This document shows, in pieces, positions 1-64,000 of a stretch of DNA of 64,000 nt. The stretch is from the NCBI GenBank assembly GCA_905221615.1, contig CAJNDT010001313.1, positions 186,001 to 250,000 on the forward strand, read 5' to 3'. The DNA comes from Symbiodinium sp. CCMP2592 (Eukaryota > Sar > Dinophyceae > Suessiales > Symbiodiniaceae). The position numbers and the translations under genes were made by a program. The notes under the pieces were generated by a model. The model made no database searches, was not told where the DNA came from, and saw only the letters and a program-made list of their open reading frames with translations. Position 1 is the first letter of the stretch. Each line of letters starts with the position of its first letter.

Positions 1-94
1 ATCCCTTAGTTAAGGAATATACCTTAAATCATATTAGGGATCCTACTATAGTTTAAGGTATATTCCTTAATTAAGGGATTTTGGAAGGTCTGGG
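1..94. repeat. Palindromic element family A, copy 1 (cut by window edge)
   Basis: Long inverted repeat: ATCCCTTAGTTAAGGAATA at the left is mirrored by TATTCCTTAATTAAGGGAT at 60-78, around a GGATCC centre. The right end continues into a GGTCTGGG-like terminus; the left terminus lies outside the window. It is the same family as 9857-9970 and 22895-23003. No ORF, so a non-autonomous hairpin or MITE-like element. Confidence 0.75.
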
Positions 95-171
95 AACCTC
101 AGAATCAACGCAGGCGTTGGCTCCGGGATGGTGTAGAGCTTGAGGTTTTAAGGTCTAGGCAGGTCAATATG

Positions 172-272
172 GAGGTTTCCGAAAATTGGGGGTGCCTTAT
201 TTTGGGGTCCTTATAATAAGGATCCTACTACATAGGGTACTATATCAGGGTCCCCTATTTTCGGAAACCCCC
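172..272. repeat. Palindromic element family B, copy 1
   Basis: Arms GGTTTCCGAAAATTGGGG and its inverse near 255-272, with AAGGATCCT at the centre. Other copies lie at 3069-3180, 3778-3887 and 62662-62739, with partial ones at 3691-3722 and 52745-52811. Confidence 0.75.
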
Positions 273-1976
273 ATATATAGACTTCTTTTTAAAGTTGGCC
301 AGGAACTACATGATGTCCGTGGCCGTCCGGGTTGTTGCAGCCTCGGGGGTCATGAGGTGGAATCCCAGATTCCTAGACAGCAAACCATGTCATGAATCCC
401 AGAAGACCCTGAATACTGAGCCTGCATCGGGAGGTTCTAAACGGGTCCTCAACCTCTTTGTGAAAACTCTTCTACAGTCCCCAGCAAAACTCACGGGACA
501 AAACCCTTTGTTGGAGCGCTCCGCTGGAGGCTTCATAGCCTCGCCAAGCTGGTTGCGGCGTTCCCTTGGTCTCAAGAACTCGCTGGTTTTTTCCTGCTTC
601 AGGGTCTCGGGTTTTAAATTTAAGGCTTATAGAGTTCAAGCGTCTGGGTTTTTGTTCCCGGAGTTTCAGGATTTCAAGGTTTAGGGCTTTATCTGCATCA
701 GTGATTGGAGTTTAGTGTTTCAGCTTTGTGTTTTTTGACGTTTGCTTGGGTGTTGTCTTTTGTGGGGCTTTTGTTGCGGCTCAAGACCTAAACCGGTAAC
801 TCTTTACTGCAGCACTTGCGTTGAGCACGTGTGCTGTTTTGGTGTGTCAGGGTTTTTGGGCATGGCATTACGTGTTGGCGTGGTCCTGTGCAGTGTTTTG
901 GTTTAGGCCCTATTGGAACGGCTGTCATGCCGAAGCCCATTCACAGGACCTCTCCACTCGTGCCTAGTCCAACAACCTGTGGCTATGGGCCAACAAAGTC
1001 TTGGGGTGGTGGAATGCCTCTAATTGGGCTGTTCATGCGCGCAAAGCGCTATAGCAACTGTTATAGAACCCTGGATAGTAGGCCTGCAGGTACATCTCGC
1101 GGCATGTTGAGAAGAGCCAACTCTTGTGTCAAGGTTTTATGGACTTGGGAAAAGAAAACCTAGGGTTTTGAGTTTGTAGGGGCTAGAGCTTATAGGGTTT
1201 AGGGCCCATACGGTTTAGGGTTAGGGTTGCGCTGTCTTCTTTTGACAGCAAGCCGCACTGCACAGCTAAGGTTCATTTGCAAGGATGCCGTGTGGAATTT
1301 CCCGAACAAGTGCGTCGATGTTCACGCATACTAAAAAATTCTCGTGCGCCGAAGTCGCTTTAGGACATGTGTTACGACATGTTAGATGTAGGAGCTGTTC
1401 GATCAAGAGGCAGGGTCCGCTGGCTTAGCTACCACGGTCTCTGCGAAGCATGTGCAAGTCTGAAGAGTCTAAGTGAGGTGTGGGCATGTATGTATGCAGG
1501 CATGTATGCATGTGCGCATGTGTCGATGTTTCTATGCATCTAACAAACCTGTCTACATACCTAAGTACCTACGTATCTATGTGCCTGTGTAGCTATGTAC
1601 CTATCTATCCGTCCGTCTGCCTGACTGTCTAGTTATCGCTCCATCTTTCTACATATTCATCTATGGATTCGTCTATCTGACTACCTACCTATATAGCTGT
1701 CTGTCTGTCTATCTCCCTGTCTATCTATCTAGCTACCTAGCTATCTATCCATCAATCGGTCGATGCAGCTGTCTATTTATCTACGTGTCTGTCTATCTTG
1801 TCATCTATCTATCTATAGCTACGTATCTATCGATGTATATGCCTATCTGCTTACTTAGCTGTCGATCTATCTATCTATCCATCTGTCTATCTGTCGTTGC
1901 ATCTATATGTATGTAAGAATGGCAAGATCACATATAAAGAGAGATGAATACATATAACTATGTATATATATATACA

Positions 1977-2013
<37 letters not shown>

Positions 2014-2627
2014 ATGTCTGTGTCCATGTCTATGTCTATGTCTATGTCTATGTGTATGTATGTATGTATGTATTTAGGTATGCGTGTATGTATTTGTGTA
2101 TGCATGTATGTATGTTACATGTATATGTGTCATCTACATATCGTATTCCAATAATACGTCTATAGTATAAACGAAGTACATGTGCACGACGTGCAGACGG
2201 CTAGATGAAGGGGTTCCCACAGGTAACCAAAGGCGGCACCGTTGGGGCTCAACACCAGGGAATGTCAGCAGGAATTCGGTACACCAGCCTGGAAGAGAAG
2301 AAGGGTCTAAAAGGATACCCATAATTTAATGGTACTGAAAGGGTTACGTGAGCACGACCCTGAATTGCAGCACCTTTGGAGGGTCCAAGAGTCGGCTCTG
2401 ACCCTGTAGCCTGTAGTATGTAAATCACGTAGCCAGACGAAGGGTACTACAAACTACAGGAGCTATGTTTCTAGGCCGAACCCGACCCCCTTTCTGGAAG
2501 CATCTCGTCCAGCAGAACTGGAAGTCTAGTGCTTTATGATGGAACAGCTCCCGTTTGAGAATCGTTGCTCCTGCAAAACTGCAGAGCGACTCTTGCAAAA
2601 GCAATGCCCCTGGTTTCAAGAAAATAC
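273..2627. other. Non-coding stretch with TTTAGGG-like scraps and simple repeats
   Basis: Apart from the cryptic tetranucleotide and TA tracts at 1481-2165, I see no convincing gene. GGGTTTAGGG-type words occur near 1150-1230. The open frames here have low-complexity or nondescript translations and no family I recognise. Confidence 0.6.
1481..2165. repeat. Cryptic simple-sequence region (CTAT/CTGT, TA, TATGTC, GTAT)
   Basis: Degenerate GATA/GACA-type words (tatctatctatc, ctgtctgtc) run from about 1540 to 1905, followed by TA dinucleotides (about 1963-2010), a TCTATG-type hexamer run (about 2014-2056) and GTAT words. Both strands are open in several frames only because of the repetition. Confidence 0.85.
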
Positions 2628-2729
2628 TATAGGGGCCTTAATAATGACCTATACTATTTTGGGGGTTCCGTATTATGATTATAGTATAACGGGCCCCAAA
2701 ACCCTATTCTAATTATTAAGGCCCCTATA
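2628..2729. repeat. Palindromic element family C, copy 1
   Basis: Ends TATAGGGGCCTTAATAAT / ATTATTAAGGCCCCTATA form a near-perfect inverted repeat with a TTTTGGGG...CCCCAAAA inner arm. Other copies are at 9396-9502 and 12573-12674. Confidence 0.75.
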
Positions 2730-3068
2730 TTAATGCAGTTCTGGCCGGGTTGAGTCCGGATGAGCGCTGTGACCAAATTCGTGCGCTTTGGTCGTTTTTG
2801 GTGCTTCGAGCTCCATGTTCTGAGCACAAAGCTTATCATCATACCCTTCTGGAGCCCCTCTGAACACCTTAACTGCAAGACTGTTAAATATTTTAAAAGC
2901 ATGTAAGATCTTAGGGGTTGGAGATATTCTCGTTTCGCCTTCAGATGACCTCCTTCAAGTCGTAGCTGTTTGCATGAGGGGTTCCTTGGCTTCCTGAGGT
3001 GCAAGGCACGGAGCAGAGTTTACGGGCTTGGCTTGGGATTTGTGCTGTGAGCCATGTATAGAGGCTTG

Positions 3069-3180
3069 CATATGGGAGTTTCCGAAAATAGGCGACCCTA
3101 ATATAGTACTCTAAATAGTAGGATCCTTATTATAAGGACCCCAATATAAGGTACCCCTAATGTTTGGAAACTCCCATATG
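3069..3180. repeat. Palindromic element family B, copy 2
   Basis: Terminal CATATGGGAGTTTCCGAAAA mirrored by GGAAACTCCCATATG, with centre AGGATCCTTATTATAAGGA. It is one of the cleanest copies of the family; the outer CATATGGGAG/CTCCCATATG pairing shows the arms extend beyond the conserved core. Confidence 0.8.
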
Positions 3181-3777
3181 GAGTATTTCTATCCTCCTGT
3201 ATATTCAGCAGTTTGCAATCTGAAATCCCACTGTTTTCATTATTGAGGCCCCGGTTTATGCACCGAGAAATTTTGGCAAAGCCCCTTACTCGCAAGACAC
3301 ACTGAGCGGCAACAACTCCCCCAAAGCTGCAACATGCAAGTCTGCCGTGCCTCACTACCCCGGCAAACTTTCTTGAAAGTCCTCAATCGGCAGTCACAGT
3401 CTCAGTCCAGCTACATTCTCCGGGATCCAACGTTGAACTCTAAACCCTAAGCCCAGGACCCCGAATCCTAAATCCTGAATCCTAAGTCCCACAGACCTAT
3501 AGTCCTGGAGCCCCAAACCCCCAGGCCCTAAGTCCTGGAGCCTTAAATCTTAAGCCCTAAAGACCCTAAATCCGAAGCCCGGAGCCAAATCCTAAACCCT
3601 AAACTCCTAAACCCTGAGCCCGAAGCCCTAAACCGTGTAGAGGCCCGAGACGCCCAGACGAAAGGAGGGTGGGGGGACCTGGCACCCAAGATGAGTGGGA
3701 GTTTCCGAAAATAGGGGACCCTAGGGTTCCGTAAAGGGATCTGGACGGGTCTATAAAGGGTTTAGGGATTAGGGTTT
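3181..3777. other. Non-coding, CCTAAACCC-rich stretch with partial family B arm
   Basis: Degenerate AACCCTAAA words are dense from about 3440 to 3640. A solitary family B arm (GGGAGTTTCCGAAAATAGG) lies at 3691-3722. No supported gene. Confidence 0.6.
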
Positions 3778-3887
3778 GGGGAGTTTCCGAAAAAAAGGGG
3801 ACCCCAATATAGCACCCTAAATGGTAGGATCCTTGTTAGAAGGACCCCCAAATAAGGTACAGTACCCCTAATTATCGGAAACTCCCG
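3778..3887. repeat. Palindromic element family B, copy 3
   Basis: GGGAGTTTCCGAAAA...ATCGGAAACTCCC arms around GTAGGATCCTTGTTAGAAGGA. It sits inside TTTAGGG-like DNA. Confidence 0.75.
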
Positions 3888-5951
3888 AGTCCGTAAGGAG
3901 GGGTTGAGTTTAGATTCTGGTGTTGGGCTCAAGGTGTGGCGTGGGATTCTTGTGGCTGTCTGGGATTAGTTAATGCCTCTTTGGGGGTTCCTCGTTTCGG
4001 CAGGAGTTGAGTTGAGGGCTTAGGCTGGGGTGTGTAGGCTTGTTATTGGGTGCTTTGCAGGAATGTGTTAAGGTAGCGCGTTAAGGGTGCAGAGGATAGG
4101 CCCAAGGCTTCTTCATCAGGTTCCTACATTACTTCCTGAGGGTCCCGAAGGCTGATCCCCCAAAATCTTAACAGGTTCCTGTCCTGTCTAATCTCGCCAT
4201 CAGTGACCCCCAAACCCTTATCCCGACAAAACTGAAACCCCAAAGCCCGAAACCCAACAATCTCTGACCCTAAACCCTAAGACTCTGGGACTTTAAAAGG
4301 TCTGAAGCAGTGATGATCTGCAGCCATGGTTCCGGCGACATGGCAATGGATCGACATGGACGTTGGAAGAAGCAATAGTAGTCCAAAGCTTCGAAGCCCG
4401 AATTGCGAAACCGTGGGCTCCTCATCAAGGGCGAGATTAGGGTCTAGGGTTTAGGGTTTAAAACCAGCTGAACGAAAAGCTCATCCACGCCCAAACCCCA
4501 TGTAGCAGCAGAACAACTCCACGAGCCCTGGCTCAACCACCACAGAATCCCTGGCCGTCCAACAAAACACCGAGACTCCTGGTTTTTCAACCCGTCAACA
4601 TAGCCTACAACTCGTAAGCCTTCTCAAAACTGTCCAACAGTTAACGTTCATAAAGCAGTTAAGATAGCCTCTTCAAGCCAACACCCGAAACTCAGCCACC
4701 CTAACAGCTCAAAGCCCTCTAAAGTTTGCCTTTTTGCTCGGCCATGGCTTGGGCAGTCCCGGGGGTCACTCCAAGCTCTGCTTCTCGGCGTCCCTCGCGA
4801 GGTTTGAGGGCTTAGGGTTTATGGGTTATAGGGCAGAGGGTTTTTTTGGTGTGTACAGGGTAGCAGCTTTAGGTGTTAGTGCTCACCGGTTATAAGGGTT
4901 GTGAATTGGGCTTGGGGTTTAGAGTGGGGTTTTGGGGGCTCTTGAGGCTTCGGGTTCCCAGCAAAGCTTAGAAGGAGCTTTTGGTTGCAGGATTTTGCTT
5001 ATATGAGGACGTTTTGTCGCAACCTTGCAGAGATGTGCCTCACACCTGTTTGATGCTCTCGTTCCTTTGGCATGAGTCTTCCCACGGACTAGCTCCTACA
5101 ACCTAAACCCAAGCCATTTATGCCTGGGGTCTTCGTGGGGGAGCTCAGAGTCGTCGTGCTCGTGGGGTTCGATCATGGCCTTTTCTTGATGCTCTTGGGC
5201 AGTGATGGCATGTAAAATGTAACTTCGGCTTTAGGGTCTATGGTTGAAGGTTCTGCTTGCATGCATGATGAATGGTGCATACTTATTTTCTCAAATACGC
5301 ACATACGCGCATGCACACATGCATACATACGCTTACCTACCCACTTAGTTACATACATACACACATACATACATGCCTACATGCATGTATGCATGTGGTT
5401 GTACATGCATTCGTGCTCACACACACATGTATACGATTGCACTTGCATGCAACGTACTTACGAAAATATGCATATATGCGCATAAGCACACAGGTACACA
5501 CACAGAATGGGACATATATGCAAGCGAACATACAAGCCGACAGGCGCACGGGAGCAAACACAAAGAGGTGAACAAGTAGTTACGCAGACATGCACAATGA
5601 AAGCACGCATGCTCCACGCCTGCTCATACATTGGTCATACACATTCGTATCGGCACGAACCACTGCATCGACCATGGCAGCAAGGAGATGAACAGCGAAG
5701 ACTCCTCACAGCGCTGGGAGTTGTAAACGAAGGATGCCAACTAGTAGATGGTTGCTGATAACGGTGTACTCACACTGCGACAAGACATCAGAGTGACCAT
5801 GACGATGTCGGCGACAACGACGACGACGTTGACGACAACTTCTCACGCCCAAATCTGTCGACGTCACGAGGCAAACGGGACCCCCCCCCCTGCCCCTTTG
5901 GATTCGTTGATGCCACATGAATCCTTGAGTCCGAGCCCCCTAAGGTAAAAG
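3888..5951. other. Non-coding stretch with TTTAGGG scraps and ACAT-rich microsatellite
   Basis: TTAGGGTTT words at about 4440-4470 and 4810-4830, one arm of family I at about 4104-4132, and a degenerate (ACAT/CATGC)n zone at about 5290-5560 that opens frames on both strands. An 11-C run lies at about 5880. No gene family recognised. Confidence 0.55.
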
Positions 5952-6036
5952 CCAGAAAGTTGGAATATGATTATCCTAACTCTTCTATGGTAAATTATAG
6001 GGTATCCTACCCTGAAACCATATTCCAACTTTCTGG
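5952..6036. repeat. Palindromic element family G, copy 1
   Basis: Starts CCAGAAAGTTGGAATATG and ends with its exact inverse CATATTCCAACTTTCTGG, 85 bp in all. A second 85-bp copy lies at 52658-52742, and an orphan right arm at 52811-52847. Confidence 0.85.
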
Positions 6037-8085
6037 AGTTCCCTTTAAAGGGCCGTTCAGGTGCGGTCCTTTCAAGGAGCGAGGAACTTCCCAAGACTGG
6101 AGTAGGGTCCAAGTGCCGGGAACTCATGTAGACTTCCCCGAATACTAACCTACTCCAGGGTTTAATTATAGTTATAGGGTCGAGGAGCCCAGATTACTAC
6201 TAATCTACTTTAGGGTGTCGGGTTTGTAAGAGCCCACATACCCACATATACTTATCACTCGTGGACATGCTGACTAGGTCTCTGTTTCTGAGCCCTCTTC
6301 CCTACTCGTCACCCTGCACCCCAAACCCCTAAACCCTTAAACCTCTAAACCCCTAAACCCTACACCCCTAACCCCCTAAACCCTACACCCCTAGACCACA
6401 AACCCTAAAACCCCGCAGCATTCCGAACACCCCGGAGTCGCCTCTAAGTCCACCTACGTCGCTCACGTGGCTCCATCTCTGCCCCCGAGTGCCGTGAGCA
6501 CCACGCTCGGACCCTCAGAAGTCTGCATCTTCGGATTTGGGCATTTCGAGGCTCCTGCATAGGACTTTCCTGTATTTCTGCCAGTGTTTGGCAGTTTTAG
6601 GGCGTTCTTGTCTGCCGGGCTTGACGAGGGGCTGACTATAGAGGCTTTGCGATTTATAGAGTCTTGTCGGCGTTGCTTTCGGCATGCAGGTGTGAATTTT
6701 TGGTTTTGGGACTGTCGGTTTCTTTCCGGTGCAGGGTTCGACACTTCAACCAAGAATGGGTTCACCCTCTTATACCACGTCTAGCCACATGCTCTACACG
6801 ATGTAAATAGTTGGCCGTCTTGAATTCTACAGGTTTAGGGTCCAAGCTCTTGGTTGAGGGGTTTTTCACCTATGTTCCGCCTTAATGCAAGACTTGGAGA
6901 AGCCTCACCTCACCTTTTGGCACTCCTTCGCTTGGCCTTTCGGAGTTCCAGCCATTTCGAGCTGGGGCCACGTCCTGTAGTCCGTTTATGTCAGCGGTTC
7001 CCTCTTTTGCTACATATCCTCATTTTCTGGCTCTGCTGTAGATTGGGGTCCTTTTGGCGTCATTTTGTTGCATTTATCAGCGACGACTAGCGGATCTTGA
7101 GCTGTTCAACATGCGAGACCCGAACAGCAACTACATTGCAGCAGTGTGGGCCTGCCTTGAACAGTCACTGTAGGCGCAACGTCCTCGCGCTGGATGTGGA
7201 TGAAGTGCTTTGCCGTTGTGCTGAGGCTTCCGGATGTGAAGTTGGGGTCTCATCGGGCTTTGGTGGGTGAAATTCGGACTCCTGAGAAATTATGAGTGGT
7301 GCATCTTTTGGGGGAGTCGAAACCCTGTCGCAGCGCGCTTCCTTCAGGAAGACTTCCCGACATGAGAAACTCTAAACTCGACTCCGAATGCATGCAGGAC
7401 CCTGGTTAGTTCAGGATGCGGTTTCAATGTTCCTTGTGATAGCTTCAGTTCCAGGACGCCGAGGTTCCACTTTTGCAGATGCTCTCGGTCAACTACCCAC
7501 CGAACTTATCCTTTCCTCCCCTGAACCCGCAGTGGTGTAACAGAGGGAGCAGCGACACTATGCAAGCCACATGTCGCACTCCAACTTCCCCATCAGCACG
7601 TCGGGATCCATGCTCTTGTTCTGAGCGACGGGTTCCTGCCAGAGGTTGGTGCCTTAGACTTCCTCAACTAGGACTAGGACCTCGAATAGGCCCCTATTCC
7701 CTCCTTTAGGGTTCAGGTTCCCTTATAAGCCCCTTTAAAGCCCAAAAGGGCGCCCTTTTTATTCCTAGGATACTCTTGGGTCTAGTCAAACACCGAGAGC
7801 CCGGAAAATTCCCGAAGGCCTAAACCTGTAGGAGCCTGGTACCCTGAGCTTCCCGTGAGGCCTTCGTGCAGTGGCAGTTTGGCCAGGCTCCCGGGGATCT
7901 GGTCGTTCCTCGCTGCAACGGGTCGGGTCTTGCGGTTCAGAGTTTTTTGGGATTAGGATGGCCTTAAGGGTTTGGGGGTTAGGGCGATTAGGGTTTAGGT
8001 ATAGTGCAACTGTTGAAAGCTCAAGAAGCTTGTGCATCTCGTTCCTGTGCATCGTCTCACTTCGAAGTTTGCCCGCTAATATGGC
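6037..8085. other. Mostly unassigned stretch, telomere-like tract at 6313-6405
   Basis: Apart from the CCCCTAAACCC tract at about 6313-6405 I see no repeat family member. Several open frames of 60-80 codons exist but none has a recognisable domain, so they are not called. Confidence 0.5.
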
Positions 8086-8086
8086 A

Positions 8087-8172
8087 GCAGTAGTAGTAAT
8101 AATAGTTGTACTACTACTACTACTACTACTAATAATAATAATAATAAGAATAATATCAATAATAATAACAAT
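8087..8172. repeat. Trinucleotide microsatellite (TAA/TAG/CTA)
   Basis: Runs of actactactact and aataataataat interrupted by single changes. The Ser/Ile/Leu-rich open frames over it are artefacts of the repeat. Confidence 0.9.
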
Positions 8173-8432
8173 GGCCGCAACAGTCGTATATCGCGACCTG
8201 GCAGCCCGCTGATACTGAGGAATGCTTCCAGCGCTGCTACTCCTCCGATGCTTCTGCGGCAAGGGAGCAATTCCTCAGTTCCTCTGCCGCTGATTCTCTT
8301 GGTTTCGGGGTCCCCAAACCCTAAGCCCCAAGCCCTACCTTAACCCCAAATAGCCTACCCTTTTTTCAGGACTTCTAGAAAGAAACCATCTTAGGGAACC
8401 CCCAAAATAAAGGTAGGTTCTTTGGGATCCAA

Positions 8433-8597
8433 GTATACCCTAAACCCTAAACCCCTAAACCCCTAAACCCTAAACCCCTAAACCCCTAAACCCCTAAACC
8501 CTAAACCCCTAAACCCCTAACCCCTAAACCCCTAAACCCTAAACCCCTAAACCCCTAACCCCTAAACCCCTAAACCCTAAACCCCTAAACCCTAATA
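8433..8597. repeat. Interstitial telomere-like tract, CCCTAAA / CCCCTAAA
   Basis: About 165 bp of mixed CCCTAAA and CCCCTAAA units, the most continuous TTTAGGG-type block in the window. It is followed by unique sequence on both sides, so it is interstitial and not a chromosome end. Confidence 0.9.
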
Positions 8598-8976
8598 TGG
8601 GGCCCAGGGCGGCCGGATGCCAGCTCTCAGTGAAATTTGGGGCTTCGAGCTCCTTGTGGGGGACTTCAGGGTGCTGGGGCTTGAGGTGAGGGGATAAGGG
8701 CTCTCTCTTGGGGTTTAGGGATTAGGGTTTAGGATTTAGGGTTGAGGGTTTATAGGGTCCGAGGGATGTACATGGAACATGACATCCAGACGTAATTTGC
8801 GGAGAATTTTAGAAGTGTTTGTAACCAACCGTGGTCCCAGAAGCACTAGAAGACGAGAATGCAGAGAAGATAGCCATGGCTCGGATGTTTTTTGCACTTT
8901 GCTCAACAACTGGAACTGACCATTGTGGCGGGAAGCTTTCTCTTTTTACTAAACTTTCTTGAAAGGCATGTCGTCT

Positions 8977-9072
8977 CGATTAACTCTGAAGATCCTACCT
9001 TTTTGAGGACTTACATAAGGGAATCATAATAGGGAACCCTGACAAGGTAGGTATTTCAGGGTTAAGGTAGGC
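8977..9072. repeat. Palindromic element family H, copy 1
   Basis: Left arm TTAACTCTGAAGATCCTACC, right arm GGTAGGTATTTCAGGGTTAA, with inner TTGAGGACTTACATAAGGGA. The family recurs inverted at 11944-12040 and again at 50725-50819; a diverged relative lies at about 8335-8437. Confidence 0.75.
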
Positions 9073-9395
9073 TTTACAGGGTTTGTCTCGAGGAGGCTCG
9101 AGCCCTGACCCTCTAAGCCTTGACGATTCATGGCTGCGTGTCTTTGCACAGTGCCTCCAATGATGGACAGAGTGAGCTTTGAACCCCTAATCTCCTCGAC
9201 TTCTATGAACCCCAAATAAATAGCAAGTAAATAACCATTCTGATGGCAATCCCTAGCTTTGACATTTCTAACCCCTCGATAAGCCGGAGCACTGAGCTTG
9301 CCGATTTCGGATGTGCGGCAAGGCTCTGACTTCGCGACCTTGGCGGAACCTGTGTCTCCTTGGTTGCACGAGGTCTGCAGGACTGTGGGGTAAAC

Positions 9396-9502
9396 ATAGG
9401 GGCCTGAATAACTATCTATGCTATTTTGGAGCTTCCTTACTGTAGTTATAGTATAACTATAATGGGCACCCAGAGCCCCATTTTAGTTCTTTAGGCCCCT
9501 AT
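9396..9502. repeat. Palindromic element family C, copy 2
   Basis: ATAGGGGCCTGAATAACT...TTTAGGCCCCTATATTA arms with an inner tatagttatac-like palindrome. More diverged than copy 1. Confidence 0.7.
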
Positions 9503-9856
9503 ATTAGGGTTCAGGCCGTAAGTGTTTTGGTAAATCGCGTCTGGGATTATATATTAGATTCAAGAGTCTGAGCTCACACTTGCAAGGGAATCTGCACTTA
9601 CATCCTATGGTCCTATAAGCCCTTTGCATCAGGTATATGGTATATGTTTTGTTTTCTGTATAGTATTTTTAATACAGACTATACTGTTAGATATTACCAG
9701 TATCCCTCCTTCCTCAAATAGGGGTATATGGTCCCAAATAAGTGGCATTTAGGGTCTAACAGAGGGTAGATTGAGGGCCTAGGTAGAAACCCTAAACTTA
9801 AACCGGTTTGAGGCTCAGGAGTGATTCTGGAGGGGGCGCGGCGGGGGACTCCTGAA

Positions 9857-9970
9857 CCCAGAGACTCCAATACCCCTTAATTAAATTAGGGAATATTCCT
9901 TAAACCATATAAGGGATCCTATTATAATTTAAGGTATATTCCTTAAGTAAGGGATATTGGAGTCTCTGGG
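9857..9970. repeat. Palindromic element family A, copy 2
   Basis: Complete copy with termini CCCAGAGACTCCAATA and TATTGGAGTCTCTGGG; the interior matches copy 1 (TTAAGGTATATTCCTTAA) with a GGATCC centre. Immediately downstream (9971-10030) is a coding-like island. Confidence 0.85.
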
Positions 9971-10030
9971 AAGCGGCCCAGGCACGGGTGCCCCGAGGCG
10001 CTGCAGCAGCTCAAAGCTTTGGGTTGGGAG
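9971..10030 (+). CDS. Coding-like island, possible exon
   Basis: Directly after family A copy 2 the plus strand reads KRPRHGCPEALQQLKALG in one frame, GC-rich and unlike the surrounding TTTAGGG-derived DNA. The adjacent repeat would then sit in the upstream intron. It is too short to assign a family; the exon call is inference from composition and context only. Confidence 0.3.
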
Positions 10031-10046
10031 GCCTCTGACTTGTACT

Positions 10047-10235
10047 TAAAGGATCCTGGGACTTAGTAACTAGGGTTCCTTAAAGGGGTCCTTAAAGGGT
10101 TCATCAAAAGGGATCTATAAGGGTTCTAGAAGAGGGGTTTTGGGGTTACTTAAAGGATCATGCGACTTAGTAGCTAGGGTTATATAGGGTAACTATACTT
10201 ATAACTAACTTACTAAGTCCCATGATCCTCCAAGT
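10047..10235. repeat. Family R/D composite repeat
   Basis: Begins TACTTAAAGGATCCTGGGACTTAGTAAC, then GGGTTCCTTAAAGG words, AAAGGGATCTATAAGGG, and a family D-like right part ending ACTAAGTCCCATGATCC. The same order of modules flanks the 42-bp satellite at 17891-18690, so this is the unexpanded form of that locus. Confidence 0.65.
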
Positions 10236-10708
10236 AAGGTTTCGGGTTCCATTTAAAGGGTAGGGTTTAGGGTTTAGTGTTTAGGGTTCCATTTACAGGG
10301 TTCTGCAGGGTTTAGGGATTTGGGTTGAATTGAGGGTTTGGGGTTTCGGGTTCCTTCGAGGGTACCGTTGAGGCTTCTATAAAGGGCTACCATAAGGGTT
10401 AGGGTTTATGCTTTGGGGTTTAAGGTTTCAAAGGACTTCGAAGCTTTTTGTTTTTGGGGGGTTCCTTTCGGGGTTCCTTTAAGGGTTCTCTAAGGGCTAC
10501 CATAAAGGTTAGCACTCACAGGCTTAGGGCTTTCTTCAGGTTAGGGTCTAGGTCCCAGAGTAGTGGGTTTTGTTCACATGAACTCTAAACCCTACACGCC
10601 AGCGCCCCAAACCTGCGCTTACGACGTACAAACTCACCACCCACCACTTGCCACGCAACGGTGATTTTGATTGTTTACGAGGCGCAGTCGAGCCACACAT
10701 CATGTCGG

Positions 10709-10833
10709 TACTTGGGGGATCATGGGACTTAGTAAGTAAGGTTAGAAGTACCCTAATTGGGGTTATAAGTAGTTATAAGTCTAGTTACCCTAACTATAAC
10801 CCTAGTTACCAAGTCCCATGATCCTTTAGGTAT
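10709..10833. repeat. Palindromic element family D, copy 1
   Basis: TACTTGGGGGATCATGGGACTTAGTAAG at the left, ACCAAGTCCCATGATCCTTTA at the right, with an inner TATAAGT/ACTTATA palindrome. Family D is the most frequent hairpin family here (also 12794, 24268, 46183, 48289). Confidence 0.85.
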
Positions 10834-11943
10834 ACTTGCAAGACTCCAGCCCTTGCTGTCAGCTTCACGCGGTGACATCGCGTCCAGCCAGTGCCAAGGC
10901 GAGTTCCTTGGCTGCCTTTGTGTTTTTTGGTTTAGGGTTTAGGGTCATAACAAATGCAGGCAGGGGGCTTTCGCAAGATTAGGGATTCCTTGTTTATGAT
11001 GGGGTCCTGGGAGTGAGAATACCTTAGTTCGGATACATGGGAGTTTGGCAAGATTCGGATGCCTTGTCGCATGAGGGCCCTTGTGGTCAAAATATGTTTT
11101 GTCGCTTCGCACGAAGATGCTGGTGGTGTAGGGCAGCGGCCTTTGGTGAGTTATTGTCTGGGAGGTTTATCCTTTCTCAACAAAGGTTCTACTTGGGTCC
11201 ACCCATTATGTTGTCCTGCATCCACAACTGTTCTTGTTTGCTCTGGTACTGCGGCTGGTTAAGGGATGAGCAAGTTGAATGCAGGTGATGTCCAGAAGAT
11301 GGGTGCCTTCATTCCAACCTTCCAAGAGCTTGTGAAACCTTGCCACATCAGAAAGTCAGGATGGAATCGCGAAGCCTCTACAGCTTGCACAGCCGTGCGC
11401 GTACTGCTCAGCACTCATCACCGAAGGAACACTACAAACACTACAGCCGTCACTACAACTCCAAAACAGTAGTACAACCGTGACTACAGCCCCGAGCCCA
11501 CAAACTTGTGCGCTACAAAGCTGCATAGTTAAGGCCCACCCACCCTGAACCCCAGACTCCCCAGACCGCCGTACAAATCAAGACGAAGACCTAAACCTAA
11601 ACCTCCAGCTCAGGCACGGAGCGCTTCTTGGCCCAGCGCTCCTGGGACTTGTTAAAAGGGCTTTAGGGGCTTTAGGGCTTTAGGGGCTTTAGGGGCTTTA
11701 GGGGTTTTAGGGGTTCAGGGGTTTAGGGGTTTAAAGGTTTTAAGAGTTTATAGGGTTTCAAAGCACGCTGAACGCGGGTGATTCTGGATCCATTGTGGAC
11801 TGTCGATTTCTCCCATCGGGTACGAAGCAGCTTCCGTGATTCTGTCCTTGAAATTCGCATCAGGACCAGACTGCTTAGCTAGCTAGTGGCCGGTCAAGCA
11901 ACTCGCAATCCGCTTTGAACGTTTAGCTTTTAAACCCTGTAAA
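10834..11943. other. Unassigned stretch with GGGGCTTTA-type short tandem words
   Basis: A tract of AGGGGCTTT repeats lies at about 11660-11750. The rest has no recognised feature; open frames at 11037-11472 have no domain I can name. Confidence 0.45.
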
Positions 11944-12040
11944 GCCTACCTTAACCCTGAAATACCTACCTTTTCAGGGTTCCCTATTATGATTCCCTTA
12001 TGTAAGTCCTCAAAAAGGTAGGATCTTCAGGTTAAGGTAA
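11944..12040. repeat. Palindromic element family H, copy 2
   Basis: Inverted relative to copy 1: CCTACCTTAACCCTGAAATACC at the left and AAAAGGTAGGATCTTCAGG at the right, with a conserved CCCTATTATGATTCCCTTA centre. Confidence 0.75.
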
Positions 12041-12572
12041 ACCCTAAACCCAAACCTCGAACTGTAAACCCGAAGCCTCCCTCTGTCGAGGGTTCCCTGG
12101 GCTCATCAGCGGCCTGCACTTCACCTCCTCTGCCCGGGAAGGCTGGATTGCAGAACAAGGGTTCGCACTTTCACCTTCAGAAAGCCCGCTGGCGTTGCTA
12201 AAGGGGCTTGAACACCAAAAAGAATGCATCCTTTTAGAACCCTCGAGAACATACGTACATGCGTATACAAACAAACACACACACACACACACATAAATGC
12301 ATACATGCAGCAGGGTGAGGGTGCTGTTTGGCTGAGGTTCGGACTGGGAGGTTTGAGGCTCGTCGGGCTCAACAGCTCGGGCTGCATCATGCCCTTCAAC
12401 TGACTCTGGCCCTCAGGCATTCTTCGGTGAAGACGCAGAACGGGGTAAGCTTGCGTAGGGCTTCGCGTTTAGGTCAGGGTCAAGGTTTAGGATGCAGGGT
12501 GTTCCTGTGTTCAGGTTCTAGGGCTCACAGTCAATGTTACGGCTCAGCAAGACCATGAAATCTACGCAGTAA

Positions 12573-12674
12573 TGTAGGGGCCTTAATAAGTACAATAGGG
12601 TTTTGGGGCCCATTATGCTATAATTAGAGTAAAGAACCCCCCAAGTAGCACAGGTCATTTTTGAGGCCCCTACA
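12573..12674. repeat. Palindromic element family C, copy 3
   Basis: TGTAGGGGCCTTAATAAG...TTTTGAGGCCCCTACA arms with an inner TTTTGGGG/CCCCCAA pair. Confidence 0.75.
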
Positions 12675-12793
12675 ATACCGTTTTGGGTCACCTGCAGGGA
12701 CCCCAAGGGTGACGTGTTGCTGACAATCCCATTGCCAAGAGCCCTCAGTCGATTAAGCCCCTGAAGCATTAAATCCCTCAAACGAGAAGACCC

Positions 12794-12907
12794 TATTTGG
12801 AGGGTCATGGGACTTAGTAAATAAGGTTATAAGTACCTTGATTGGGGTTATAAGTATAGTCACCCTAATTATAACCCTTGTTACTAAGTCCCATGATCCT
12901 TCAAGTA
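12794..12907. repeat. Palindromic element family D, copy 2
   Basis: TATTTGGAGGGTCATGGGACTTAGTAA mirrored by TTACTAAGTCCCATGATCCTTC. The inner sequence AGTACCTTGATTGGGGTTATAAG is shared with copies 4 and 5. Confidence 0.85.
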
Positions 12908-13293
12908 AGCTTCCTCTAACTTCGAGGTCTAGCTGTATGCCCTATCCTGCCGTCAGGACCCTCGAAGGGTCAACTCTGCTCTGCTTTGGGTGCCCGGGCG
13001 CTGGCGCCTTGGGTCGATATAGGGCCACCGGTCTGGAGCCGTGGTTTCGGCATTCGGAGTTCAGCATTGTGGCCGGGAGGGTCTTTTCAATGGCTTAAGC
13101 TGGTGCTTGAGATCCATTTTAGGGGTCCTTGGCGAGAGTTTTGGAGCTGGGAGTCTGGCATCCGACTCAGCGGGCGCTAGACCTGACACGGTGTGAAATA
13201 TTGCATATAGTCACATAGATATATCAAGCACACCCGACGCCAAATACTTCCAGCCAGCACCAAAAATCACTTGACAGCTCCTGTATACATATA

Positions 13294-13416
13294 ATGGATG
13301 TTAGCTATGCGCAAGCGGAAGATCTCCAGAGACTATGCTCGAAGGTAGACGACCAGCTGCCCAACGTCTACGATGCCGTGGCACACGGCCGGGACATCTT
13401 CAAAAATCTAGTTTAG
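13294..13416 (+). CDS. Coding-like island, possible exon (MDVSYAQAED...)
   Basis: A 40-codon frame with balanced, protein-like composition (MDVSYAQAEDLQRLCSKVDD, then a QLPNVYDAVAHGRD segment) embedded in non-coding repeat-rich DNA. It could be an internal exon of a plus-strand host gene. I recognise no domain. The ATG may be internal, and splice sites are not clear (an AG lies just before CTATGC at 13304). Confidence 0.4.
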   Translation: MDVSYAQAEDLQRLCSKVDDQLPNVYDAVAHGRDIFKNLV

Positions 13417-14520
13417 GTTCTTTGGGGTTTAGGGGTCTAGGTAAACTCTAAAGTCCACGACCTGGAGTTACACACTGAAGCGCAGAAAGCTGCAAGATGG
13501 GGGATGATTAGTACGAGAATTCCTGGTACTTTACTTATGGGCATCAGGGTAGGGGTATTCCAAATTTCTGGAAATATCATACATGGGGGTTTTGATGAAG
13601 TAGTCACAGTACCCTCATGTAGTCCCTTATTATAAATACTTCTATTATCTGCTGTAGCATATATATGGCCCTCCCTGGCTGCCATACTTGTTGTTAGAAG
13701 CCTGAAGAGTTCCTAGTACAAGTCCACAGGTTTCAAGTTTCAGTCAGAAGTCATAGTAGCAGAGTCCCGTAACCCTTCTTCTAGCTGTTCAGGGCCCTGT
13801 TTGGGAAGTTCGGTCCAGGGGTGTGCGGAATTGAAGGAAACGGGAGGGCGAACAATGTGAACTCCCCGGAGGCATTCATGCATCCAGGGGTTTAGGGTGT
13901 CATGTGGCCTTTCGGACTTGTAGGTATGCAGGTAGGGTCGAACAGAGGGTGGATGGAAAGCCTCTTCAGGGTCTAGGGCGTAAGGTTTGTAGAGATCACC
14001 TAAAGACCAGAACACCTTGCCACGGCCCCTTGAGTAGTTAAACCCGACCCCTTTTCCAAAGCTTACAAGCCCTAAACCCCTAAACGCGAAAACACGAACC
14101 CCCCTAAAGCCTGAGCCCTAAACCCTAAACCCCATAACCCTAAGCCCAAGCACTAAATTCACTAAATCGCCAAAGTCCAACACATACTTTGTTGCCATTC
14201 ACAGGGGTCTCCGCTGTGGTTTTGGATCTGCAAGGCAGCTACGTGGCTTGTCTGTGGTGGAGGGCTGTGGGGTTTTCGGGTTTAGGGGGACTGGAGCGGG
14301 AATTGTGGAGCAGCCATACACTCCAGAGCAAGTCTTGGTCTTGGCTACAGTTTGATTACAACCCTCAACTAACTACCGACACAAGATCAAACAAGGCCCA
14401 ACGAACAAAGGTAGTCAGTATAATGGCTGTATTGTCGCTCGGGATAAACCTCTGAGGTTTACGGTCAAGCGTCAGGGTTCGCCAGCACTGGATTGAGTGT
14501 TCCTGTCATTCATATTCGTA
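13417..14520. other. Non-coding stretch with AACCCTAAA words
   Basis: Degenerate CCCTAAACCC lies at about 14065-14150. A 92-codon minus-strand frame (13740-14015) and an 88-codon plus-strand frame (14189-14455) show no recognisable domain and are not called. Confidence 0.45.
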
Positions 14521-14621
14521 CCTATAGTCTCCATTGTAGTTCCTTTTTTTGGTTAGACCAATTTCATTAGTTAGGATCCTACAAGGTAACCCTAAAAAGG
14601 AACTACAATGGAGACTATAGG
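14521..14621. repeat. Palindromic element family E, copy 1 (complete reference copy)
   Basis: Termini CCTATAGTCTCCATTGTAGT and ACTACAATGGAGACTATAGG are exact inverses, with centre GTTAGGATCCTAC. This intact copy is the reference showing that the half copies at 26419-26479 and 46147-46180 belong to one interrupted element. Confidence 0.9.
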
Positions 14622-14896
14622 TAAGCCCTGTTTCCCACCACGGCTCTTGAAGCAGGGAACCTGTGCTCGCACACTTCCGCGGAGCCTTCTTGGTAGAGGG
14701 TGTGGGGCCTGAAGCGCTTGAGATTGCCGGAGATTGGGGTCAGGGTTCAGGGTTCAAAGCCTCAGAAGGCCCTAAACACTAAAATCCCTAAACCCCTAAA
14801 CACTAAAATCCCAAACCCCTTCAGCCAACACGCACCCAGCCCTTGAGGCAGCCCTTTCACCCCAACATCCTAAGCACCAACGCCCAATCCAGACCC

Positions 14897-14956
14897 TCGT
14901 AAGGTTTAGGGTTTAGGGTTTAGGGTTTTAGGGTCTAGGGTTTAGGGTTTAGGGTT
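14897..14956 (+). repeat. Interstitial TTTAGGG tract
   Basis: About eight near-perfect TTTAGGG units with one TTTTAGGGTC variant, directly upstream of a coding-like island. Confidence 0.9.
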
Positions 14957-14990
14957 GTTAGCTTCCTTTTCTGCGGCTAAGTTTGTTCGT

Positions 14991-15119
14991 GACAGTGAGG
15001 CCTGGAACCACAGCGGAACGCTGCCCGACGGCGCCACGCGCGCCCGGTCCTGGGCCGAGGTGCTCGCCTACCTGAGCCGTGGCATTGCAATGGCTGATCT
15101 CCCCTTTCTGTCCCGATAA
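14991..15119 (+). CDS. Coding-like island, possible exon (DSEAWNHSG...)
   Basis: One plus-strand frame reads DSEAWNHSGTLPDGATRARS followed by WAEVLAYLSRGIAMADL before a stop. The GC-rich, codon-like composition contrasts with the TTTAGGG tract that ends 35 bp upstream. An acceptor-like GTGACAG lies at the start. No family recognised. The true 3' boundary probably precedes the stop at 15117. Confidence 0.45.
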   Translation, partial: DSEAWNHSGTLPDGATRARSWAEVLAYLSRGIAMADLPFLSR

Positions 15120-15641
15120 ATGCACCGCAGGTTAAGTTGCATAGTTCTATGATCATAGACCCCAACTATCGGTGCTTTCAGTGGTGTTCGTCCTGGGGCG
15201 CGGGACGTGACTGTTTTGGGCCTTGGATGCTGCAAAACCATGAGGGCTGGTTTCGAAGGGTTGTGGCTGAACGGCCAAACTCGAAGTATCTCGAAGCCTT
15301 TACTGACATGCGTAAGCTGCAGGTTTCAAGTATTTGGATTGTCTCCAGCCACAACTCGTTACAAAACTGAAGTTGTCCAGACTCGAATCGAAGTTTCCAA
15401 AACCGCCAAAGCAATGCTAACCAACTGCCCGAAACAAGGGCCTAGCCATGTGTAGCTGTTCTTCGGGATATGTCTGGAAACAGTTCAGCTGGCTAAAACA
15501 GATCCAATAAACCTCGTAGACATACAAAAACCTTACCCTAATTCCCAAGGCCCCCCATCTATGACCCTTGGCCCAGGACTAGCCCACCCGCAACATCTGC
15601 CAATGCGGGCTACACACCGCGAGGGTGGGCCGAAATTATAG

Positions 15642-15731
15642 CCCAAAGGGTCCAAGGATCATTATGGTATATACTTATAGGGTATTTTGGGGGTCTAAGT
15701 ATCTACCAGAATGATACTTGGACCCTTTGGG
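15642..15731. repeat. Palindromic element family L, copy 1
   Basis: CCCAAAGGGTCCAAGGATCATT mirrored by AATGATACTTGGACCCTTTGGG. A second copy is at 53796-53902. Confidence 0.8.
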
Positions 15732-15900
15732 TAGGTTAAAGTAGGATCATTCGGGGCTGTCTTGAGGCGGCATAGTTGGTTTGGTATAATCGGGGCTTCT
15801 TGTTTCTCATACCCCGGCTTGGTGGGTTTTGGAGTTTTCGGTGGTTCGGGTCGCAAGGTTTTCCAGACCTGCGAGCTGTGAGTCTGAAACATCATTCCAA

Positions 15901-16001
15901 GGGTAAAAGGAGGGACCCTTAATAAGGACCCCTAGGTATATACGCTTAATATAGCTAGTATTATAGGGTAGGGGTCCCCATTGAGGGTCCCTCCTTTTCC
16001 C
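15901..16001. repeat. Palindromic element family J (single copy)
   Basis: GGGTAAAAGGAGGGACCC / GGGTCCCTCCTTTTCCCC arms with an inner AAGGACCCC/GGGGTCCCC pair. No second copy seen in the window. Confidence 0.75.
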
Positions 16002-17751
16002 CTTTGAGTCATGGTGTAAGTTTAGGAGAGTTGAGGGCTTCGGGTGTCCGAAGAGCATTCCTGATCGCGAGTCCGAAAACTGAGATCCCCGAAGCCGCCA
16101 GCCTTGCTCCACCTGAAGAGCCTCAAAGCCTTCTCCATATATCTTGTGCATGGCGGCCTGCTTCGTGGATTGCCAGTCGGGGTCCAATCGTCACAAGTAT
16201 GTGCGGGAATTTGTCGTGGGATCGCAAGGTAGCTCCTATAAATCAACAGCCAACAACCTCAAACCTGCAGCCTTCAGACATGTCGTTTGGGCTACTGTAG
16301 ACCCGGTACAGATGTCTGAAAGGGCGTTGGATTCCCACGGTAGTCCCTGACTCCAACTTGGTTGAACCTTATATAAGCCCCCAACCCACCAAGGCTTCAA
16401 TTCCAACCTTAAACTCCCAAACCCCAATCCCCTGATTTCAAGTTCTCTGAGTTCAACCTGTCTGTACAAGGGCTCCGAGCCCGCCGGCATCAACAGCTTC
16501 TGCGTACCTCCCACGGTCACAGCCGCTCGGTGTCAAGGTCTCGGGGGTTGTTAGGATGATGGGGCTTGTTGGATTTTTGGTCTAGGGTACTGCGTTTGCG
16601 AGAGTTTTTGTTTGCGAGATTTTACTGGCAATGGATTGTGTCTAGAGAGAACATGAAAGGCTCAATCGTGCCCCATTCGGTTATGCCTATAATCTGCCCC
16701 CAAACCCTACATCAAGGCCCCTGCGATCCGAATGGTCTGGAGATGCCTGCTTTCCAAGCAGTAACCGCAAGCTGGCTGACATGCCAGGAACTCATACTTC
16801 TGATGCTATGTTGCCAGTTGGCTTGCTTGTGAATAGAGACCTGAAGCAATCTCTGATTCAGTATTTAGTTACTGAGCAATGTTCTCGCTCAGAGTCCTTA
16901 TTTCAGTCATGCCTCCAAAACCGCTTTCTGATTATAAAGGCCCCTACATTCTTAGACATGATGTCACATGATCCAATCCACGGTAGTTGCGGTCGTGAGT
17001 CGGGGTGCTAAGTCCTAAGCGAGACCCTGTACAGCACGAAGCACGGCGAACCCTTCCTGCCCTAAACCCTCTAATCCCGAAAGCCTGTAATTCCTATAGC
17101 TTTCATAACCCCTCTTCCCTCAACCCCCAATCCCTAATCCCTAAACCCCAATCTCTTATCTCGAAACCCCAACTCTCGTTTCAGCTTTCCCCAGGCCCGA
17201 TGCCGGCTCGGTGCCCAGCTCACAAGCTGCAGCATACATGCCCCAGACGATGCAGCTCTTCGCTTCAAATTTGCTGTGGTACTATAAGGGTTTAGGGAGA
17301 CTTAGAAGGCCCCTCGTGAAAAGATCTTCTAATCCCTCTATAAATAAAGCCCTACTAAGTCCCTTCAAATCCCATAAGTCCTCAAAAATCTCTAAAATCC
17401 CTTTGAGTTTGAGCCCTACTAAGCCCTGAAACAGAAACCTGGAGAATCCTGTAAACCTCTCTACTTCCTTTCTGAAGCCCTACTAAGCCTACTAAACCCC
17501 TTTAAATTTCATAAGCCCTCAAAAATCTCTACACTCCCTTCGAGCCCTATTTAGCCCCTGCGAAGCCCTTTTACATCCTTCAGGGCCTCAACAGTCTCCA
17601 TAATCCTGTTGACTTTTCAGCCCCACTCAGCCCCGAAACAGAAACCCTTAAGAAATCCGAAAAGCCCTCAAGAACATGTCAAAAAACCCTCAAAAATCTC
17701 GAACACCCTAAACCCAAAGCCTCTAACCCCTAAACTCTTTTGAGCCCTACT
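16002..17751. other. Unassigned stretch, CCCTAAA/CCCTACTAAG words
   Basis: Degenerate repeats of the type AAGCCCTACTAAGCCC occur at about 17330-17640. Open frames of 70-126 codons at 15807-17295 lack recognisable domains. Nothing else supported. Confidence 0.45.
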
Positions 17752-17796
17752 TCTTTTTAAAAGAACATAGGTTTTGTTTAAAAAGAACCTATGCCC
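17752..17796. repeat. Short palindrome (family Q)
   Basis: TTTTTAAAAGAACATAGGTT ... AAAAAGAACCTATG: imperfect hairpin arms with AT-rich inner part. It directly precedes a GC-rich coding-like island. Confidence 0.5.
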
Positions 17797-17797
17797 A

Positions 17798-17890
17798 GGA
17801 AGGCGCTCCCGGAGCTGCCGGATCACAGCCGCTTGGCCGCTCCGCAGCCGGAAGCCCCGCCGAAGCCTCAGCTGGAAAGTCCGCCGGGCT
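17798..17890 (+). CDS. GC-rich coding-like island between two repeats, possible exon
   Basis: About 90 bp of GC-rich sequence with Pro/Ala-rich translations in two frames (for example ELPDHSRLAAPQPEAPPKPQ). It lies exactly between a short palindrome and the 42-bp satellite locus. The frame cannot be fixed from the sequence; the exon call is inference from context. Confidence 0.3.
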
Positions 17891-17903
17891 GACTTAGTAA
17901 CCG

Positions 17904-18598
17904 GGGTTCCTTAAAGGGTTCCTTATAGGGTCCCTTCTTATTATAGGGTTCCTTAAAGGGTTCCTTATAGGGTCCCTTCTTATTATAGGGTTCCTTAAAG
18001 GGTTCCTTATAGGGTCCCTTCTTATTATAGGGTTCCTTAAAGGGTTCCTTATAGGGTCCCTTCTTATTATAGGGTTCCTTAAAGGGTTCCTTATAGGGTC
18101 CCTTCTTATTATAGGGTTCCTTAAAGGGTTCCTTATAGGGTCCCTTCTTATTATAGGGTTCCTTAAAGGGTTCCTTATAGGGTCCCTTCTTATTATAGGG
18201 TTCCTTAAAGGGTTCCTTATAGGGTCCCTTCTTATTATAGGGTTCCTTAAAGGGTTCCTTATAGGGTCCCTTCTTATTATAGGGTTCCTTAAAGGGTTCC
18301 TTATAGGGTCCCTTCTTATTATAGGGTTCCTTAAAGGGTTCCTTATAGGGTCCCTTCTTATTATAGGGTTCCTTAAAGGGTTCCTTATAGGGTCCCTTCT
18401 TATTATAGGGTTCCTTAAAGGGTTCCTTATAGGGTCCCTTCTTATTATAGGGTTCCTTAAAGGGTTCCTTATAGGGTCCCTTCTTATTATAGGGTTCCTT
18501 AAAGGGTTCCTTATAGGGTCCCTTCTTATTATAGGGTTCCTTAAAGGGTTCCTTATAGGGTCCCTTCTTATTATAGGGTTCCTTAAAGGGTTCCTTAA
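17904..18598 (+). repeat. 42-bp satellite array, about 16.5 perfect copies
   Basis: Unit made of GGGTTCCTTAAA, GGGTTCCTTATA and GGGTCCCTTCTTATTATA in tandem. I count 16 occurrences of the TTCTTATTATA part, spaced 42 bp, with no mismatch noticed. Each unit has internal sub-repeats of the GGGTTCCTTA word. The flanks (GACTTAGTAAC before, AAAGGGATCTGTAAAG after) match the unexpanded locus at 10047-10235. Confidence 0.95.
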
Positions 18599-18715
18599 AA
18601 GGGATCTGTAAAGAGTCTACAAGAGGGGTCTTAGGCTGACTTAAAGGATCGTGGGACTTAGTAACTAGGGTTCCTTAAAGGGCTCCTTAATGGAGATCTA
18701 CATGGATTCTATAGG

Positions 18716-18925
18716 CTCTACTTGGAGGTTCATGGGTAGTTATTCGTGGGTTATAAGAAGGGTAACTATAGTTATACCCATAGTCTCCAGTGCAGTTCCT
18801 TTTTTGGGTTACCTTATAGGATCCTAAGTGGTCTAACCCAAAAAAGGAACTACAATGGAGACTATTAGGCAACCATCAGTGGACTTATAACTCAGTTATA
18901 ACTACCCATGAAACTCCAAGTAGAG
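18716..18925. repeat. Palindromic element family F with nested family E
   Basis: Outer arms CTACTTGGAGGTTCATGGGTAG and CTACCCATGAAACTCCAAGTAG. At 18778-18869 a family E element (CATAGTCTCC...GGAGACTATTAGG) sits inside it. A lone F left arm occurs at 53002-53041. Confidence 0.85.
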
Positions 18926-19248
18926 CTGGTTAGGGTTTGAAGTTTAGGGTTTGTAGTGCTGCTTAGGATGCCGGGTTTAGGGATGCTTAGGGTTTAATTG
19001 TTTACAGCATACAGAAGTTTCGGGTTTAGGGCTGTTTAGGATGGATTTAGCGCTCAGGGCTTCGCAGGTGGGGTTTTGTGGTTTCGGGTTGCATGAGAGT
19101 TTAGCCTAAAGTCTGTCTATATCTATCTGTACCTGCTGATTTTTATTTGCTTGTCAATCGGCATGTTATTTTGCATCTAGGTTTCTGGACACAACAGCGC
19201 TTTGCCTCCCAGGGATAATGCCACAAAAGCAGCAGAATTGTAATGCAG
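18926..19248. other. TTTAGGG-like non-coding stretch
   Basis: Scattered GGGTTTAGGG words at about 18928-19090, then AT-rich sequence. No gene seen. Confidence 0.55.
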
Positions 19249-19323
19249 GGGGATGCCGGCGACGCAGTGTATGCGGGCGCAGCCTCTTGGCTTCAGACCG
19301 AGCAAGTTGCTCGAATTCCAAGC
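19249..19323 (+). CDS. Coding-like island, possible exon (GDAGDAVYAG...)
   Basis: After an acceptor-like TAATGCAG the plus strand reads GDAGDAVYAGAASWLQTEQV followed by ARIP, in a GC-rich 75-bp island. Composition and the CAG boundary suggest an internal exon in phase 0. No domain recognised. Confidence 0.45.
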
Positions 19324-20199
19324 CTGATACCGGAACCCTAAACTACACCTGAACCCCCGCGTACCGCACCCCATCCCGAAGCCCCAAAACCCAAACTGCA
19401 GGGTTCAGTCACTTGAGGGCACAAGAAGCCCCTTGTTTCAATCGGGCTCAACTTGTTCTGAACTTGAACCCGGAGGTGCTGGACAAGTTTCGGCCAGAAC
19501 TTCGAGATTCCCTCAAGCTGAGGGGCACAAGGCCCTGAGCATATTACAAGAGCCCTACATAGTAAGGACGGGAAGGCTTAATACTGAAGCTCTTTGTCCC
19601 TCCACATGTGATGCCCTGCACATCCAGGCAACCCTAACGCTGAAGCGTAAAGCTTGTCAGCAACTCCCGCCTCCCTCCCAACAAAAAAACTCCCCGAACA
19701 CCTCAGCACTGCCCCCTTCAACAATGAAACATATACTATTGCACGCACTACGTTCGCTTAGAAGGGCTCAACATCCAAACCAGCAATCGGCTCGCATATC
19801 CATCTACCTTGAGCCCCACAGCTCTAGCGCCAGCAAAAGTCCTTCAAGAATCTCTATTCCCCGAACCCCTAAACAAGCCTAAAGCCGAAAGCCATAAACC
19901 CTATATAATTTGGTCCTTCAAGGACTCACAGCTGCCATGAACTGCGCTAAGCCCGAAACCCTGAACCCTGTAAGCCTTTAGAAACTCTGAAATCCTACAA
20001 ACCCCGACGCCACCAAATTTTATGGAACCCTTCTAGATCCCTATTAAAGGAACCCTTTAAAGGGTGCCCCTATTTTTCGGAAGCTCCCTTAAAAGTTAAG
20101 GCCCTTGATTTCGAGCCTAGGAGCCCTCCACTAGAAGCCACTCCGGGCGAAGTGCGCCAGGCTCCCTTTTTGGGGCTTTGGGGGTTCTTGGGTTTATGG

Positions 20200-20358
20200 A
20201 TTTGGGGTTCAGCGTTTCGGGTTTGGGGTTTTAGCTTGGGGTTTAGGGTTGAGGGTTTTCGAGTTTGGGGGTTTAGCTTGGGGTTTGGGGTTTAGGGTTT
20301 TCGGGTTTGGGTTTTAGCTTAGCGTTTAGGGTTTTCGAATTGGGGGTTTTAGCTTAGG
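20200..20358 (+). repeat. Degenerate tandem repeat of TTTAGCTTGGGGTTTAGGG type
   Basis: Three to four diverged units of roughly 50-55 bp, each containing TTTTCGRGTTTGGG and TTAGCTT words. It appears to be a higher-order derivative of TTTAGGG. Confidence 0.7.
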
Positions 20359-20389
20359 GGGTATACCGGTATACGGGCACGAGTCGTTT

Positions 20390-20490
20390 TTGGAAGCTGC
20401 CCATCAGGTGACCTTCGCTCCACGCCAACCCCTGGGCATCTATGTGGCGGACGTCACGCATGGCCGGGTAACGGAGGCCCGGGGATCGTC
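20390..20490 (+). CDS. Possible exon encoding first half of a PDZ-like domain
   Basis: The frame starting at TTG 20390 reads LEAAHQVTFAPRQPLGIYVA then DVTHGRVTEARGSS. This resembles the first strands of a PDZ domain: the PLGI carboxylate-binding loop, then a GRV strand. The frame after about 20490 runs into a (CT)n microsatellite and is not credible. The matching second half may be the island at 22374-22455. PDZ assignment is by eye and tentative. Confidence 0.45.
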
Positions 20491-20595
20491 ACCAAGCATG
20501 ATATACCACTTTGCCGCACCAAGCTTTGTGGCAAGGTCCCTGCATCCGGATCATCCTGCCCCCACACCTATGCTGCCTCACATCACTCCCAGTCT

Positions 20596-20678
20596 CAGTC
20601 TGTCTCTCTCTCTCTCTCTCTCTGTCTCTCGCTCTATCTCTCTCCCTCGCTCTCTCTTTCTCTCTCTCTCCCTCTCTG

Positions 20679-20726
<48 letters not shown>

Positions 20727-20880
20727 CCTCTTTCTGTCTGTCTCCTCACGCATCTCACATGCACTTGAAACTTGATATGTCTACGTATCTGTGTATCTGT
20801 CTCTATCTGTCTCTCTCTTGCTCCCTCTCTCTATCTCTGTCTCTAACCTGTCTTTATCTCGATTTCTATGTCTATCTGTA
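20596..20880 (+). repeat. (CT)n microsatellite
   Basis: Long tctctctc tracts interrupted by ccct, gtct and tatc variants, grading into TATC/TGTC words to about 20880. The Ser/Leu-rich or Arg/Glu-rich frames on either strand are artefacts. Confidence 0.95.
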
Positions 20881-21006
20881 TCTCATACAGCCGAAACCCA
20901 AAACCTGTAAGCCTTAAAGCCCCCAAACGAAAACAAAAAACTATGTTGGCCAACATCGTAGCCTCCAAACCCATGGGTTCCAAAAACTGAAACCCCAAAC
21001 CTGTAA

Positions 21007-21028
21007 ACCCTACCCCCCCCCCCCCCCC
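21007..21028 (+). repeat. Poly-C run
   Basis: A run of about 20 C between AACCCTA and AAAAGGCC. Length polymorphism or assembly error is likely here. Confidence 0.9.
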
Positions 21029-21059
21029 AAAAGGCCACATAGCCTCCAAACCCATGGGT

Positions 21060-21127
21060 TCCAGCCGTCTCCCGAGCCCCGGAAGCCTCAGGTCTTCGAG
21101 GGCCAGGCCAAGGACTCTCCGAAAAAG
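21060..21127 (+). CDS. Coding-like island, possible exon
   Basis: One frame reads RLPSPEPRKPQVFEGQAKDS followed by PKK, a Pro/Lys-rich, linker-like sequence in GC-rich DNA between a poly-C tract and TTTGGGG-like sequence. No domain. Low confidence. Confidence 0.3.
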
Positions 21128-22112
21128 CTTTTAGGGTTTGGGGAAAGTGTTTGTGGATTTGGGGTGTAGGGATCAGCTGCTTTTTTGTTTTGTGAGTTTG
21201 GGGTTTAGGAGTAAACATTAAGGTAGATTTTTTGTTTAGTTTTTTTGAAGGGGGGTTAGGTTGTTCTTTGGGTTTTCCGACCCAGGGTTGAGGGTCTCGT
21301 TTTTCATTTTTGTGAGCCAACGGTTGTTTAGGGTTTAGGCGTTTTACGATTGGGGGTTCAGGACTGAGGGGCTTAGGGCTTCGAAAGCCCAAAGTTTCGG
21401 ATTCCGTAAGGGTCCTTGAAGGTTGAAAGGAGTGCAAGGCATAGCCGAGTCGAGGGTCTAGGCTTTCGGGTCGAGGGTGATGGAAGCATGCAGGATTTTG
21501 GGTCTGCATCTTGGATAGTGAACGGGGAACTTTAAACTTTGTGGCATCATATATCAGCTCTATCATTGAAAGTTTGAACTTTTGGGGGCCCGGTTGTTGA
21601 AGAAGAGAGGCATAAGAAGGATCCTCAGTTACAGAGTTGGTACCCAACTGACCAGAAGCTACCTCTTAGAGGCAATGCAAGTGGTGGGTAGGGTCTAGCA
21701 TTTATTAGGGTTTAGGGTGATATCAGGACTTTACCGCAAGTCTGTCTGAATGCTTCAGGACTTGGGGGTGGATCCGCATCTTGGCCTTTGCTGGCACAAC
21801 CGAAGTTGCCAATGCTTGTATTGAAAAGTTGAACTGTGCAACAAGAGCGCATATTTTGTTTCTTGGACTGAGGCGCAGCTGTTGCCAGGCGGTTCTAAAG
21901 TCAGAAGGCGTATCACCTGAAGCACACAGCATAACATGCGCTAGCTAGATGGAATGTACAGGAATCCAAAAGCCTGCTTGGTTTGCGCAGATCCCAACTA
22001 GTTACACCCTTGAGGTGGTCAAAGCATGCTCTACATCAAAGTCGGCATTCACTCGCACACCCCAACGTCCTATTCTCTAAACCCTAAACCCTAAACTCTA
22101 AACCGGAGTTAT

Positions 22113-22212
22113 ACGGTTGATGATATAAATCCTGCATTACCTCAAGGACCCTAAAGTATGGGAATTATGGTATATTCCCTATTATGGGTAATGCACGATT
22201 TATATCATCAAC
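22113..22212. repeat. Palindromic element family N
   Basis: GTTGATGATATAAATCCTGC / ATTTATATCATCAAC arms, with inner GCATTACC and GGTAATGC and a GGAATTATGG/CCTATTATGG centre. Confidence 0.8.
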
Positions 22213-22373
22213 AGTAGGGGGGGGGCCCTATAGCTCCTCTCTGCTACAGCCAACCGACCAACCTTGAACGGCGACTTCTGGGCTCCTCAGCCCTGAGCAA
22301 GGCTGCCCCGCCCTCTGAGGTAAGGGTTTAGGATTTAGGGTTTTGGGTTCAGGATTTAGGGTTCAGGGTTTAG

Positions 22374-22455
22374 GTACTTCATGATCCTGTCCATCGACGG
22401 GCAGCCGTACAGAGACTTCCCTGCATTTCAGAAGCAACGTGCGATTGAGAATTGA
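22374..22455 (+). CDS. Possible exon encoding second half of a PDZ-like domain
   Basis: After an AG, the frame reads YFMILSIDGQPYRDFPAFQK then QRAIEN before TGA. ILSIDGQP is typical of the PDZ segment after the first helix (consensus GD-hIL-hN/DGQ). Together with the island at 20390-20490 it could make one PDZ domain split by an intron of about 1.9 kb. By-eye inference; other domains with an IDGQ turn are possible. Confidence 0.45.
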
Positions 22456-22810
22456 AAGGCTCCTCCAGACGACAGCAGCTCCAACTATGACGGCCAGAAT
22501 CGCTCACACAACCCTAAATTCCTAAATTTGTTTTAAAGCCCTGGATCGTGCATGGAGGAAGTCGTGAAGCTCCTGCATTGTGACCCAAAGATAGGCTGAA
22601 CACCTCGTTCACACTTGTACGATGGCATCGCGTTTAGGGCTTCGGGTGGGGTAATTCTAAGTCCTGAGCTCCAAATTTGTGGTCCAAGAAGATCGTCTTC
22701 GTGTTCGTCAGTTGCTGTTTGGTTTGATTTCCGTCTGAGTGTTGAGAACTGTTTGTGTCGCCCTACACACGAAGCTCGAACAAACCTCAAACTCTTGTCA
22801 GTTCACCAGG

Positions 22811-22880
22811 TGAAGCGCTGTTGGAGCAGAAGAAGAGCGGCAACGCACCCTACTCGGTGGCTTGGCTGACTCCTGGGATT
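22811..22880 (+). CDS. Coding-like island, possible exon
   Basis: After CACCAG the frame reads EALLEQKKSGNAPYSVAWLT then PGI, directly before family A copy 3. Another island follows the repeat, which fits exons separated by an intron containing the hairpin. No domain recognised. Confidence 0.4.
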
Positions 22881-22894
22881 CAGGGTTCAGGGTT

Positions 22895-23003
22895 CCCAGA
22901 GACTCCAATATCCTTCAATTAGGGAATATACCTCACATTAAAGTAGGATCCCTAATATGATTTAAGGTACATTCCCTAATTAAGGGATATTGGAGTCTCA
23001 GGG
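22895..23003. repeat. Palindromic element family A, copy 3
   Basis: CCCAGAGACTCCAATATCC / GGATATTGGAGTCTCAGGG termini and an interior matching the other copies. It is flanked on both sides by coding-like islands, as expected of an intron-borne or introner-like element. Confidence 0.85.
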
Positions 23004-23007
23004 TTTC

Positions 23008-23085
23008 GCGGGCCTGAGCTGCTTCTCATGCAAAGCAGCCCAAAGCCTCCTGCGGGTTGAAACCGAGAGCGCAAAAGCCTTGCGG
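23008..23085 (+). CDS. Coding-like island, possible exon
   Basis: Immediately after family A copy 3 one frame reads AGLSCFSCKAAQSLLRVETE then SAKALRMT. The right terminus of the repeat (CTCAG) could supply the splice acceptor. Unassigned. Confidence 0.35.
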
Positions 23086-23282
23086 ATGACTTCACAACCA
23101 GCTCTGTCATAGCTGGGTAAAGTTCTACATGTTTAAGGGTACTTAACGCCAATGAGGAATACAAATTAAAAATTTTTAATCCTATCCCAATCATGAACTA
23201 GCCAGCTTGACACCCCTCATCCCCGTAAGCACCCGCACAAACGGCCCACTAGACTCGACCTCTCCAAGGCCCTGCAAAGCCC

Positions 23283-23392
23283 TAATGTAGGAACCTGATT
23301 AAGAATCCCTGGGCCTATAACTCCAAAATAGCAGGATTCATCTACGGAACCCTAATATAGGCCCAAGGTCTCGAAATCAGGTTTTCTACATT
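23283..23392. repeat. Palindromic element family I, copy 1
   Basis: AATGTAGGAACCTGATTAAG ... AATCAGGTTTTCTACATT with inner GGGCCTATA/TATAGGCCC. A second copy is at about 53651-53712, and one arm at 4104-4132. Confidence 0.75.
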
Positions 23393-23429
23393 ATAAACAC
23401 CACTATGAAGACTCTCTTCTGAGCCCTGT

Positions 23430-23520
23430 GATTAAGCGCGCCCAGATGATGATCCGCCATGTCGCACCTCCGGATGCCGAGATCGCCCTGGAGTGTGCCA
23501 AGGCGGGCGGGGAAGGCTTA
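23430..23520 (+). CDS. Coding-like island, possible exon
   Basis: One frame reads KRAQMMIRHVAPPDAEIALE then CAKAGGEG, GC-rich and protein-like, starting 38 bp after family I copy 1. No family recognised. Confidence 0.4.
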
Positions 23521-23914
23521 GAGTGCAGGGTATAGGTTTCAGGGTTTAGGGTTCAAGGGCGCCAGGTTGAAGGGTTGAGGAGGGGTTTATAGAGGCAGGG
23601 TCGGTTTAGGGCTTAAGGTCCAGGCTTTAGGGTTTCGGGGAGTCCAACACAGTGTAGTCTCAGGATTCACGAAGTTCCAGCTTCAGGCGTCTGGGGTTGG
23701 CGGTGTGGGTTCAGGATTTGGGGTGGTCAGGGGGTTCAATGCTGTAGTAAATCTCCAGAACCCTTTCTAGTCAGTAAGGCCCTGAGCGGTAAGCCCTCTT
23801 GGAACCCATTCTATACTAAGTTTACTAGCCCTAAACCCTCAACACTAAACTAAACCCTCAACCCTAAACTCTCAACCCTAAACCCTCAACCCTACACCCT
23901 GAACCGTGCCAGGT

Positions 23915-23982
23915 GGTGGGTCAAGACGTCTCCGTCTTGCCCATGGAGGTGAGGCGGCTGGCAACTCGGCGGGATCAGAGGT
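23915..23982 (+). CDS. Coding-like island, possible exon
   Basis: After TGCCAG the frame reads VVGQDVSVLPMEVRRLATRR then DQ, between AACCCTAAA-rich and GGGTTTAGG-rich DNA. Unassigned. Low-moderate confidence from composition only. Confidence 0.35.
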
Positions 23983-23984
23983 TT

Positions 23985-24140
23985 AGGGTTTAGGCATTAG
24001 GGTTTTAGGGTTTAGGACTTAGGGTTCAGGGTTTAGGAATTAGGGTTCAGGGTTTAGGAATTAGGCTTCAGGGTTTAGGGTTTAGGAATTAGGGTCTAGG
24101 GTTTAGTGTATGAAATTTAGGTTCAGGGTTTAGAGAGAAT
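23985..24140 (+). repeat. Degenerate TTTAGGG/TTCAGGGTTTAGGAATTAGGG tandem tract
   Basis: Units of about 21 bp alternate GGGTTCAGGGTTTAGGAATTA with TTTAGGG variants. Confidence 0.75.
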
Positions 24141-24267
24141 GCTTAGGATTGGGGGCCTTGGTAGTCTGGGGGCCTGGAGCTTAGGGTTTATAACTTTTCT
24201 AAGGCTTGCCTTCGGTTTTAGGATCGGGTTTGGATCCTCTTAGTTTAGTTTTTTTGGGGGGTTGGGA

Positions 24268-24399
24268 CTAGTTAAAGGACCATCGGACTTAGTAGCTCAG
24301 ATTATATTTAATTAAGGTAACTAGACTTAGAACTATACTTATAACTCCAATAAAGGTACTTATAACCTTACTTACTAAGTCCCATGATCCTTTAAGTAG
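24268..24399. repeat. Palindromic element family D, copy 3 (inverted)
   Basis: CTAGTTAAAGGACCATCGGACTTAG at the left and ACTAAGTCCCATGATCCTTT at the right; the centre is in opposite orientation to copies 2, 4 and 5 (AACTCCAATAAAGGTAC). Confidence 0.8.
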
Positions 24400-25011
24400 T
24401 TCCAAGGTTTACAGGGGCTCGGGGAGCTTCCCGGACTAGGAGTTCAGGGTTTAGGGTTTGTGGGGTTTAGGTTTCAGGGTTTCAGGGTTTGTGGTGGCTT
24501 AGAGGAAATTGACATTCACTCTGACAGCCTCGTGGAGTGTTTGGGACATCTCGGGAATGAGCATCGCTGATTCTGACGATGCCCATGGCCTTGTCCATGA
24601 TGTAAGCTGGCTACGTCTGCTATTTTTCGCTTGTCTTTGAATGAATGTATCATGTTTATGAAGTCTGTGCATGCTTTTTCTTGGTCGGCCGACAGAATAT
24701 GACAGCAGTCTCACAGAACGACAGGTCGACCTTACGAACGTAGAGACAAAGTGCCGGGATTGATGCCTGTTCAGTGCTCTTCTGGCGAAACGGAGGGCCA
24801 ATGATGCAGCTGATGCTGCTGACGGGTGCCCACTGTAGGCGGCTTTTGCGTTGGTTTGTCAAAGCAGACGCGCCAGCTTTATAGGGAATTGGAGTTTCCT
24901 CGACTAAAGCAAGCCCGCAGAAAGCTTCTTCATGTCGGTAAATCGGAGCTTCCAAAAGAGCCAGCGTGTATCCAACGAGTTGTTCATGATGAATAGTGTT
25001 CCGTTTATAAA
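24400..25011. other. Unassigned stretch
   Basis: TTTAGGG scraps at about 24445-24500. A 99-codon minus-strand frame (24656-24955) and neighbouring frames have ordinary composition but no recognisable domain; an eroded exon is possible. Not called as a gene. Confidence 0.4.
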
Positions 25012-25095
25012 GGGCTCCAGTTACATAAACCGTATGTTACTACTGTAACCATATATTATATTTTCCAGTAGCCTACTATTTAAGTAACTGGAGCC
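25012..25095. repeat. Palindromic element family M
   Basis: GGGCTCCAGTTACATAAA / TTTAAGTAACTGGAGCCC arms with an inner TACTACTGTAA-type palindrome. Single copy in the window. Confidence 0.75.
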
Positions 25096-25255
25096 CTGGG
25101 GGTTTTATGAGGGAGCATGGTAATCATGATTAGAGGCCTTGGAAACCCTTAGACCCTAAGGGAAGGGGGGACTGGATCCCAAGAGTAGTCCCTATAAAAT
25201 CCCGAATAACAGTCCCCATAACCCATTACCCCAATCCCTATTAAGAACCAGACTG

Positions 25256-25352
25256 TAAGCCGCTTATCGAGTGCTCAGGAGCTGGTATTGACGAATGGCG
25301 AGCCTGTCAACATCGGGCGCTCTCACCAGGCGTGTCTTTCGCTGGTAGACTG
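25256..25352 (+). CDS. Coding-like island, possible FHA-like exon
   Basis: One frame reads LSSAQELVLTNGEPVNIGRS then HQACLSLVD. The order hydrophobic strand, NG/GEP turn, V-x-I-G-R-S matches the first conserved block of forkhead-associated domains. An alternative frame is also open, so the assignment is tentative. Confidence 0.35.
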
Positions 25353-25409
25353 TTAAAGGTGCTCTGTAGGCATGTATGGGGATCTTCTACAGCTTTTGTG
25401 AGGGTAGAG

Positions 25410-25416
25410 GCATATG

Positions 25417-25501
<85 letters not shown>

Positions 25502-25568
25502 TTAGAGAGAGACATGTAGATGTATCGTTTGTTAACTGCAAACTGCATATATATATATATATATATAT

Positions 25569-25611
<43 letters not shown>

Positions 25612-25700
25612 TATTTATATCAAGATATAACATATACAGATATAATATACATATATATATATATGTGTACAAACAAATATACATAGAGAGAGAGAGAGAG
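25410..25700 (+). repeat. Compound microsatellite: (TA)n (GA)n (TA)n (ATTT)n (GA)n
   Basis: (TA)n 25414-25440, (GA)n to about 25514, (TA)n 25547-25568, (ATTT)n to about 25612, TA words, then (GA)n 25685-25701. The frames across it are repeat artefacts. Confidence 0.95.
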
Positions 25701-25701
25701 A

Positions 25702-26418
25702 CAGACAGATGTCTGCGGAGTTTGGAGATGTTTCTGAGATTCCGTGATGATTATACAGATCGTTGTGCGTAGCACCTTGTTCAGTTCATCAGTGTCAGGA
25801 GCAACACTCAAACGGGGTCTCCCGGAATTGACGCCGAAACCCAATAGCCCCAAGCCCCTAAACCTCAATCACGTTGAACGCTGAACTAGTCACACCTCCA
25901 TGACTGCCAGACGAGCAAGCTGTTGAAGCCCATGCAAGGTCCGACCGCCCCCCCCCCCTATTTCTAGGGAGTAGAATGCAGCCACACAGACACAACCGAT
26001 ACTTGTAGGTCACTGCAAGAACCTCCTGTTTAGGATACAAAGAGCCTTTAAATCGTCCTAACTTGCCTTGGGCCCTCTTCTCGTGGCACAGGCAGAGTTC
26101 TTCCAGAGGCTCCTGCCAGACGAGGAGTCGCCAGCGCTCCAAAGCTTTCGAACAGGGCTTAGGGTTTAGACTTTAGGGTATATAGGGTTTACAGGGATCC
26201 TTCCTTTACGGTTTAAGGTACGTTACCGAGAAACATCTTCATAGGGGATCCTCGTTCGGCGATTTCAGGTAGACTCCTAGCTTTGGAGCCTGGAGCCTCT
26301 GGGTGTAAGGGCTCAATTGTTCAGGTCTGGCTCTGTTCAGGGTTGAGGATCTTACTGTAGGGTGTGTTGCGGGGATTTGGGGGTTCAGGGCTTCAGGGTT
26401 TAAGGTTCGGTGTGTTTA
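25702..26418. other. Unassigned stretch
   Basis: A short TTTAGGG word at about 26160. The minus-strand frame at 25858-26142 has no recognised domain. A poly-C run lies at about 25949. Confidence 0.45.
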
Positions 26419-26479
26419 CCCAAAGTCGCCATTGTACTTCCCTTTTCTGGCTAACCAATTTTATGGTTAGGATCCTATG
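26419..26479. repeat. Left half of a family E palindromic element, cut by insertion
   Basis: CCCAAAGTCGCCATTGTACTTCCC...GGTTAGGATCCTATG follows the left arm and centre of the intact family E copy at 14521, then stops. The right arm is not adjacent; its match is 19.7 kb away at 46147-46180. The last six bases, CCTATG, recur at the start of that half. Confidence 0.75.
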
Positions 26480-26765
26480 CTCTAATTTGGTGTTACCGAT
26501 AAATCATAGCCCTCCATACGCATGCTGCTTCAAGCTGCCTACTGCTTCGATTCTGGGTGCTGCTTGGAATGTGTTAATCAGCTCTGCTATTGGGAGGAGT
26601 GTTGCATAGTCATCCTGATTGAGTGACTGTTAACTCAGCAGATCTGCAGGTTGAAAAGCAATGCTCAGGGTTCCACTACCAGTCAAAGACAGAGGGGACT
26701 AGCAGGATAATCTCCCAATGCAAGTAAACCCTCAATCTCATGTCGGACAGCAGGAAGGATTTCTT

Positions 26766-26979
26766 TCACTCGCGCTTCCTCTTGTTCGATGGCTTCATTG
26801 CTTCCATCACCCACCGGTGCACCATGAACCATGCCTGCAGCTGACTCCTCTGGCGGGCCACTTGCATTGCAATCGATGTCAAAGATTCATTCAGCTGATC
26901 GACCGGCAAAACGGGATTGTAAGATGCAGATGTAGAGGCCCTCAGCTGAGCAAGTTTATGCTCAAAACGGAATGGAAAG
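26766..26979 (-). CDS. Last exon: FPFRFEHKLAQLRAST ... NKRKRE stop
   Basis: Acceptor CTCTCAG; the frame reads FEHKLAQLRASTSASYNPVL then QLNESLTSIAMQVARQRSQL and WVMEAMKPSNKRKRE with TGA at 26766. The basic C-terminus could be a nuclear signal. No polyadenylation signal is evident in the 286 bp to the element end. Confidence 0.55.
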
Positions 26980-29900
26980 CTGAGAGAGAATGAAACATCA
27001 GGTAAGGACAAAAACCTGGTCTAATTGGGGCTCCCTCATTCAACAATCATGCACCGACTCTGCATCGAGGTTGCTTGTTGTCATGAGTCAAGCCCGCCGG
27101 CAGGCGAGCTTGAAAGTGCGGAAGCGTCTTTGTGCGATGCTGCACATGCGTCACCACGATCTCGGAAGGCATGGCAAACTTGTCCTTCAAGAACTGCGGG
27201 ATCGCCACAGCATTCGAGATGCTCCTTCTGCTTTCCCCCTCCTGCTCGGCATTCTCCGCTGGCGGAGCTGGTGGCTGCTCAACTTGGGCATTGTCCTGCA
27301 TGTGACAGGAATCAAAATCGGAGGAGGGAGTACCACGGTTTTTTGTGAATCTCCAGCTGGTTATGATGGCAAGGTGCAGCAATCAAATCCAACTGCCGAA
27401 ACAACACATCAACCCTTTCGGTTCCTTAGTGGCTGAAACCCAATGTGAACTGGAAGTGGGAGGTTCCAGGCGTTTGAGAACTGTGCAGAACTGTTTCAAG
27501 GAATGCTCCAGGGTGCATGGGGGTTGCAAAAGAAAGGCCTGGTCGTCAGGAGAAGCATTCTGCTCCATTTCTCGGACGGCGGCAGCTGCAGCCTTCATCA
27601 CTTCGTCGCCATCATCTGGCAGCATCTCCTGTTTGGGCATTGCCACATGAAGCACCGTTTCTACATTACAACACCTTGACAGCAATGTCGGTCCTCTTCT
27701 CCCTCTGCCTGCTCTTTGTCTTCCTCGTCAGCGTTGTCATCCGTTTTTCTCTTTCGCCTCTTCTCATCCATCATCTGCAGTGTGGCCAAGATCTCTGTGA
27801 TTCTCTCCTCGGGGATGGCCTCCTTCAACGACGGCTTGTCCATCAGTGCCTTGATCTTGGCACTCTTCGTGGCATTCTTGCGGCAGGAGATGTCCTCGAT
27901 CTTCAGCATCTTGGACAAGGAGTCGTTGGTGACTTTGAGGATCTCGCCGGTTAGGATCAAGTCCAACGAAAGGCTTCGACCTGCCACACCCCGCCGAAGG
28001 ATGCAGCAGCTCCCAATCTTCGTGGCAAGAGAGCCTTCCAACCAATGCGTGGTGTACTGGAAGACTTGAACCTGCAATCTCTTCCGATCATGCAGATGGG
28101 AATCTTCTAGAGGCAGACAAAAGAAATCTCACTAAATTAGCACCCAGCAATCCTTCTCGAAGTCAAGCAGAATCTCACGGATGAGCGGCCTTGCTGGTTA
28201 GGTGCAGATCGGTTACTGGAGGCAAGACTTGTCATTGTCTGCAAGCCTGACTGACTACCACTTGCTGCTAGGATGCTTCTTGGCAGCGAAGACGAGTGCT
28301 TTCACATGATCACCAGCATTCAGCGGATCATCGATCTTGAAGCTGTGCCCTTGGCCAGCCACGGCGGTTTCATCCACCGCTTCGGGCGGCAATGGGCCCG
28401 CAAAAAACATGTGAATCTCTGCCATCTGCAAAGCCTCACGTCTGGCACGAATGTTATGCTGACAAGGAATAAAAACAATTCACATTTTAGGTTTGCTTTC
28501 TTGAAGTAAAGTTGCGTAGAGCAGGCCGGGCGTGCTGCCGACCGCCAAGAGCCACTGGCCATCAACCAGCAAGAGGCGTCCTGGGGCAACCAGGTTGGGC
28601 ACCCACGTCTTGGATGCCATCTCCTCCATGCACACACCGTTCCTTCGGATGTGCCAGGCTCTATGATATGCTAGGACCAGTGTGCTCAACTCGAATGTTT
28701 TTCTATTAGAAGCAGCCGAGTGCATGCCGAGCATCTTCTTGCCCAGCAGAAAAGCTTGCATGAGATTGAGGTTCATTCTTGTGTGGGCATGAGCGGAGGT
28801 GCTGCCAAACTTCTTGAGGATGTCGTCAAGTCGGAAATGCGGACCTTTGGAAATCGCTGCTTGAAGTTGTAGTCGTACAGCGGTTGGCGTGCGTATGCTT
28901 AGGCTGCGAACCAGAATACGTCTACCGAAAAAACGCATCAACGGCGACCGTCGCATTGACATATTGTTTAGGGTCTTCTTTGCACGTACAGGAAATTTGT
29001 GCTTTATTATTAGTGTTCTGCCTGCCTCGTGCCTGGTCTAGACATAAACAGCCTGACATTGCTTAATGTGTCTCTTGCTCTCTCACATCTTGCTTCAGCG
29101 TCCTTGCTGAAGAAGCGTTATTTTCTCGTTCTCCTGGGGTTTCCTTGGTTGTTTTGCTTGCGTATTTCTGCTCGGGTTTTGCTCAAGCCTCTGCGGTTGT
29201 CTTTTTCCTCAGTGTAGTGTAGTGCCCAATGCCGTATTTTGCTTGTTCCTCTCTCTGCCCCTCTGCGTTTTCTATCTGCTGCGTTGGTGGCATCACATCT
29301 GCTACTTGGTTTGATTTGTTGAAGGGGTGTCTCTTTGCTCAATATGAACATTCCCTGTCCAGACTGTCTCTCTGAAAATGCATTGTGCTGTGTACGAGAT
29401 GGATCAGCCGAGGTGCTGTTGATGTAAGAATCAGCTCTCCAAACATTCGGCTTTATGGCCCTGATTTCGTTTCCCTCGAAATCTTCCGGAGAGAGACTGA
29501 TAGCTTCTGCGGTCTTCTCGCCTTGGCAGACTTTGTTGGCCACGGCACGAATGCCGAGGCACTGAACATTGGGCACACTGGAAGAGTTGGCTTTCGTGGC
29601 TCGCTTGATGCTGTCCTCCATGTGGTTGAAGCATTGCTCAACGTTGCAGGAACTGCCGAGGCGTGGGAACCAAGCCCTCAGGAGGGACTGCGTGGCGGAG
29701 TTGAGGACCCAGCCCTCTTTCTCAAAGACACTCATCACCTCTCTGTAGTACACGAACCGTGTGTGGGGGCAGGATGATCGCATGAGGTGATGAAGCTTCA
29801 GGCTGTTCTCAGCCTCGACCACCAAACTCCACTCCATCTGCATGGCCCGCAGGATAGCGTTCTTCACATCCTGCTCTGCAGAGCCTCCGTCACACTCTGC

Positions 29901-32900
29901 CAGCAAGGCGGCTGCTTGGTGGGGCGAGCTTTGAAGATAGACTTTGTACTGCCTAAGTTCCATCAAAGCAGAAAGCCCTGCGTGAATGTGATCGAAGAAG
30001 AGCTCCTCTTGCTCTGCTGATCGTCTCTTCTTCACCTGCAGCACCTCGGATGCTGTCCCACAGGCCTTAAGCTTTGTGGTCTCAGGCATTGCACTCCGGA
30101 AGGAGAAAACAAATAGAAGAAATGTGCCCTCCAACAAATCACAAAACTCGCTTAGATCTTACTATACTTGTTTCTCTTGAGAGTGTTTTGAAGCCGGGTC
30201 AGGGATGTGAGTCCTGGTGTCTGTAAACATAGCACTAGCCGACAAGATATCTACTGGCACAACATGCTTGCGGATTAGGCCGCGATTAAGACCCGTGCGG
30301 ATTTGCCGCCTATAACAAACTCCGGATTCTGTAAACAATTCCTTTTTTAATGGCTCAGCCAATTACGTGAGTATTACAAGTGAGCGGCTATGCCGCAGCA
30401 GACAGGCAGAAGAAAGTAAAGTCGCGGTTTAGCCGCGGCTGGGGTGTTGACAAAATTAGGCGAGCATTGCTGGGTGGGGCGTGGTTTTTAACAAGTTCCT
30501 AGCTGATGTCACGTCTTATTCGAACTTAGTGAATTTAAAAAACCCTTGGCTTTTACTCACAATGGCCAAATGAATGCTTAGATTCAACCCCCCTCTGAAT
30601 GATTGCTTCCCCTCCAGGATGCACGGTCTGGTCAGCACTTGGCAATATTTACTACAAAAAGTATATGCTAGTTGAGAATTGTTTACTTCAGACTTCACAT
30701 CCCTTAGAGTTACAACAGTTCAAATTGTGTTTACCACCTCACACCCTTGCCCTTGGAAACCGCCCTCTTCAACCATGCCTTGATGAATCTAATGAGTACT
30801 TTAAGCCTTCCCTGTAAGCACTGGTTGCTGAGTGCTGTACCCCAAGGGATGATCTACCCTTGCTTCCCCCCTGTTCCCAAGCAGACGAGCAGCTTTCACT
30901 TTGATTGGAGGTAGTATAGCCGTACAGTGTTTAGGGGTTTGTCAAGATTCTTGAAGTAATGGACTACACCCGCGGCTATTCCGCGACTAAGTTGCACAGT
31001 GAACAAAAGTCATCAGTGTAGGAAACAGATTTTCGACTCTATTATGACTATGCTTGATTAGCTTTGACTGCACACACATCTACCGCATATATTGCACTTG
31101 AAACGTGGACACCGAGCGGCAGTGCGACCCTCGCTGTCCTGGGCCGGCGCGAGATCCGAGGAGATGCCCAGGTTCTCAAGGGCCACTTCGCCAAAGGTGA
31201 CTCTCATGAGCCTGTCGTACTTCAGGTCGTACTGCGGGCCACACACGAACAGCGTCTGCTTCTGCAGAGCATCAAGCTGTTTGGAGTGCCGTTCCTGATC
31301 GTGCGAATATTGCAGCAACAGACACTACATGCACATACAGTTGGACGTTGCAGGACTGCAGCTTAGATACCAGCCAGAGACACGTGTCTGTGAACGGCTC
31401 CGACATGCACGAGACACTCTTGAACAGGGCGGCACAGGATTCATCCAGCAATGCCTCCATGCACCGTGGACCGGATAAGACATGCGTCAGAAACTGGGTC
31501 CTCTGGCCTTGAGGCACAAGTCGACAATCTTGTCGTACATACCCGTGGCCGTCTTTGTGCTCGGGGCTGCAGCCATTGCGTAGGGGTTCTTTCCTTCCTG
31601 AAGTGCAGAGTGCTAGAGGCCAAATTCCTTACTGCATGCAGCGAGCTTCTCTGCTGGGTTCCCTACCTCAAGACATGCCCACATCACCACCAAGAGCTGA
31701 GCAGAATAGTAGCATCGGAAGTTTTGACTGCAGAACCCCCAGCTGCACCATCTCCCTTGCTCGTAAATTGAACCTGTTCTCCTTGCAGGAACAGCAAACC
31801 GGAATGTCTGGGGATATGGACTGGGGCAAGGCAAGTCCTGCTCATCTTCTGCAGCACCTCTACCACTCGGGCAAAGTTCAAGTCTGCATCGTCCGAAGGC
31901 TTCCAGCCCTGCCTTTGTGTGCAATGATAATTTCACGAATGTTTTCTACCGATTCCAACTAAGATGCTCAGTGAAGCAAAGGCACTCGTGCAAGATGTGC
32001 TCGCTGAACATCTGCATGAGGACATCGTCCTTCTTAGCCTTGCGAAGCAGGTAGTAGTCAAATCACCACTAAACTCTTGCAACCACCACCACTGTCTTTC
32101 CGCGGATGCCACCACACAACAGACTAGTTAAGGAACAGCCGGGGTGCGATCTGCAGGTATCTCCTGCAGGCCTCCATCCATGTATTTCCCACCGCGTGTG
32201 TTGCCCAAGGCGATTTTTTGGCTTTCATCAGCCAGCTTGTGAGCATCTGCATGCCTTGGTGTCAACGTCGGCGCTTAGTCCTAAATCCGAAGCCTCGGCC
32301 CCCTTGCTGTCGGGACTCGCCGCACTCCAGGCGTGGCATGCAGAAAGCGGAGGAAGTGGGTCTGCAGCTTGTGCCTCAGCCACAAGATTTCATGTGGTTC
32401 TTACCAACGACACAGATTGCAGCTGCTGCCGGTTTTACTGCCTGCAAAGTGGCGTCTCGTCCCGGCAGAAACCGACCGGCAAGTCGAGAGAAGCCAGAAA
32501 CTGCCAGGCACAGAAGAGAGGTCCGCCCTCGTCCGGGTGGAGCGTTACCCGGACCCCCGAGTCCGCTTCGCTGCCGTCCTGGTCCGGCGAGCACACCCAC
32601 TCAGCGATGCCGGTGTCGTAGTTGAAGAGAAAAGCACGGTTGCCGTACATCTCCCGAGTCTGATGCTTTTCGGCATCTGGTGCCCGGTAAGAGACAGGAA
32701 GTGGAGCAAGTTCCAAGTCGAGAAGGTCCAAGCTGTGTAGCACAGCTCGCATGTGTTCTCTGCTCTCCTGCCTCAACCGACCAACGGCACGAGGCCTTGG
32801 TGTCAGAGCTGGCTTTGATACATACAGCAGACTTTGCGAAGAACCTGATGCTCCAAGCCGAGGCACATCTTGGTGGCGGCTGAAGCATCCTGTTGGAGCA

Positions 32901-35900
32901 TCTTGTCAGCCAGGGACTGCAGTTCCTCCTGTTTTTGGCCGCTGCTGGCAGTGACTGGCAGCAAGTCGGACAGTCTCTGGACTGTCCAAGCGATTGCATA
33001 GTGACCGATGCCTAAGATTGGCTGCCAAACCTAAGCTGATCTGAATCGAAACATACACTGGGAGACAGATTCCTGCGAGTTCGTACAGACAAGTTCAGTT
33101 GCCCAGCAGCATCCATGCGAGCTTTCGGGGAAGCATCGCACAGGAAAGCAATGCCTTTGACCGGCTGCTTGGCCAATTCCTCAATCTGCTCAACAACAAA
33201 AACTGATGTGCAGTGCGTAAGGACTGTTCCTAAGTCTTACCTGAACCACACGGGTGGCAAGAATCTTCGTGCACCACTGAGGCTGCCTTCCTCAGGTACC
33301 GGTAGCTGAAGTCACTCGACAGCCTCACCGGAAAGGCTTACGAATGTGTGGGTTAGTAGTGTGTTGCTAAATGCACTGCTTGCCTGTGCGGGTGGGTTGG
33401 GACGAACTCGCTCAGCCCCAAGTCTTTCAGGGTTCCGTCGTCGGAAGCCGTTGCAAAACCACTTTGTCTGGCCAGAAAGCGCTGCAGCGAAACGACGTGC
33501 TTTGGCTTTGCCTCTTTCTTTAAGGCGCGACCGTCCCTTGGCTTTTCTTCGAGCAAAACACACAGACACACAAACAATCCTTGTCATGAGCGAAGTGGCA
33601 CTTTGCAGGGGTGGAACTCGTCCTTGCTGCTCGGCATGGGCATTTCTGGGACCAGCCGCTGTTGCAGGTGTGCTTCTGCAAACTGAGCAAGCAAGTGCAG
33701 AAGCCGTGTCTGCAGCCGTCCGGAAGGAACTCTGCCCTGCAGTTGTCCCAGGACAGTCATTTCTCACGTTGAACGATGCTTTGGCTTTCAAAACAGAGGC
33801 CGGAACATCGCAACAGGGTTCTTTGAAACTCGGTCGCATGATGAAGCAGACGGCTGTCGACAGCCGCACACCTGTCGCATCTGCAAATGTTTCTACTCAA
33901 GCACACAGGCAGCATGTGGGCCTGCGTTGAAGTCCTGCTGGGCCGGCGAGGCAAGCTTGAACCTCTGCCACCTAGGCCAAGAAGCAATCTGACAAACCCC
34001 GGGAGGCTCTCAGTTGCAATTTCCGCTGCCTCGGTAGCCAGTCCACAAACTTGAGGAAGGTCTCCCAGGATGCTAGATCCACATCGTGGCCAACACACTT
34101 CAACTTGCCTTGTTCATTGCCACATTTCTTTCCACCGGCTGGGACAAGCAAGCTTCAAAGCACAGTCACAGACTTCCAGCCGAGCAGCAAGCCGCGACGT
34201 TGGGCAGAAGGTTCAGCTGCATGTCGGGCGGGCAGGCGCTGGCAAGCAGCGTCTCGAGGGATTTCTCTGCAGCTTTCTGCAGATCTTCTTTGCAAGAGCG
34301 AATCTGTAGAACACAGGTTGCCTTGGCATATCACAAAGCAGCAACCCGGGTTTTGGGGCACAGCAAGTACTCGTGAGAAACACAGCTTGCGAACCGCGTT
34401 GCTGCAAACAGACATCCAGGCAAGGTGAAAGCGTCGCAAGGAAGCTTCACTTTCTGGGACTGCACGTCTACCTGCCTGCCCTTGTACCCTAGCTTCCGGA
34501 TGATGTGCACATCCAGGTTTATTCGCCAAGCCATTGCAATCTCGCATGTCAAATTGTCCCGCCTGCCATATTGGTGGGCACAGCATGCACGTGGCGGGTT
34601 TGGGTTGCTTCACTGATGCAGACAAGGTGCAGCTTGGTGTACCAGTTTGTGAAAGCTTGCTTCCTCCGAAACAGTTTCCAGACTGTGCTTGCCCGGAAGT
34701 AGTGCTTGTAGCCCTCGGAGCTCACATCTCCCTCAGCCTGCGGGTGCTGGCCAGGAAACTGCCAACAGACACCAAGCAAGCAGATGCCAAGCACTCACTT
34801 CAAGTCCCTTTCCTGGCCTTGAGGACCTCAAAAACGCCGGCAGTCCCGGCTTGGGTCTGCAAGAAGAGTGTCTTCGTAGGCGTGTACTCCATCCGCTCCG
34901 TGGAGTCAGCTGCCGGAGGCTCCAAATCGGCGTCGTCCAAAGCCACAATCTGCTGTGGCTCCTCGGGAGCTACAGCAGTTGCGTGAAGTCGAGGCCTCAA
35001 AGGCAAGCCTGCAGACGCTGCCGCTTGACGGCAGTCATCCAGAAGTGCCTGGCCAGGGGAGGGTTGCAGAAAAACGATATCCAATGTAGGCAAAAGACTG
35101 ACCCGCCTCCCAGTCGGACATCACTATTTGCTTCTCTGCTGCTACCGGCAGATTCTGCAGACTCTTCCTATCCACAAAAGCAATCTTCTGGAGGAAGAGC
35201 TCTTTGGACTTGCGGATATCCGCATCTGTACTCAGCCTCACAGAGGTACGCAGGATGCAAAGACTGGGCTTTCTTTTTCACCCGAAGCAGCACGCTAAAG
35301 CGAAGCAGCACGTTGAACTGCAACTGAGGAGCTGCCGGTGCTCCTCCAGCTTCTTCTGGAGCCAGGGTCGCAGGTCCGCCTGCAAATGACAGTGCTGCTT
35401 GTGGTTTCGTGCACATCAGGGTGCCGCTTCGCGCGGCCAGAGTTCTGCTTGAGACCTGCTGCGTTGGCCACGTGCGCGCACGTGGCCGGTGTCGTAGTGT
35501 TGAAGCAGCACGCTAACCCTACTCGTCCATCCTGCTCGTTAAATGAGCAGGTTCCCAACCTGCTTAAAAATCACGCACGTTGCGCCAAAGCCTATTTTTA
35601 GGGTTCTTCAGCCGGGGCTCAATAAAGCTACAGAAGCAGCAGTGGCATTGCTCATTTTTCCCTTAGGGATTGTTTAGGGGCGGGCCAAGGAAGCTGAAGA
35701 AACAGCAATAGGACTGCTCATTTTTCATTTTTTCTTATGGGGGAGTTCACGGAAGCTGGAGAAACAGTTGACCTCCTGCTTCACTGCTGGCTTGGCTTCA
35801 TCCTTTTTTCTTGTCATCACCATTCTTCGGAGCTGCCTCCTCATAGGCAGTTCCTGCCAACACATAGATATCATTTATATTGTTGTACATTATAGCTCTA

Positions 35901-38900
35901 TACTAGCATTTATAAATAGCTCCAGTTGAACAAATAAAACTTCTACATGTACACAAATCAATACATATTGATTCGTCGCGCCGTCCTTTCAGAGCTCTCT
36001 TTCGTAACTCTTCAGCAGCAGCCAAAGCTTGTTCAAGGCTGAAAACATCCACGGGCATGTCTAACCACAGCAGGGATCTAAAGGGACGGAGCAGCATAAG
36101 CAGGGCCAGACCTAGAGATCAGCAGGTCGTTCTATGGTCGATAGTATGTGGGATCTGAGAACCGGTGAAGCTTGGAGCCACCCAAAATTCTCGCTAGATA
36201 GGAGAAAGGCTGCAGCCGGAAGGCACCAGGCTCAGGTCACTCTAGAGTCACGCTAGAGTCACGCTGCAGTCACGCTGGCTGGTCTCTTATTTATAAGCAG
36301 AGTCACGGAAGAATCACGCTAGAGTCACGCTGGAGTCACGCTAAAGTCACGCTCCCCAGGTCCTTGCCTAAACTTTGCTATTTGTATTAAAATATTGCAA
36401 AAAAGATTGCAAATGGAAGTCGGAATCGAAGGGCTCGGCGCATTTGATGGGAGAATCATGCCGAAAAGGAAGCACAAGAATCCTACATGGGATGGGTTCC
36501 AACCCTTGCCCCGAGTCCAAATTTGAGAAAGTTCTTACAAATTAATGTCGTCCAATGCAGAAAAGATCCATGCTCAAACGAGGTTTGCCTGGGTTTGCGC
36601 CCTTTCTCAGAGCGGCTGAAATCTGTTGCAAAGCCAGCTTGAAGCACTAGCCAGACATTAAACTACAATCTACATCTGATGTAAACCGAGCTCGAACCTG
36701 TAGAATGATCGTAGAAAGCCCATCTCGAAGCTCCAATTGAAGCACTTGCTCTAAGCCAAAACCCATAATCCTGATAGTGACCCACTATATATCTCTTGTA
36801 AACCTCCTGTAAACCGTGCTTGAAGCATTAACGAAATCCTCGAAAAACCCATCTCGAAACTCTACTTGAAGCAATTCACACCCGATATGGAACACTATAA
36901 TCTTGGCTGAGCCGGGCTTGAACCACAAGTGGATCGTCCAACAGTCTTCTTGAAACTCAGCCTGCAAGGGACATGTCTCCGACCAAAAAAAATAGATAGA
37001 GTGAATCGCGCAGGTTGCGTCAAAGATATAACAGGCGTGTTAAACGAGCCCGTTGACGTACAGGGTAAAGCGCCACGAAGCAGCACGCTGAAGCGAAGAG
37101 CTTTGTAGATCTAATTGGTGGTTTAGGAGGTTAGTCGTTTGAAGGTGCTGCTTCGCGGCTGCTGCGCTGGGCACGTGCGCGCACATGCCCAAAAAAAATT
37201 TTCCAAGCAGCACGCTAATCTGCAGAGCTAGGGGGTGTTCTGGGCAAGCAGAACGCTAAAACGAAGCAGCACGCTGAAGCGCCAGAGGCCCACTTTCTCT
37301 TCCCTAATCATTGAAGCAGAACGATGATCTCGCAAAACTGGCCGGAACCCTTCCCAGTACTACTCATGAAGGAAACACAGGGTCCCAAGCAGCACCTTCA
37401 TCTGCCAAATCCTGCGGAACCGGCTCCCAGTACTACTTTGTACTACAAAGGAGGGACCCCAAAACAGCGGTCAGACCCGGCCTTCGCGGACGTTGGCCCA
37501 GTGGATCCAGCATTTTCACTCATTGGCTTACAAACTGCTCCCCACTGCTGGCACAGAGCTACGTGGTTAACTTAGATTCTGCAAAATCCTTCTGAGCAAC
37601 AATCCAAAACCTCCGGTTGTGCATCAGACGTGTCTGCTCTTGCTTCTTGTGTCTTGCACTTCTAAAAGCAAAGGCATAGGAGCCTCAGCAAACCAAAACG
37701 CCAAATCCAGATTTCCACTCACCAACAATTGCAGCCATCTGCAGCAGGTCAGAGCAAATGCCAACAGGCCAAGAACCATCAAGTTTACCTTTTCACTCCC
37801 TGCCAGAGAAACTGACTCCTGCCACGAAAGAGGCAAAACCATGATCGATCCTCCATGGGCATACAGAAGCACAGACTTCCACTAGCATCAACTCCACGAG
37901 ATGAGTCCTTTGTCGAGGCAGCCCTTGCCCTCCTAGGATTCCTTCTCAGTATGCTCCTCATGGGCAGGCAGCTCACCCAAGTCCAGCACAAACACAAGCA
38001 AGGCAACAAGACTGTCCTTCAACTTCTTCGGCCACTGCAGCACAGCTCTGCGAGCCTTCAAGGTGAGCTTCTTCGCACAGAGCCTAGCCTTCTCCCCCAA
38101 GCTCTCCAGCAACTCACCTGCATGCAGTCGGTTCGCTGGGCTTGGAAGCTCAGTGCATTACCCGAGAAAAGCTAGCCAAGTAGGACATGAAGCATTTCTG
38201 GCCTGCAGGAAGATCCGACAACAGCTCCGTAGCATCGGACAACGAGGTGATGTCCTCGCACAAAAGGAGGTCCAGGCAATGATCGGCATCTGTCCTCAAG
38301 CTCTGCTGCATGAAATCCGACTGCAGCCAAAGAAACAAACAGAGGAGATGCAAGCAAGCTGCGAAGACATACCGTCCAGCAAGAGCTTCAAAAGCTCGGG
38401 CTCAAACTTGGATCGCACATCCTGGGCCTTGCTGTCACGGGACGGCCGTGGTACCGATGCCTCAGTAGCCTCAGCATCGGAAGACAGCTCTGGCTCGGAT
38501 GGTTCCTGCACTGCTTCCTCCTCGTCAGGCTTGTTGTCCTCCTGCTTGGGGCTGGCAGCCTCGTTGGAGGACTCAGGCTCTGGCTCAGCAGGGGCCTTCT
38601 TGCGAGGCACCTTCTTCCGAGAGCTCAGTTGCAAAGCCTTCCTGTCCTGCTCGAAGTTGCCACCGAAGAGGTCATTGTCATCCTGCGGATCATCATCCTC
38701 CAACTCGTCCAAGTCCAAGGATCGCTTCGATCCAGCCTTTGAGCCTTCCTGGAACAGTCGCCTGGGCTTGAGGCCTGAGGTCTCCTTCTCAGCTCGCGGT
38801 TCTTCAGCTTGCGGCGACCTCGCTTGGGACTGCAGCCAGGGCTCAGGAGACTGAGGTCTGCAGCAGAGCCCTCCGTCGTCGCCGGCTTGCGAGGCTTCGC

Positions 38901-41900
38901 AGCCGCCATGTCCTTCAGATCCTGCTCCGCTTCCTGCAAGCAGAGATGATAGGAAAAGAATGCTCAGGCAAACAGTGCTCGCAGTTGCAGTAAGTCTTGC
39001 CGGCAAAGAACTAAGAGCCCACCTTTTTTTCTCAAGTGCTGCCAGAGCGGAGTGCTAAAGAGGCCATCTGATCAAAACAGGCCTTGTCCATCCGCGCTTT
39101 ACACGTGTAAAGCACATGTCACAAAACGGATTGCTCACCAATCCTGCTGGTCGTAGTAGTCACCATCCTGCCAGTCCAAGTTGCGATCCTGGCGGTGCTG
39201 TGCTCCGCCCCGGGCTCGCTTGCAGCCATACTGCATCTTCTCGATGGCCCTTTTGCTTACATGCCTCAGAAATCACAGTAGACACCGAGGGACAAAGCTC
39301 CGGCTAAGGCCTGAGTGACACCAGCTAGCACCTAACTGGGAAGCAATGCAGTCAAAGAGCTTCCTCGGTGGGGTCTGCGGGGCAGAGCTCTGGGAGGCCT
39401 CGGGCTGCTCCGGAACGTTGCCGTCCTTGTTGGAGTCGGCCACCTCCTCACACTTCTCCAGCACCTCGGAGTCGTTGACCTTCACCGGCTCCTGAGGCAA
39501 CGGATTGCGGGCAGCCGTTGACTCAGAGGTCACTGCAGCAGGCACCGGCTCCAAGGTGACTTCAGGTGCCGGTGCTGACGGAGTGAACCTGGCGTAAATC
39601 TCCAGAGTTCCGCCCAGCACTGGAAGGGTGCCCACCCGCTTAGGACGAGTCTTCTCTACCTTGGGCCTGGCAGGAAGCTCCTGGTCCACAGCCTCAGAAG
39701 CCTGAGAAGAGGCTGGGGCCTCTGGCTTCACCTTTGCCGCCGAGTTGTACTTCGGTTTCGGAGCCAGGACCTTGTTCTGCACTTTGGAAGCAGCAGGCTT
39801 CGGATTCGAAGCCTCACCCACACCGGAAGGAGCCCCACCATCACCCTTCTCGTCACGAAGCAGATCCGCAAGGTCCTCCTCTGGCGGGTGTGCTGCTGCG
39901 ACCTTCTGGGCTGACTCACGTTTCCTGTCCTGCTCCAGCTCGTGCTGCTCCCTCAGCTGTCTGAGAAGATCAGCTCTGAAAGCCTCCGTGAACTGCATAG
40001 GCATCGTTGCCGGAGGAACCGGCATAGGCAGAGGCGGTGGAACAGGGTTAGGGAGAGGTGGCGGGGGAAGCAACTAAGGGTTGGCGGACCATTGGTTGAA
40101 CATGCCACCGACCAAACAGGCTTCAGGAGCCCTCCGGGGTCAACAAAAGCACTCGAGCAAGAAAGATCACAGAAACAAAAGATATCAAGCAGGAGCACCA
40201 GCTGAGGCTGCAACACTCCGACATGTGGGCATGCAGACATGGACTGCATCAACCCCTCGGCCCGCCTCGTCAGGTTTTCTCTCGATGTTTGCAGAGACTC
40301 AGACATCACAAAACTGCGCTCCGTGCGGCGTCCAAAAACACCGAGCACAGAAGCTGGAGCTCAGCTGCCAGAAGCAGACACGGAACGTTGGCACTGAAAG
40401 GCTTGCTGTGAGGTCTAAAGCGCTCCGTCACAAGATTATTTCGCTCAGGAAGTTGCTTGCATGAGCCGTTCATTAAGCAACTGCATGCCAGTCTGCCTCA
40501 GAAATTCCGCCCTCGGCCCTTTGAGCCCTGCTTCCAAGCAACATGGCACTGGGCACAGCTATGATGATGGGCATCAAAACCATTCTCATCATAGCACAAG
40601 GTGCTGCGACTGCACCAGTTACCAGCATTGCAGCGTCTGCAGATCGCCTTGACCTGTTGGCGACTGCGATGAAACTGAGCCTCCCTCCGTTCAAGCTGGG
40701 CTTCCTTGGCTGTCAGCCGTTCCTCTCTCTGAAGTAGCAGCCGCTCACGTTCAAACAGGAGCTTCTCCTTCTCAAAGAGCTCCCTCTCCTTGGGGTGAAT
40801 CTCTTTGTCCAGCATGTCCTTCACCTTTCCCATGATCTGCTCCGTTACAGTCTCTGCATCTCCCAGGGCAGGATGCTGCTGCGAGGCGGAAGCCATGGTT
40901 TGGAAAGACGAAGGAAGAGGGCTCTGCAAAGGATCTCAAGAGGAAACACTGCAGAAAATAGCAGCTGAAATGGAGTTGCTGTCACAAACCTCTCTGCAAC
41001 GACTGACAGACAGCAGCAGAAGTAAAAGTACACCCTGCACTTCTCGGTCCTCTCCAAGCTTGGCCAAAAGCTTGTCGTACTTGTCGTTGAGGTCTGAACT
41101 GCTAAGCCCGTTGAGCCTGCAGAGTTGCAGAGCAGCAGGGTTCAGCAAAACGTGAGGCGAACTTTGCTGGCAATGTGCAACCAGGCCTTTTGTACTTCTT
41201 CATCATGCTCTTGAGCAGGGTGGATACATCATCCAGTGTCTTGCACGTGGATATGCTGACTTGCGATGGGGACTTCCCAGTAACTCGGTTCATCAGAGAT
41301 AGGAACAAAGGCATGCAAGACACATGACAGGCCAGCAGTTGCCGGGAAAGCCAAGGCACAGAGGCCCAGAATCTGACTCAACCTCTTTCTCCAGAGGACT
41401 TGGGCGGTTTTCACCTGCACAAGCACCGGAATTTGTTACGGCACGGGCAGCCTGCTGCCCGGCAGAATGCAAAGATGAAGGTCATCAGGAAACACCCTCC
41501 CCCTTCACTCCGGAAATAAAAGACCTGCCTTGCGAAGGGAGGCGTTTTCCGCCTGCTTGTCCTTCTGCTTCTTCGATCTCTTGAGCGAGTCGGTGAGCAA
41601 GGACTCCTCAGAGGTGGTTTCCCATAGCCCTCGGGCCCTAGGACATCTGCCTAAGCTGTCTAGCAGCCAAACAGAGACTTGTAAACAGCAACCCTCTTCA
41701 TGCACTCTGCAGTCAGTCAAACCAAGGCACACTCTCGCCCCCCACCTGCAAAATGTCGGAGGCCACCACATACTTTGTCAGTCCAGACAAAGTGTATGCG
41801 AACTGCTGGCAGCTGAGGTCCTCCAGCTTCGTCTGGTCGAGGGACCTCGCAAGTTCTTTGTTGAGCAGGCGGAAGAGGCCCTGCTTGTCCTCCGTAGCCT

Positions 41901-44900
41901 CCTCGCTGTCCGCATCAGAGCTCTCGTCCGACTCAGAGGAACGGCCTGCATTGGCACGGATACAGCAAAAGTTGTTGCAACAATCCTGGCAAAAAGACCC
42001 AATCCAGAACTGAACATGCTCCCGTTCTCAAATCACAGAAGCACGGTCCTTTCTTGCTGGACTTCTCCTTCTTCTTTTTCTCTTTCTTCTCACTCTTGCC
42101 AAGCTTGCCGGATCCTGCACAGATGCACATCGGGTCCCTGGCTCTGCCATGCTCGGCCTAAACCGGACTAGAGAAACTGCAGCAGGAGGCAGGCCTGTTA
42201 GGGCCTTCTCCAACTCTTGGTGGGCCGTGTTCATCAAGAACCGATGGGCATTCGGAGGGCTCGAGGAATCGGCCCCCGTCTCCGAGGCCAACGATCGTGT
42301 GCTCTGGGTCCTGGACAATCATAAGGAAAATCAAAGCTAAAATTGCAGAAGACTATATAGGGAATAAGGATTACTGGGCACATATATCTAGTCTAGCCTC
42401 GCATTCTGCTACTGTTTCGGCGGCTAATCCGCCAAGTCGCGGGCTATCCGCGATTTCGCAGCAGTCGCGTTCTATCCGCAACTTTCCTACATTACCGACT
42501 CTGATACAGATGCCTAAGTCGCGAGCTATCCGCAGGTCTTCTACTAACTGTACTGTCAATCGCGGCTATTCCGCAATTCGCCGCGCTATTCCAAGAATTC
42601 GCGGCTAGTCCGCGACTGGCGGCTAGTCCGCGAAACTCGCAGATAGCCTGCTCATCCTATGGCTTCGCGGCTAGTCCGCAATTCCGCCAGTTAATGAGTT
42701 ACTGCGGTATAGCTACAGATCTCAAATGAGCTTGAAGCCCTAAACCCATCATCCTACTGCCATTCAAAATAATCGCTTACATTGGCCACACACTAGATCG
42801 CGGCTAGTCCGCAATTCGCAGCTCATCCAATAATTCGCGGCTAGTCCGCGATTCGCGGCTATTCCGCAAGACTCGCAGTTACCATCCTCTTCCTGTGGCT
42901 TGGCAGCTAGTCTGCAAGTCCAGTACTAAAGGCGATACTCAAGAATAGCTACACGTGTCCAATGAGCTAGAAATCCTAAGGCCATCATCCTACTGCAATT
43001 CAAAACAATCACTTACAGTATCCATCTACAAAGGTAAATAAAGCTTCTGACCAGCCTTAACATGACAATTCCTCCCAGAGTGTCCTCCTCACCTTGCCAG
43101 CCACCATGACAACGAGGAAAGGGGCTGCCCACTCCCCAAAAAAACCAAGGAGCTGCTGGCATGGGCAATCTCCAAGGCACTCTGCCAAAGAAACAGACTT
43201 GCAATGACCTCCCTCAGCACTGCCCACTCTGCAAATCAACTGGCATCCTGCAACCCAAGCCTTACCTCGCCCTCCGGGCAGTCAAGCTGTTAAGTACTAG
43301 CACATATTCCGAAATCAGGACATCGATCAATGGATGAAGACAACCAGACAGTCTGGAGAGCAGTGACAGAAAGGCCGAGGAGGCATGGAACTGTGACCTT
43401 TTGATCATCATCCGGGTTAGTCCAAGAGGCTTGTGCCTTTCATGCACAAATTTGATGATAACTAAGACTAGTCGCTCGGCCACCATCTGGTTTAATTACC
43501 AATTGAGCATCTCCGCACAAACGCAACCACGATGAGCAGCTTCAGCCGTGGCAAAGAGCCTTGCCTCAGCAGCTGAGGGGTGCTTTGTATCAACACATCG
43601 GTAAAGCAAAGACACCGGAGCCAAAGCTGAAGTGCCGTCCATGCTGCAACGAAGCACTGCCCCAGAAAATGAAGCCAATGAGAATATCTCGGCCTCAGGC
43701 AAACATTCGGCAAAGCAATGAAGCAGTGCACAATTTTTCGCAAAGACTGAATTTGCCGCCGGAACGGCAGCCACAAGCAAAGCTTTGTTGTTGTTCCAGA
43801 GCTAGAGAGATGGAAACCGAATTTTGCACCACCAAAAGAACGAGGTGATACATGAATCACATAGACTCAGAGCAAGCAAGTGCACAAAGTTCAAAGCCAG
43901 AAGCCATGTATCGTTTGAACTGCTAGTGTGCAGACAGGATAGGGGATGTATTGCGATTGCAGCACAGGCACGTCTAGAGCACTTCCCAGACCTCCCCGTC
44001 ATGGATCACGACCGGTGGGGCCAAGGCATCGTTGCCAGCAGCAAGCCGGCCGCAAGGGCAACGAATCAAACGAGCCTCTGAAACAGAAGAACAAGCGCAT
44101 CAGAATAATTCAGGCTGGGCCACTTCTTTTACAACAGGGCCTAAGCCAGACTGATGCTACCGATACAAACCCAACAATCAGACTTGAGGCAGGCAGCAGG
44201 GATGTCTGGCACCATCAGTCTGCGTCTGCGAAACACGGGTAGGAGGTCCACACAATCATCATTGCCTTCAAACCGATGATCGTTGTCCTTGATGCAAACA
44301 CAAAATAATGACAATCGGGCAACAGACCGAATCATGGCATGAACCATGCAAGCCTCTACTTGCATCGGGCCGGCCTCGTGCACCAAGGTCGTCAAGACGG
44401 TGTCCAATCGTTCGCCCAAGGAAGCACGAAGTTGGAACACGGGAACAGAGTGTCGGAGCGAGAGCAACAAAGCCACCTCGGTGAAACACAATATAGAGTG
44501 TAATTCTTCAGAAACCCTGTGGAATCGCAGAAGCTAAAGCCATCGAGGCTCGGCACGACCGAACGTGTGCGGATATGCCTGCGAGGCTGGCATAGACCCA
44601 CGTTTGCCCCGATAGCCACCGCCAGGGGTGCGATGGCAGAGCCTCTCTGTGGCACGGGACAGAAACCTCAGAAGCATTTCGAATAAACAGGCATGCACAA
44701 GACCTCTACTCCAGGTGAACAATCCGAATTTGCGGGGAAGCATCGCTCGCTCCAGCTCAGGATGAGTTCCAAGGAATCGGAGGCAAGTCAAAAGGAAAAC
44801 ATCCGACCCGATGAGCTGTGTCGGCTTCCTCGGCAAGTCAACAAAGTAGGAAATCGCAGCGGATGCGAGCAGGAACAAATAACAATCAAATAGCAGTCCA

Positions 44901-45925
44901 GCAGCGGTGTGGGAGCTCCGAAAGCACCCATGTTGAAGGTTATGCGAAGGTGACCACACTGGTGAAAAACATCCTGCAATGGACAATGCATAGAAGCATG
45001 AAAGGCATCCGCTTCACTGGCGTCTGCAACTGCTCATTACATGCAGGTCCCGCATTGCCCTGAGCTGCGGCATGTAAGATGCCAGGGGCTGCTCGTAGAT
45101 GCAGAAGATTCTTGCATGCAAGCAAAAGAGCTGGCAATGGCTGTCAAACTCCTAGGCTGCGGAGTTTACAGCAAAGAAGGAAAGCATTTGCCACACTCCA
45201 AAACACTCGTGCAAACACCCAGCATTGCAACCGAGCTGCAGCAATCTCGTTGCCTTCAGCAACAGCTGGCAGTGCCAAGTTTCCCGAAGGATCGAGGTGC
45301 CTCTCCCTTGGCAACTGCACACACCCTTTCGCTTTACGAACCTCTGGCAGGAAACCGCTGCCCCACAAAGACATTTTCTTTAGGTGAGTTTCGTGCTTCC
45401 GACTGCGCAATTAAGAAAGCTGCTGCACTTCGGCGCTGAAAATCGCACACCACCCTGCTTGACGGCTGCCAAAAGCCGTAAGCCTCACGAGATGTGAAAT
45501 GAGTTACCTGCCTGAAAAATCTGCTGCCCGACTCACACTGCACAAAGGCAACACAGCCCATCAAAGCCAGGACACAAAGGATCTTGCCCCTGTGGCTTAA
45601 GACATTCTGCATGGGGTCTCGGGCGATGTCATACACAGCCACCATGAACCCGGCCTGAGATTCGTGTGTGCAACAGCCAACAATACTGAGACAACTTGCT
45701 GTCCAGTTCTAATGAACACAAGGACAATGTCCAGAACACTTCTGATTGTGCCAAAGGAACTTCCTGAACGGCATTCGATAGCCTTGCCCGACCGGCGAAG
45801 CACTCGAAAAAATCCACATAGCGAAGCGGCGAGCCCTCGGCCATGTACTCAGCACTGAACACCTGTGGTGCTGCCTCGTCCAGCAGCTCGCAGAAAGAAG
45901 CCGGCAGTGCCGAACGGTCGACCAT
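26766..45925 (-). CDS. Multi-exon gene of a dinoflagellate-type family: methyltransferase-like N-terminus, coiled coil, Cys/His cluster, SAP-like C-terminus
   Basis: Spans about 30 exons; the best are listed separately. Order of parts: N-terminal motif FFECFAGRARLS (like motif I of SAM-dependent methyltransferases), a YEQP segment, a GAFGAPTP segment, Lys-rich and acidic linkers, a Glu/Arg coiled coil, a Cys/His cluster, a Pro-rich region, conserved helical modules, a module with CNVEQCFN resembling the xSNxxExFN signature region of some transposases, then a SAP-like helical region and a C-terminal NKRKRE. Donors are GT, GC and at least one GA (27694). From recollection, similar predicted proteins recur in Symbiodiniaceae genomes; this is unverified. 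Frame conflicts at about 38790, 34560 and 31512 suggest decay, sequence error or mis-set exons. The function is unknown. Being the only gene in the block, it is the candidate for the mobility protein. Confidence 0.6.
27090..27295 (-). CDS. Exon: DNAQVEQPPAPPAENAEQEG segment (3' end approximate)
   Basis: Acceptor CTGCAG in phase 0; Pro/Glu-rich start, then ISNAVAIPQFLKDKFAMPSE and IVVTHVQHRTKTLPHFQ. The donor is unresolved. Confidence 0.5.
27440..27628 (-). CDS. Exon: EMLPDDGDEVMKAAAAAVRE segment
   Basis: Acceptor AAACAG, 63 codons in phase 0 (then MEQNASPDDQAFLLQPPCTL to LEPPTSSSHW), donor GTTTCAG. Confidence 0.6.
27694..28071 (-). CDS. Exon: SAP-like helical region, GA donor
   Basis: Acceptor TTGCAG, 126 codons: VQVFQYTTHWLEGSLATKIG, then a helical block (GEILKVTNDSLSKMLKIEDI, CRKNATKSAKIKALM) resembling the two-helix SAP/Rho-N fold, then EERITEILATLQMMDEKRRK and an acidic tail ending EQAEGEE. 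A GT donor at 27674 breaks the frame, while GAG|GACCGA gives phase 0 into the next exon, so a GA-AG intron is favoured; such introns are known in dinoflagellates. Confidence 0.6.
28144..28189 (-). CDS. Micro-exon: PLIREILLDFEKDCW
   Basis: 46 nt. Acceptor GCAAG; its first G completes the Trp codon begun by the previous exon's TG, then 15 codons to donor GTGCTAAT in phase 0, matching the next exon's phase. The three-way phase agreement supports the gene model. Confidence 0.65.
28259..28441 (-). CDS. Exon: REALQMAEIHMFFAGPLPPE segment
   Basis: Acceptor GCCAG; 1 + 182 nt reading REALQMAEIHMFFAGPLPPE then AVDETAVAGQGHSFKIDDPL and HVKALVFAAKKHPSSK; donor GTAGTCAG. It joins the next exon in phase through a split Trp codon. 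Confidence 0.6.
28495..28930 (-). CDS. Exon region: KGPHFRLDDILKKFGSTSAH ... LVAPGRLLLVDGQWLLAVGS
   Basis: One minus-strand frame contains ISKGPHFRLDDILKKFGSTS then NLNLMQAFLLGKKMLGMHSA, and later VPNLVAPGRLLLVDGQWLLA. The middle (NRKTFELSTLVLAYH) may be an intron read through. Start and end approximate. Confidence 0.45.
29320..30100 (-). CDS. Long exon: SAEQEELFFDHIHAGLSALM ... LGSSCNVEQCFNHMEDSIKR module
   Basis: After CCGGAG the frame runs about 250 codons: MPETTKLKACGTASEVLQVK, a helical region, FVYYREVMSVFEKEGWVLNS, then LRAWFPRLGSSCNVEQCFNH and MEDSIKRATKANSS. The GSSCNVEQCFN...R-x-x-K pattern resembles the SN-x-x-E-x-FN segment near the end of Mutator-type DDE transposases. I see no DDE triad, so the resemblance may be superficial. 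The 3' limit is approximate, before Ser/Thr-rich sequence. Confidence 0.5.
30101..31083. other. Intron-like stretch with hairpin repeats
   Basis: AT-richer sequence with copies of the GCGGCTATGCCGC / CGCGGTTTAGCCGCG / CGCGGCTATTCCGCG hairpin at about 30393, 30422 and 30971. No exon identified. Confidence 0.5.
31084..31324 (-). CDS. Exon: SKQLDALQKQTLFVCGPQYD segment
   Basis: Acceptor ATGTAG, phase 0: CLLLQYSHDQERHSKQLDAL then QKQTLFVCGPQYDLKYDRLM and GEVALENLGISSDLAPAQDS, ending CPRFKCNIC with three Cys; donor GTAGATG. Confidence 0.5.
31362..31590 (-). CDS. Exon with frameshift: MYDKIVDLCLKARG ... FLTHVLSGPRCME
   Basis: The first part reads STKTATGMYDKIVDLCLKAR; the continuation FLTHVLSGPRCMEALLDESC then FKSVSCMSEPFTDTCLWLVS is in another frame beginning about 31512. 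No room for an intron, so a one-base change is the simplest reading. Either this copy is degenerating or the assembly has an error. Confidence 0.45.
31787..31895 (-). CDS. Possible exon: DLNFARVVEVLQKMSRTCLA segment
   Basis: One frame gives DLNFARVVEVLQKMSRTCLA then PVHIPRHSGLLFLQ; another longer frame is also open. Boundaries unresolved. Confidence 0.35.
31950..32041 (-). CDS. Exon: AKKDDVLMQMFSEHILHECL segment
   Basis: After CGCAAG; the frame reads AKKDDVLMQMFSEHILHECL then CFTEHLSWN; donor GTAGAAA. Confidence 0.45.
32237..32366 (-). CDS. Exon: AEAQAADPLPPLSACHAWSA segment (ends approximate)
   Basis: Frame AEAQAADPLPPLSACHAWSA then ASPDSKGAEASDLGLSADVD up to CSQAG. Low-complexity linker composition. 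Confidence 0.4.
32442..32767 (-). CDS. Exon: MYGNRAFLFNYDTGIAEWVC segment
   Basis: Acceptor GAGGCAG, phase 0, about 108 codons: ESREHMRAVLHSLDLLDLEL then PLPVSYRAPDAEKHQTREMY and AEWVCSPDQDGSEADSGVRV to a GC donor. FNYDTGIAEWV has a beta-strand-like, WW-reminiscent character but is not a WW domain. Confidence 0.55.
32833..33011 (-). CDS. Exon: IGHYAIAWTVQRLSDLLPVT segment
   Basis: Acceptor TCTTAG; the frame reads IGHYAIAWTVQRLSDLLPVT then ASSGQKQEELQSLADKMLQQ and LGLEHQVLRK; donor GTCTGC, phase 0. Strong helical composition; the longer open frames on the same strand are shadows. Confidence 0.55.
33073..33185 (-). CDS. Exon: IEELAKQPVKGIAFLCDASP segment
   Basis: Acceptor GAGCAG; the frame reads IEELAKQPVKGIAFLCDASP then KARMDAAGQLNLSVRTR; the donor is likely GA at 33072. 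Confidence 0.5.
33241..33305 (-). CDS. Exon: YRYLRKAASVVHEDSCHPCG
   Basis: Acceptor CTTCAG, donor GTAAGAC, a 65-nt exon encoding YRYLRKAASVVHEDSCHPCG. Consensus-like splice sites on both sides. Confidence 0.55.
33384..33546 (-). CDS. Exon: EKPRDGRALKKEAKPKHVVS segment (5' end approximate)
   Basis: Basic segment EKPRDGRALKKEAKPKHVVS then LQRFLARQSGFATASDDGTL and LGLSEFVPTHPHRQ, up to a GC donor at 33383. Competing frames on both strands are open here. Confidence 0.45.
33998..34103 (-). CDS. Exon: LKCVGHDVDLASWETFLKFV segment
   Basis: Acceptor AGGCAAG; the frame reads LKCVGHDVDLASWETFLKFV then DWLPRQRKLQLRASR; donor GTTTGTC. Confidence 0.5.
34174..34303 (-). CDS. Exon: IRSCKEDLQKAAEKSLETLL segment
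   Basis: Acceptor TTCTACAG, phase 0, IRSCKEDLQKAAEKSLETLL then ASACPPDMQLNLLPNVAACC; donor GTCTGTG. A clear helical segment. Confidence 0.55.
34400..34550 (-). CDS. Exon-like: IAMAWRINLDVHIIRKLGYK segment, frame-shifted relative to previous
   Basis: Frame TCEIAMAWRINLDVHIIRKL then GYKGRQVDVQSQKVKLPCDA and FTLPGCLFAATRFAS. It lies only 12 bp downstream of the preceding frame's end. Either a very short intron, a frameshift, or a wrong frame choice. Confidence 0.4.
34563..34737 (-). CDS. Exon: EGYKHYFRASTVWKLFRRKQ segment
   Basis: Acceptor CCGCAG; the frame reads AEGDVSSEGYKHYFRASTVW then KLFRRKQAFTNWYTKLHLVC and HVHAVPTNMAG; GC donor possible at 34562. The following coding-like sequence is in a different frame. 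Confidence 0.5.
34808..35048 (-). CDS. Exon: ALLDDCRQAAASAGLPLRPR segment
   Basis: Acceptor GGCCAG, phase 0, about 80 codons reading through EEPQQIVALDDADLEPP and ERMEYTPTKTLFLQTQAG to KARKG. The donor is unclear. Confidence 0.5.
35104..35236 (-). CDS. Exon: DADIRKSKELFLQKIAFVDR segment
   Basis: Acceptor GTGAG; the frame reads LSTDADIRKSKELFLQKIAF then VDRKSLQNLPVAAEKQIVMS and DWEAG; donor GTCAGTC. Amphipathic helical composition; the frame is clear. Confidence 0.5.
35297..35416 (-). CDS. Possible exon: TKPQAALSFAGGPATLAPEE segment
   Basis: Ala/Pro-rich frame ending before an acceptor-rich stretch. Composition fits, boundaries do not resolve; a competing frame is open. Low confidence. Confidence 0.3.
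36238..36352 (+). repeat. Short repeat cluster, AGAGTCACGCT type
   Basis: About eight copies of A(G)AGTCACGCT within 115 bp, interrupted by GGCTGGTCTCTTATTTATAA. Part of the intron described above. Confidence 0.8.
37065..37290. repeat. Cluster of GAAGCAGCACGCTGAAGCG words
   Basis: Four or more copies of (C)GAAGCAGMACGCTRAA, also found at about 35284-35320 and 35500, and near the right end of the element at about 46082-46096. Because of the subterminal copies it may mark the element ends. Confidence 0.7.
37793..37907 (-). CDS. Exon: MPMEDRSWFCLFRGRSQF segment (ends approximate)
   Basis: After CAAAG the frame reads DSSRGVDASGSLCFCMPMED then RSWFCLFRGRSQFLWQG. Plausible but short; moderate-low confidence. 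Confidence 0.35.
37942..38117 (-). CDS. Exon: ELLESLGEKARLCAKKL segment (3' end approximate)
   Basis: Acceptor ATGCAG; the frame reads ELLESLGEKARLCAKKLTLK then ARRAVLQWPKKLKDS and a hydrophobic VALLVFVLDLGE, with a stop at 37933. The donor is uncertain (possibly GA at 37941). Confidence 0.5.
38162..38320 (-). CDS. Exon: SDFMQQSLRTDADHCLDLLL
   Basis: Acceptor CTGCAG, 53 codons in phase 0, donor GTAATG. Continues CEDITSLSDATELLSDLPAG then QKCFMSYLASFSR. Clean boundaries and helical composition. Confidence 0.6.
38373..38933 (-). CDS. Exon: acidic/basic low-complexity region with internal frame conflict
   Basis: Acceptor TTGCAG, donor GTATGTC, 561 nt. The first part is protein-like in frame 0 (EAEQDLKDMAAAKPRKPATT through RRKLKNREL); from about 38790 another frame becomes the good one (KRSLDLDELEDDDPQDDNDL and on to FEPELLKLLLDG). 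Both frames are open over the whole exon, so a single-base indel, sequencing error or missed short intron is likely. Confidence 0.5.
39139..39249 (-). CDS. Exon: KMQYGCKRARGG segment
   Basis: Acceptor CAAAAG; the frame reads AIEKMQYGCKRARGGAQHRQ then DRNLDWQDGDYYDQQDW; donor GTGAGC. The phase of the join to the previous exon is unresolved, but the frame is the only sensible one. Confidence 0.5.
39332..40073 (-). CDS. Exon: Pro-rich start and long charged low-complexity region
   Basis: Acceptor CCTTAG, then LLPPPPLPNPVPPPLPMPVP, a short coiled segment (FRADLLRQLREQHELEQDRK) and about 180 residues of Ala/Pro/Glu/Lys-rich linker ending KLFDCIASQL. Donor GTGCTAGC. Low complexity, probably disordered; the plus-strand frames over it are shadows. 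Confidence 0.55.
40501..40923 (-). CDS. Exon: coiled coil plus Cys/His cluster
   Basis: Acceptor TTTGCAG, 141 codons. After MASASQQHPALGDAETVTEQ comes a long Glu/Arg coiled coil (KERELFEKEKLLFERERLLL onward), then a Cys/His cluster: C-R-R-C, C and C in CNAGNWCSRSTLC, HHH, C-A-Q-C-H, ending KGRGRNF. The spacing suggests zinc binding but matches no standard finger I can name. The frame meets a stop at 40498, so a donor must lie just before it, or the gene is split here. Confidence 0.55.
41034..41116 (-). CDS. Exon: LNGLSSSDLNDKYDKLL segment
   Basis: Acceptor TCTGCAG; the frame reads LNGLSSSDLNDKYDKLLAKL then GEDREVQ; donor GTGTAC. The join to the next exon at 40923 would continue in phase if the donor is placed after CAG (41035). 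Confidence 0.5.
41165..41285 (-). CDS. Exon: SPSQVSISTCKTLDDV segment (ends approximate)
   Basis: Frame KSPSQVSISTCKTLDDVSTL then LKSMMKKYKRPG, helical and basic. Splice sites are not fixed. Confidence 0.4.
41345..41414 (-). CDS. Exon: ENRPSPLEKEVESDSG segment (3' end approximate)
   Basis: Acceptor GTGCAG, then ENRPSPLEKEVESDSGPLCL in one frame. The competing frame (VKTAQVLWRKRL) is also open, so the frame choice is moderate at best. Confidence 0.35.
41529..41628 (-). CDS. Exon: charged segment (5' end approximate)
   Basis: Frame LWETTSEESLLTDSLKRSKK followed by QKDKQAENASLRK up to a GC donor (GCAGGT). The start is placed at the first codon that looks coding; the acceptor was not resolved. 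Confidence 0.45.
41746..41945 (-). CDS. Exon: acidic stretch and conserved helical block
   Basis: Acceptor CTGCAG; 200 nt with two leading bases and 66 codons: RSSESDESSDADSEEATEDK, then a helical block with LFRLLNKELARSLDQTKLED and FAYTLSGLTKYVVASDILQ; donor GTGGGG. Boundaries are clear and the frame is unambiguous. Confidence 0.65.
42045..42114 (-). CDS. Exon: Lys-rich linker (3' end approximate)
   Basis: Acceptor TGCAG, then SGKLGKSEKKEKKKKEKSSKK. To match the phase of the next exon (41945), the donor would be a GA or GC site shortly after KK. A nuclear-localisation-like basic stretch. Confidence 0.5.
42178..42303 (-). CDS. Exon: Ser/Ala-rich segment
   Basis: Acceptor CCAG at 42304, 42 codons in one frame (STRSLASETGADSSSPPNAH then RFLMNTAHQELEKALTGLPPAA), donor GTTTCTC. 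Other frames across it carry stops or odd composition. Confidence 0.5.
42415..42920. repeat. Cluster of 17-nt hairpin repeats, TCGCGGCTAGTCCGCGA type
   Basis: At least eight full or near-full copies (for example at about 42560, 42600, 42615, 42665, 42798, 42836 and 42857) with arms TCGCGG/CCGCGA around CTAGT or CTATT, plus degenerate ones. Related copies occur at about 30393, 30421 and 30970. All lie in introns of the minus-strand gene and none outside the 19.7-kb block. Confidence 0.85.
43000..44533 (-). other. Intron-like stretch of the minus-strand gene
   Basis: No exon here that I can fix. Minus-strand frames at 43496-43860 and 44141-44491 are long, but I found no convincing boundaries or conserved block. 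Part of this may still be coding. Confidence 0.4.
44534..44815 (-). CDS. Exon 6 region (ends approximate)
   Basis: From an acceptor-like ACACAG the frame runs open through FLGTHPELERAMLPRKF and on to GGYRGKRGSMPASQAYPHTF before a stop at 44534. The AYP-x-x-F-G ending is expected from the family as I remember it. It may hide a further intron between the two blocks. Confidence 0.5.
   Translation of the reverse strand, partial: LIGSDVFLLTCLRFLGTHPELERAMLPRKFGLFTWSRGLVHACLFEMLLRFLSRATERLCHRTPGGGYRGKRGSMPASQAYPHTFGRAEPRWL
44884..44973 (-). CDS. Exon 5 with GAFGAPTP motif (3' end uncertain)
   Basis: Acceptor TTGCAG, phase 0, DVFHQCGHLRITFNMGAFGA then PTP. The donor is not certain: a GT after 44884 keeps phase 0, but the last residues are unlike the conserved block, so the exon may end nearer 44905. 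Confidence 0.6.
45041..45130 (-). CDS. Exon 4 with YEQP motif
   Basis: Acceptor GCCAG, 30 codons in phase 0: LFCLHARIFCIYEQPLASYM then PQLRAMRDLH, donor GTAATG. The hydrophobic strand followed by EQP is the most recognisable conserved block after motif I. Both boundaries and phase agree with exons 3 and 5. Confidence 0.7.
45219..45314 (-). CDS. Exon 3
   Basis: Acceptor GTGCAG, 32 codons in phase 0 (LPRERHLDPSGNLALPAVAE then GNEIAAARLQCW), donor GTGTTTGC. The GN...EGN-E-x-AAAR pattern corresponds, from memory, to the segment preceding the EQP motif in related dinoflagellate proteins. Confidence 0.6.
45508..45654 (-). CDS. Exon 2
   Basis: Starts after TCTCAG in phase 0 and encodes AGFMVAVYDIARDPMQNVLS followed by a HRGKILCVLALMGCV stretch and CESGSRFFRQ. 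The VYDI segment fits methyltransferase motif II (acidic residue at the strand end). The 49 codons end in phase 0 at GTAACTC. Confidence 0.7.
45761..45925 (-). CDS. Exon 1: start codon and FAG methyltransferase-like motif
   Basis: 55 codons from ATG at 45925. The translation begins MVDRSALPASFCELLDEAAP and reaches YVDFFECFAGRARLSNAVQE, where D-FFECFAG-x-R-LS corresponds to the glycine-rich SAM-binding motif I of Rossmann methyltransferases. It ends in phase 0 at a GT donor (GTTCCTTTGG), and the join to exon 2 (AGFMVAVYD) gives the expected next strand with an acidic end. Confidence 0.75.
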
Positions 45926-46146
45926 TGCTTTGACTAAGCCAACTAAATCGCCAAATTATGTGAACACATCACCCGCTAGGTCTGAAGATCTCATGTTGCC
46001 TGATCTTTCCCAACTGCAAGGCAAAAGCCTGAAGCCATAGGGCCGCACGATCACGAGCACCTTCTAATATGGAACTGATAACCAACATCCGAAGCAGAAC
46101 GCTGAACGGTACAAGCACGGTACCCCAAGCAGAATGGCAATGGAAA

Positions 46147-46180
46147 CCTATGAATAAAAGGAGCCACAACGGAGACTGTT
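46147..46180. repeat. Right half of the interrupted family E element
   Basis: CCTATGAATAAAAGGA then GCCACAACGGAGACTG is the right arm of family E. The GAATAAAAG part is the inverse of CTTTTATTC in the arm at 52028-52036, and the CGGAGAC end pairs with GTCGCC of the left half at 26424. Confidence 0.7.
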
Positions 46181-46182
46181 CA

Positions 46183-46298
46183 CTACTTGGAGGATCATGG
46201 GACTTAGTAGATACGCTGACAAGTACCTTAATTGGGGTTATAAGTATAGTTGCCCTAGTTATAACTCGAGTTACTAAGTCCCATGATCCTTTGAGTAA
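46183..46298. repeat. Palindromic element family D, copy 4
   Basis: CTACTTGGAGGATCATGGGACTTAG mirrored by CTAAGTCCCATGATCCTTTGAGTA. A solitary right arm follows at 46341-46398. Confidence 0.85.
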
Positions 46299-46398
46299 GC
46301 CTAAAACCCTTGTTATAGAGCCCTTATTATAGATCCCCTTTAAGGGACACTTTAAGGAACCCTAGTTACTAAGTCCCATGATTCGTGATCCTTTGAGT

Positions 46399-47210
46399 AG
46401 TCTGTGAGAGGTTTAGCATTTCAAATTTTTCGAGACGAACAACTCGGCATTGCGGCTACATTGGTTCCGGGCTTCGGGTATTTAGGGAGACCTTTCGGCA
46501 CGAGTTTGATTAGAAGCCAAGTGTTTTGGTAAGGTTTTGAAGAAGAATCGGGCGGCTTGATGTGTTCCAGCCCCTGCCACTCTCTGCAGGAGTTGCGGAA
46601 GTGCATCTCCCGAAGCTTGGCTCTTCTTGGTAGTCAGGGGCCAGGGGGACCTGGAGTAGAGGTCTTTAACATAAGGAGGCTACTATCTGCGGAAGTCTAT
46701 GTAAGTCTTGAATCTCTGGAGCTTCACGTCCCCACATCCCCACAGCTTTCCGCGTTTTGTCATGGCTTTTGGGCTTCTCCGTGCGACCAATAGAGGCGGC
46801 GTGTGACACGGAAGAAATCAGAGGCATGATGCCATTTCAGAGCAGTTTCGACTGACCTCCTTTCTGAAAGCCGCAGACTCAGTGGTCCAGGCATCAGTAA
46901 TTAGGCGCGTTGGCAGGCGCACCGGGATGATTATGGCCCTGTTTTTGCTACATTTGGACCCATATGTCGTCAGCCCGGTGCTCAAACTTTCTTAAAGCCG
47001 AGCAGCATTCCGGAACCCTACATGCTGTCACTGTAATAACCCGCAGAAGTCAACCTCGGCATTCGAAGCCTTAAACCTTGAGCCCTACCTGGAACCTAAA
47101 AAGCCTATCTCTTTAGGGTCCGGGCGATAAAGAAGGAACAACACATTATAATCGTTAAATCCCTAAACCTATAAAGAGTAGGCCCGATTTTTTCTTATAA
47201 AGACCTCGGA
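46399..47210. other. Unassigned stretch
   Basis: No repeat family member or recognised gene. Frames at 46421-46793 are nondescript. Confidence 0.45.
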
Positions 47211-47300
47211 CGACTCCGAGGCAACCACTTCAGCCTTTCCTGGGCCGGCGCCCTGCAGTTCACCCGGCTGTCGGCGACTTGGGAGCATCTTTACGGGCGG
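47211..47300 (+). CDS. Coding-like island, possible exon
   Basis: One frame reads LRGNHFSLSWAGALQFTRLS then ATWEHLYGR, GC-rich, ending at a GGGTTTAGGG tract. Unassigned. Confidence 0.35.
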
Positions 47301-47607
47301 CGGTTTAGGGTTTAGGGTTTGGGGTTTAGGTTTAGGGGGGGTTGGGGTTTGAGGACAGGGTATCTTTAGGGGTGGGGGTTTATGGTAGAAGCCCAAAAGT
47401 TGGAAACCCAATAGCCTCAATCCTCAAGAGCAGTGCATAGGGTTGCCAACTTTATGGGGTTTATTGTAGGGTTTTTTGTGTATCTTTAGAGGTGGAGGTG
47501 TGGAATCTGTCTCCCTCTCCGTCGTCCTCACTGCCTCACCAAACCCCAGGCCTAACCCCTATAACTTTGTTCCCTAAGGCACCCAACCGCGAACCCTAAA
47601 TCGCCCC

Positions 47608-47652
47608 CCAGGTGAACTCCATCTTCGTCAACCAGGCTTGGAAGGATCTACA
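47608..47652 (+). CDS. Coding-like micro-island, possible exon
   Basis: After CCCCAG the frame reads VNSIFVNQAWKDL, directly before family E copy at 47653. Very short; exon call by context. Confidence 0.25.
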
Positions 47653-47744
47653 TATGGTCTCCGGTGCACTTCCCTTCTGGGTTAAACCAATGTCAGACCT
47701 AGGATCCTATAAGGTAACCTGAAAACGAACCCATGATGGAGGTT
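47653..47744. repeat. Palindromic element family E, diverged copy
   Basis: TATGGTCTCCGGTGCACTTCCC ... CTAGGATCCTATAAGG ... CATGATGGAGG. More eroded than 14521. Confidence 0.65.
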
Positions 47745-48288
47745 TTTTGTACTAGCTTTCAGGATTTTAGCCTCATGTTAGCGAGCTCCTATATGGGCAC
47801 CCTAGTGACGCAAGTGCTGAAGCTCGAAACATTTGTTCCTTACGGGTTCTTTAAGAATCCTGCAAGGTTCTATTGCTAGGATCCTATACGGCTTCTTCGT
47901 CTATGCTGGAAGGTGCTCGAGGGTTCGCATGGAACTTGGAACCCCAATGCTGATCGCCAATGCTGGTCGGTTTCGGGTTTAGGGTATAGGCTGGTAGCTT
48001 CGGAGCCTCATCCAGCCCTCCACAGAAGACATGAAACCATCAACCTGAGCATTCCGGGTACGACCTTACCAACCTCCCGCGCCACGCTCAACTCTACAGC
48101 GCTCGCAGCAATTTTCGAAGCTTTCTTCAGCCTGTAACTTGTCATTTCGTATCCTTCAACCTGAAGTCGTAAACCGTGCAAACCCCTTGATCTATCAGTG
48201 GCCTTCAGTAGCCTCTCACTGTCTTCCTTTGCCAGATCTTTGCACCGGTGAACGGCACCATGCCACTGCGGCTGCAAAAGTCTTGGGT
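47745..48288. other. Unassigned stretch
   Basis: Frames at 47913-48137 and 48008-48304 overlap on opposite strands with no recognisable domain. No repeat identified. Confidence 0.4.
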
Positions 48289-48404
48289 TTACTTGGAGGA
48301 TCACGGGAAGTAGTAAGTACGGTTATAAGTACCTTAATTGGGGTTATAAGTATAGTTACCCCAAATATAACCCCAGTTACTAAGTCCCGTGATCCTTTAA
48401 GTAG
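48289..48404. repeat. Palindromic element family D, copy 5
   Basis: TTTACTTGGAGGATCACGGG ... CCCGTGATCCTTTAAGTAGG with the shared AAGTACCTTAATTGGGGTTA centre. Confidence 0.85.
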
Positions 48405-48672
48405 GCTTTAGGTCTTCGGAGTCGGAGGGATGCAGTGCAATTTCGTACGACTTTGCGTTTGAGCTTGGCGTCTGGGCTGAGTTGCTGCTTGTTTGGACTC
48501 ATCCTACGCTCCGGGCCCCAGACCAGACCAATGCCCCAACCTAAACCCTGTAAGCCAAAGAGCTCCTGAATCCTATACATCCCTTTGAAGGCACCGAAAT
48601 CCTAAACCCTAAGCCCTAAATTCCCGGAAGCAATATAAACATATAGACATCAACTCTCGACCAAAGTGCCCG

Positions 48673-48768
48673 ATGCAGCGCGACGCACTCTTCCGAGAGG
48701 TTTATGCCACCCGGTGCGATGCTTTACCTCTGCAGCAATACGGACGATGCCTTCAAGGCTCCCTCTGA
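48673..48768 (+). CDS. Coding-like island, possible exon
   Basis: Frame MQRDALFREVYATRCDALPL then QQYGRCLQGSL before TGA. Protein-like; unassigned. Confidence 0.35.
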   Translation: MQRDALFREVYATRCDALPLQQYGRCLQGSL

Positions 48769-48828
48769 CATAGCACGGGGGCCTTGATTTTGGGGATTGG
48801 GAGGTGGATGCAATTCGTAAGTATTCCG

Positions 48829-48832
<4 letters not shown>

Positions 48833-48875
<43 letters not shown>

Positions 48876-48958
48876 TTTATATAAATATATATATATATTT
48901 ATTTTTGTATATATATATACACATATATATATATATATATATATATTTATACATATAG
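48833..48958 (+). repeat. (TA)n-rich microsatellite
   Basis: Long TATATATA blocks interrupted by T runs and TTTA words; Ile/Tyr-rich frames are artefacts. Confidence 0.95.
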
Positions 48959-49064
48959 TGAAGTTGGGAGCTTGTAAAGGGCGGTTTTAGGTTGTTTCTG
49001 GAGGGAGTTTGGCGGGGTCAAGGAGCCTCGGGTGTGAAGGCATGAGGCATTCAGGTTGGAAGGG

Positions 49065-49180
49065 GCCCCCACCCTGTAATAGTGGTATAACAGGAATATA
49101 ATGGGGCCCTTATAGTGGTATAATAGGAATATAATAGGGCCCTTATATAATCCTTATAGTCACTATTTCAGGGTGGGGGC
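49065..49180. repeat. Palindromic element family K
   Basis: GCCCCCACCCTGTAATAGTG / CACTATTTCAGGGTGGGGGC arms; the centre carries two direct GGTATAAYAGGAATATAAT-GGGCCCTTATA units. Confidence 0.8.
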
Positions 49181-49845
49181 AGCTTCTAACATTCAGGGCT
49201 TGAGAGTGTCTTCCCTATAAACATAAGGGGGTTCTTGCGGAGTGAGATATGGTTGGTCCAGAATTTCGTCTCCAGTGATTTCTTCATCTGGTATTCGGTG
49301 GCACTGTCGGGATTCAGGGTTTCGGGTTGATGTTGAGTCCTTGCAGTTTGCACAGGCGCTCCACTCCGCGGCTTGTTTGCGAATTCGAGTTTCGCCTGCA
49401 AATCTCCTATAAGCCTTTGTCTGTGGTCATAGGCCGAAGGCATTCAACGAAGGTGCTTTCAACAACCCTGCTGCAGAACCCGTTATGCAAAAACTACGGA
49501 ACCTTGCTTGCAGACCGTCTTCATTGAAGCAGAACCCTCTCAAAAACCTTCCAACACTTTCATTCGAAAAAAGCGCTGCAAGCCCGAAGCCCAAAACCCT
49601 GAAGCCAAAACCCCAGTATCCGAAACACATCCCTTGAAGTAACCCTGTAAGGACTCCTTCAAAGGAGCCGTATATAGAACCCTGATATCCGGAACATATC
49701 CCTTGTAGTAACCCTTTCGGGACCCCTTAAAGGACTCTTATAGAACCCTATACCCCCAAAATCCCAAGCCGGTCTTCAAACTCCCAGGCGCACGCGCGGA
49801 AGCAGCGAGCTCCCTGTCGGGAGCCCAACAGGGGGTCTCTGTCTC
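49181..49845. other. Unassigned stretch
   Basis: Overlapping frames on both strands at 49186-49630 without recognised domain. Short CCTTTAAAGGACTC words at about 49650-49745. Confidence 0.4.
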
Positions 49846-49952
49846 TACTATTTGCTTAAGAACCCCCAAAAAATAAAAAATATATTCCTTATGGGGGTAA
49901 TATAGGGATGATTATTTCTATTTTTTGGGGGGGTTTCTTAAGCAAATAGTAG
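49846..49952. repeat. Palindromic element family O
   Basis: CTACTATTTGCTTAAGAAACC-like arms (right arm GGTTTCTTAAGCAAATAGTAG), inner CCCCCAAAAAATA / TATTTTTTGGGGGG. Confidence 0.85.
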
Positions 49953-50430
49953 GTCTGGGTTCTTCCTACCGGGGCCATGGGTTCTTTTTAGGGCATTGGG
50001 TTTGGGGCTCTATGGCTCCATAATCATAAGGGTTACTGTAAGGATGCTATAGAGGTCACTAGGTCACCATAAGGGCTCCATGAACAGAACCCAGCTGTTG
50101 CAGGAGGCTTGGAAAAGTTGGGGTTTATACAGGTTTTGGAGTTTCCGTCATTTGGATTAAAAATGTTTGCTTAGAATTCTGCTTAGGGTATTTTTTGTGA
50201 ATTTGTGCAAGTTTTTCTGGCTCTTGCTTCAAGGTTTAAGGTGTGCAGGGTTTAGCAAGGTAAGGCTGAAGGGTGCAGACCAGAAGGGGCGACGTCTGCA
50301 GGCGCGAACCCGCTCGAGATGATGTCGTTCATGGAGGAGGACACTCGAAATCCAAGGTTGCCTTTTGAAGGGTCCAGGGCTTGGAAGTCCTAAACCCTAA
50401 ACCCTGGGGGGTGTATGAACCCTACTATGG
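49953..50430 (+). other. TTTAGGG-like stretch with one coding-like island
   Basis: At about 50283-50346 a frame reads ATSAGANPLEMMSFMEEDTR, possibly an exon. The remainder is low-information intron-like DNA. Confidence 0.3.
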
Positions 50431-50447
50431 ATCCCCTATAGACCCCT

Positions 50448-50615
50448 TTAAAAGGACCCCTTAAAGGAGCCCTACTCTACCTACTTATTTAAAGGACCCC
50501 TTAAAGGAACCCTATTCTAACTAATTATTTAAAGGACTTTTTGCAGGAACCCTATTCTAACTAGTTATTTACAGGACCCCTTAAAGCAACCCTATCCTAA
50601 TTATGAAGGCCCCTA
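50448..50615 (+). repeat. Tandem repeat, about four 40-bp units
   Basis: Units of TTATTTAAAGGACCCC-TTAAAGGAACCCTATTCTAACTAA, diverged by substitutions. It shares the CCTTAAAGG core word with the 42-bp satellite. Confidence 0.75.
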
Positions 50616-50724
50616 TAGGAGGCTTCGACGATCTATTTTGTAGGAATCCTGGGCCTTGGATCTTCGTCAAGAAATGCTGCAGCAAGGGCTCGAACCCCGA
50701 GTCACCTTCGGCCCCGAAAGTCCC

Positions 50725-50819
50725 ACCTTCACCCTGAAGAACCTACCTTCTTAAGGACTTATATAAGGAAATCATAATCGGGAACCCTAAAAAGGTAGGT
50801 TCTTCAGGGTTAAGGTAAG
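50725..50819. repeat. Palindromic element family H, copy 3
   Basis: CACCCTGAAGAACCTACCTT ... AAGGTAGGTTCTTCAGGGTT arms. Confidence 0.8.
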
Positions 50820-50930
50820 GTTTAGATGTTTAAGGTTTGCAATAGAACAGGGTTTAGGGTTTTGGGTTTTTCGGGTTTATATCCCGAAACCCTGATGAAA
50901 CCCTGAAGCCGTAAACCGCCAAACCGACGA

Positions 50931-50995
50931 AAGGAGATCGAGGAGCAAGTGCCGGTGGCAGCCGCTTTGGCAGCTTCCATTTTGGAGGAAATGTA
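50931..50995 (+). CDS. Coding-like island, possible exon
   Basis: Frame RKEIEEQVPVAAALAASILE then EMYP; starts shortly after family H copy 3 and ends before CCCGAAACCC-type DNA. Unassigned. Confidence 0.35.
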
Positions 50996-51387
50996 CCCGA
51001 AACCCGAAACCCGAGACCCTAAGCCCAAAGAGAGTTTTGTAGTTAGGGGGCCCGGGAACTTTGAACTCTTGAAGCAAACACAGCATTGAAACCCTAAACC
51101 CAAAAAACCCTAAATTAGCATGCACCCTGCTCCTGAATCCGAAGCCTCTTCTCACAAACCCTTGGGCAGCCCTGAGAGCCCTGAGCCTTAAACCTGAGTC
51201 TGGAAGTCTCTTCCCAGCGTCCTTTACAATCAAACAGGCTGGGCGCAGATCCTAAACCCTCAACTTCTAAACAACTCTAGGCCACAAACCCCGGCAGCCA
51301 AAATCGCGCGAAACCGCAAACCCCAAAGCCCAAAGCCGAAGCCCCAAAACGGCATAAGGCCCCAAAATTTGTCCACCCTCTCAAGGT

Positions 51388-51476
51388 TTTCCGGGTGCTG
51401 ATGATCAAGGTGGCAGGAAAGGCTGAGGAGCCGCCGAAAGCTGCCTTTGCGGGGGGCAAGATGCATCTGCGCTTCA
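51388..51476 (+). CDS. Coding-like island, possible exon
   Basis: Frame FRVLMIKVAGKAEEPPKAAF then AGGKMHLRFMLG. Unassigned; the minus-strand frames over it look like shadows. Confidence 0.35.
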
Positions 51477-52072
51477 TGTTGGGGTGTTCTGTGGGGTTTA
51501 GATTTGCTTTGTGGGCTTAGGGCTTACGGGGTTCAGGGCTTTTAGGGTTTATGGGGTCTAGGGTTTGTAGGATGCAGGGTTTATGCCTAGGGTTGATATC
51601 GGGCTTAAATCAGGGTTTGCAGCATTTTGGGCAATTTCTGGGGCTTAGGGTATTCTGGTTCCAAAAAGTGTGGTTATACAAACTATGCGGCATAGATGCT
51701 ACTGTTCGGGTTAAAGCGATTTGATGGGGTAGCCGTGCGATTTTTCTTGCCGTAGTTTAGTAAGTTAACTTCAGGGGCGTTGTATCATAGGTCTTAGGTG
51801 ATATAAGGTTGATTTGAGGTTGTCGCTTCCGCGGAGGTTTGAGTTCTCATCAAGTGAACACGGAAGAATAGTAGGTACCTCGATATGAAAACGACCCCTC
51901 AACAAATTAACTACAAAACAGAACTACGCACAAAAAACAAGGTTCCGTATATACTAAATACTAAGAGAACTACCAGGTCGGCTCTGTAGAGAAACCCCCG
52001 AAGCCCCATATCTGTAGTCTCTGTTGTACGTCTTTTATTCGGGCCAACCAACCTTAATGTTAGGATCCTATG

Positions 52073-52108
<36 letters not shown>

Positions 52109-52657
52109 AGCTTTTTAAAAACCGAAAGAAGGAATCCAGGAACTACAGAGCTTATTTTGAGCAGACTAGATAAAATTTGGTTGAACAGAAAGAAGGAACC
52201 ACAACGCAGAGTTCAGACTAGCTACAGCTTGTTTCGAACCTCTTCGCTGCCTAGGAAGCTAGGACCTGGAGTAGGCCCGTAATTATTCTTTTGTTGAGGG
52301 TTCCGGTTTCCTTACAAGCTCCTTTAGAGCCAAAAAGGGCAGTCTAGCAAGGCTTCGAAGCCGAAGCTCGAGCTTGAGACCAGTCGTGGTAATTCGTTTT
52401 CAGCCCTACGCCATACCTTCACCCCACCCAGAAAAGCTCAAATATTGAGGGTTAAGGTATCAATTTAAGTCTGAACCCAAGGCTCCAAAACTTGCCCCGA
52501 GCCCCAAACCCTAGAGTTACTGGGCCTTGGTCATTAGGGTTTAGGGTTTAGGGTTTAGGACCATTATAGGCACTCTAGATTAGAGTGCCTATGAAGGCCT
52601 TGGCCTACGGCACCAAGAAGCCCTTATGGAATCCTTCCAGAGCCCCTAAAGTAAAAG
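51477..52657. other. Non-coding stretch with half family E arm and (TA)n
   Basis: Family E left arm and centre at 52010-52073, broken by a (TA)n/(TGTA)n microsatellite at 52073-52110. TTTAGGG tract at 52536-52558. No supported gene. Confidence 0.5.
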
Positions 52658-52742
52658 CCAGAAAGTTGGAATATGATTATCCTAACCCTTCTATGGTAAA
52701 TTATAGGGTATCCTACCATGAAACCATATTCCAACTTTCTGG
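52658..52742. repeat. Palindromic element family G, copy 2
   Basis: Same 85-bp length and near-identical to 5952-6036. It is followed by a family B part (52745-52811) and an extra G right arm (52811-52847), so elements are stacked. Confidence 0.9.
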
Positions 52743-53041
52743 AGTTCCCTCTAAGTGACCCTAGTATAGTACCCTAAATAGTAGGATCCTTATTATAAGG
52801 ACCCCCAAATTCCCTGAAACCATATTCCAACTTTCTGGAGTTCCCTGTATGCCCTGATAGAGTATTTGATCGCAGCGCACCTGAGACCATTTGCGCCTAG
52901 ACTCGACGAAATCGGGGAAAACCCTTATAGAGACCTAGCGGTTTAGGGTTTGGGGGACTTTTAGATTTGAGGAGTTTGGGGGGTTTAGGAATTTAGGGGC
53001 TTACTTGGAGGTTCATGGGCAGTTGTAAGTAGTGTTATACC

Positions 53042-53133
53042 GAGGCCTACGCTCATCTGCACTATGTCCAATGGCCGGGAGATGGAACGCCTACCGCTCT
53101 CGGGCAGAGAACAGACAGGGAGGCAGTTAAGGG
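53042..53133 (+). CDS. Coding-like island between two different hairpin arms, possible exon
   Basis: Frame EAYAHLHYVQWPGDGTPTAL then GQRTDREA. It is flanked by a family F left arm (53002-53041) and a family E-type right arm (53146-53172). This is the arrangement expected if the repeats are introns or intron-derived. Unassigned domain. Confidence 0.4.
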
Positions 53134-53179
53134 GGAATGGACCCCAAAATGAACTACAATGCAGACTATATATGTGACT

Positions 53180-53650
53180 ATAGGAAGGGCTTATAGGGTT
53201 TATCTGGCTTAAGGGCTTAAGGTGTGGGGTTTTGGGGATGGGAATTGCGCTCCAGGGCTTCAGGGCCACTGTAAGGAATGCTCCATGCCTCACCATATGA
53301 ATTGATGGTAATAGGTCCAGGAGTTTGATTCTCTGGGGTTGTATTTTCGTTTCACTGCAGCCGTAATTGGGAATGCTGATTTCTTCTTGCGGCTGCAGCC
53401 CTGAGCACGATCAAGTACGCAAAGTGGGATTTCAGATTCTCCGGGCCCAAATGCTGGATTTTGTTCCAGCCGCAGGGTCCACGCCGCAACTCCATCCCTT
53501 TGAAGTTTCGAAAAGATTTGAAGTCCAAACCCGAGAAACACGCAAATCTTATGACCCGCAACTCTACAACCCTAAGCCCTGAAAAAGCTTATAACCCTGG
53601 AAGCCTCAAAAAGCTCTATAGAAGCCTTAATTAATGCAATATAACTCTTA
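53180..53650. other. Unassigned stretch
   Basis: Frames on both strands at 53290-53582 without recognisable domain. No repeat family member seen. Confidence 0.4.
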
Positions 53651-53902
53651 ACAAGATACTCTAGGAACCTGAGTAAGAAACCTTGGGTCTTAATCAGGTT
53701 CCTACATTGAAGGACATCCGTTTCGGGGCCCCTTATACTATAATCATAACAAGGGACCCCCCAAAATAGTATAGGTATCTATACATCCGAAACTCCCTAA
53801 GGGTCCAAAGTACTGTTATGGGGATACTTCCCCAAATCACAATAGTAATTCCTAATATAGAAACCCTACATTCTACTATATCGATACTTTGGACCCTTTG
53901 GG
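53651..53902. repeat. Stacked palindromic elements, families I, C-like and L (copy 2 at 53796)
   Basis: A family I hairpin (GGAACCTGAGTAAG...TTAATCAGGTTCC) to about 53712, then a C-like GGGGCCCCTTATACTATAATC arm, then a full L copy 53796-53902 (GGGTCCAAAG ... CTTTGGACCC). Confidence 0.75.
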
Positions 53903-53907
53903 ACTGC

Positions 53908-53993
53908 CGGAAGCGATGACGAGGATCTCCCAACGCTCGCTCCCACTGGGCCCGCAAACAACGGTGGGCCGAGAGCATCAGCAGGAGCCCGAT
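53908..53993 (+). CDS. Coding-like island, possible exon
   Basis: Starts right after family L copy 2; one frame reads TAGSDDEDLPTLAPTGPANN then GGPRASAGA. Acidic/Pro linker-like. Unassigned. Confidence 0.35.
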
Positions 53994-54058
53994 AAGTCTT
54001 CCCCATAAAGGGGATCCTTTAAGGGTTTAGGGTTTGAAGGGTTGAAGGGTTTAGGGTT

Positions 54059-54277
54059 TGCAAGTGCACAGGCCACTTGGTTCTTCCTGCTCATGTCTGG
54101 CATGCAGAACGCAGCGCAGGCACGTATCACAGCTTTTCGGATCAGAATCATAGAAGGGAACAGCGGAAAATAGCGCCGTTCGACCGCGCCATTCAATCTG
54201 CCTGTAACCTGCGATTCGTTGTGTCCGCTCACTGCTTGGGAACAGAAGCTACCACATCAGAGCTGCCATCACTTGCA
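54059..54277 (+). repeat. 5' LTR
   Basis: 219 bp with terminal inverted 8-mers TGCAAGTG/CACTTGCA and the retroviral TG...CA ends. I see no mismatch to the 3' LTR. No obvious TATA box; dinoflagellate promoters usually lack one. Confidence 0.95.
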
Positions 54278-54290
54278 TGGTAGCGGAGCC
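54278..54290 (+). other. Primer binding site, initiator-Met tRNA-like
   Basis: TGGTAGCGGAGCC begins directly after the 5' LTR. It is complementary to a tRNA 3' end of CTCCGCTACCA type, close to eukaryotic initiator Met tRNA, the usual copia primer. Confidence 0.8.
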
Positions 54291-54369
54291 CGGTCTTTGA
54301 GGACCGGGTTCCAGATCCAGGGACCTTGAACAACGCTTGGACCTGTGCTACCGGTCCGAGACTCCAAGG

Positions 54370-56271
54370 ATGGCAGCTGCATCTGTGTCACGTGGACGTG
54401 ACGGGATACCAGCATGGGACGGGACCCCGTCCAGTTTTGAGGAGTATTCTGAGCAGTGTTTGATCTATGAGCAGAGCACCCCGACATACAAGCGCTACTT
54501 GGTGGGACCCAAGCTGATTGGGGAGCTGTCTGGCGCAGCCAAGCGGCTGATAGCAGGCCAACCGGCCACCTGGCTATCCCATGATGAGGGAGTGAACACC
54601 CTGCTGCGTCACCTCAGGGCTTGCCTGGGACGTCCTCAGATTCCAGAACTGACAGAACATTTGAATCGCTACTTCCGCCAAGGACGGCGCAAGCCACAGG
54701 AGTCGATGAATGAGTACATCTCCAGGAAGTGCGAAGTGTATCTGAGGGCATGCCAGGCCATGCAGCGTGTGGCACCCTATCATAAGGACTCCGCCAAGGC
54801 CACCAACCAGGCCACGACGACTCCGCGGACCTGGTCTCAAGGTGGCTACGGGGGATATGCTGGGACAGGCTGGTCGTGGGGCGGCTACCCGGGCGGCTAC
54901 GGCTATCAGGACTGGCAGGATCACCAGGCCTGGAACACAGCGAGTCGCCGGAACAGCACGGACACCAATGCCTCCGATCGGGGAAGTGAGGCAGAGGCTC
55001 CCGCAGCCACACAGGCAGCGGCACCCGTGCCATCAGCGGCCACCACCAATACCGATGATGATGCCAGCGAACGCAGTGATCACAGCTGGCAGCAACGAGA
55101 GTGGTGGCACTGGCAATGGGCACCATCGTGGGGAAACAGCTCGCGCACAACCACTCAGGCAGCGGCTCTACCTGAGTTGCTGCCCGAGTTCATACAAGGG
55201 TGGTATCTTCTTCAAGATGCCGGGTTGACCCCGGCAGAACGGAACCTCATCCAGACCGCGGTGCAGAACGACTTCTTGCTGCAGCGAGTGGCGCAGGAAC
55301 TTCGTTCACAATTTCATGACATTGATCAGCACCGTCGGGACCACCGCCCGACAAGTTATCTCGGCACCGTGGACGAGGAGGATGAGCTTGAGGAGGAGGG
55401 CGCAGCGGACGATGGCTTCGCGGCTGAGGACCTGGACCCCGAGGACCTGGCGATGTGGACGGAGGCCGCGCAGGACATTGAGCAAGCCTGCGCAATCATT
55501 CAGAATGCAAGGCGTACGCTCAAGGAAGCGAGGGCCAAGCAATCGGCAGTACGCCTGGCCAGGAAATACTACAAGCCGGGAACCTACCAGAAGCCACGTG
55601 ACGACTCACAGATGATCTGTCTGAAGTGTGGAGTAAAAGGGCACCGGGCAGCGAACTGCACAGACAGTTCGAAGAGTGCCTCCTCAGGTGCGACCCAATC
55701 CGCACCGTTCGTATGCTTCTCCGATCAGGCACTCGCCACCGGCGAGACCGAGGAGCAGGCCCTGCTGAGCACGCGTGAAGCAGTGAAGAGTGGATACGCG
55801 GTGATTGATGGCGGTGCCACAAGAACCTTAGGAAGTGTAGCCGCGATCCAGAACGTGATGGATATCAATGCCCAGAAGTATGGGGAATCAAGGGTGCTAT
55901 CGGTGGACCTGGCAAACCAGCCAGTTTTCGGCTTTGGCAACTCAACGGAAAACCGTTGTGCAAGCACGGTGGAGCTGGGCATCAGCGCCGGCGATCGGGC
56001 CGGCCAGCTCACCATCCACGCCCTTGATCGTGGGGACAGCCCAATCCTGTTATCAGTGGCGTCATTGCGCTCTTTGGGCGCAATCATAGACTTCTCGGAG
56101 GACCTGGTTTGCTTCCGACATGTGGACCCAGGTCGTATCCTCTCCGTGGAGCGATCCACGACAGGCCACCAGCTGCTTCCCCTGACGGAGAACCTCTACA
56201 AGAATGCCAAGCCGACAAATCGTCCCGTGCCAAGTTTGGCAGAGTATGTACAGATCTCGAAAAACGAGTAG
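54370..56271 (+). CDS. Gag-protease polyprotein of the copia element
   Basis: 633 codons from ATG 54370 (strong context AGGATGG; an upstream in-frame TTG at 54337 is not preferred). The N-terminal gag region (WDGTPSSFEEYSEQCLIYEQ, then helical) is followed by a Gly/Trp-rich and acidic linker and a CCHC zinc knuckle CLKCGVKGHRAANC at about 55618-55660, which binds RNA in the particle. The aspartic protease comes next: active site V-I-D-G-G-A-T at about 55803, with a hydrophobic ILLSVASLRSLGAIIDF segment near the end. DGGA instead of the usual D-S/T-G-A is a variant. Ends TAG at 56269, in the same frame as the downstream pol frame. Confidence 0.85.
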   Translation: MAAASVSRGRDGIPAWDGTPSSFEEYSEQCLIYEQSTPTYKRYLVGPKLIGELSGAAKRLIAGQPATWLSHDEGVNTLLRHLRACLGRPQIPELTEHLNRYFRQGRRKPQESMNEYISRKCEVYLRACQAMQRVAPYHKDSAKATNQATTTPRTWSQGGYGGYAGTGWSWGGYPGGYGYQDWQDHQAWNTASRRNSTDTNASDRGSEAEAPAATQAAAPVPSAATTNTDDDASERSDHSWQQREWWHWQWAPSWGNSSRTTTQAAALPELLPEFIQGWYLLQDAGLTPAERNLIQTAVQNDFLLQRVAQELRSQFHDIDQHRRDHRPTSYLGTVDEEDELEEEGAADDGFAAEDLDPEDLAMWTEAAQDIEQACAIIQNARRTLKEARAKQSAVRLARKYYKPGTYQKPRDDSQMICLKCGVKGHRAANCTDSSKSASSGATQSAPFVCFSDQALATGETEEQALLSTREAVKSGYAVIDGGATRTLGSVAAIQNVMDINAQKYGESRVLSVDLANQPVFGFGNSTENRCASTVELGISAGDRAGQLTIHALDRGDSPILLSVASLRSLGAIIDFSEDLVCFRHVDPGRILSVERSTTGHQLLPLTENLYKNAKPTNRPVPSLAEYVQISKNE

Positions 56272-56316
56272 GGACAACGCGCTTCCGACTGTTCGCCTGG
56301 CGGGAAAGAAGCGACA

Positions 56317-59300
56317 ATGAGTTTTTCAGGCAGTGGGGGCGTTGCAAAGCAATGCCAACTGAATCCGAGAAGCATTTCCAGTCATGATGATTGTGTGATG
56401 AGTGAGGGTGATAATGATGAGGGTTGTAAATTAGATGACATGAGGAACCGTGGACTTGAGAGCCGCCGTCTCTCAAACGAGGGCCCATCGAACAAGTCAG
56501 CAGGAGCTCGGAGGCGTGTCTCGTTTCTCAGCTCACATCATGGCGATCCAGAAGATGAAGAAGGCCGAGCTGCAGAGCAAGCTCCGGGAGTTGGGCGAGG
56601 AACCGCCCATCAAGTGGACCAACAAAGAGCTGGCCCAACGGATCCTGGAGCTCGAGCCGTCTTTGGGGGAGAAGAAGGGCAAGCAGCGCACCGATCTCCA
56701 GGCGAAGATCAAGGATCTGGGAGTGGCAGCGCGCAAGAAGAGCACGCTGACCACGTTCTGCAAAGAGATCGGGGTGGACCTCAGTGTGAACCACAACATG
56801 TGGTCCATGGAACAGGCAGCCCTTCGCCGCCTGTACGACATCAGCACGCCTGCAGCCGACGATGTTGTGGGTTTCGGCCAGCACAGCGCCCTGCTGTACC
56901 GCGACATCCTGGTGCTCCACCCGACTTACAAGGATTGGGTGATGAAGACAGCGGCGAGCACAACCTCGACGTCGGACTATCGCCTCCTTCGCCTCGCGAC
57001 CTGGTTGGAGCAGCAGACCAACGAGGAGATCGAGCTGTACAAAAGCCAGGAGCAGCCCAAGAAGGCAGTTCCCAAGGCCAAGGGATACGCTGGCCCGGCA
57101 GCCAGTTCATCAACAGAGGTGCCGATGGAGCTCCTCCAGAGCATGATGCAATCCCTGCAGAGCCTACAGCAGGAGGTGATGGAGATGCGCGCAGAGCGGC
57201 CACGCAAGGAGGTGCGCGGCAAGAATGCGGAGACCAAGCCGATCGAGCCGGAGGGCGGAGCGAAGCCAACGTCGGGTTGAGGACGGGGCCAGCGGTCTCG
57301 GCCTGTGATGATGTATTAGCCTCAGAGCTTGGGCCGGGGACCGAGGAGACAGGTCAGTACCTCAGTAAGGAATCTGCCTCCCACTTAGAAAACAAGGCCT
57401 GGACCCTAGTTCCTCAGATCTTTCAGGACCTGGTTTCTCAGTCTCGGCCCATGCTCCTAGAAGTGACCGGCCCCACTGAGGGCCAGTTAGCACGTACAGT
57501 ACAAGACGAGATGGGACAGGCCAATGCGGCCATCCAGTGCGGAGACTGGAATGGTCATGATCTCAGCACGGACGCTGGAGTCCGCAGTCTTTTGGAAAAG
57601 ATTGCCACGCTACAGCCGCTACATGTCTGGTTGAACCCTCCTAGTGCAGCCTTCAGTCCCTACCAAAACGCGAACCAAAGAACGGAGGCCCAAACCGAGG
57701 AGTTACAACAAAAGAAGCAAACATGCATGCGTGCGTATGTTGGAAGCCAAATCGTCATGGACGCGTGTATACAAAGAGGCATACATGTGACATGGTGTAT
57801 GTATGAGCACTCCAATGCGTGGCGACTGCCCCTTTTGCAGAAGCTTAGCAACCGCCAAGGTGTTCATAGCTGCGTCACTAAGGGTTGTCGCATGAACCTC
57901 AGAGGGCCAGACGGCCACCAACTGTCCAGGAAGGGATGGAAGCTCCTTACGACGCACCAGCGGCTGGCCGAGCTGCTACACGCGCCCTGTGCGTGCCACA
58001 AGGGCTACCGACATGCTGCCGTGAGCACGGCCATCGGGGCTGGGGTTTTTACTTCGGAGTACTGTAAGAGGGTCGTTCAGGCTTTAGCGCAGGAGCATAA
58101 CTACGTGAGTTTGTTGAGTGAGCTGCAAGGGAAGCCGTCGCTGCCGGAAGAGTTTGGCGGGGGTTTGTTCTGCGTTTGTGATAGGAACGACAGAAACTGT
58201 CGAACGACGCCATGTCACATGTGTATGTGTCAGGCAACCTCAGAGGGACCCAGCGCAGAACTACAGGCCCAGGCTTCTAGTGAAGGAAAGCAGCCTCCAG
58301 AGATTCAAACAGGCCCCGAGAAGTGTAAAGAACGCATGGAACCCAAAACCAACGAGGACCCCGACGACGACACAGGAGACGACGACACCGCGTTGTATTG
58401 TCAAGCCGAACTGGAGCAAGCCGAAGCCTGTGCGGAACGGCTGCTTGAAGCGAGAGACTTTAGCTACAAGGGTTGTGAGGAGTTAGTGCGACACCTCCCA
58501 CAGCACAACACAGCCCAGAGGCCTATGGTAAAGGCTCCCGAGGACCCCAGGAAGCTCCGTGGCTACTTTACTTTCGGGCTGTACTCGTACGGTAGCTTTT
58601 CTGGTGTCACCCGCAACACGTACCGTATGGCGAAGTGTCACAAGTACTTTAGTCGTTTTCTCCAACAACAACTGCCCAGGGAACAAAAGTTTACGTCGTA
58701 TGTGATAAGCAGGAACATGCAGATGCCCTTCCATAAGGACAACCACAATGACGATGCCTACCCAAACTGCGTTCTAGGCCTAGGCAACTACACCGGAGGC
58801 CGACTGTGGGTAGAGCATCTAGGAACGGAACCGGTCACCAAACCTGTCAACAAGGTGACGCCAGATGGTCAAGAACGAATTGGCCAGTGCTGGAACACCA
58901 AGCACCAGATGGTGCACTTCCCACCCAAGGCCTGGCATGGGGCCGAAGTGTGGCAAGGAGAGCGGTTTGTGGTATCGTGCTATGTGAGCAGGGCACACCG
59001 GAGCATGAGCGAGCAGAGTCGACGTCAGCTTGTTCAGGGAGGGTTCAGGGTGCCACCTAGGATCCCGAGTAGGCCCCAGATCCTGGCCGCCAGTGAACAG
59101 CCCCTGAGCAAACAGGAGCGGGAGAGAGTGAAGAAACAACTGTATTTACTGCACGCTGCGACTGGTCATGGTAGCAACCGTAGCTTAATCGAGGCCCTCC
59201 GAAGGCGCAAGGTGCACCCCGAGGTTCTCGAATTGGCCCAGAGTTTCCAGTGCCCCGTGTGTCAAGAACGTAGGAAGGTCCAACCACGACACCTTGCCTC

Positions 59301-61515
59301 CCTGGAACCCCTTCCCCCAAAGTGGCAGTGCATTAGTGCGGACATAGGGCATTTTTACAATTCTGAGCGGAAGGAACATGTCCAGTTTATGATGATCGTG
59401 GATGAGGGATCAAGATTTCGAGCTGCTCGAGTGCTCACATCTGGGCTGAAACAACAGCCCTCAGCAGCAGCATGTCTAGAGTACTTACGCGATGGATGGA
59501 TACCCTACTTTGGAAGTCCACAGACCATACGCCTGGACCCAGCAGGCGCCTTCCGGGGATCCGCACTAGAAGATTTTTGCGATCGCCACCAGGTGTATCT
59601 GGATGTGATTCCAGGCGAGGCCCATTGGAAGTTGAGTGCAGTGGAGCAAGCAATTCAGGGTGTTAAGACTTTGATGGGCAAACTGGTGGCAGAAGATCCA
59701 GAGCTTGAGACGCGAGAGGCGCTAGCAACGGCAGTTCGAACATTCAACCAACGAGAAATCATTCGAGGGTTTTCCCCAGTACAACACGCTCTGGGCCAGA
59801 GCCCCGATGCTTCAGGACGATTAGACTTCTCAGGCAAGGCAGTGCCGCCAGAGCTGTTAATCGAGAACCCCAACGGCGAGTTCAGTCGCAACGTAGAGCG
59901 TCAGCGCGTGGCTGAACAAGCCTTAGCAGACTGGCAGGCGCAGCAGCGACTGTCAAGGGCTCAGAGTTCTCGAGGACGCAGGGTGCTGAACTTCACTCCA
60001 GGGGAGCTCGTGTTCTTTTGGAGATCACAGGTGAGCGGGCAGTCCCGCAAGCAACCGGGGGACAAGAAGGGACAGTTCCTCGGGCCCGCCAGGATCCTGG
60101 CGACAGAGACAAAGCGGAACGAGGACGGCACCTTGCAACCCAGTTCGTCAGTGTGGCTGGTCAGAGGGCGCAGCTTGATTAAGTGTGCGGCAGAACAAAT
60201 CCGCCGCGCGTCCAGCCGCGAGGAGCTCATTGAGTCGCTGGACCAAGACAATCAAGTGCCCTGGACGTTCACACGAGTCGCTGAGGAGATCGGCGGAAAC
60301 CGCTATCAAGATGTGACGGAAGCAGTTCCTGAGGAAGAGTGGGTTCGAGCACAGGATGTTGAACAAGTCGAACCCCCAGTGCGACGGAGGCTGGGACACA
60401 AGCGGCCCTTGGAGCAGGCCACAAGCCACAGGCCTGTGGCACAGGCTGCGGCAGGATCGCAGCCCTCTTCCTCAGTTCGCGCACGGCCCTATCCTCCCAC
60501 GAGTTCGGAGAAGGGTCACCAGTGGTGGTCAGAAGTACAGGACGCCATGTGGGGCGATGAGGTGAGCTACTGGTCCGACGAGGCGGCAGCGGTGAGTGTG
60601 GAACTGGAACTGCCGACGGGCCCAAAGCAGCTACAACAGGCGTGCCGAGACCTGCCCACTTACTTCGTCGGTTGCATGAAGCGGCGAGCCATAGAAGTCA
60701 GCGAGAAGCGGATGTCCGATGAGGAGCGCAAGCTCTTCCGGGAGGCAAAAATGATTGAGGTGAAGAACTTCGTGGCGGCAAAGGCGTTCGAGACATTGCC
60801 GGAGGCCCTTAAACCACCCAAGGAGGTTGCAGTGGGTATGAGATGGATCTTGACTTGGAAAGTGAAGGAGGACGGAACCTCCAAGCCGAAGGCCAGGGCG
60901 GTCCTGCTTGGGTATCAAGACCCGTCGTATGAACACCGTGCCACAACGGCACCGGTCATGACGCGGCAGACGCGTCAACTGGTGTTACAGGTCGCAGCCA
61001 ACAAAGGCTGGTCCGTCGCCAAGGGCGACGTCTCTGGAGCATTCTTACAAGGCCGGGAGTATCCAGACAAGCTTTACTGCATACCTTGCCCTGAGATTTG
61101 TGAAGCACTTCAGATCCCAGCAGACTCGGTCACACGCTTGCGTCGCGCATGCTACGGCTTGGTGGACGCGCCACTGGAGTGGTATAAAACAGTAGATGAG
61201 TTTTTGACCGAGCAAGGCTTGGAACGATTGTGGTCAGATGCTTGTTGTTGGGTCTTGAGAGACAATGGCCAGGTGGTAGGCCTGATATCAGGCCATGTAG
61301 ATGATTTTCTGTTTACTGGTTGCGAGAGGAATGAAAAGTGGAAGCGAGTCATTGAGGCCATTCAGAAGCGCTTTAAATGGGGAGACTGGGACCGGGACGA
61401 GTTCGTCCAATGTGGGGTGCAAATCAAACGAGTGAGCGATGGCTTTGAATTGACCCAGGTCCGCTACATTGAAACATTGAAGTGCGCAGCAAATTGGGCC
61501 ACACCTGAGTGCTGA
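56317..61515 (+). CDS. Pol polyprotein: methyltransferase-like, 2OG/Fe(II) oxygenase-like, integrase, reverse transcriptase
   Basis: Open frame from ATG 56317, but credible pol begins about 57300. In order: a Rossmann methyltransferase-like module (LLEVTGPTEGQL about 57451, LNPPSAAFSPYQNANQRT about 57634); a 2OG-oxygenase-like module (58551-59010) with H-K-D at 58732-58740, a distal His at 58936 and Arg at 58963; the integrase zinc motif HHCC (His 59152, 59167; Cys 59251, 59260); the integrase core D-D-35-E (Asp 59341, Asp 59536, Glu 59644); a basic C-terminal region; reverse transcriptase (about 60700-61515) with GDVSGAFLQG at 61024 and catalytic HVDD at 61294-61305 (usually YVDD). The frame stops at TGA 61513, before RNase H. 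The gag stop TAG is in frame, so readthrough is possible but unproven. Confidence 0.8.
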   Translation: MSFSGSGGVAKQCQLNPRSISSHDDCVMSEGDNDEGCKLDDMRNRGLESRRLSNEGPSNKSAGARRRVSFLSSHHGDPEDEEGRAAEQAPGVGRGTAHQVDQQRAGPTDPGARAVFGGEEGQAAHRSPGEDQGSGSGSAQEEHADHVLQRDRGGPQCEPQHVVHGTGSPSPPVRHQHACSRRCCGFRPAQRPAVPRHPGAPPDLQGLGDEDSGEHNLDVGLSPPSPRDLVGAADQRGDRAVQKPGAAQEGSSQGQGIRWPGSQFINRGADGAPPEHDAIPAEPTAGGDGDARRAATQGGARQECGDQADRAGGRSEANVGLRTGPAVSACDDVLASELGPGTEETGQYLSKESASHLENKAWTLVPQIFQDLVSQSRPMLLEVTGPTEGQLARTVQDEMGQANAAIQCGDWNGHDLSTDAGVRSLLEKIATLQPLHVWLNPPSAAFSPYQNANQRTEAQTEELQQKKQTCMRAYVGSQIVMDACIQRGIHVTWCMYEHSNAWRLPLLQKLSNRQGVHSCVTKGCRMNLRGPDGHQLSRKGWKLLTTHQRLAELLHAPCACHKGYRHAAVSTAIGAGVFTSEYCKRVVQALAQEHNYVSLLSELQGKPSLPEEFGGGLFCVCDRNDRNCRTTPCHMCMCQATSEGPSAELQAQASSEGKQPPEIQTGPEKCKERMEPKTNEDPDDDTGDDDTALYCQAELEQAEACAERLLEARDFSYKGCEELVRHLPQHNTAQRPMVKAPEDPRKLRGYFTFGLYSYGSFSGVTRNTYRMAKCHKYFSRFLQQQLPREQKFTSYVISRNMQMPFHKDNHNDDAYPNCVLGLGNYTGGRLWVEHLGTEPVTKPVNKVTPDGQERIGQCWNTKHQMVHFPPKAWHGAEVWQGERFVVSCYVSRAHRSMSEQSRRQLVQGGFRVPPRIPSRPQILAASEQPLSKQERERVKKQLYLLHAATGHGSNRSLIEALRRRKVHPEVLELAQSFQCPVCQERRKVQPRHLASLEPLPPKWQCISADIGHFYNSERKEHVQFMMIVDEGSRFRAARVLTSGLKQQPSAAACLEYLRDGWIPYFGSPQTIRLDPAGAFRGSALEDFCDRHQVYLDVIPGEAHWKLSAVEQAIQGVKTLMGKLVAEDPELETREALATAVRTFNQREIIRGFSPVQHALGQSPDASGRLDFSGKAVPPELLIENPNGEFSRNVERQRVAEQALADWQAQQRLSRAQSSRGRRVLNFTPGELVFFWRSQVSGQSRKQPGDKKGQFLGPARILATETKRNEDGTLQPSSSVWLVRGRSLIKCAAEQIRRASSREELIESLDQDNQVPWTFTRVAEEIGGNRYQDVTEAVPEEEWVRAQDVEQVEPPVRRRLGHKRPLEQATSHRPVAQAAAGSQPSSSVRARPYPPTSSEKGHQWWSEVQDAMWGDEVSYWSDEAAAVSVELELPTGPKQLQQACRDLPTYFVGCMKRRAIEVSEKRMSDEERKLFREAKMIEVKNFVAAKAFETLPEALKPPKEVAVGMRWILTWKVKEDGTSKPKARAVLLGYQDPSYEHRATTAPVMTRQTRQLVLQVAANKGWSVAKGDVSGAFLQGREYPDKLYCIPCPEICEALQIPADSVTRLRRACYGLVDAPLEWYKTVDEFLTEQGLERLWSDACCWVLRDNGQVVGLISGHVDDFLFTGCERNEKWKRVIEAIQKRFKWGDWDRDEFVQCGVQIKRVSDGFELTQVRYIETLKCAANWATPEC
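56540..57280 (+). CDS. Accessory ORF with SAP-like N-terminus, overlapping the pol frame
   Basis: 246 codons from ATG 56540. MAIQKMKKAELQSKLRELGE then EPPIKWTNKELAQRILELEP fits the helix-loop-helix SAP pattern (DNA binding), and a second similar helical pair follows (RTDLQAKIKDLGVAARKKST). The C-terminal third is coiled-coil (MQSLQSLQQEVMEMRAERPR) and basic. It lies between gag-protease and pol, in the frame one base ahead of pol. The coding signal is clearly in this frame, making the pol-frame translation over 56317-57290 a probable shadow. Role unknown; it could aid nuclear targeting or chromatin binding of the preintegration complex. Confidence 0.7.
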   Translation: MAIQKMKKAELQSKLRELGEEPPIKWTNKELAQRILELEPSLGEKKGKQRTDLQAKIKDLGVAARKKSTLTTFCKEIGVDLSVNHNMWSMEQAALRRLYDISTPAADDVVGFGQHSALLYRDILVLHPTYKDWVMKTAASTTSTSDYRLLRLATWLEQQTNEEIELYKSQEQPKKAVPKAKGYAGPAASSSTEVPMELLQSMMQSLQSLQQEVMEMRAERPRKEVRGKNAETKPIEPEGGAKPTSG

Positions 61516-62260
61516 GGTCAGCTTACTCTTGTCTGAGGTGTCTCAGAGTCAGGTCTCCACGATCGGCAAGACCAATGCGTGTCTCAGACGAGCGCGGGCC
61601 CACAAGGCACATGCAATGAAGATTCACGCCTTCACACAAGGCGAAGAGCTTGGCATGTTTGGATGGGTTGATGCTGGGAACCAGAATAGGGTTGATGGTT
61701 ATAGTACCCAGGGAATCTTCGTAGGCCTGGCACCAGTGACGATGCTTCAAGGTGCACTGTGTCGCGTCACACCAGTGACGTGGCACAGTAATCGCATCGA
61801 CCGCGCTTGCCGGTCTCCTGGGGCCTCTGAGGCCCAAGCGGCGGTGAACGGAGAGGACGCTCTGTTCTTTGCCCGCTACCAATGGTACGAGATTATGCAT
61901 GGCTGTGTAGATGCAAGGGCCCCAGCTCAGGCGGTGCGCCAGATTCCTGGTTGTCTCATCACAGACAGCCGGAATGTTTATGATCGCTTAAACACTGCTG
62001 TACTTAGCATCAAGGGCGCTGAGAAGCGGACGAACATTGAGCTGATTGCACTTAAAGAGAGTCAGGAGCAGACCGGACTCATCATGCGATGGGTCCACTC
62101 CGAGGCCCAACTTGCAAATGCTTTGACAAAGGCATCTACGTGTCGAGAGCTGGAGTTATACTACGGCATGAATCACTCGTGGAAGATCGTCGAAGACCCC
62201 CAAATGCAGTCGGCCCGACGGCGAAAGGCTCAGGGCAAGGAACCTCTGTCATCTAATTAG
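61478..62260 (+). pseudogene. RNase H region of pol, out of frame and lacking its join to RT
   Basis: In the frame one base ahead of RT: AQQIGPHLSAEVSLLLSEVS from about 61484, then RNase H motifs GWVDAGN (Asp 61670), SEAQAA (Glu about 61826), ITDSRN (Asp 61964) and VHSEAQLANALTK. The last conserved Asp of the Q-L-A-D pattern is Asn (62117-62119). The connection segment usually between RT and this region is missing, so a small out-of-frame deletion lies at about 61470-61490. No ATG at its start. Stop at 62258. Confidence 0.75.
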
Positions 62261-62297
62261 AGTCGAATGATGATGAAATGACTGGAAATGCGACTCC

Positions 62298-62313
62298 GGG
62301 GAAGCAGGTGGGA
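62298..62313 (+). other. Polypurine tract
   Basis: GGGGAAGCAGGTGGGA immediately before the 3' LTR; purine-rich with one C and one T. Expected primer for plus-strand synthesis. Confidence 0.75.
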
Positions 62314-62532
62314 TGCAAGTGCACAGGCCACTTGGTTCTTCCTGCTCATGTCTGGCATGCAGAACGCAGCGCAGGCACGTATCACAGCTTTTCGGATCAG
62401 AATCATAGAAGGGAACAGCGGAAAATAGCGCCGTTCGACCGCGCCATTCAATCTGCCTGTAACCTGCGATTCGTTGTGTCCGCTCACTGCTTGGGAACAG
62501 AAGCTACCACATCAGAGCTGCCATCACTTGCA
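62314..62532 (+). repeat. 3' LTR
   Basis: 219 bp, identical by eye to the 5' LTR, followed by the GGGTT target duplication and a TTTAGGG tract. Confidence 0.95.
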
Positions 62533-62608
62533 GGGTTTAGGGTTTTAGGGTTTAGGGTTGAAGGGTTTAGGGTTTTAGGGTTTAGGGTTTTAGGGTTTAG
62601 GGTTTTTT
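62533..62608 (+). repeat. TTTAGGG tract flanking the retrotransposon
   Basis: GGGTTTAGGGTTTTAGGG units; the 5' side (54029-54058) has the same character, so the target was a TTTAGGG-like tract. Confidence 0.9.
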
Positions 62609-62661
62609 AAGGGTTCCCATACATAGAAGGGATCCTGGAACGGTTGTTTAAGGGTTCCTAA

Positions 62662-62739
62662 AGGGGAGTTTCCGAAAGTTAGGGGTCCTTACAGCTATTT
62701 AGGGTGCTGTATAAGGGTCCCCTATTTTGTGAAAAGCCC
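62662..62739. repeat. Palindromic element family B, copy 4 (shortened)
   Basis: GGGGAGTTTCCGAAAGTTAGG ... CCCTATTTTGTGAAAAGCCC; the centre GGATCC is lost. Confidence 0.65.
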
Positions 62740-63235
62740 ATACAGACCCTTTTAATGGTTCCCTTGAAGGATCCCTTTTGTTTGCTTTAAAAGTTCGTTT
62801 TTTGGGGGTTCCTTTGAGGGTGCACAGGACGTGTCTGAAGGGGTTCGTATCGAGTTCTTTAAGCGTTCCGCATGGCTTCTTTCAGGGATTCTTCTAAGGG
62901 TCCCGCAGCCGCAGACCCAAGAATTAGATACTTGGTTCTTGAATAGTCGTTTCGCAAGGTGTGTTGGGCCCTTAGTGAAGGGAGAGTTTTCGGGTCGAGG
63001 GGAGCAGTCGTTGGGCCTTCGTACGCCTTGCCGCCGCATTCGAGTTTCCGCCAGAATGTCTCGCCTTCTTGCCCTCTTTACCATGTAGCGAATTTAGGGA
63101 AGGGGCAGGAGAATCCCAGGAGTATACAGTGCTTTAGGGGTTCAAGGGGTGTAGAACACATCCCAGGGCATGGGTCTCCTGTCTCCTTGCATGCTACTGT
63201 TTGTGTGGCACTCACTACACCTTGAGCTTTGAACA
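62740..63235. other. Unassigned stretch
   Basis: Opposing 110-codon and 85-codon frames at 62752-63088, no domain recognised. Not called. Confidence 0.4.
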
Positions 63236-63331
63236 ATGAAGTTAAAACTCGATGAAAGCACCATGGAGGAGTTTTTCGAGGCAGTCCTTGGCCATCACAG
63301 TCCCTACTGGACGGATGCCCAGCTGCATTGA
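63236..63331 (+). CDS. Coding-like island, possible exon
   Basis: ATG then KLKLDESTMEEFFEAVLGHH and SPYWTDAQLH, TGA at 63329. Helical, protein-like; may be an internal exon. Unassigned. Confidence 0.4.
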   Translation: MKLKLDESTMEEFFEAVLGHHSPYWTDAQLH

Positions 63332-63723
63332 GGATGTCTCGTGAACACTTGAGCCAGGCCACGACTATTAGAGCCTGGTTCGACTAAATACTTCCTCCCA
63401 AAAGCAGCATGTCATGATGTCGTGATGTCATGACATATCCACAATCCCGACTGGTGCACCAAGAACCACCCTAAGGCCGTAATGACAGACAGAAATGCAA
63501 TGTCACGGTCAACAGACCTGAGGCTCTGAGCCATTTGCGGCTTGAAGCCTGAAGTCTGAACACAGGGTCCATTGACCATGGACAGCTTGCCGAGTTTGCA
63601 GAAGGATTTGCCTGCGAGGTTCTGGGTTGTTTTACTTTGATTAATATGTACGGTTGAGAGTTGAAGGTTGGCATTTCGTATTTAGGAACGTAAGGTTAAT
63701 CATTTAGTATTTAGGAACTAGTC
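63332..63723. other. Unassigned stretch
   Basis: CATGACATCATGAC-type short repeats at about 63405-63436. No gene. Confidence 0.45.
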
Positions 63724-63806
63724 AGCAGAGCTGAGGCGATCTCCCGCAGCCACCTGGAAATCGCCCAAGTCGCCGACACCTTCCTCGTCCGGCCGCTTCG
63801 CTTGAC
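63724..63806 (+). CDS. Coding-like island, possible exon
   Basis: Frame AEAISRSHLEIAQVADTFLV then RPLRLT, GC-rich, preceded by AGCAG. Unassigned. Confidence 0.35.
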
Positions 63807-64000
63807 ATGGATGCAGAACTGCAGACCCCAAAGCTTTCAGAAGCTTTCATCGAAGCTTAGAGCCGTTGAAGGATGCGGTATTATTTTGGGACCTGAAACG
63901 GGACCTTACCTTAGAGAACCACATGTATCGAGGTTGCAGTTTCGGTTCTCAGAGCGATCCCAGGAGGGAGCCGAAGTCCCGTCCTAGCCTTGGTTTAGGG

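Follow-up and report, generated by a model that had tools for sequence, protein, structure and literature searches.

Positions 26504 to 46153 of the window (the whole 64,000-nucleotide stretch of Symbiodinium sp. CCMP2592 DNA analyzed here) are probably a DNA transposon of an undescribed lineage, with its own gene product as the putative transposase. The block is one of four copies, 99.0 to 99.6% identical, that lie on four contigs (C1313, of which the window is 186001 to 250000, C228, C5242, and C480) in unrelated flanks; compared with one another, the copies have common ends, and each has a 5-bp target duplication of its own. The original prediction had called the block apparently mobile, and these dispersed, near-identical copies confirm it. 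It had also held that the element fits no known class. This stands for the protein, which matched nothing known here, and falls for the termini, since DNA transposons are characterized by inverted ends together with target duplications of fixed length. The features are as follows:

26419 to 26503, plus strand: target, first part of a family E hairpin, including one ATAAA
26499 to 26503, plus strand: target site duplication ATAAA, left
26504 to 46153, no strand assigned: transposon, with ends common to the four copies
26504 to 26530, plus strand: left terminal inverted repeat, TCATAGCCCTCCATACGCATGCTGCTT, on the 3' side of the gene
27047 to 45925, minus strand: single gene, modeled with 46 exons that give 7,785 coding nucleotides and 2,594 residues
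29397 to 30092, minus strand: most conserved long exon, whose translation has 99 genome matches
35514 to 37065, no strand assigned: 1,552-bp stretch inside an intron, absent from the other three copies
46127 to 46153, minus strand: right terminal inverted repeat, which reads TCATAGGTTTCCATTGCCATTCTGCTT on that strand, on the 5' side of the gene
46154 to 46158, plus strand: target site duplication ATAAA, right
46159 to 46177, plus strand: target, rest of the same family E hairpin

Ends, copies, and insertion site

Homology with the copies on C228, C5242, and C480 spans the window from 26499-26504 to 46153-46158, and beyond the element boundaries only short, simple-repeat-like matches were listed (E ≤ 1e-10, ≥60 bp). 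A query of the genome with the left end as originally proposed gave three further matches, which begin 19 to 24 bases inside that end. The common ends of the copies thus show that the breaks first placed at 26479/26480 and 46146/46147 were wrong; the true ones are 26503/26504, 24 bases rightward, and 46153/46154, 7 bases rightward. In all four copies the termini read TCATAGCCC... and ...AACCTATGA (pattern TCATAG...CTATGA), and 20 of 27 positions agree between one end and the reverse complement of the other, which makes an imperfect 27-bp inverted repeat. The statement that there are no clear terminal inverted repeats was therefore mistaken: the inverted-repeat test at the earlier ends is not significant (0.059) because those ends were misplaced. 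When the shared terminal positions were used as a pattern against the 1.098-Gb assembly (5,383 contigs), all eight matches were the two ends of the four elements, and the same pattern run backwards as a control gave none.

Each copy is bounded by a perfect 5-bp duplication private to it, namely, ATAAA in the window, TTAAA on C228, ATAAT on C5242, and TTTAT on C480, and the sixth base is mismatched in the four copies checked. The CCTATG previously read as a junction duplication has two separate sources: on the left it is family E sequence, as in the E copy at 52 kb, which likewise reads GGATCCTATG, and on the right it belongs to CCTATGA, the terminus of the element. The window copy is 19,650 bp long, and the other three are 18,114, 18,036, and 18,743 bp. 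The C480 copy carries 628 bp (after window position 29038) that the other copies do not have, and the C5242 copy is without 38 bp and 35 bp that the others have. Exon 29445-30093 matched the genome in four places at 100% (rounded) and in one at 81%. All four copies have kept their introns, so that movement via spliced RNA is excluded. The first and last kilobases of the block share no LTR-like pair (one 18-bp match), and no reverse transcriptase was detected; the description of a very large, spliced element lacking both is thus supported.

The original prediction, with an intact hairpin at 14521-14621 for comparison, inferred the insertion from a family E hairpin interrupted by a block whose repeats differ and which carries one many-exon, minus-strand gene, and this picture holds. 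Deleting 26504 to 46153 together with one ATAAA restores the hairpin. The corrected empty-site join scores 51.1 and 39.7 bits against the E profile on the two strands; the left part alone scores 32.7 and 17.4 bits, and the join as originally drawn scores 49.2 and 20.9 bits. On the minus strand, the score of the DNA right of 26479 was reached by 2 of 1,000 random replacement pieces from the block and 20 of 1,000 from the flanks, and on the plus strand by 840 and 863 of 1,000, respectively. In pairwise tests of 26477 to 26536, fractions of 0.51, 0.10, 0.03, and 0.79 of 5,000 random pieces were at least as good. The E similarity past the claimed left junction in fact showed that this junction was misplaced; at the claimed right junction there was no E extension (668 and 858 of 1,000 random pieces reach the score). 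By itself, the right E piece gives 5.5 bits in the profile search (E = 0.58); in pairwise comparison, none of 5,000 random pieces was as good in three of four comparisons and 2.2% were in the fourth.

An earlier leaning toward a conserved host gene lying between unrelated E fragments was overturned by the genome copies. It had been based on the few protein-database homologues, the second E copy with GGATCCTATG, the E similarity beyond the left junction, and the frequent E arms in the flanks.

A search of Rfam gave no match. Several other features of the window were recorded. The family E hairpin at 18777 to 18868 sits in the loop of another hairpin (arms 18715 to 18757 and 18884 to 18926), and 18715 to 18926 is a set of nested insertions of short hairpin repeats. 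A tandem array at 17904 to 18597 comprises 16.5 copies of a 42-bp unit with 100% matches (TRF) and is open in several frames. The young Ty1/copia element at 54059 to 62532 (RVT_2 in its pol frame by Pfam) gives a picture of a true insertion in the window: its LTRs of ∼220 bp have one mismatch in 223 aligned columns, at the end of the match, and it is flanked by a 5-bp duplication, GGGTT, inside a TTTAGGG array. Within the copia pol frame, 58444 to 59079 resembles, on visual inspection, a 2-oxoglutarate/iron dioxygenase (residues of the HxD ... H ... R type); searches of Pfam and of the sequences of solved structures gave this stretch no support.

The four copies differ from each other to about the same extent. 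Their six pairs have 75 to 88 differing positions over ∼18.0 to 18.1 kb (0.42 to 0.49%), with no pair clearly closer, a pattern like that left by a recent burst of copies of a single source. Coding sequence accounts for 23 to 34 of these differences (∼7,750 sites) and non-coding sequence for 52 to 55 (∼10,300 sites). The ratios of non-synonymous to synonymous rates relative to the window copy are 0.56, 0.32, and 0.89, on few changes. When the exons predicted in the window are applied to the other three copies, these show frame changes or a stop, which may reflect either decay or error in an exon model that was fitted to the window copy.

The gene and its diverged relatives

The gene was drawn with a simple minus-strand exon model and then guided by three database proteins, P0001, P0002, and P0003. 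The model agrees with the original view of one spliced gene nearly filling the block; its final exon is uncertain (26766 is the end in an earlier model), and exons 40676-40878 and 39337-39960 were placed by coding statistics alone. The donors are GT in 23 cases, GC in 17, and GA in 5. According to PMC5177918, the genes of Symbiodinium microadriaticum average 21.8 exons and 12,898 bp and use GC, GT, and GA donors; by these figures such splicing is normal in the group, and a 46-exon gene is at the large end for it.

P0001, a 2,104-residue protein of S. microadriaticum found by protein search and named ASAH1, aligns over residues 1 to 1944 as a series of exons with the window from 45844 to 27089. 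Its tail (about residue 1947 onward) matches acid ceramidase and a related amidase and nothing in the window; the name was apparently taken over from a fused neighboring acid-ceramidase-like gene. Prokaryote contigs held no relative of P0001. P0002 and P0003, both from Symbiodinium sp. CCMP2592 and both named hemA, cover most of the remaining gene and are presumably models of the homologous gene on C2223. The public names ASAH1 and hemA are attached to proteins that look like products of this transposon family.

Pfam scans of six stop-to-stop pieces of the gene, P0001, and three spliced pieces (931 residues together) found no reverse transcriptase, and they lent no support to the methyltransferase-like N terminus or the SAP-like C terminus that had been read from the sequence. 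Pfam likewise revealed no transposase domain in these sequences or in the members sharing the conserved exon, and sequence and profile searches of solved structures gave no transposase match. Two structure predictions had mean pLDDT values of 38 and 39, too low in confidence to be used. Among hAT models, there was no hit at E ≤ 1 for eight shared-exon members and none at E ≤ 10 for the three spliced pieces. The shared exon holds a conserved S-x-N-x-E-x-x-F run in the alignment of the eight sequences, which we take to recall the last catalytic region of hAT-like enzymes; a very remote kinship with hAT is possible.

A diverged fifth element lies at C2223:2091478-2109982 (18,505 bp). It starts with TCATAGGCCCCCATTGCCATGATGCTT, finishes with ...CTACGGGGCCCTATGA, and has TTGTA on both sides, so that perfect 5-bp duplications are found in five of five elements. 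In the 1-kb flanks of the five, the sole match (E ≤ 1e-10) consisted of overlapping 74 to 75% stretches between one C2223 flank and one C228 flank. The C2223 gene is homologous to the window gene and lies between the same kind of ends, which indicates that gene and ends diverged together. Over 1,824 filtered codons, the two genes show 72% amino-acid identity, dS of 1.07, dN of 0.20, and dN/dS of 0.19, the last biased downwards because the local-identity codon filter keeps conserved stretches. A looser terminal pattern that fits both families gave 11 matches (backwards control, 0); ten of them are the ends of the five elements, and one is an unpaired site. This eleventh match, G000:C2813:422121-422147, has no partner end in the match list and is perhaps a truncated or diverged element.

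The translated exon at 29397 to 30092 extends the family further, with 99 matches (E ≤ 0.001) among 114 candidates; five have 77 to 100% identity and 94 have 26 to 42%, and a few are pieces of one place. Thirty loci that were cut out formed 10 groups at 90% nucleotide identity, two of them singles and eight with 2 to 7 members, and an alignment of eight shared-exon sequences (the window family and seven relatives) has 33 invariant columns. Our guess is that these wider relatives may be transposons of the same kind. In one family of relatives, what looked like a shared end proved to be an N gap and was discarded.

Origin of the element and comparison with known systems

Fixed-length target duplications arise when a transposase or integrase transfers strands at staggered positions. 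The element travels as a DNA unit, introns included, and makes 5-bp duplications of mostly AT sequence; in the window, the target is the family E hairpin. The encoded protein would be the transposase, since its gene is the only one recognized and is common to a diverged family with the same kind of ends; it would insert these ends into the target at a stagger of 5 bp. Movement would be by cut-and-paste, and the catalytic core may be too diverged for the sequence searches used.

A transposase coded elsewhere could instead act on the ends, with the large gene a captured host cargo. We consider this unlikely. It would account for the lack of a detected transposase domain and for the annotation of P0001 beside an acid-ceramidase-like stretch, as a host gene could be, and the protein database holds just one S. 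microadriaticum cluster and one CCMP2592 locus (two models). Against it, the C2223 element carries this gene at the corresponding position between ends of the same kind, the gene occupies almost the whole element, and the 99 matches of its exon, with their near-identical groups, are not what a single captured host gene would give. A large integrating DNA virus, or a virus-derived, Polinton-like element, reduced to one gene would match in its size of 18 to 20 kb and in the 5- to 6-bp target duplications of Polintons. This origin is very improbable given the 45 introns and the short inverted ends; moreover, P0001 has no relative in viral contigs, and Pfam scans of the gene pieces and P0001 found no polymerase, integrase, capsid, or other viral core gene.

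A host gene duplicated as a segment through recombination, with no transposon involved, is suggested by the long, intron-rich gene and by there being only four copies. In our view, the base-exact common ends, inverted repeats, and private 5-bp duplications refute it, and the diverged family shows the same pattern; we judge it extremely improbable. That two independent family E fragments flank an ordinary gene by chance, a possibility already raised in the original prediction, is practically negligible. In its favor, CCTATG can be explained from family E, and the flanks contain many E arms, of which a lone one at 53 kb is roughly as good a complement to the left half as the arm at 46 kb. The idea is refuted by the common ends and target duplications of four copies, and the correct join rebuilds E on both strands.

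A DNA transposon thus being the preferred reading, we compared the element with known systems. To our knowledge, its TCATAG ends do not fit the usual hAT end. Transib elements make 5-bp duplications and prefer GC-rich targets, and CACTA elements make duplications of 2 to 3 bp; the element shares the 5-bp length with Transib and differs from it in its mostly AT targets, it differs from CACTA/EnSpm in the length of its duplication, and Pfam gave no match to either. Polinton/Maverick elements are 15 to 20 kb long with a 5- to 6-bp duplication, whereas our scans found no protein-primed DNA polymerase, retroviral-type integrase, or capsid, and the inverted ends here are only ∼27 bp. The hallmarks of LTR, LINE, and DIRS retrotransposons are not seen, as no reverse transcriptase was detected in the pieces scanned, there is no LTR pair, and introns are kept. 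Inverted ends and a 5-bp duplication are shared with hAT5, for which PMC12730594 gives 5 bp, a length that also occurs in unrelated families; unlike hAT, the element has no Pfam hAT match and carries one ∼46-exon gene over some 19 kb. It resembles Kyakuja-Dileera-Zisupton elements, large cut-and-paste elements of eukaryotes with long proteins, but these have duplications of 7 to 8 bp according to the same source (compared with 5 bp here), and Pfam gave no match. That source puts the EnSpm duplication at 3 bp, and PMC4158355 states that CACTA genes can carry many introns. Symbiodinium LINE and DIRS retrotransposons with reverse transcriptase and intronless DNA methyltransferases are reported in PMC5890265; they come from the same host group, but our element has introns and inverted ends and no detected reverse transcriptase. 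Judged by titles and the beginnings of abstracts, none of the papers listed from the open-licence literature describes such an element. We conclude that the element is of a known kind, a DNA transposon, by its ends and duplication, and that no superfamily was found to fit.

It is an evenly poised judgment whether these elements, seen to date in Symbiodinium, form a eukaryotic DNA transposon superfamily of their own, characterized by a length of 18 to 20 kb, TCATAG ends, 5-bp mostly AT duplications, a novel ∼46-exon transposase, and dozens of low-copy families, with some annotated dinoflagellate "host genes" encoding its proteins. Since it multiplies intact although its gene has ∼45 introns, such a transposon must be mobilized as DNA and must rely on the splicing of its host, with the GC and GA donors that these algae commonly use. 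It would be one source of the dispersed, intron-rich gene families in dinoflagellate genomes. The findings also suggest that the public records under the names ASAH1 and hemA describe members of a transposon family, and they point to a protein family in which an unrecognized transposase may be found.
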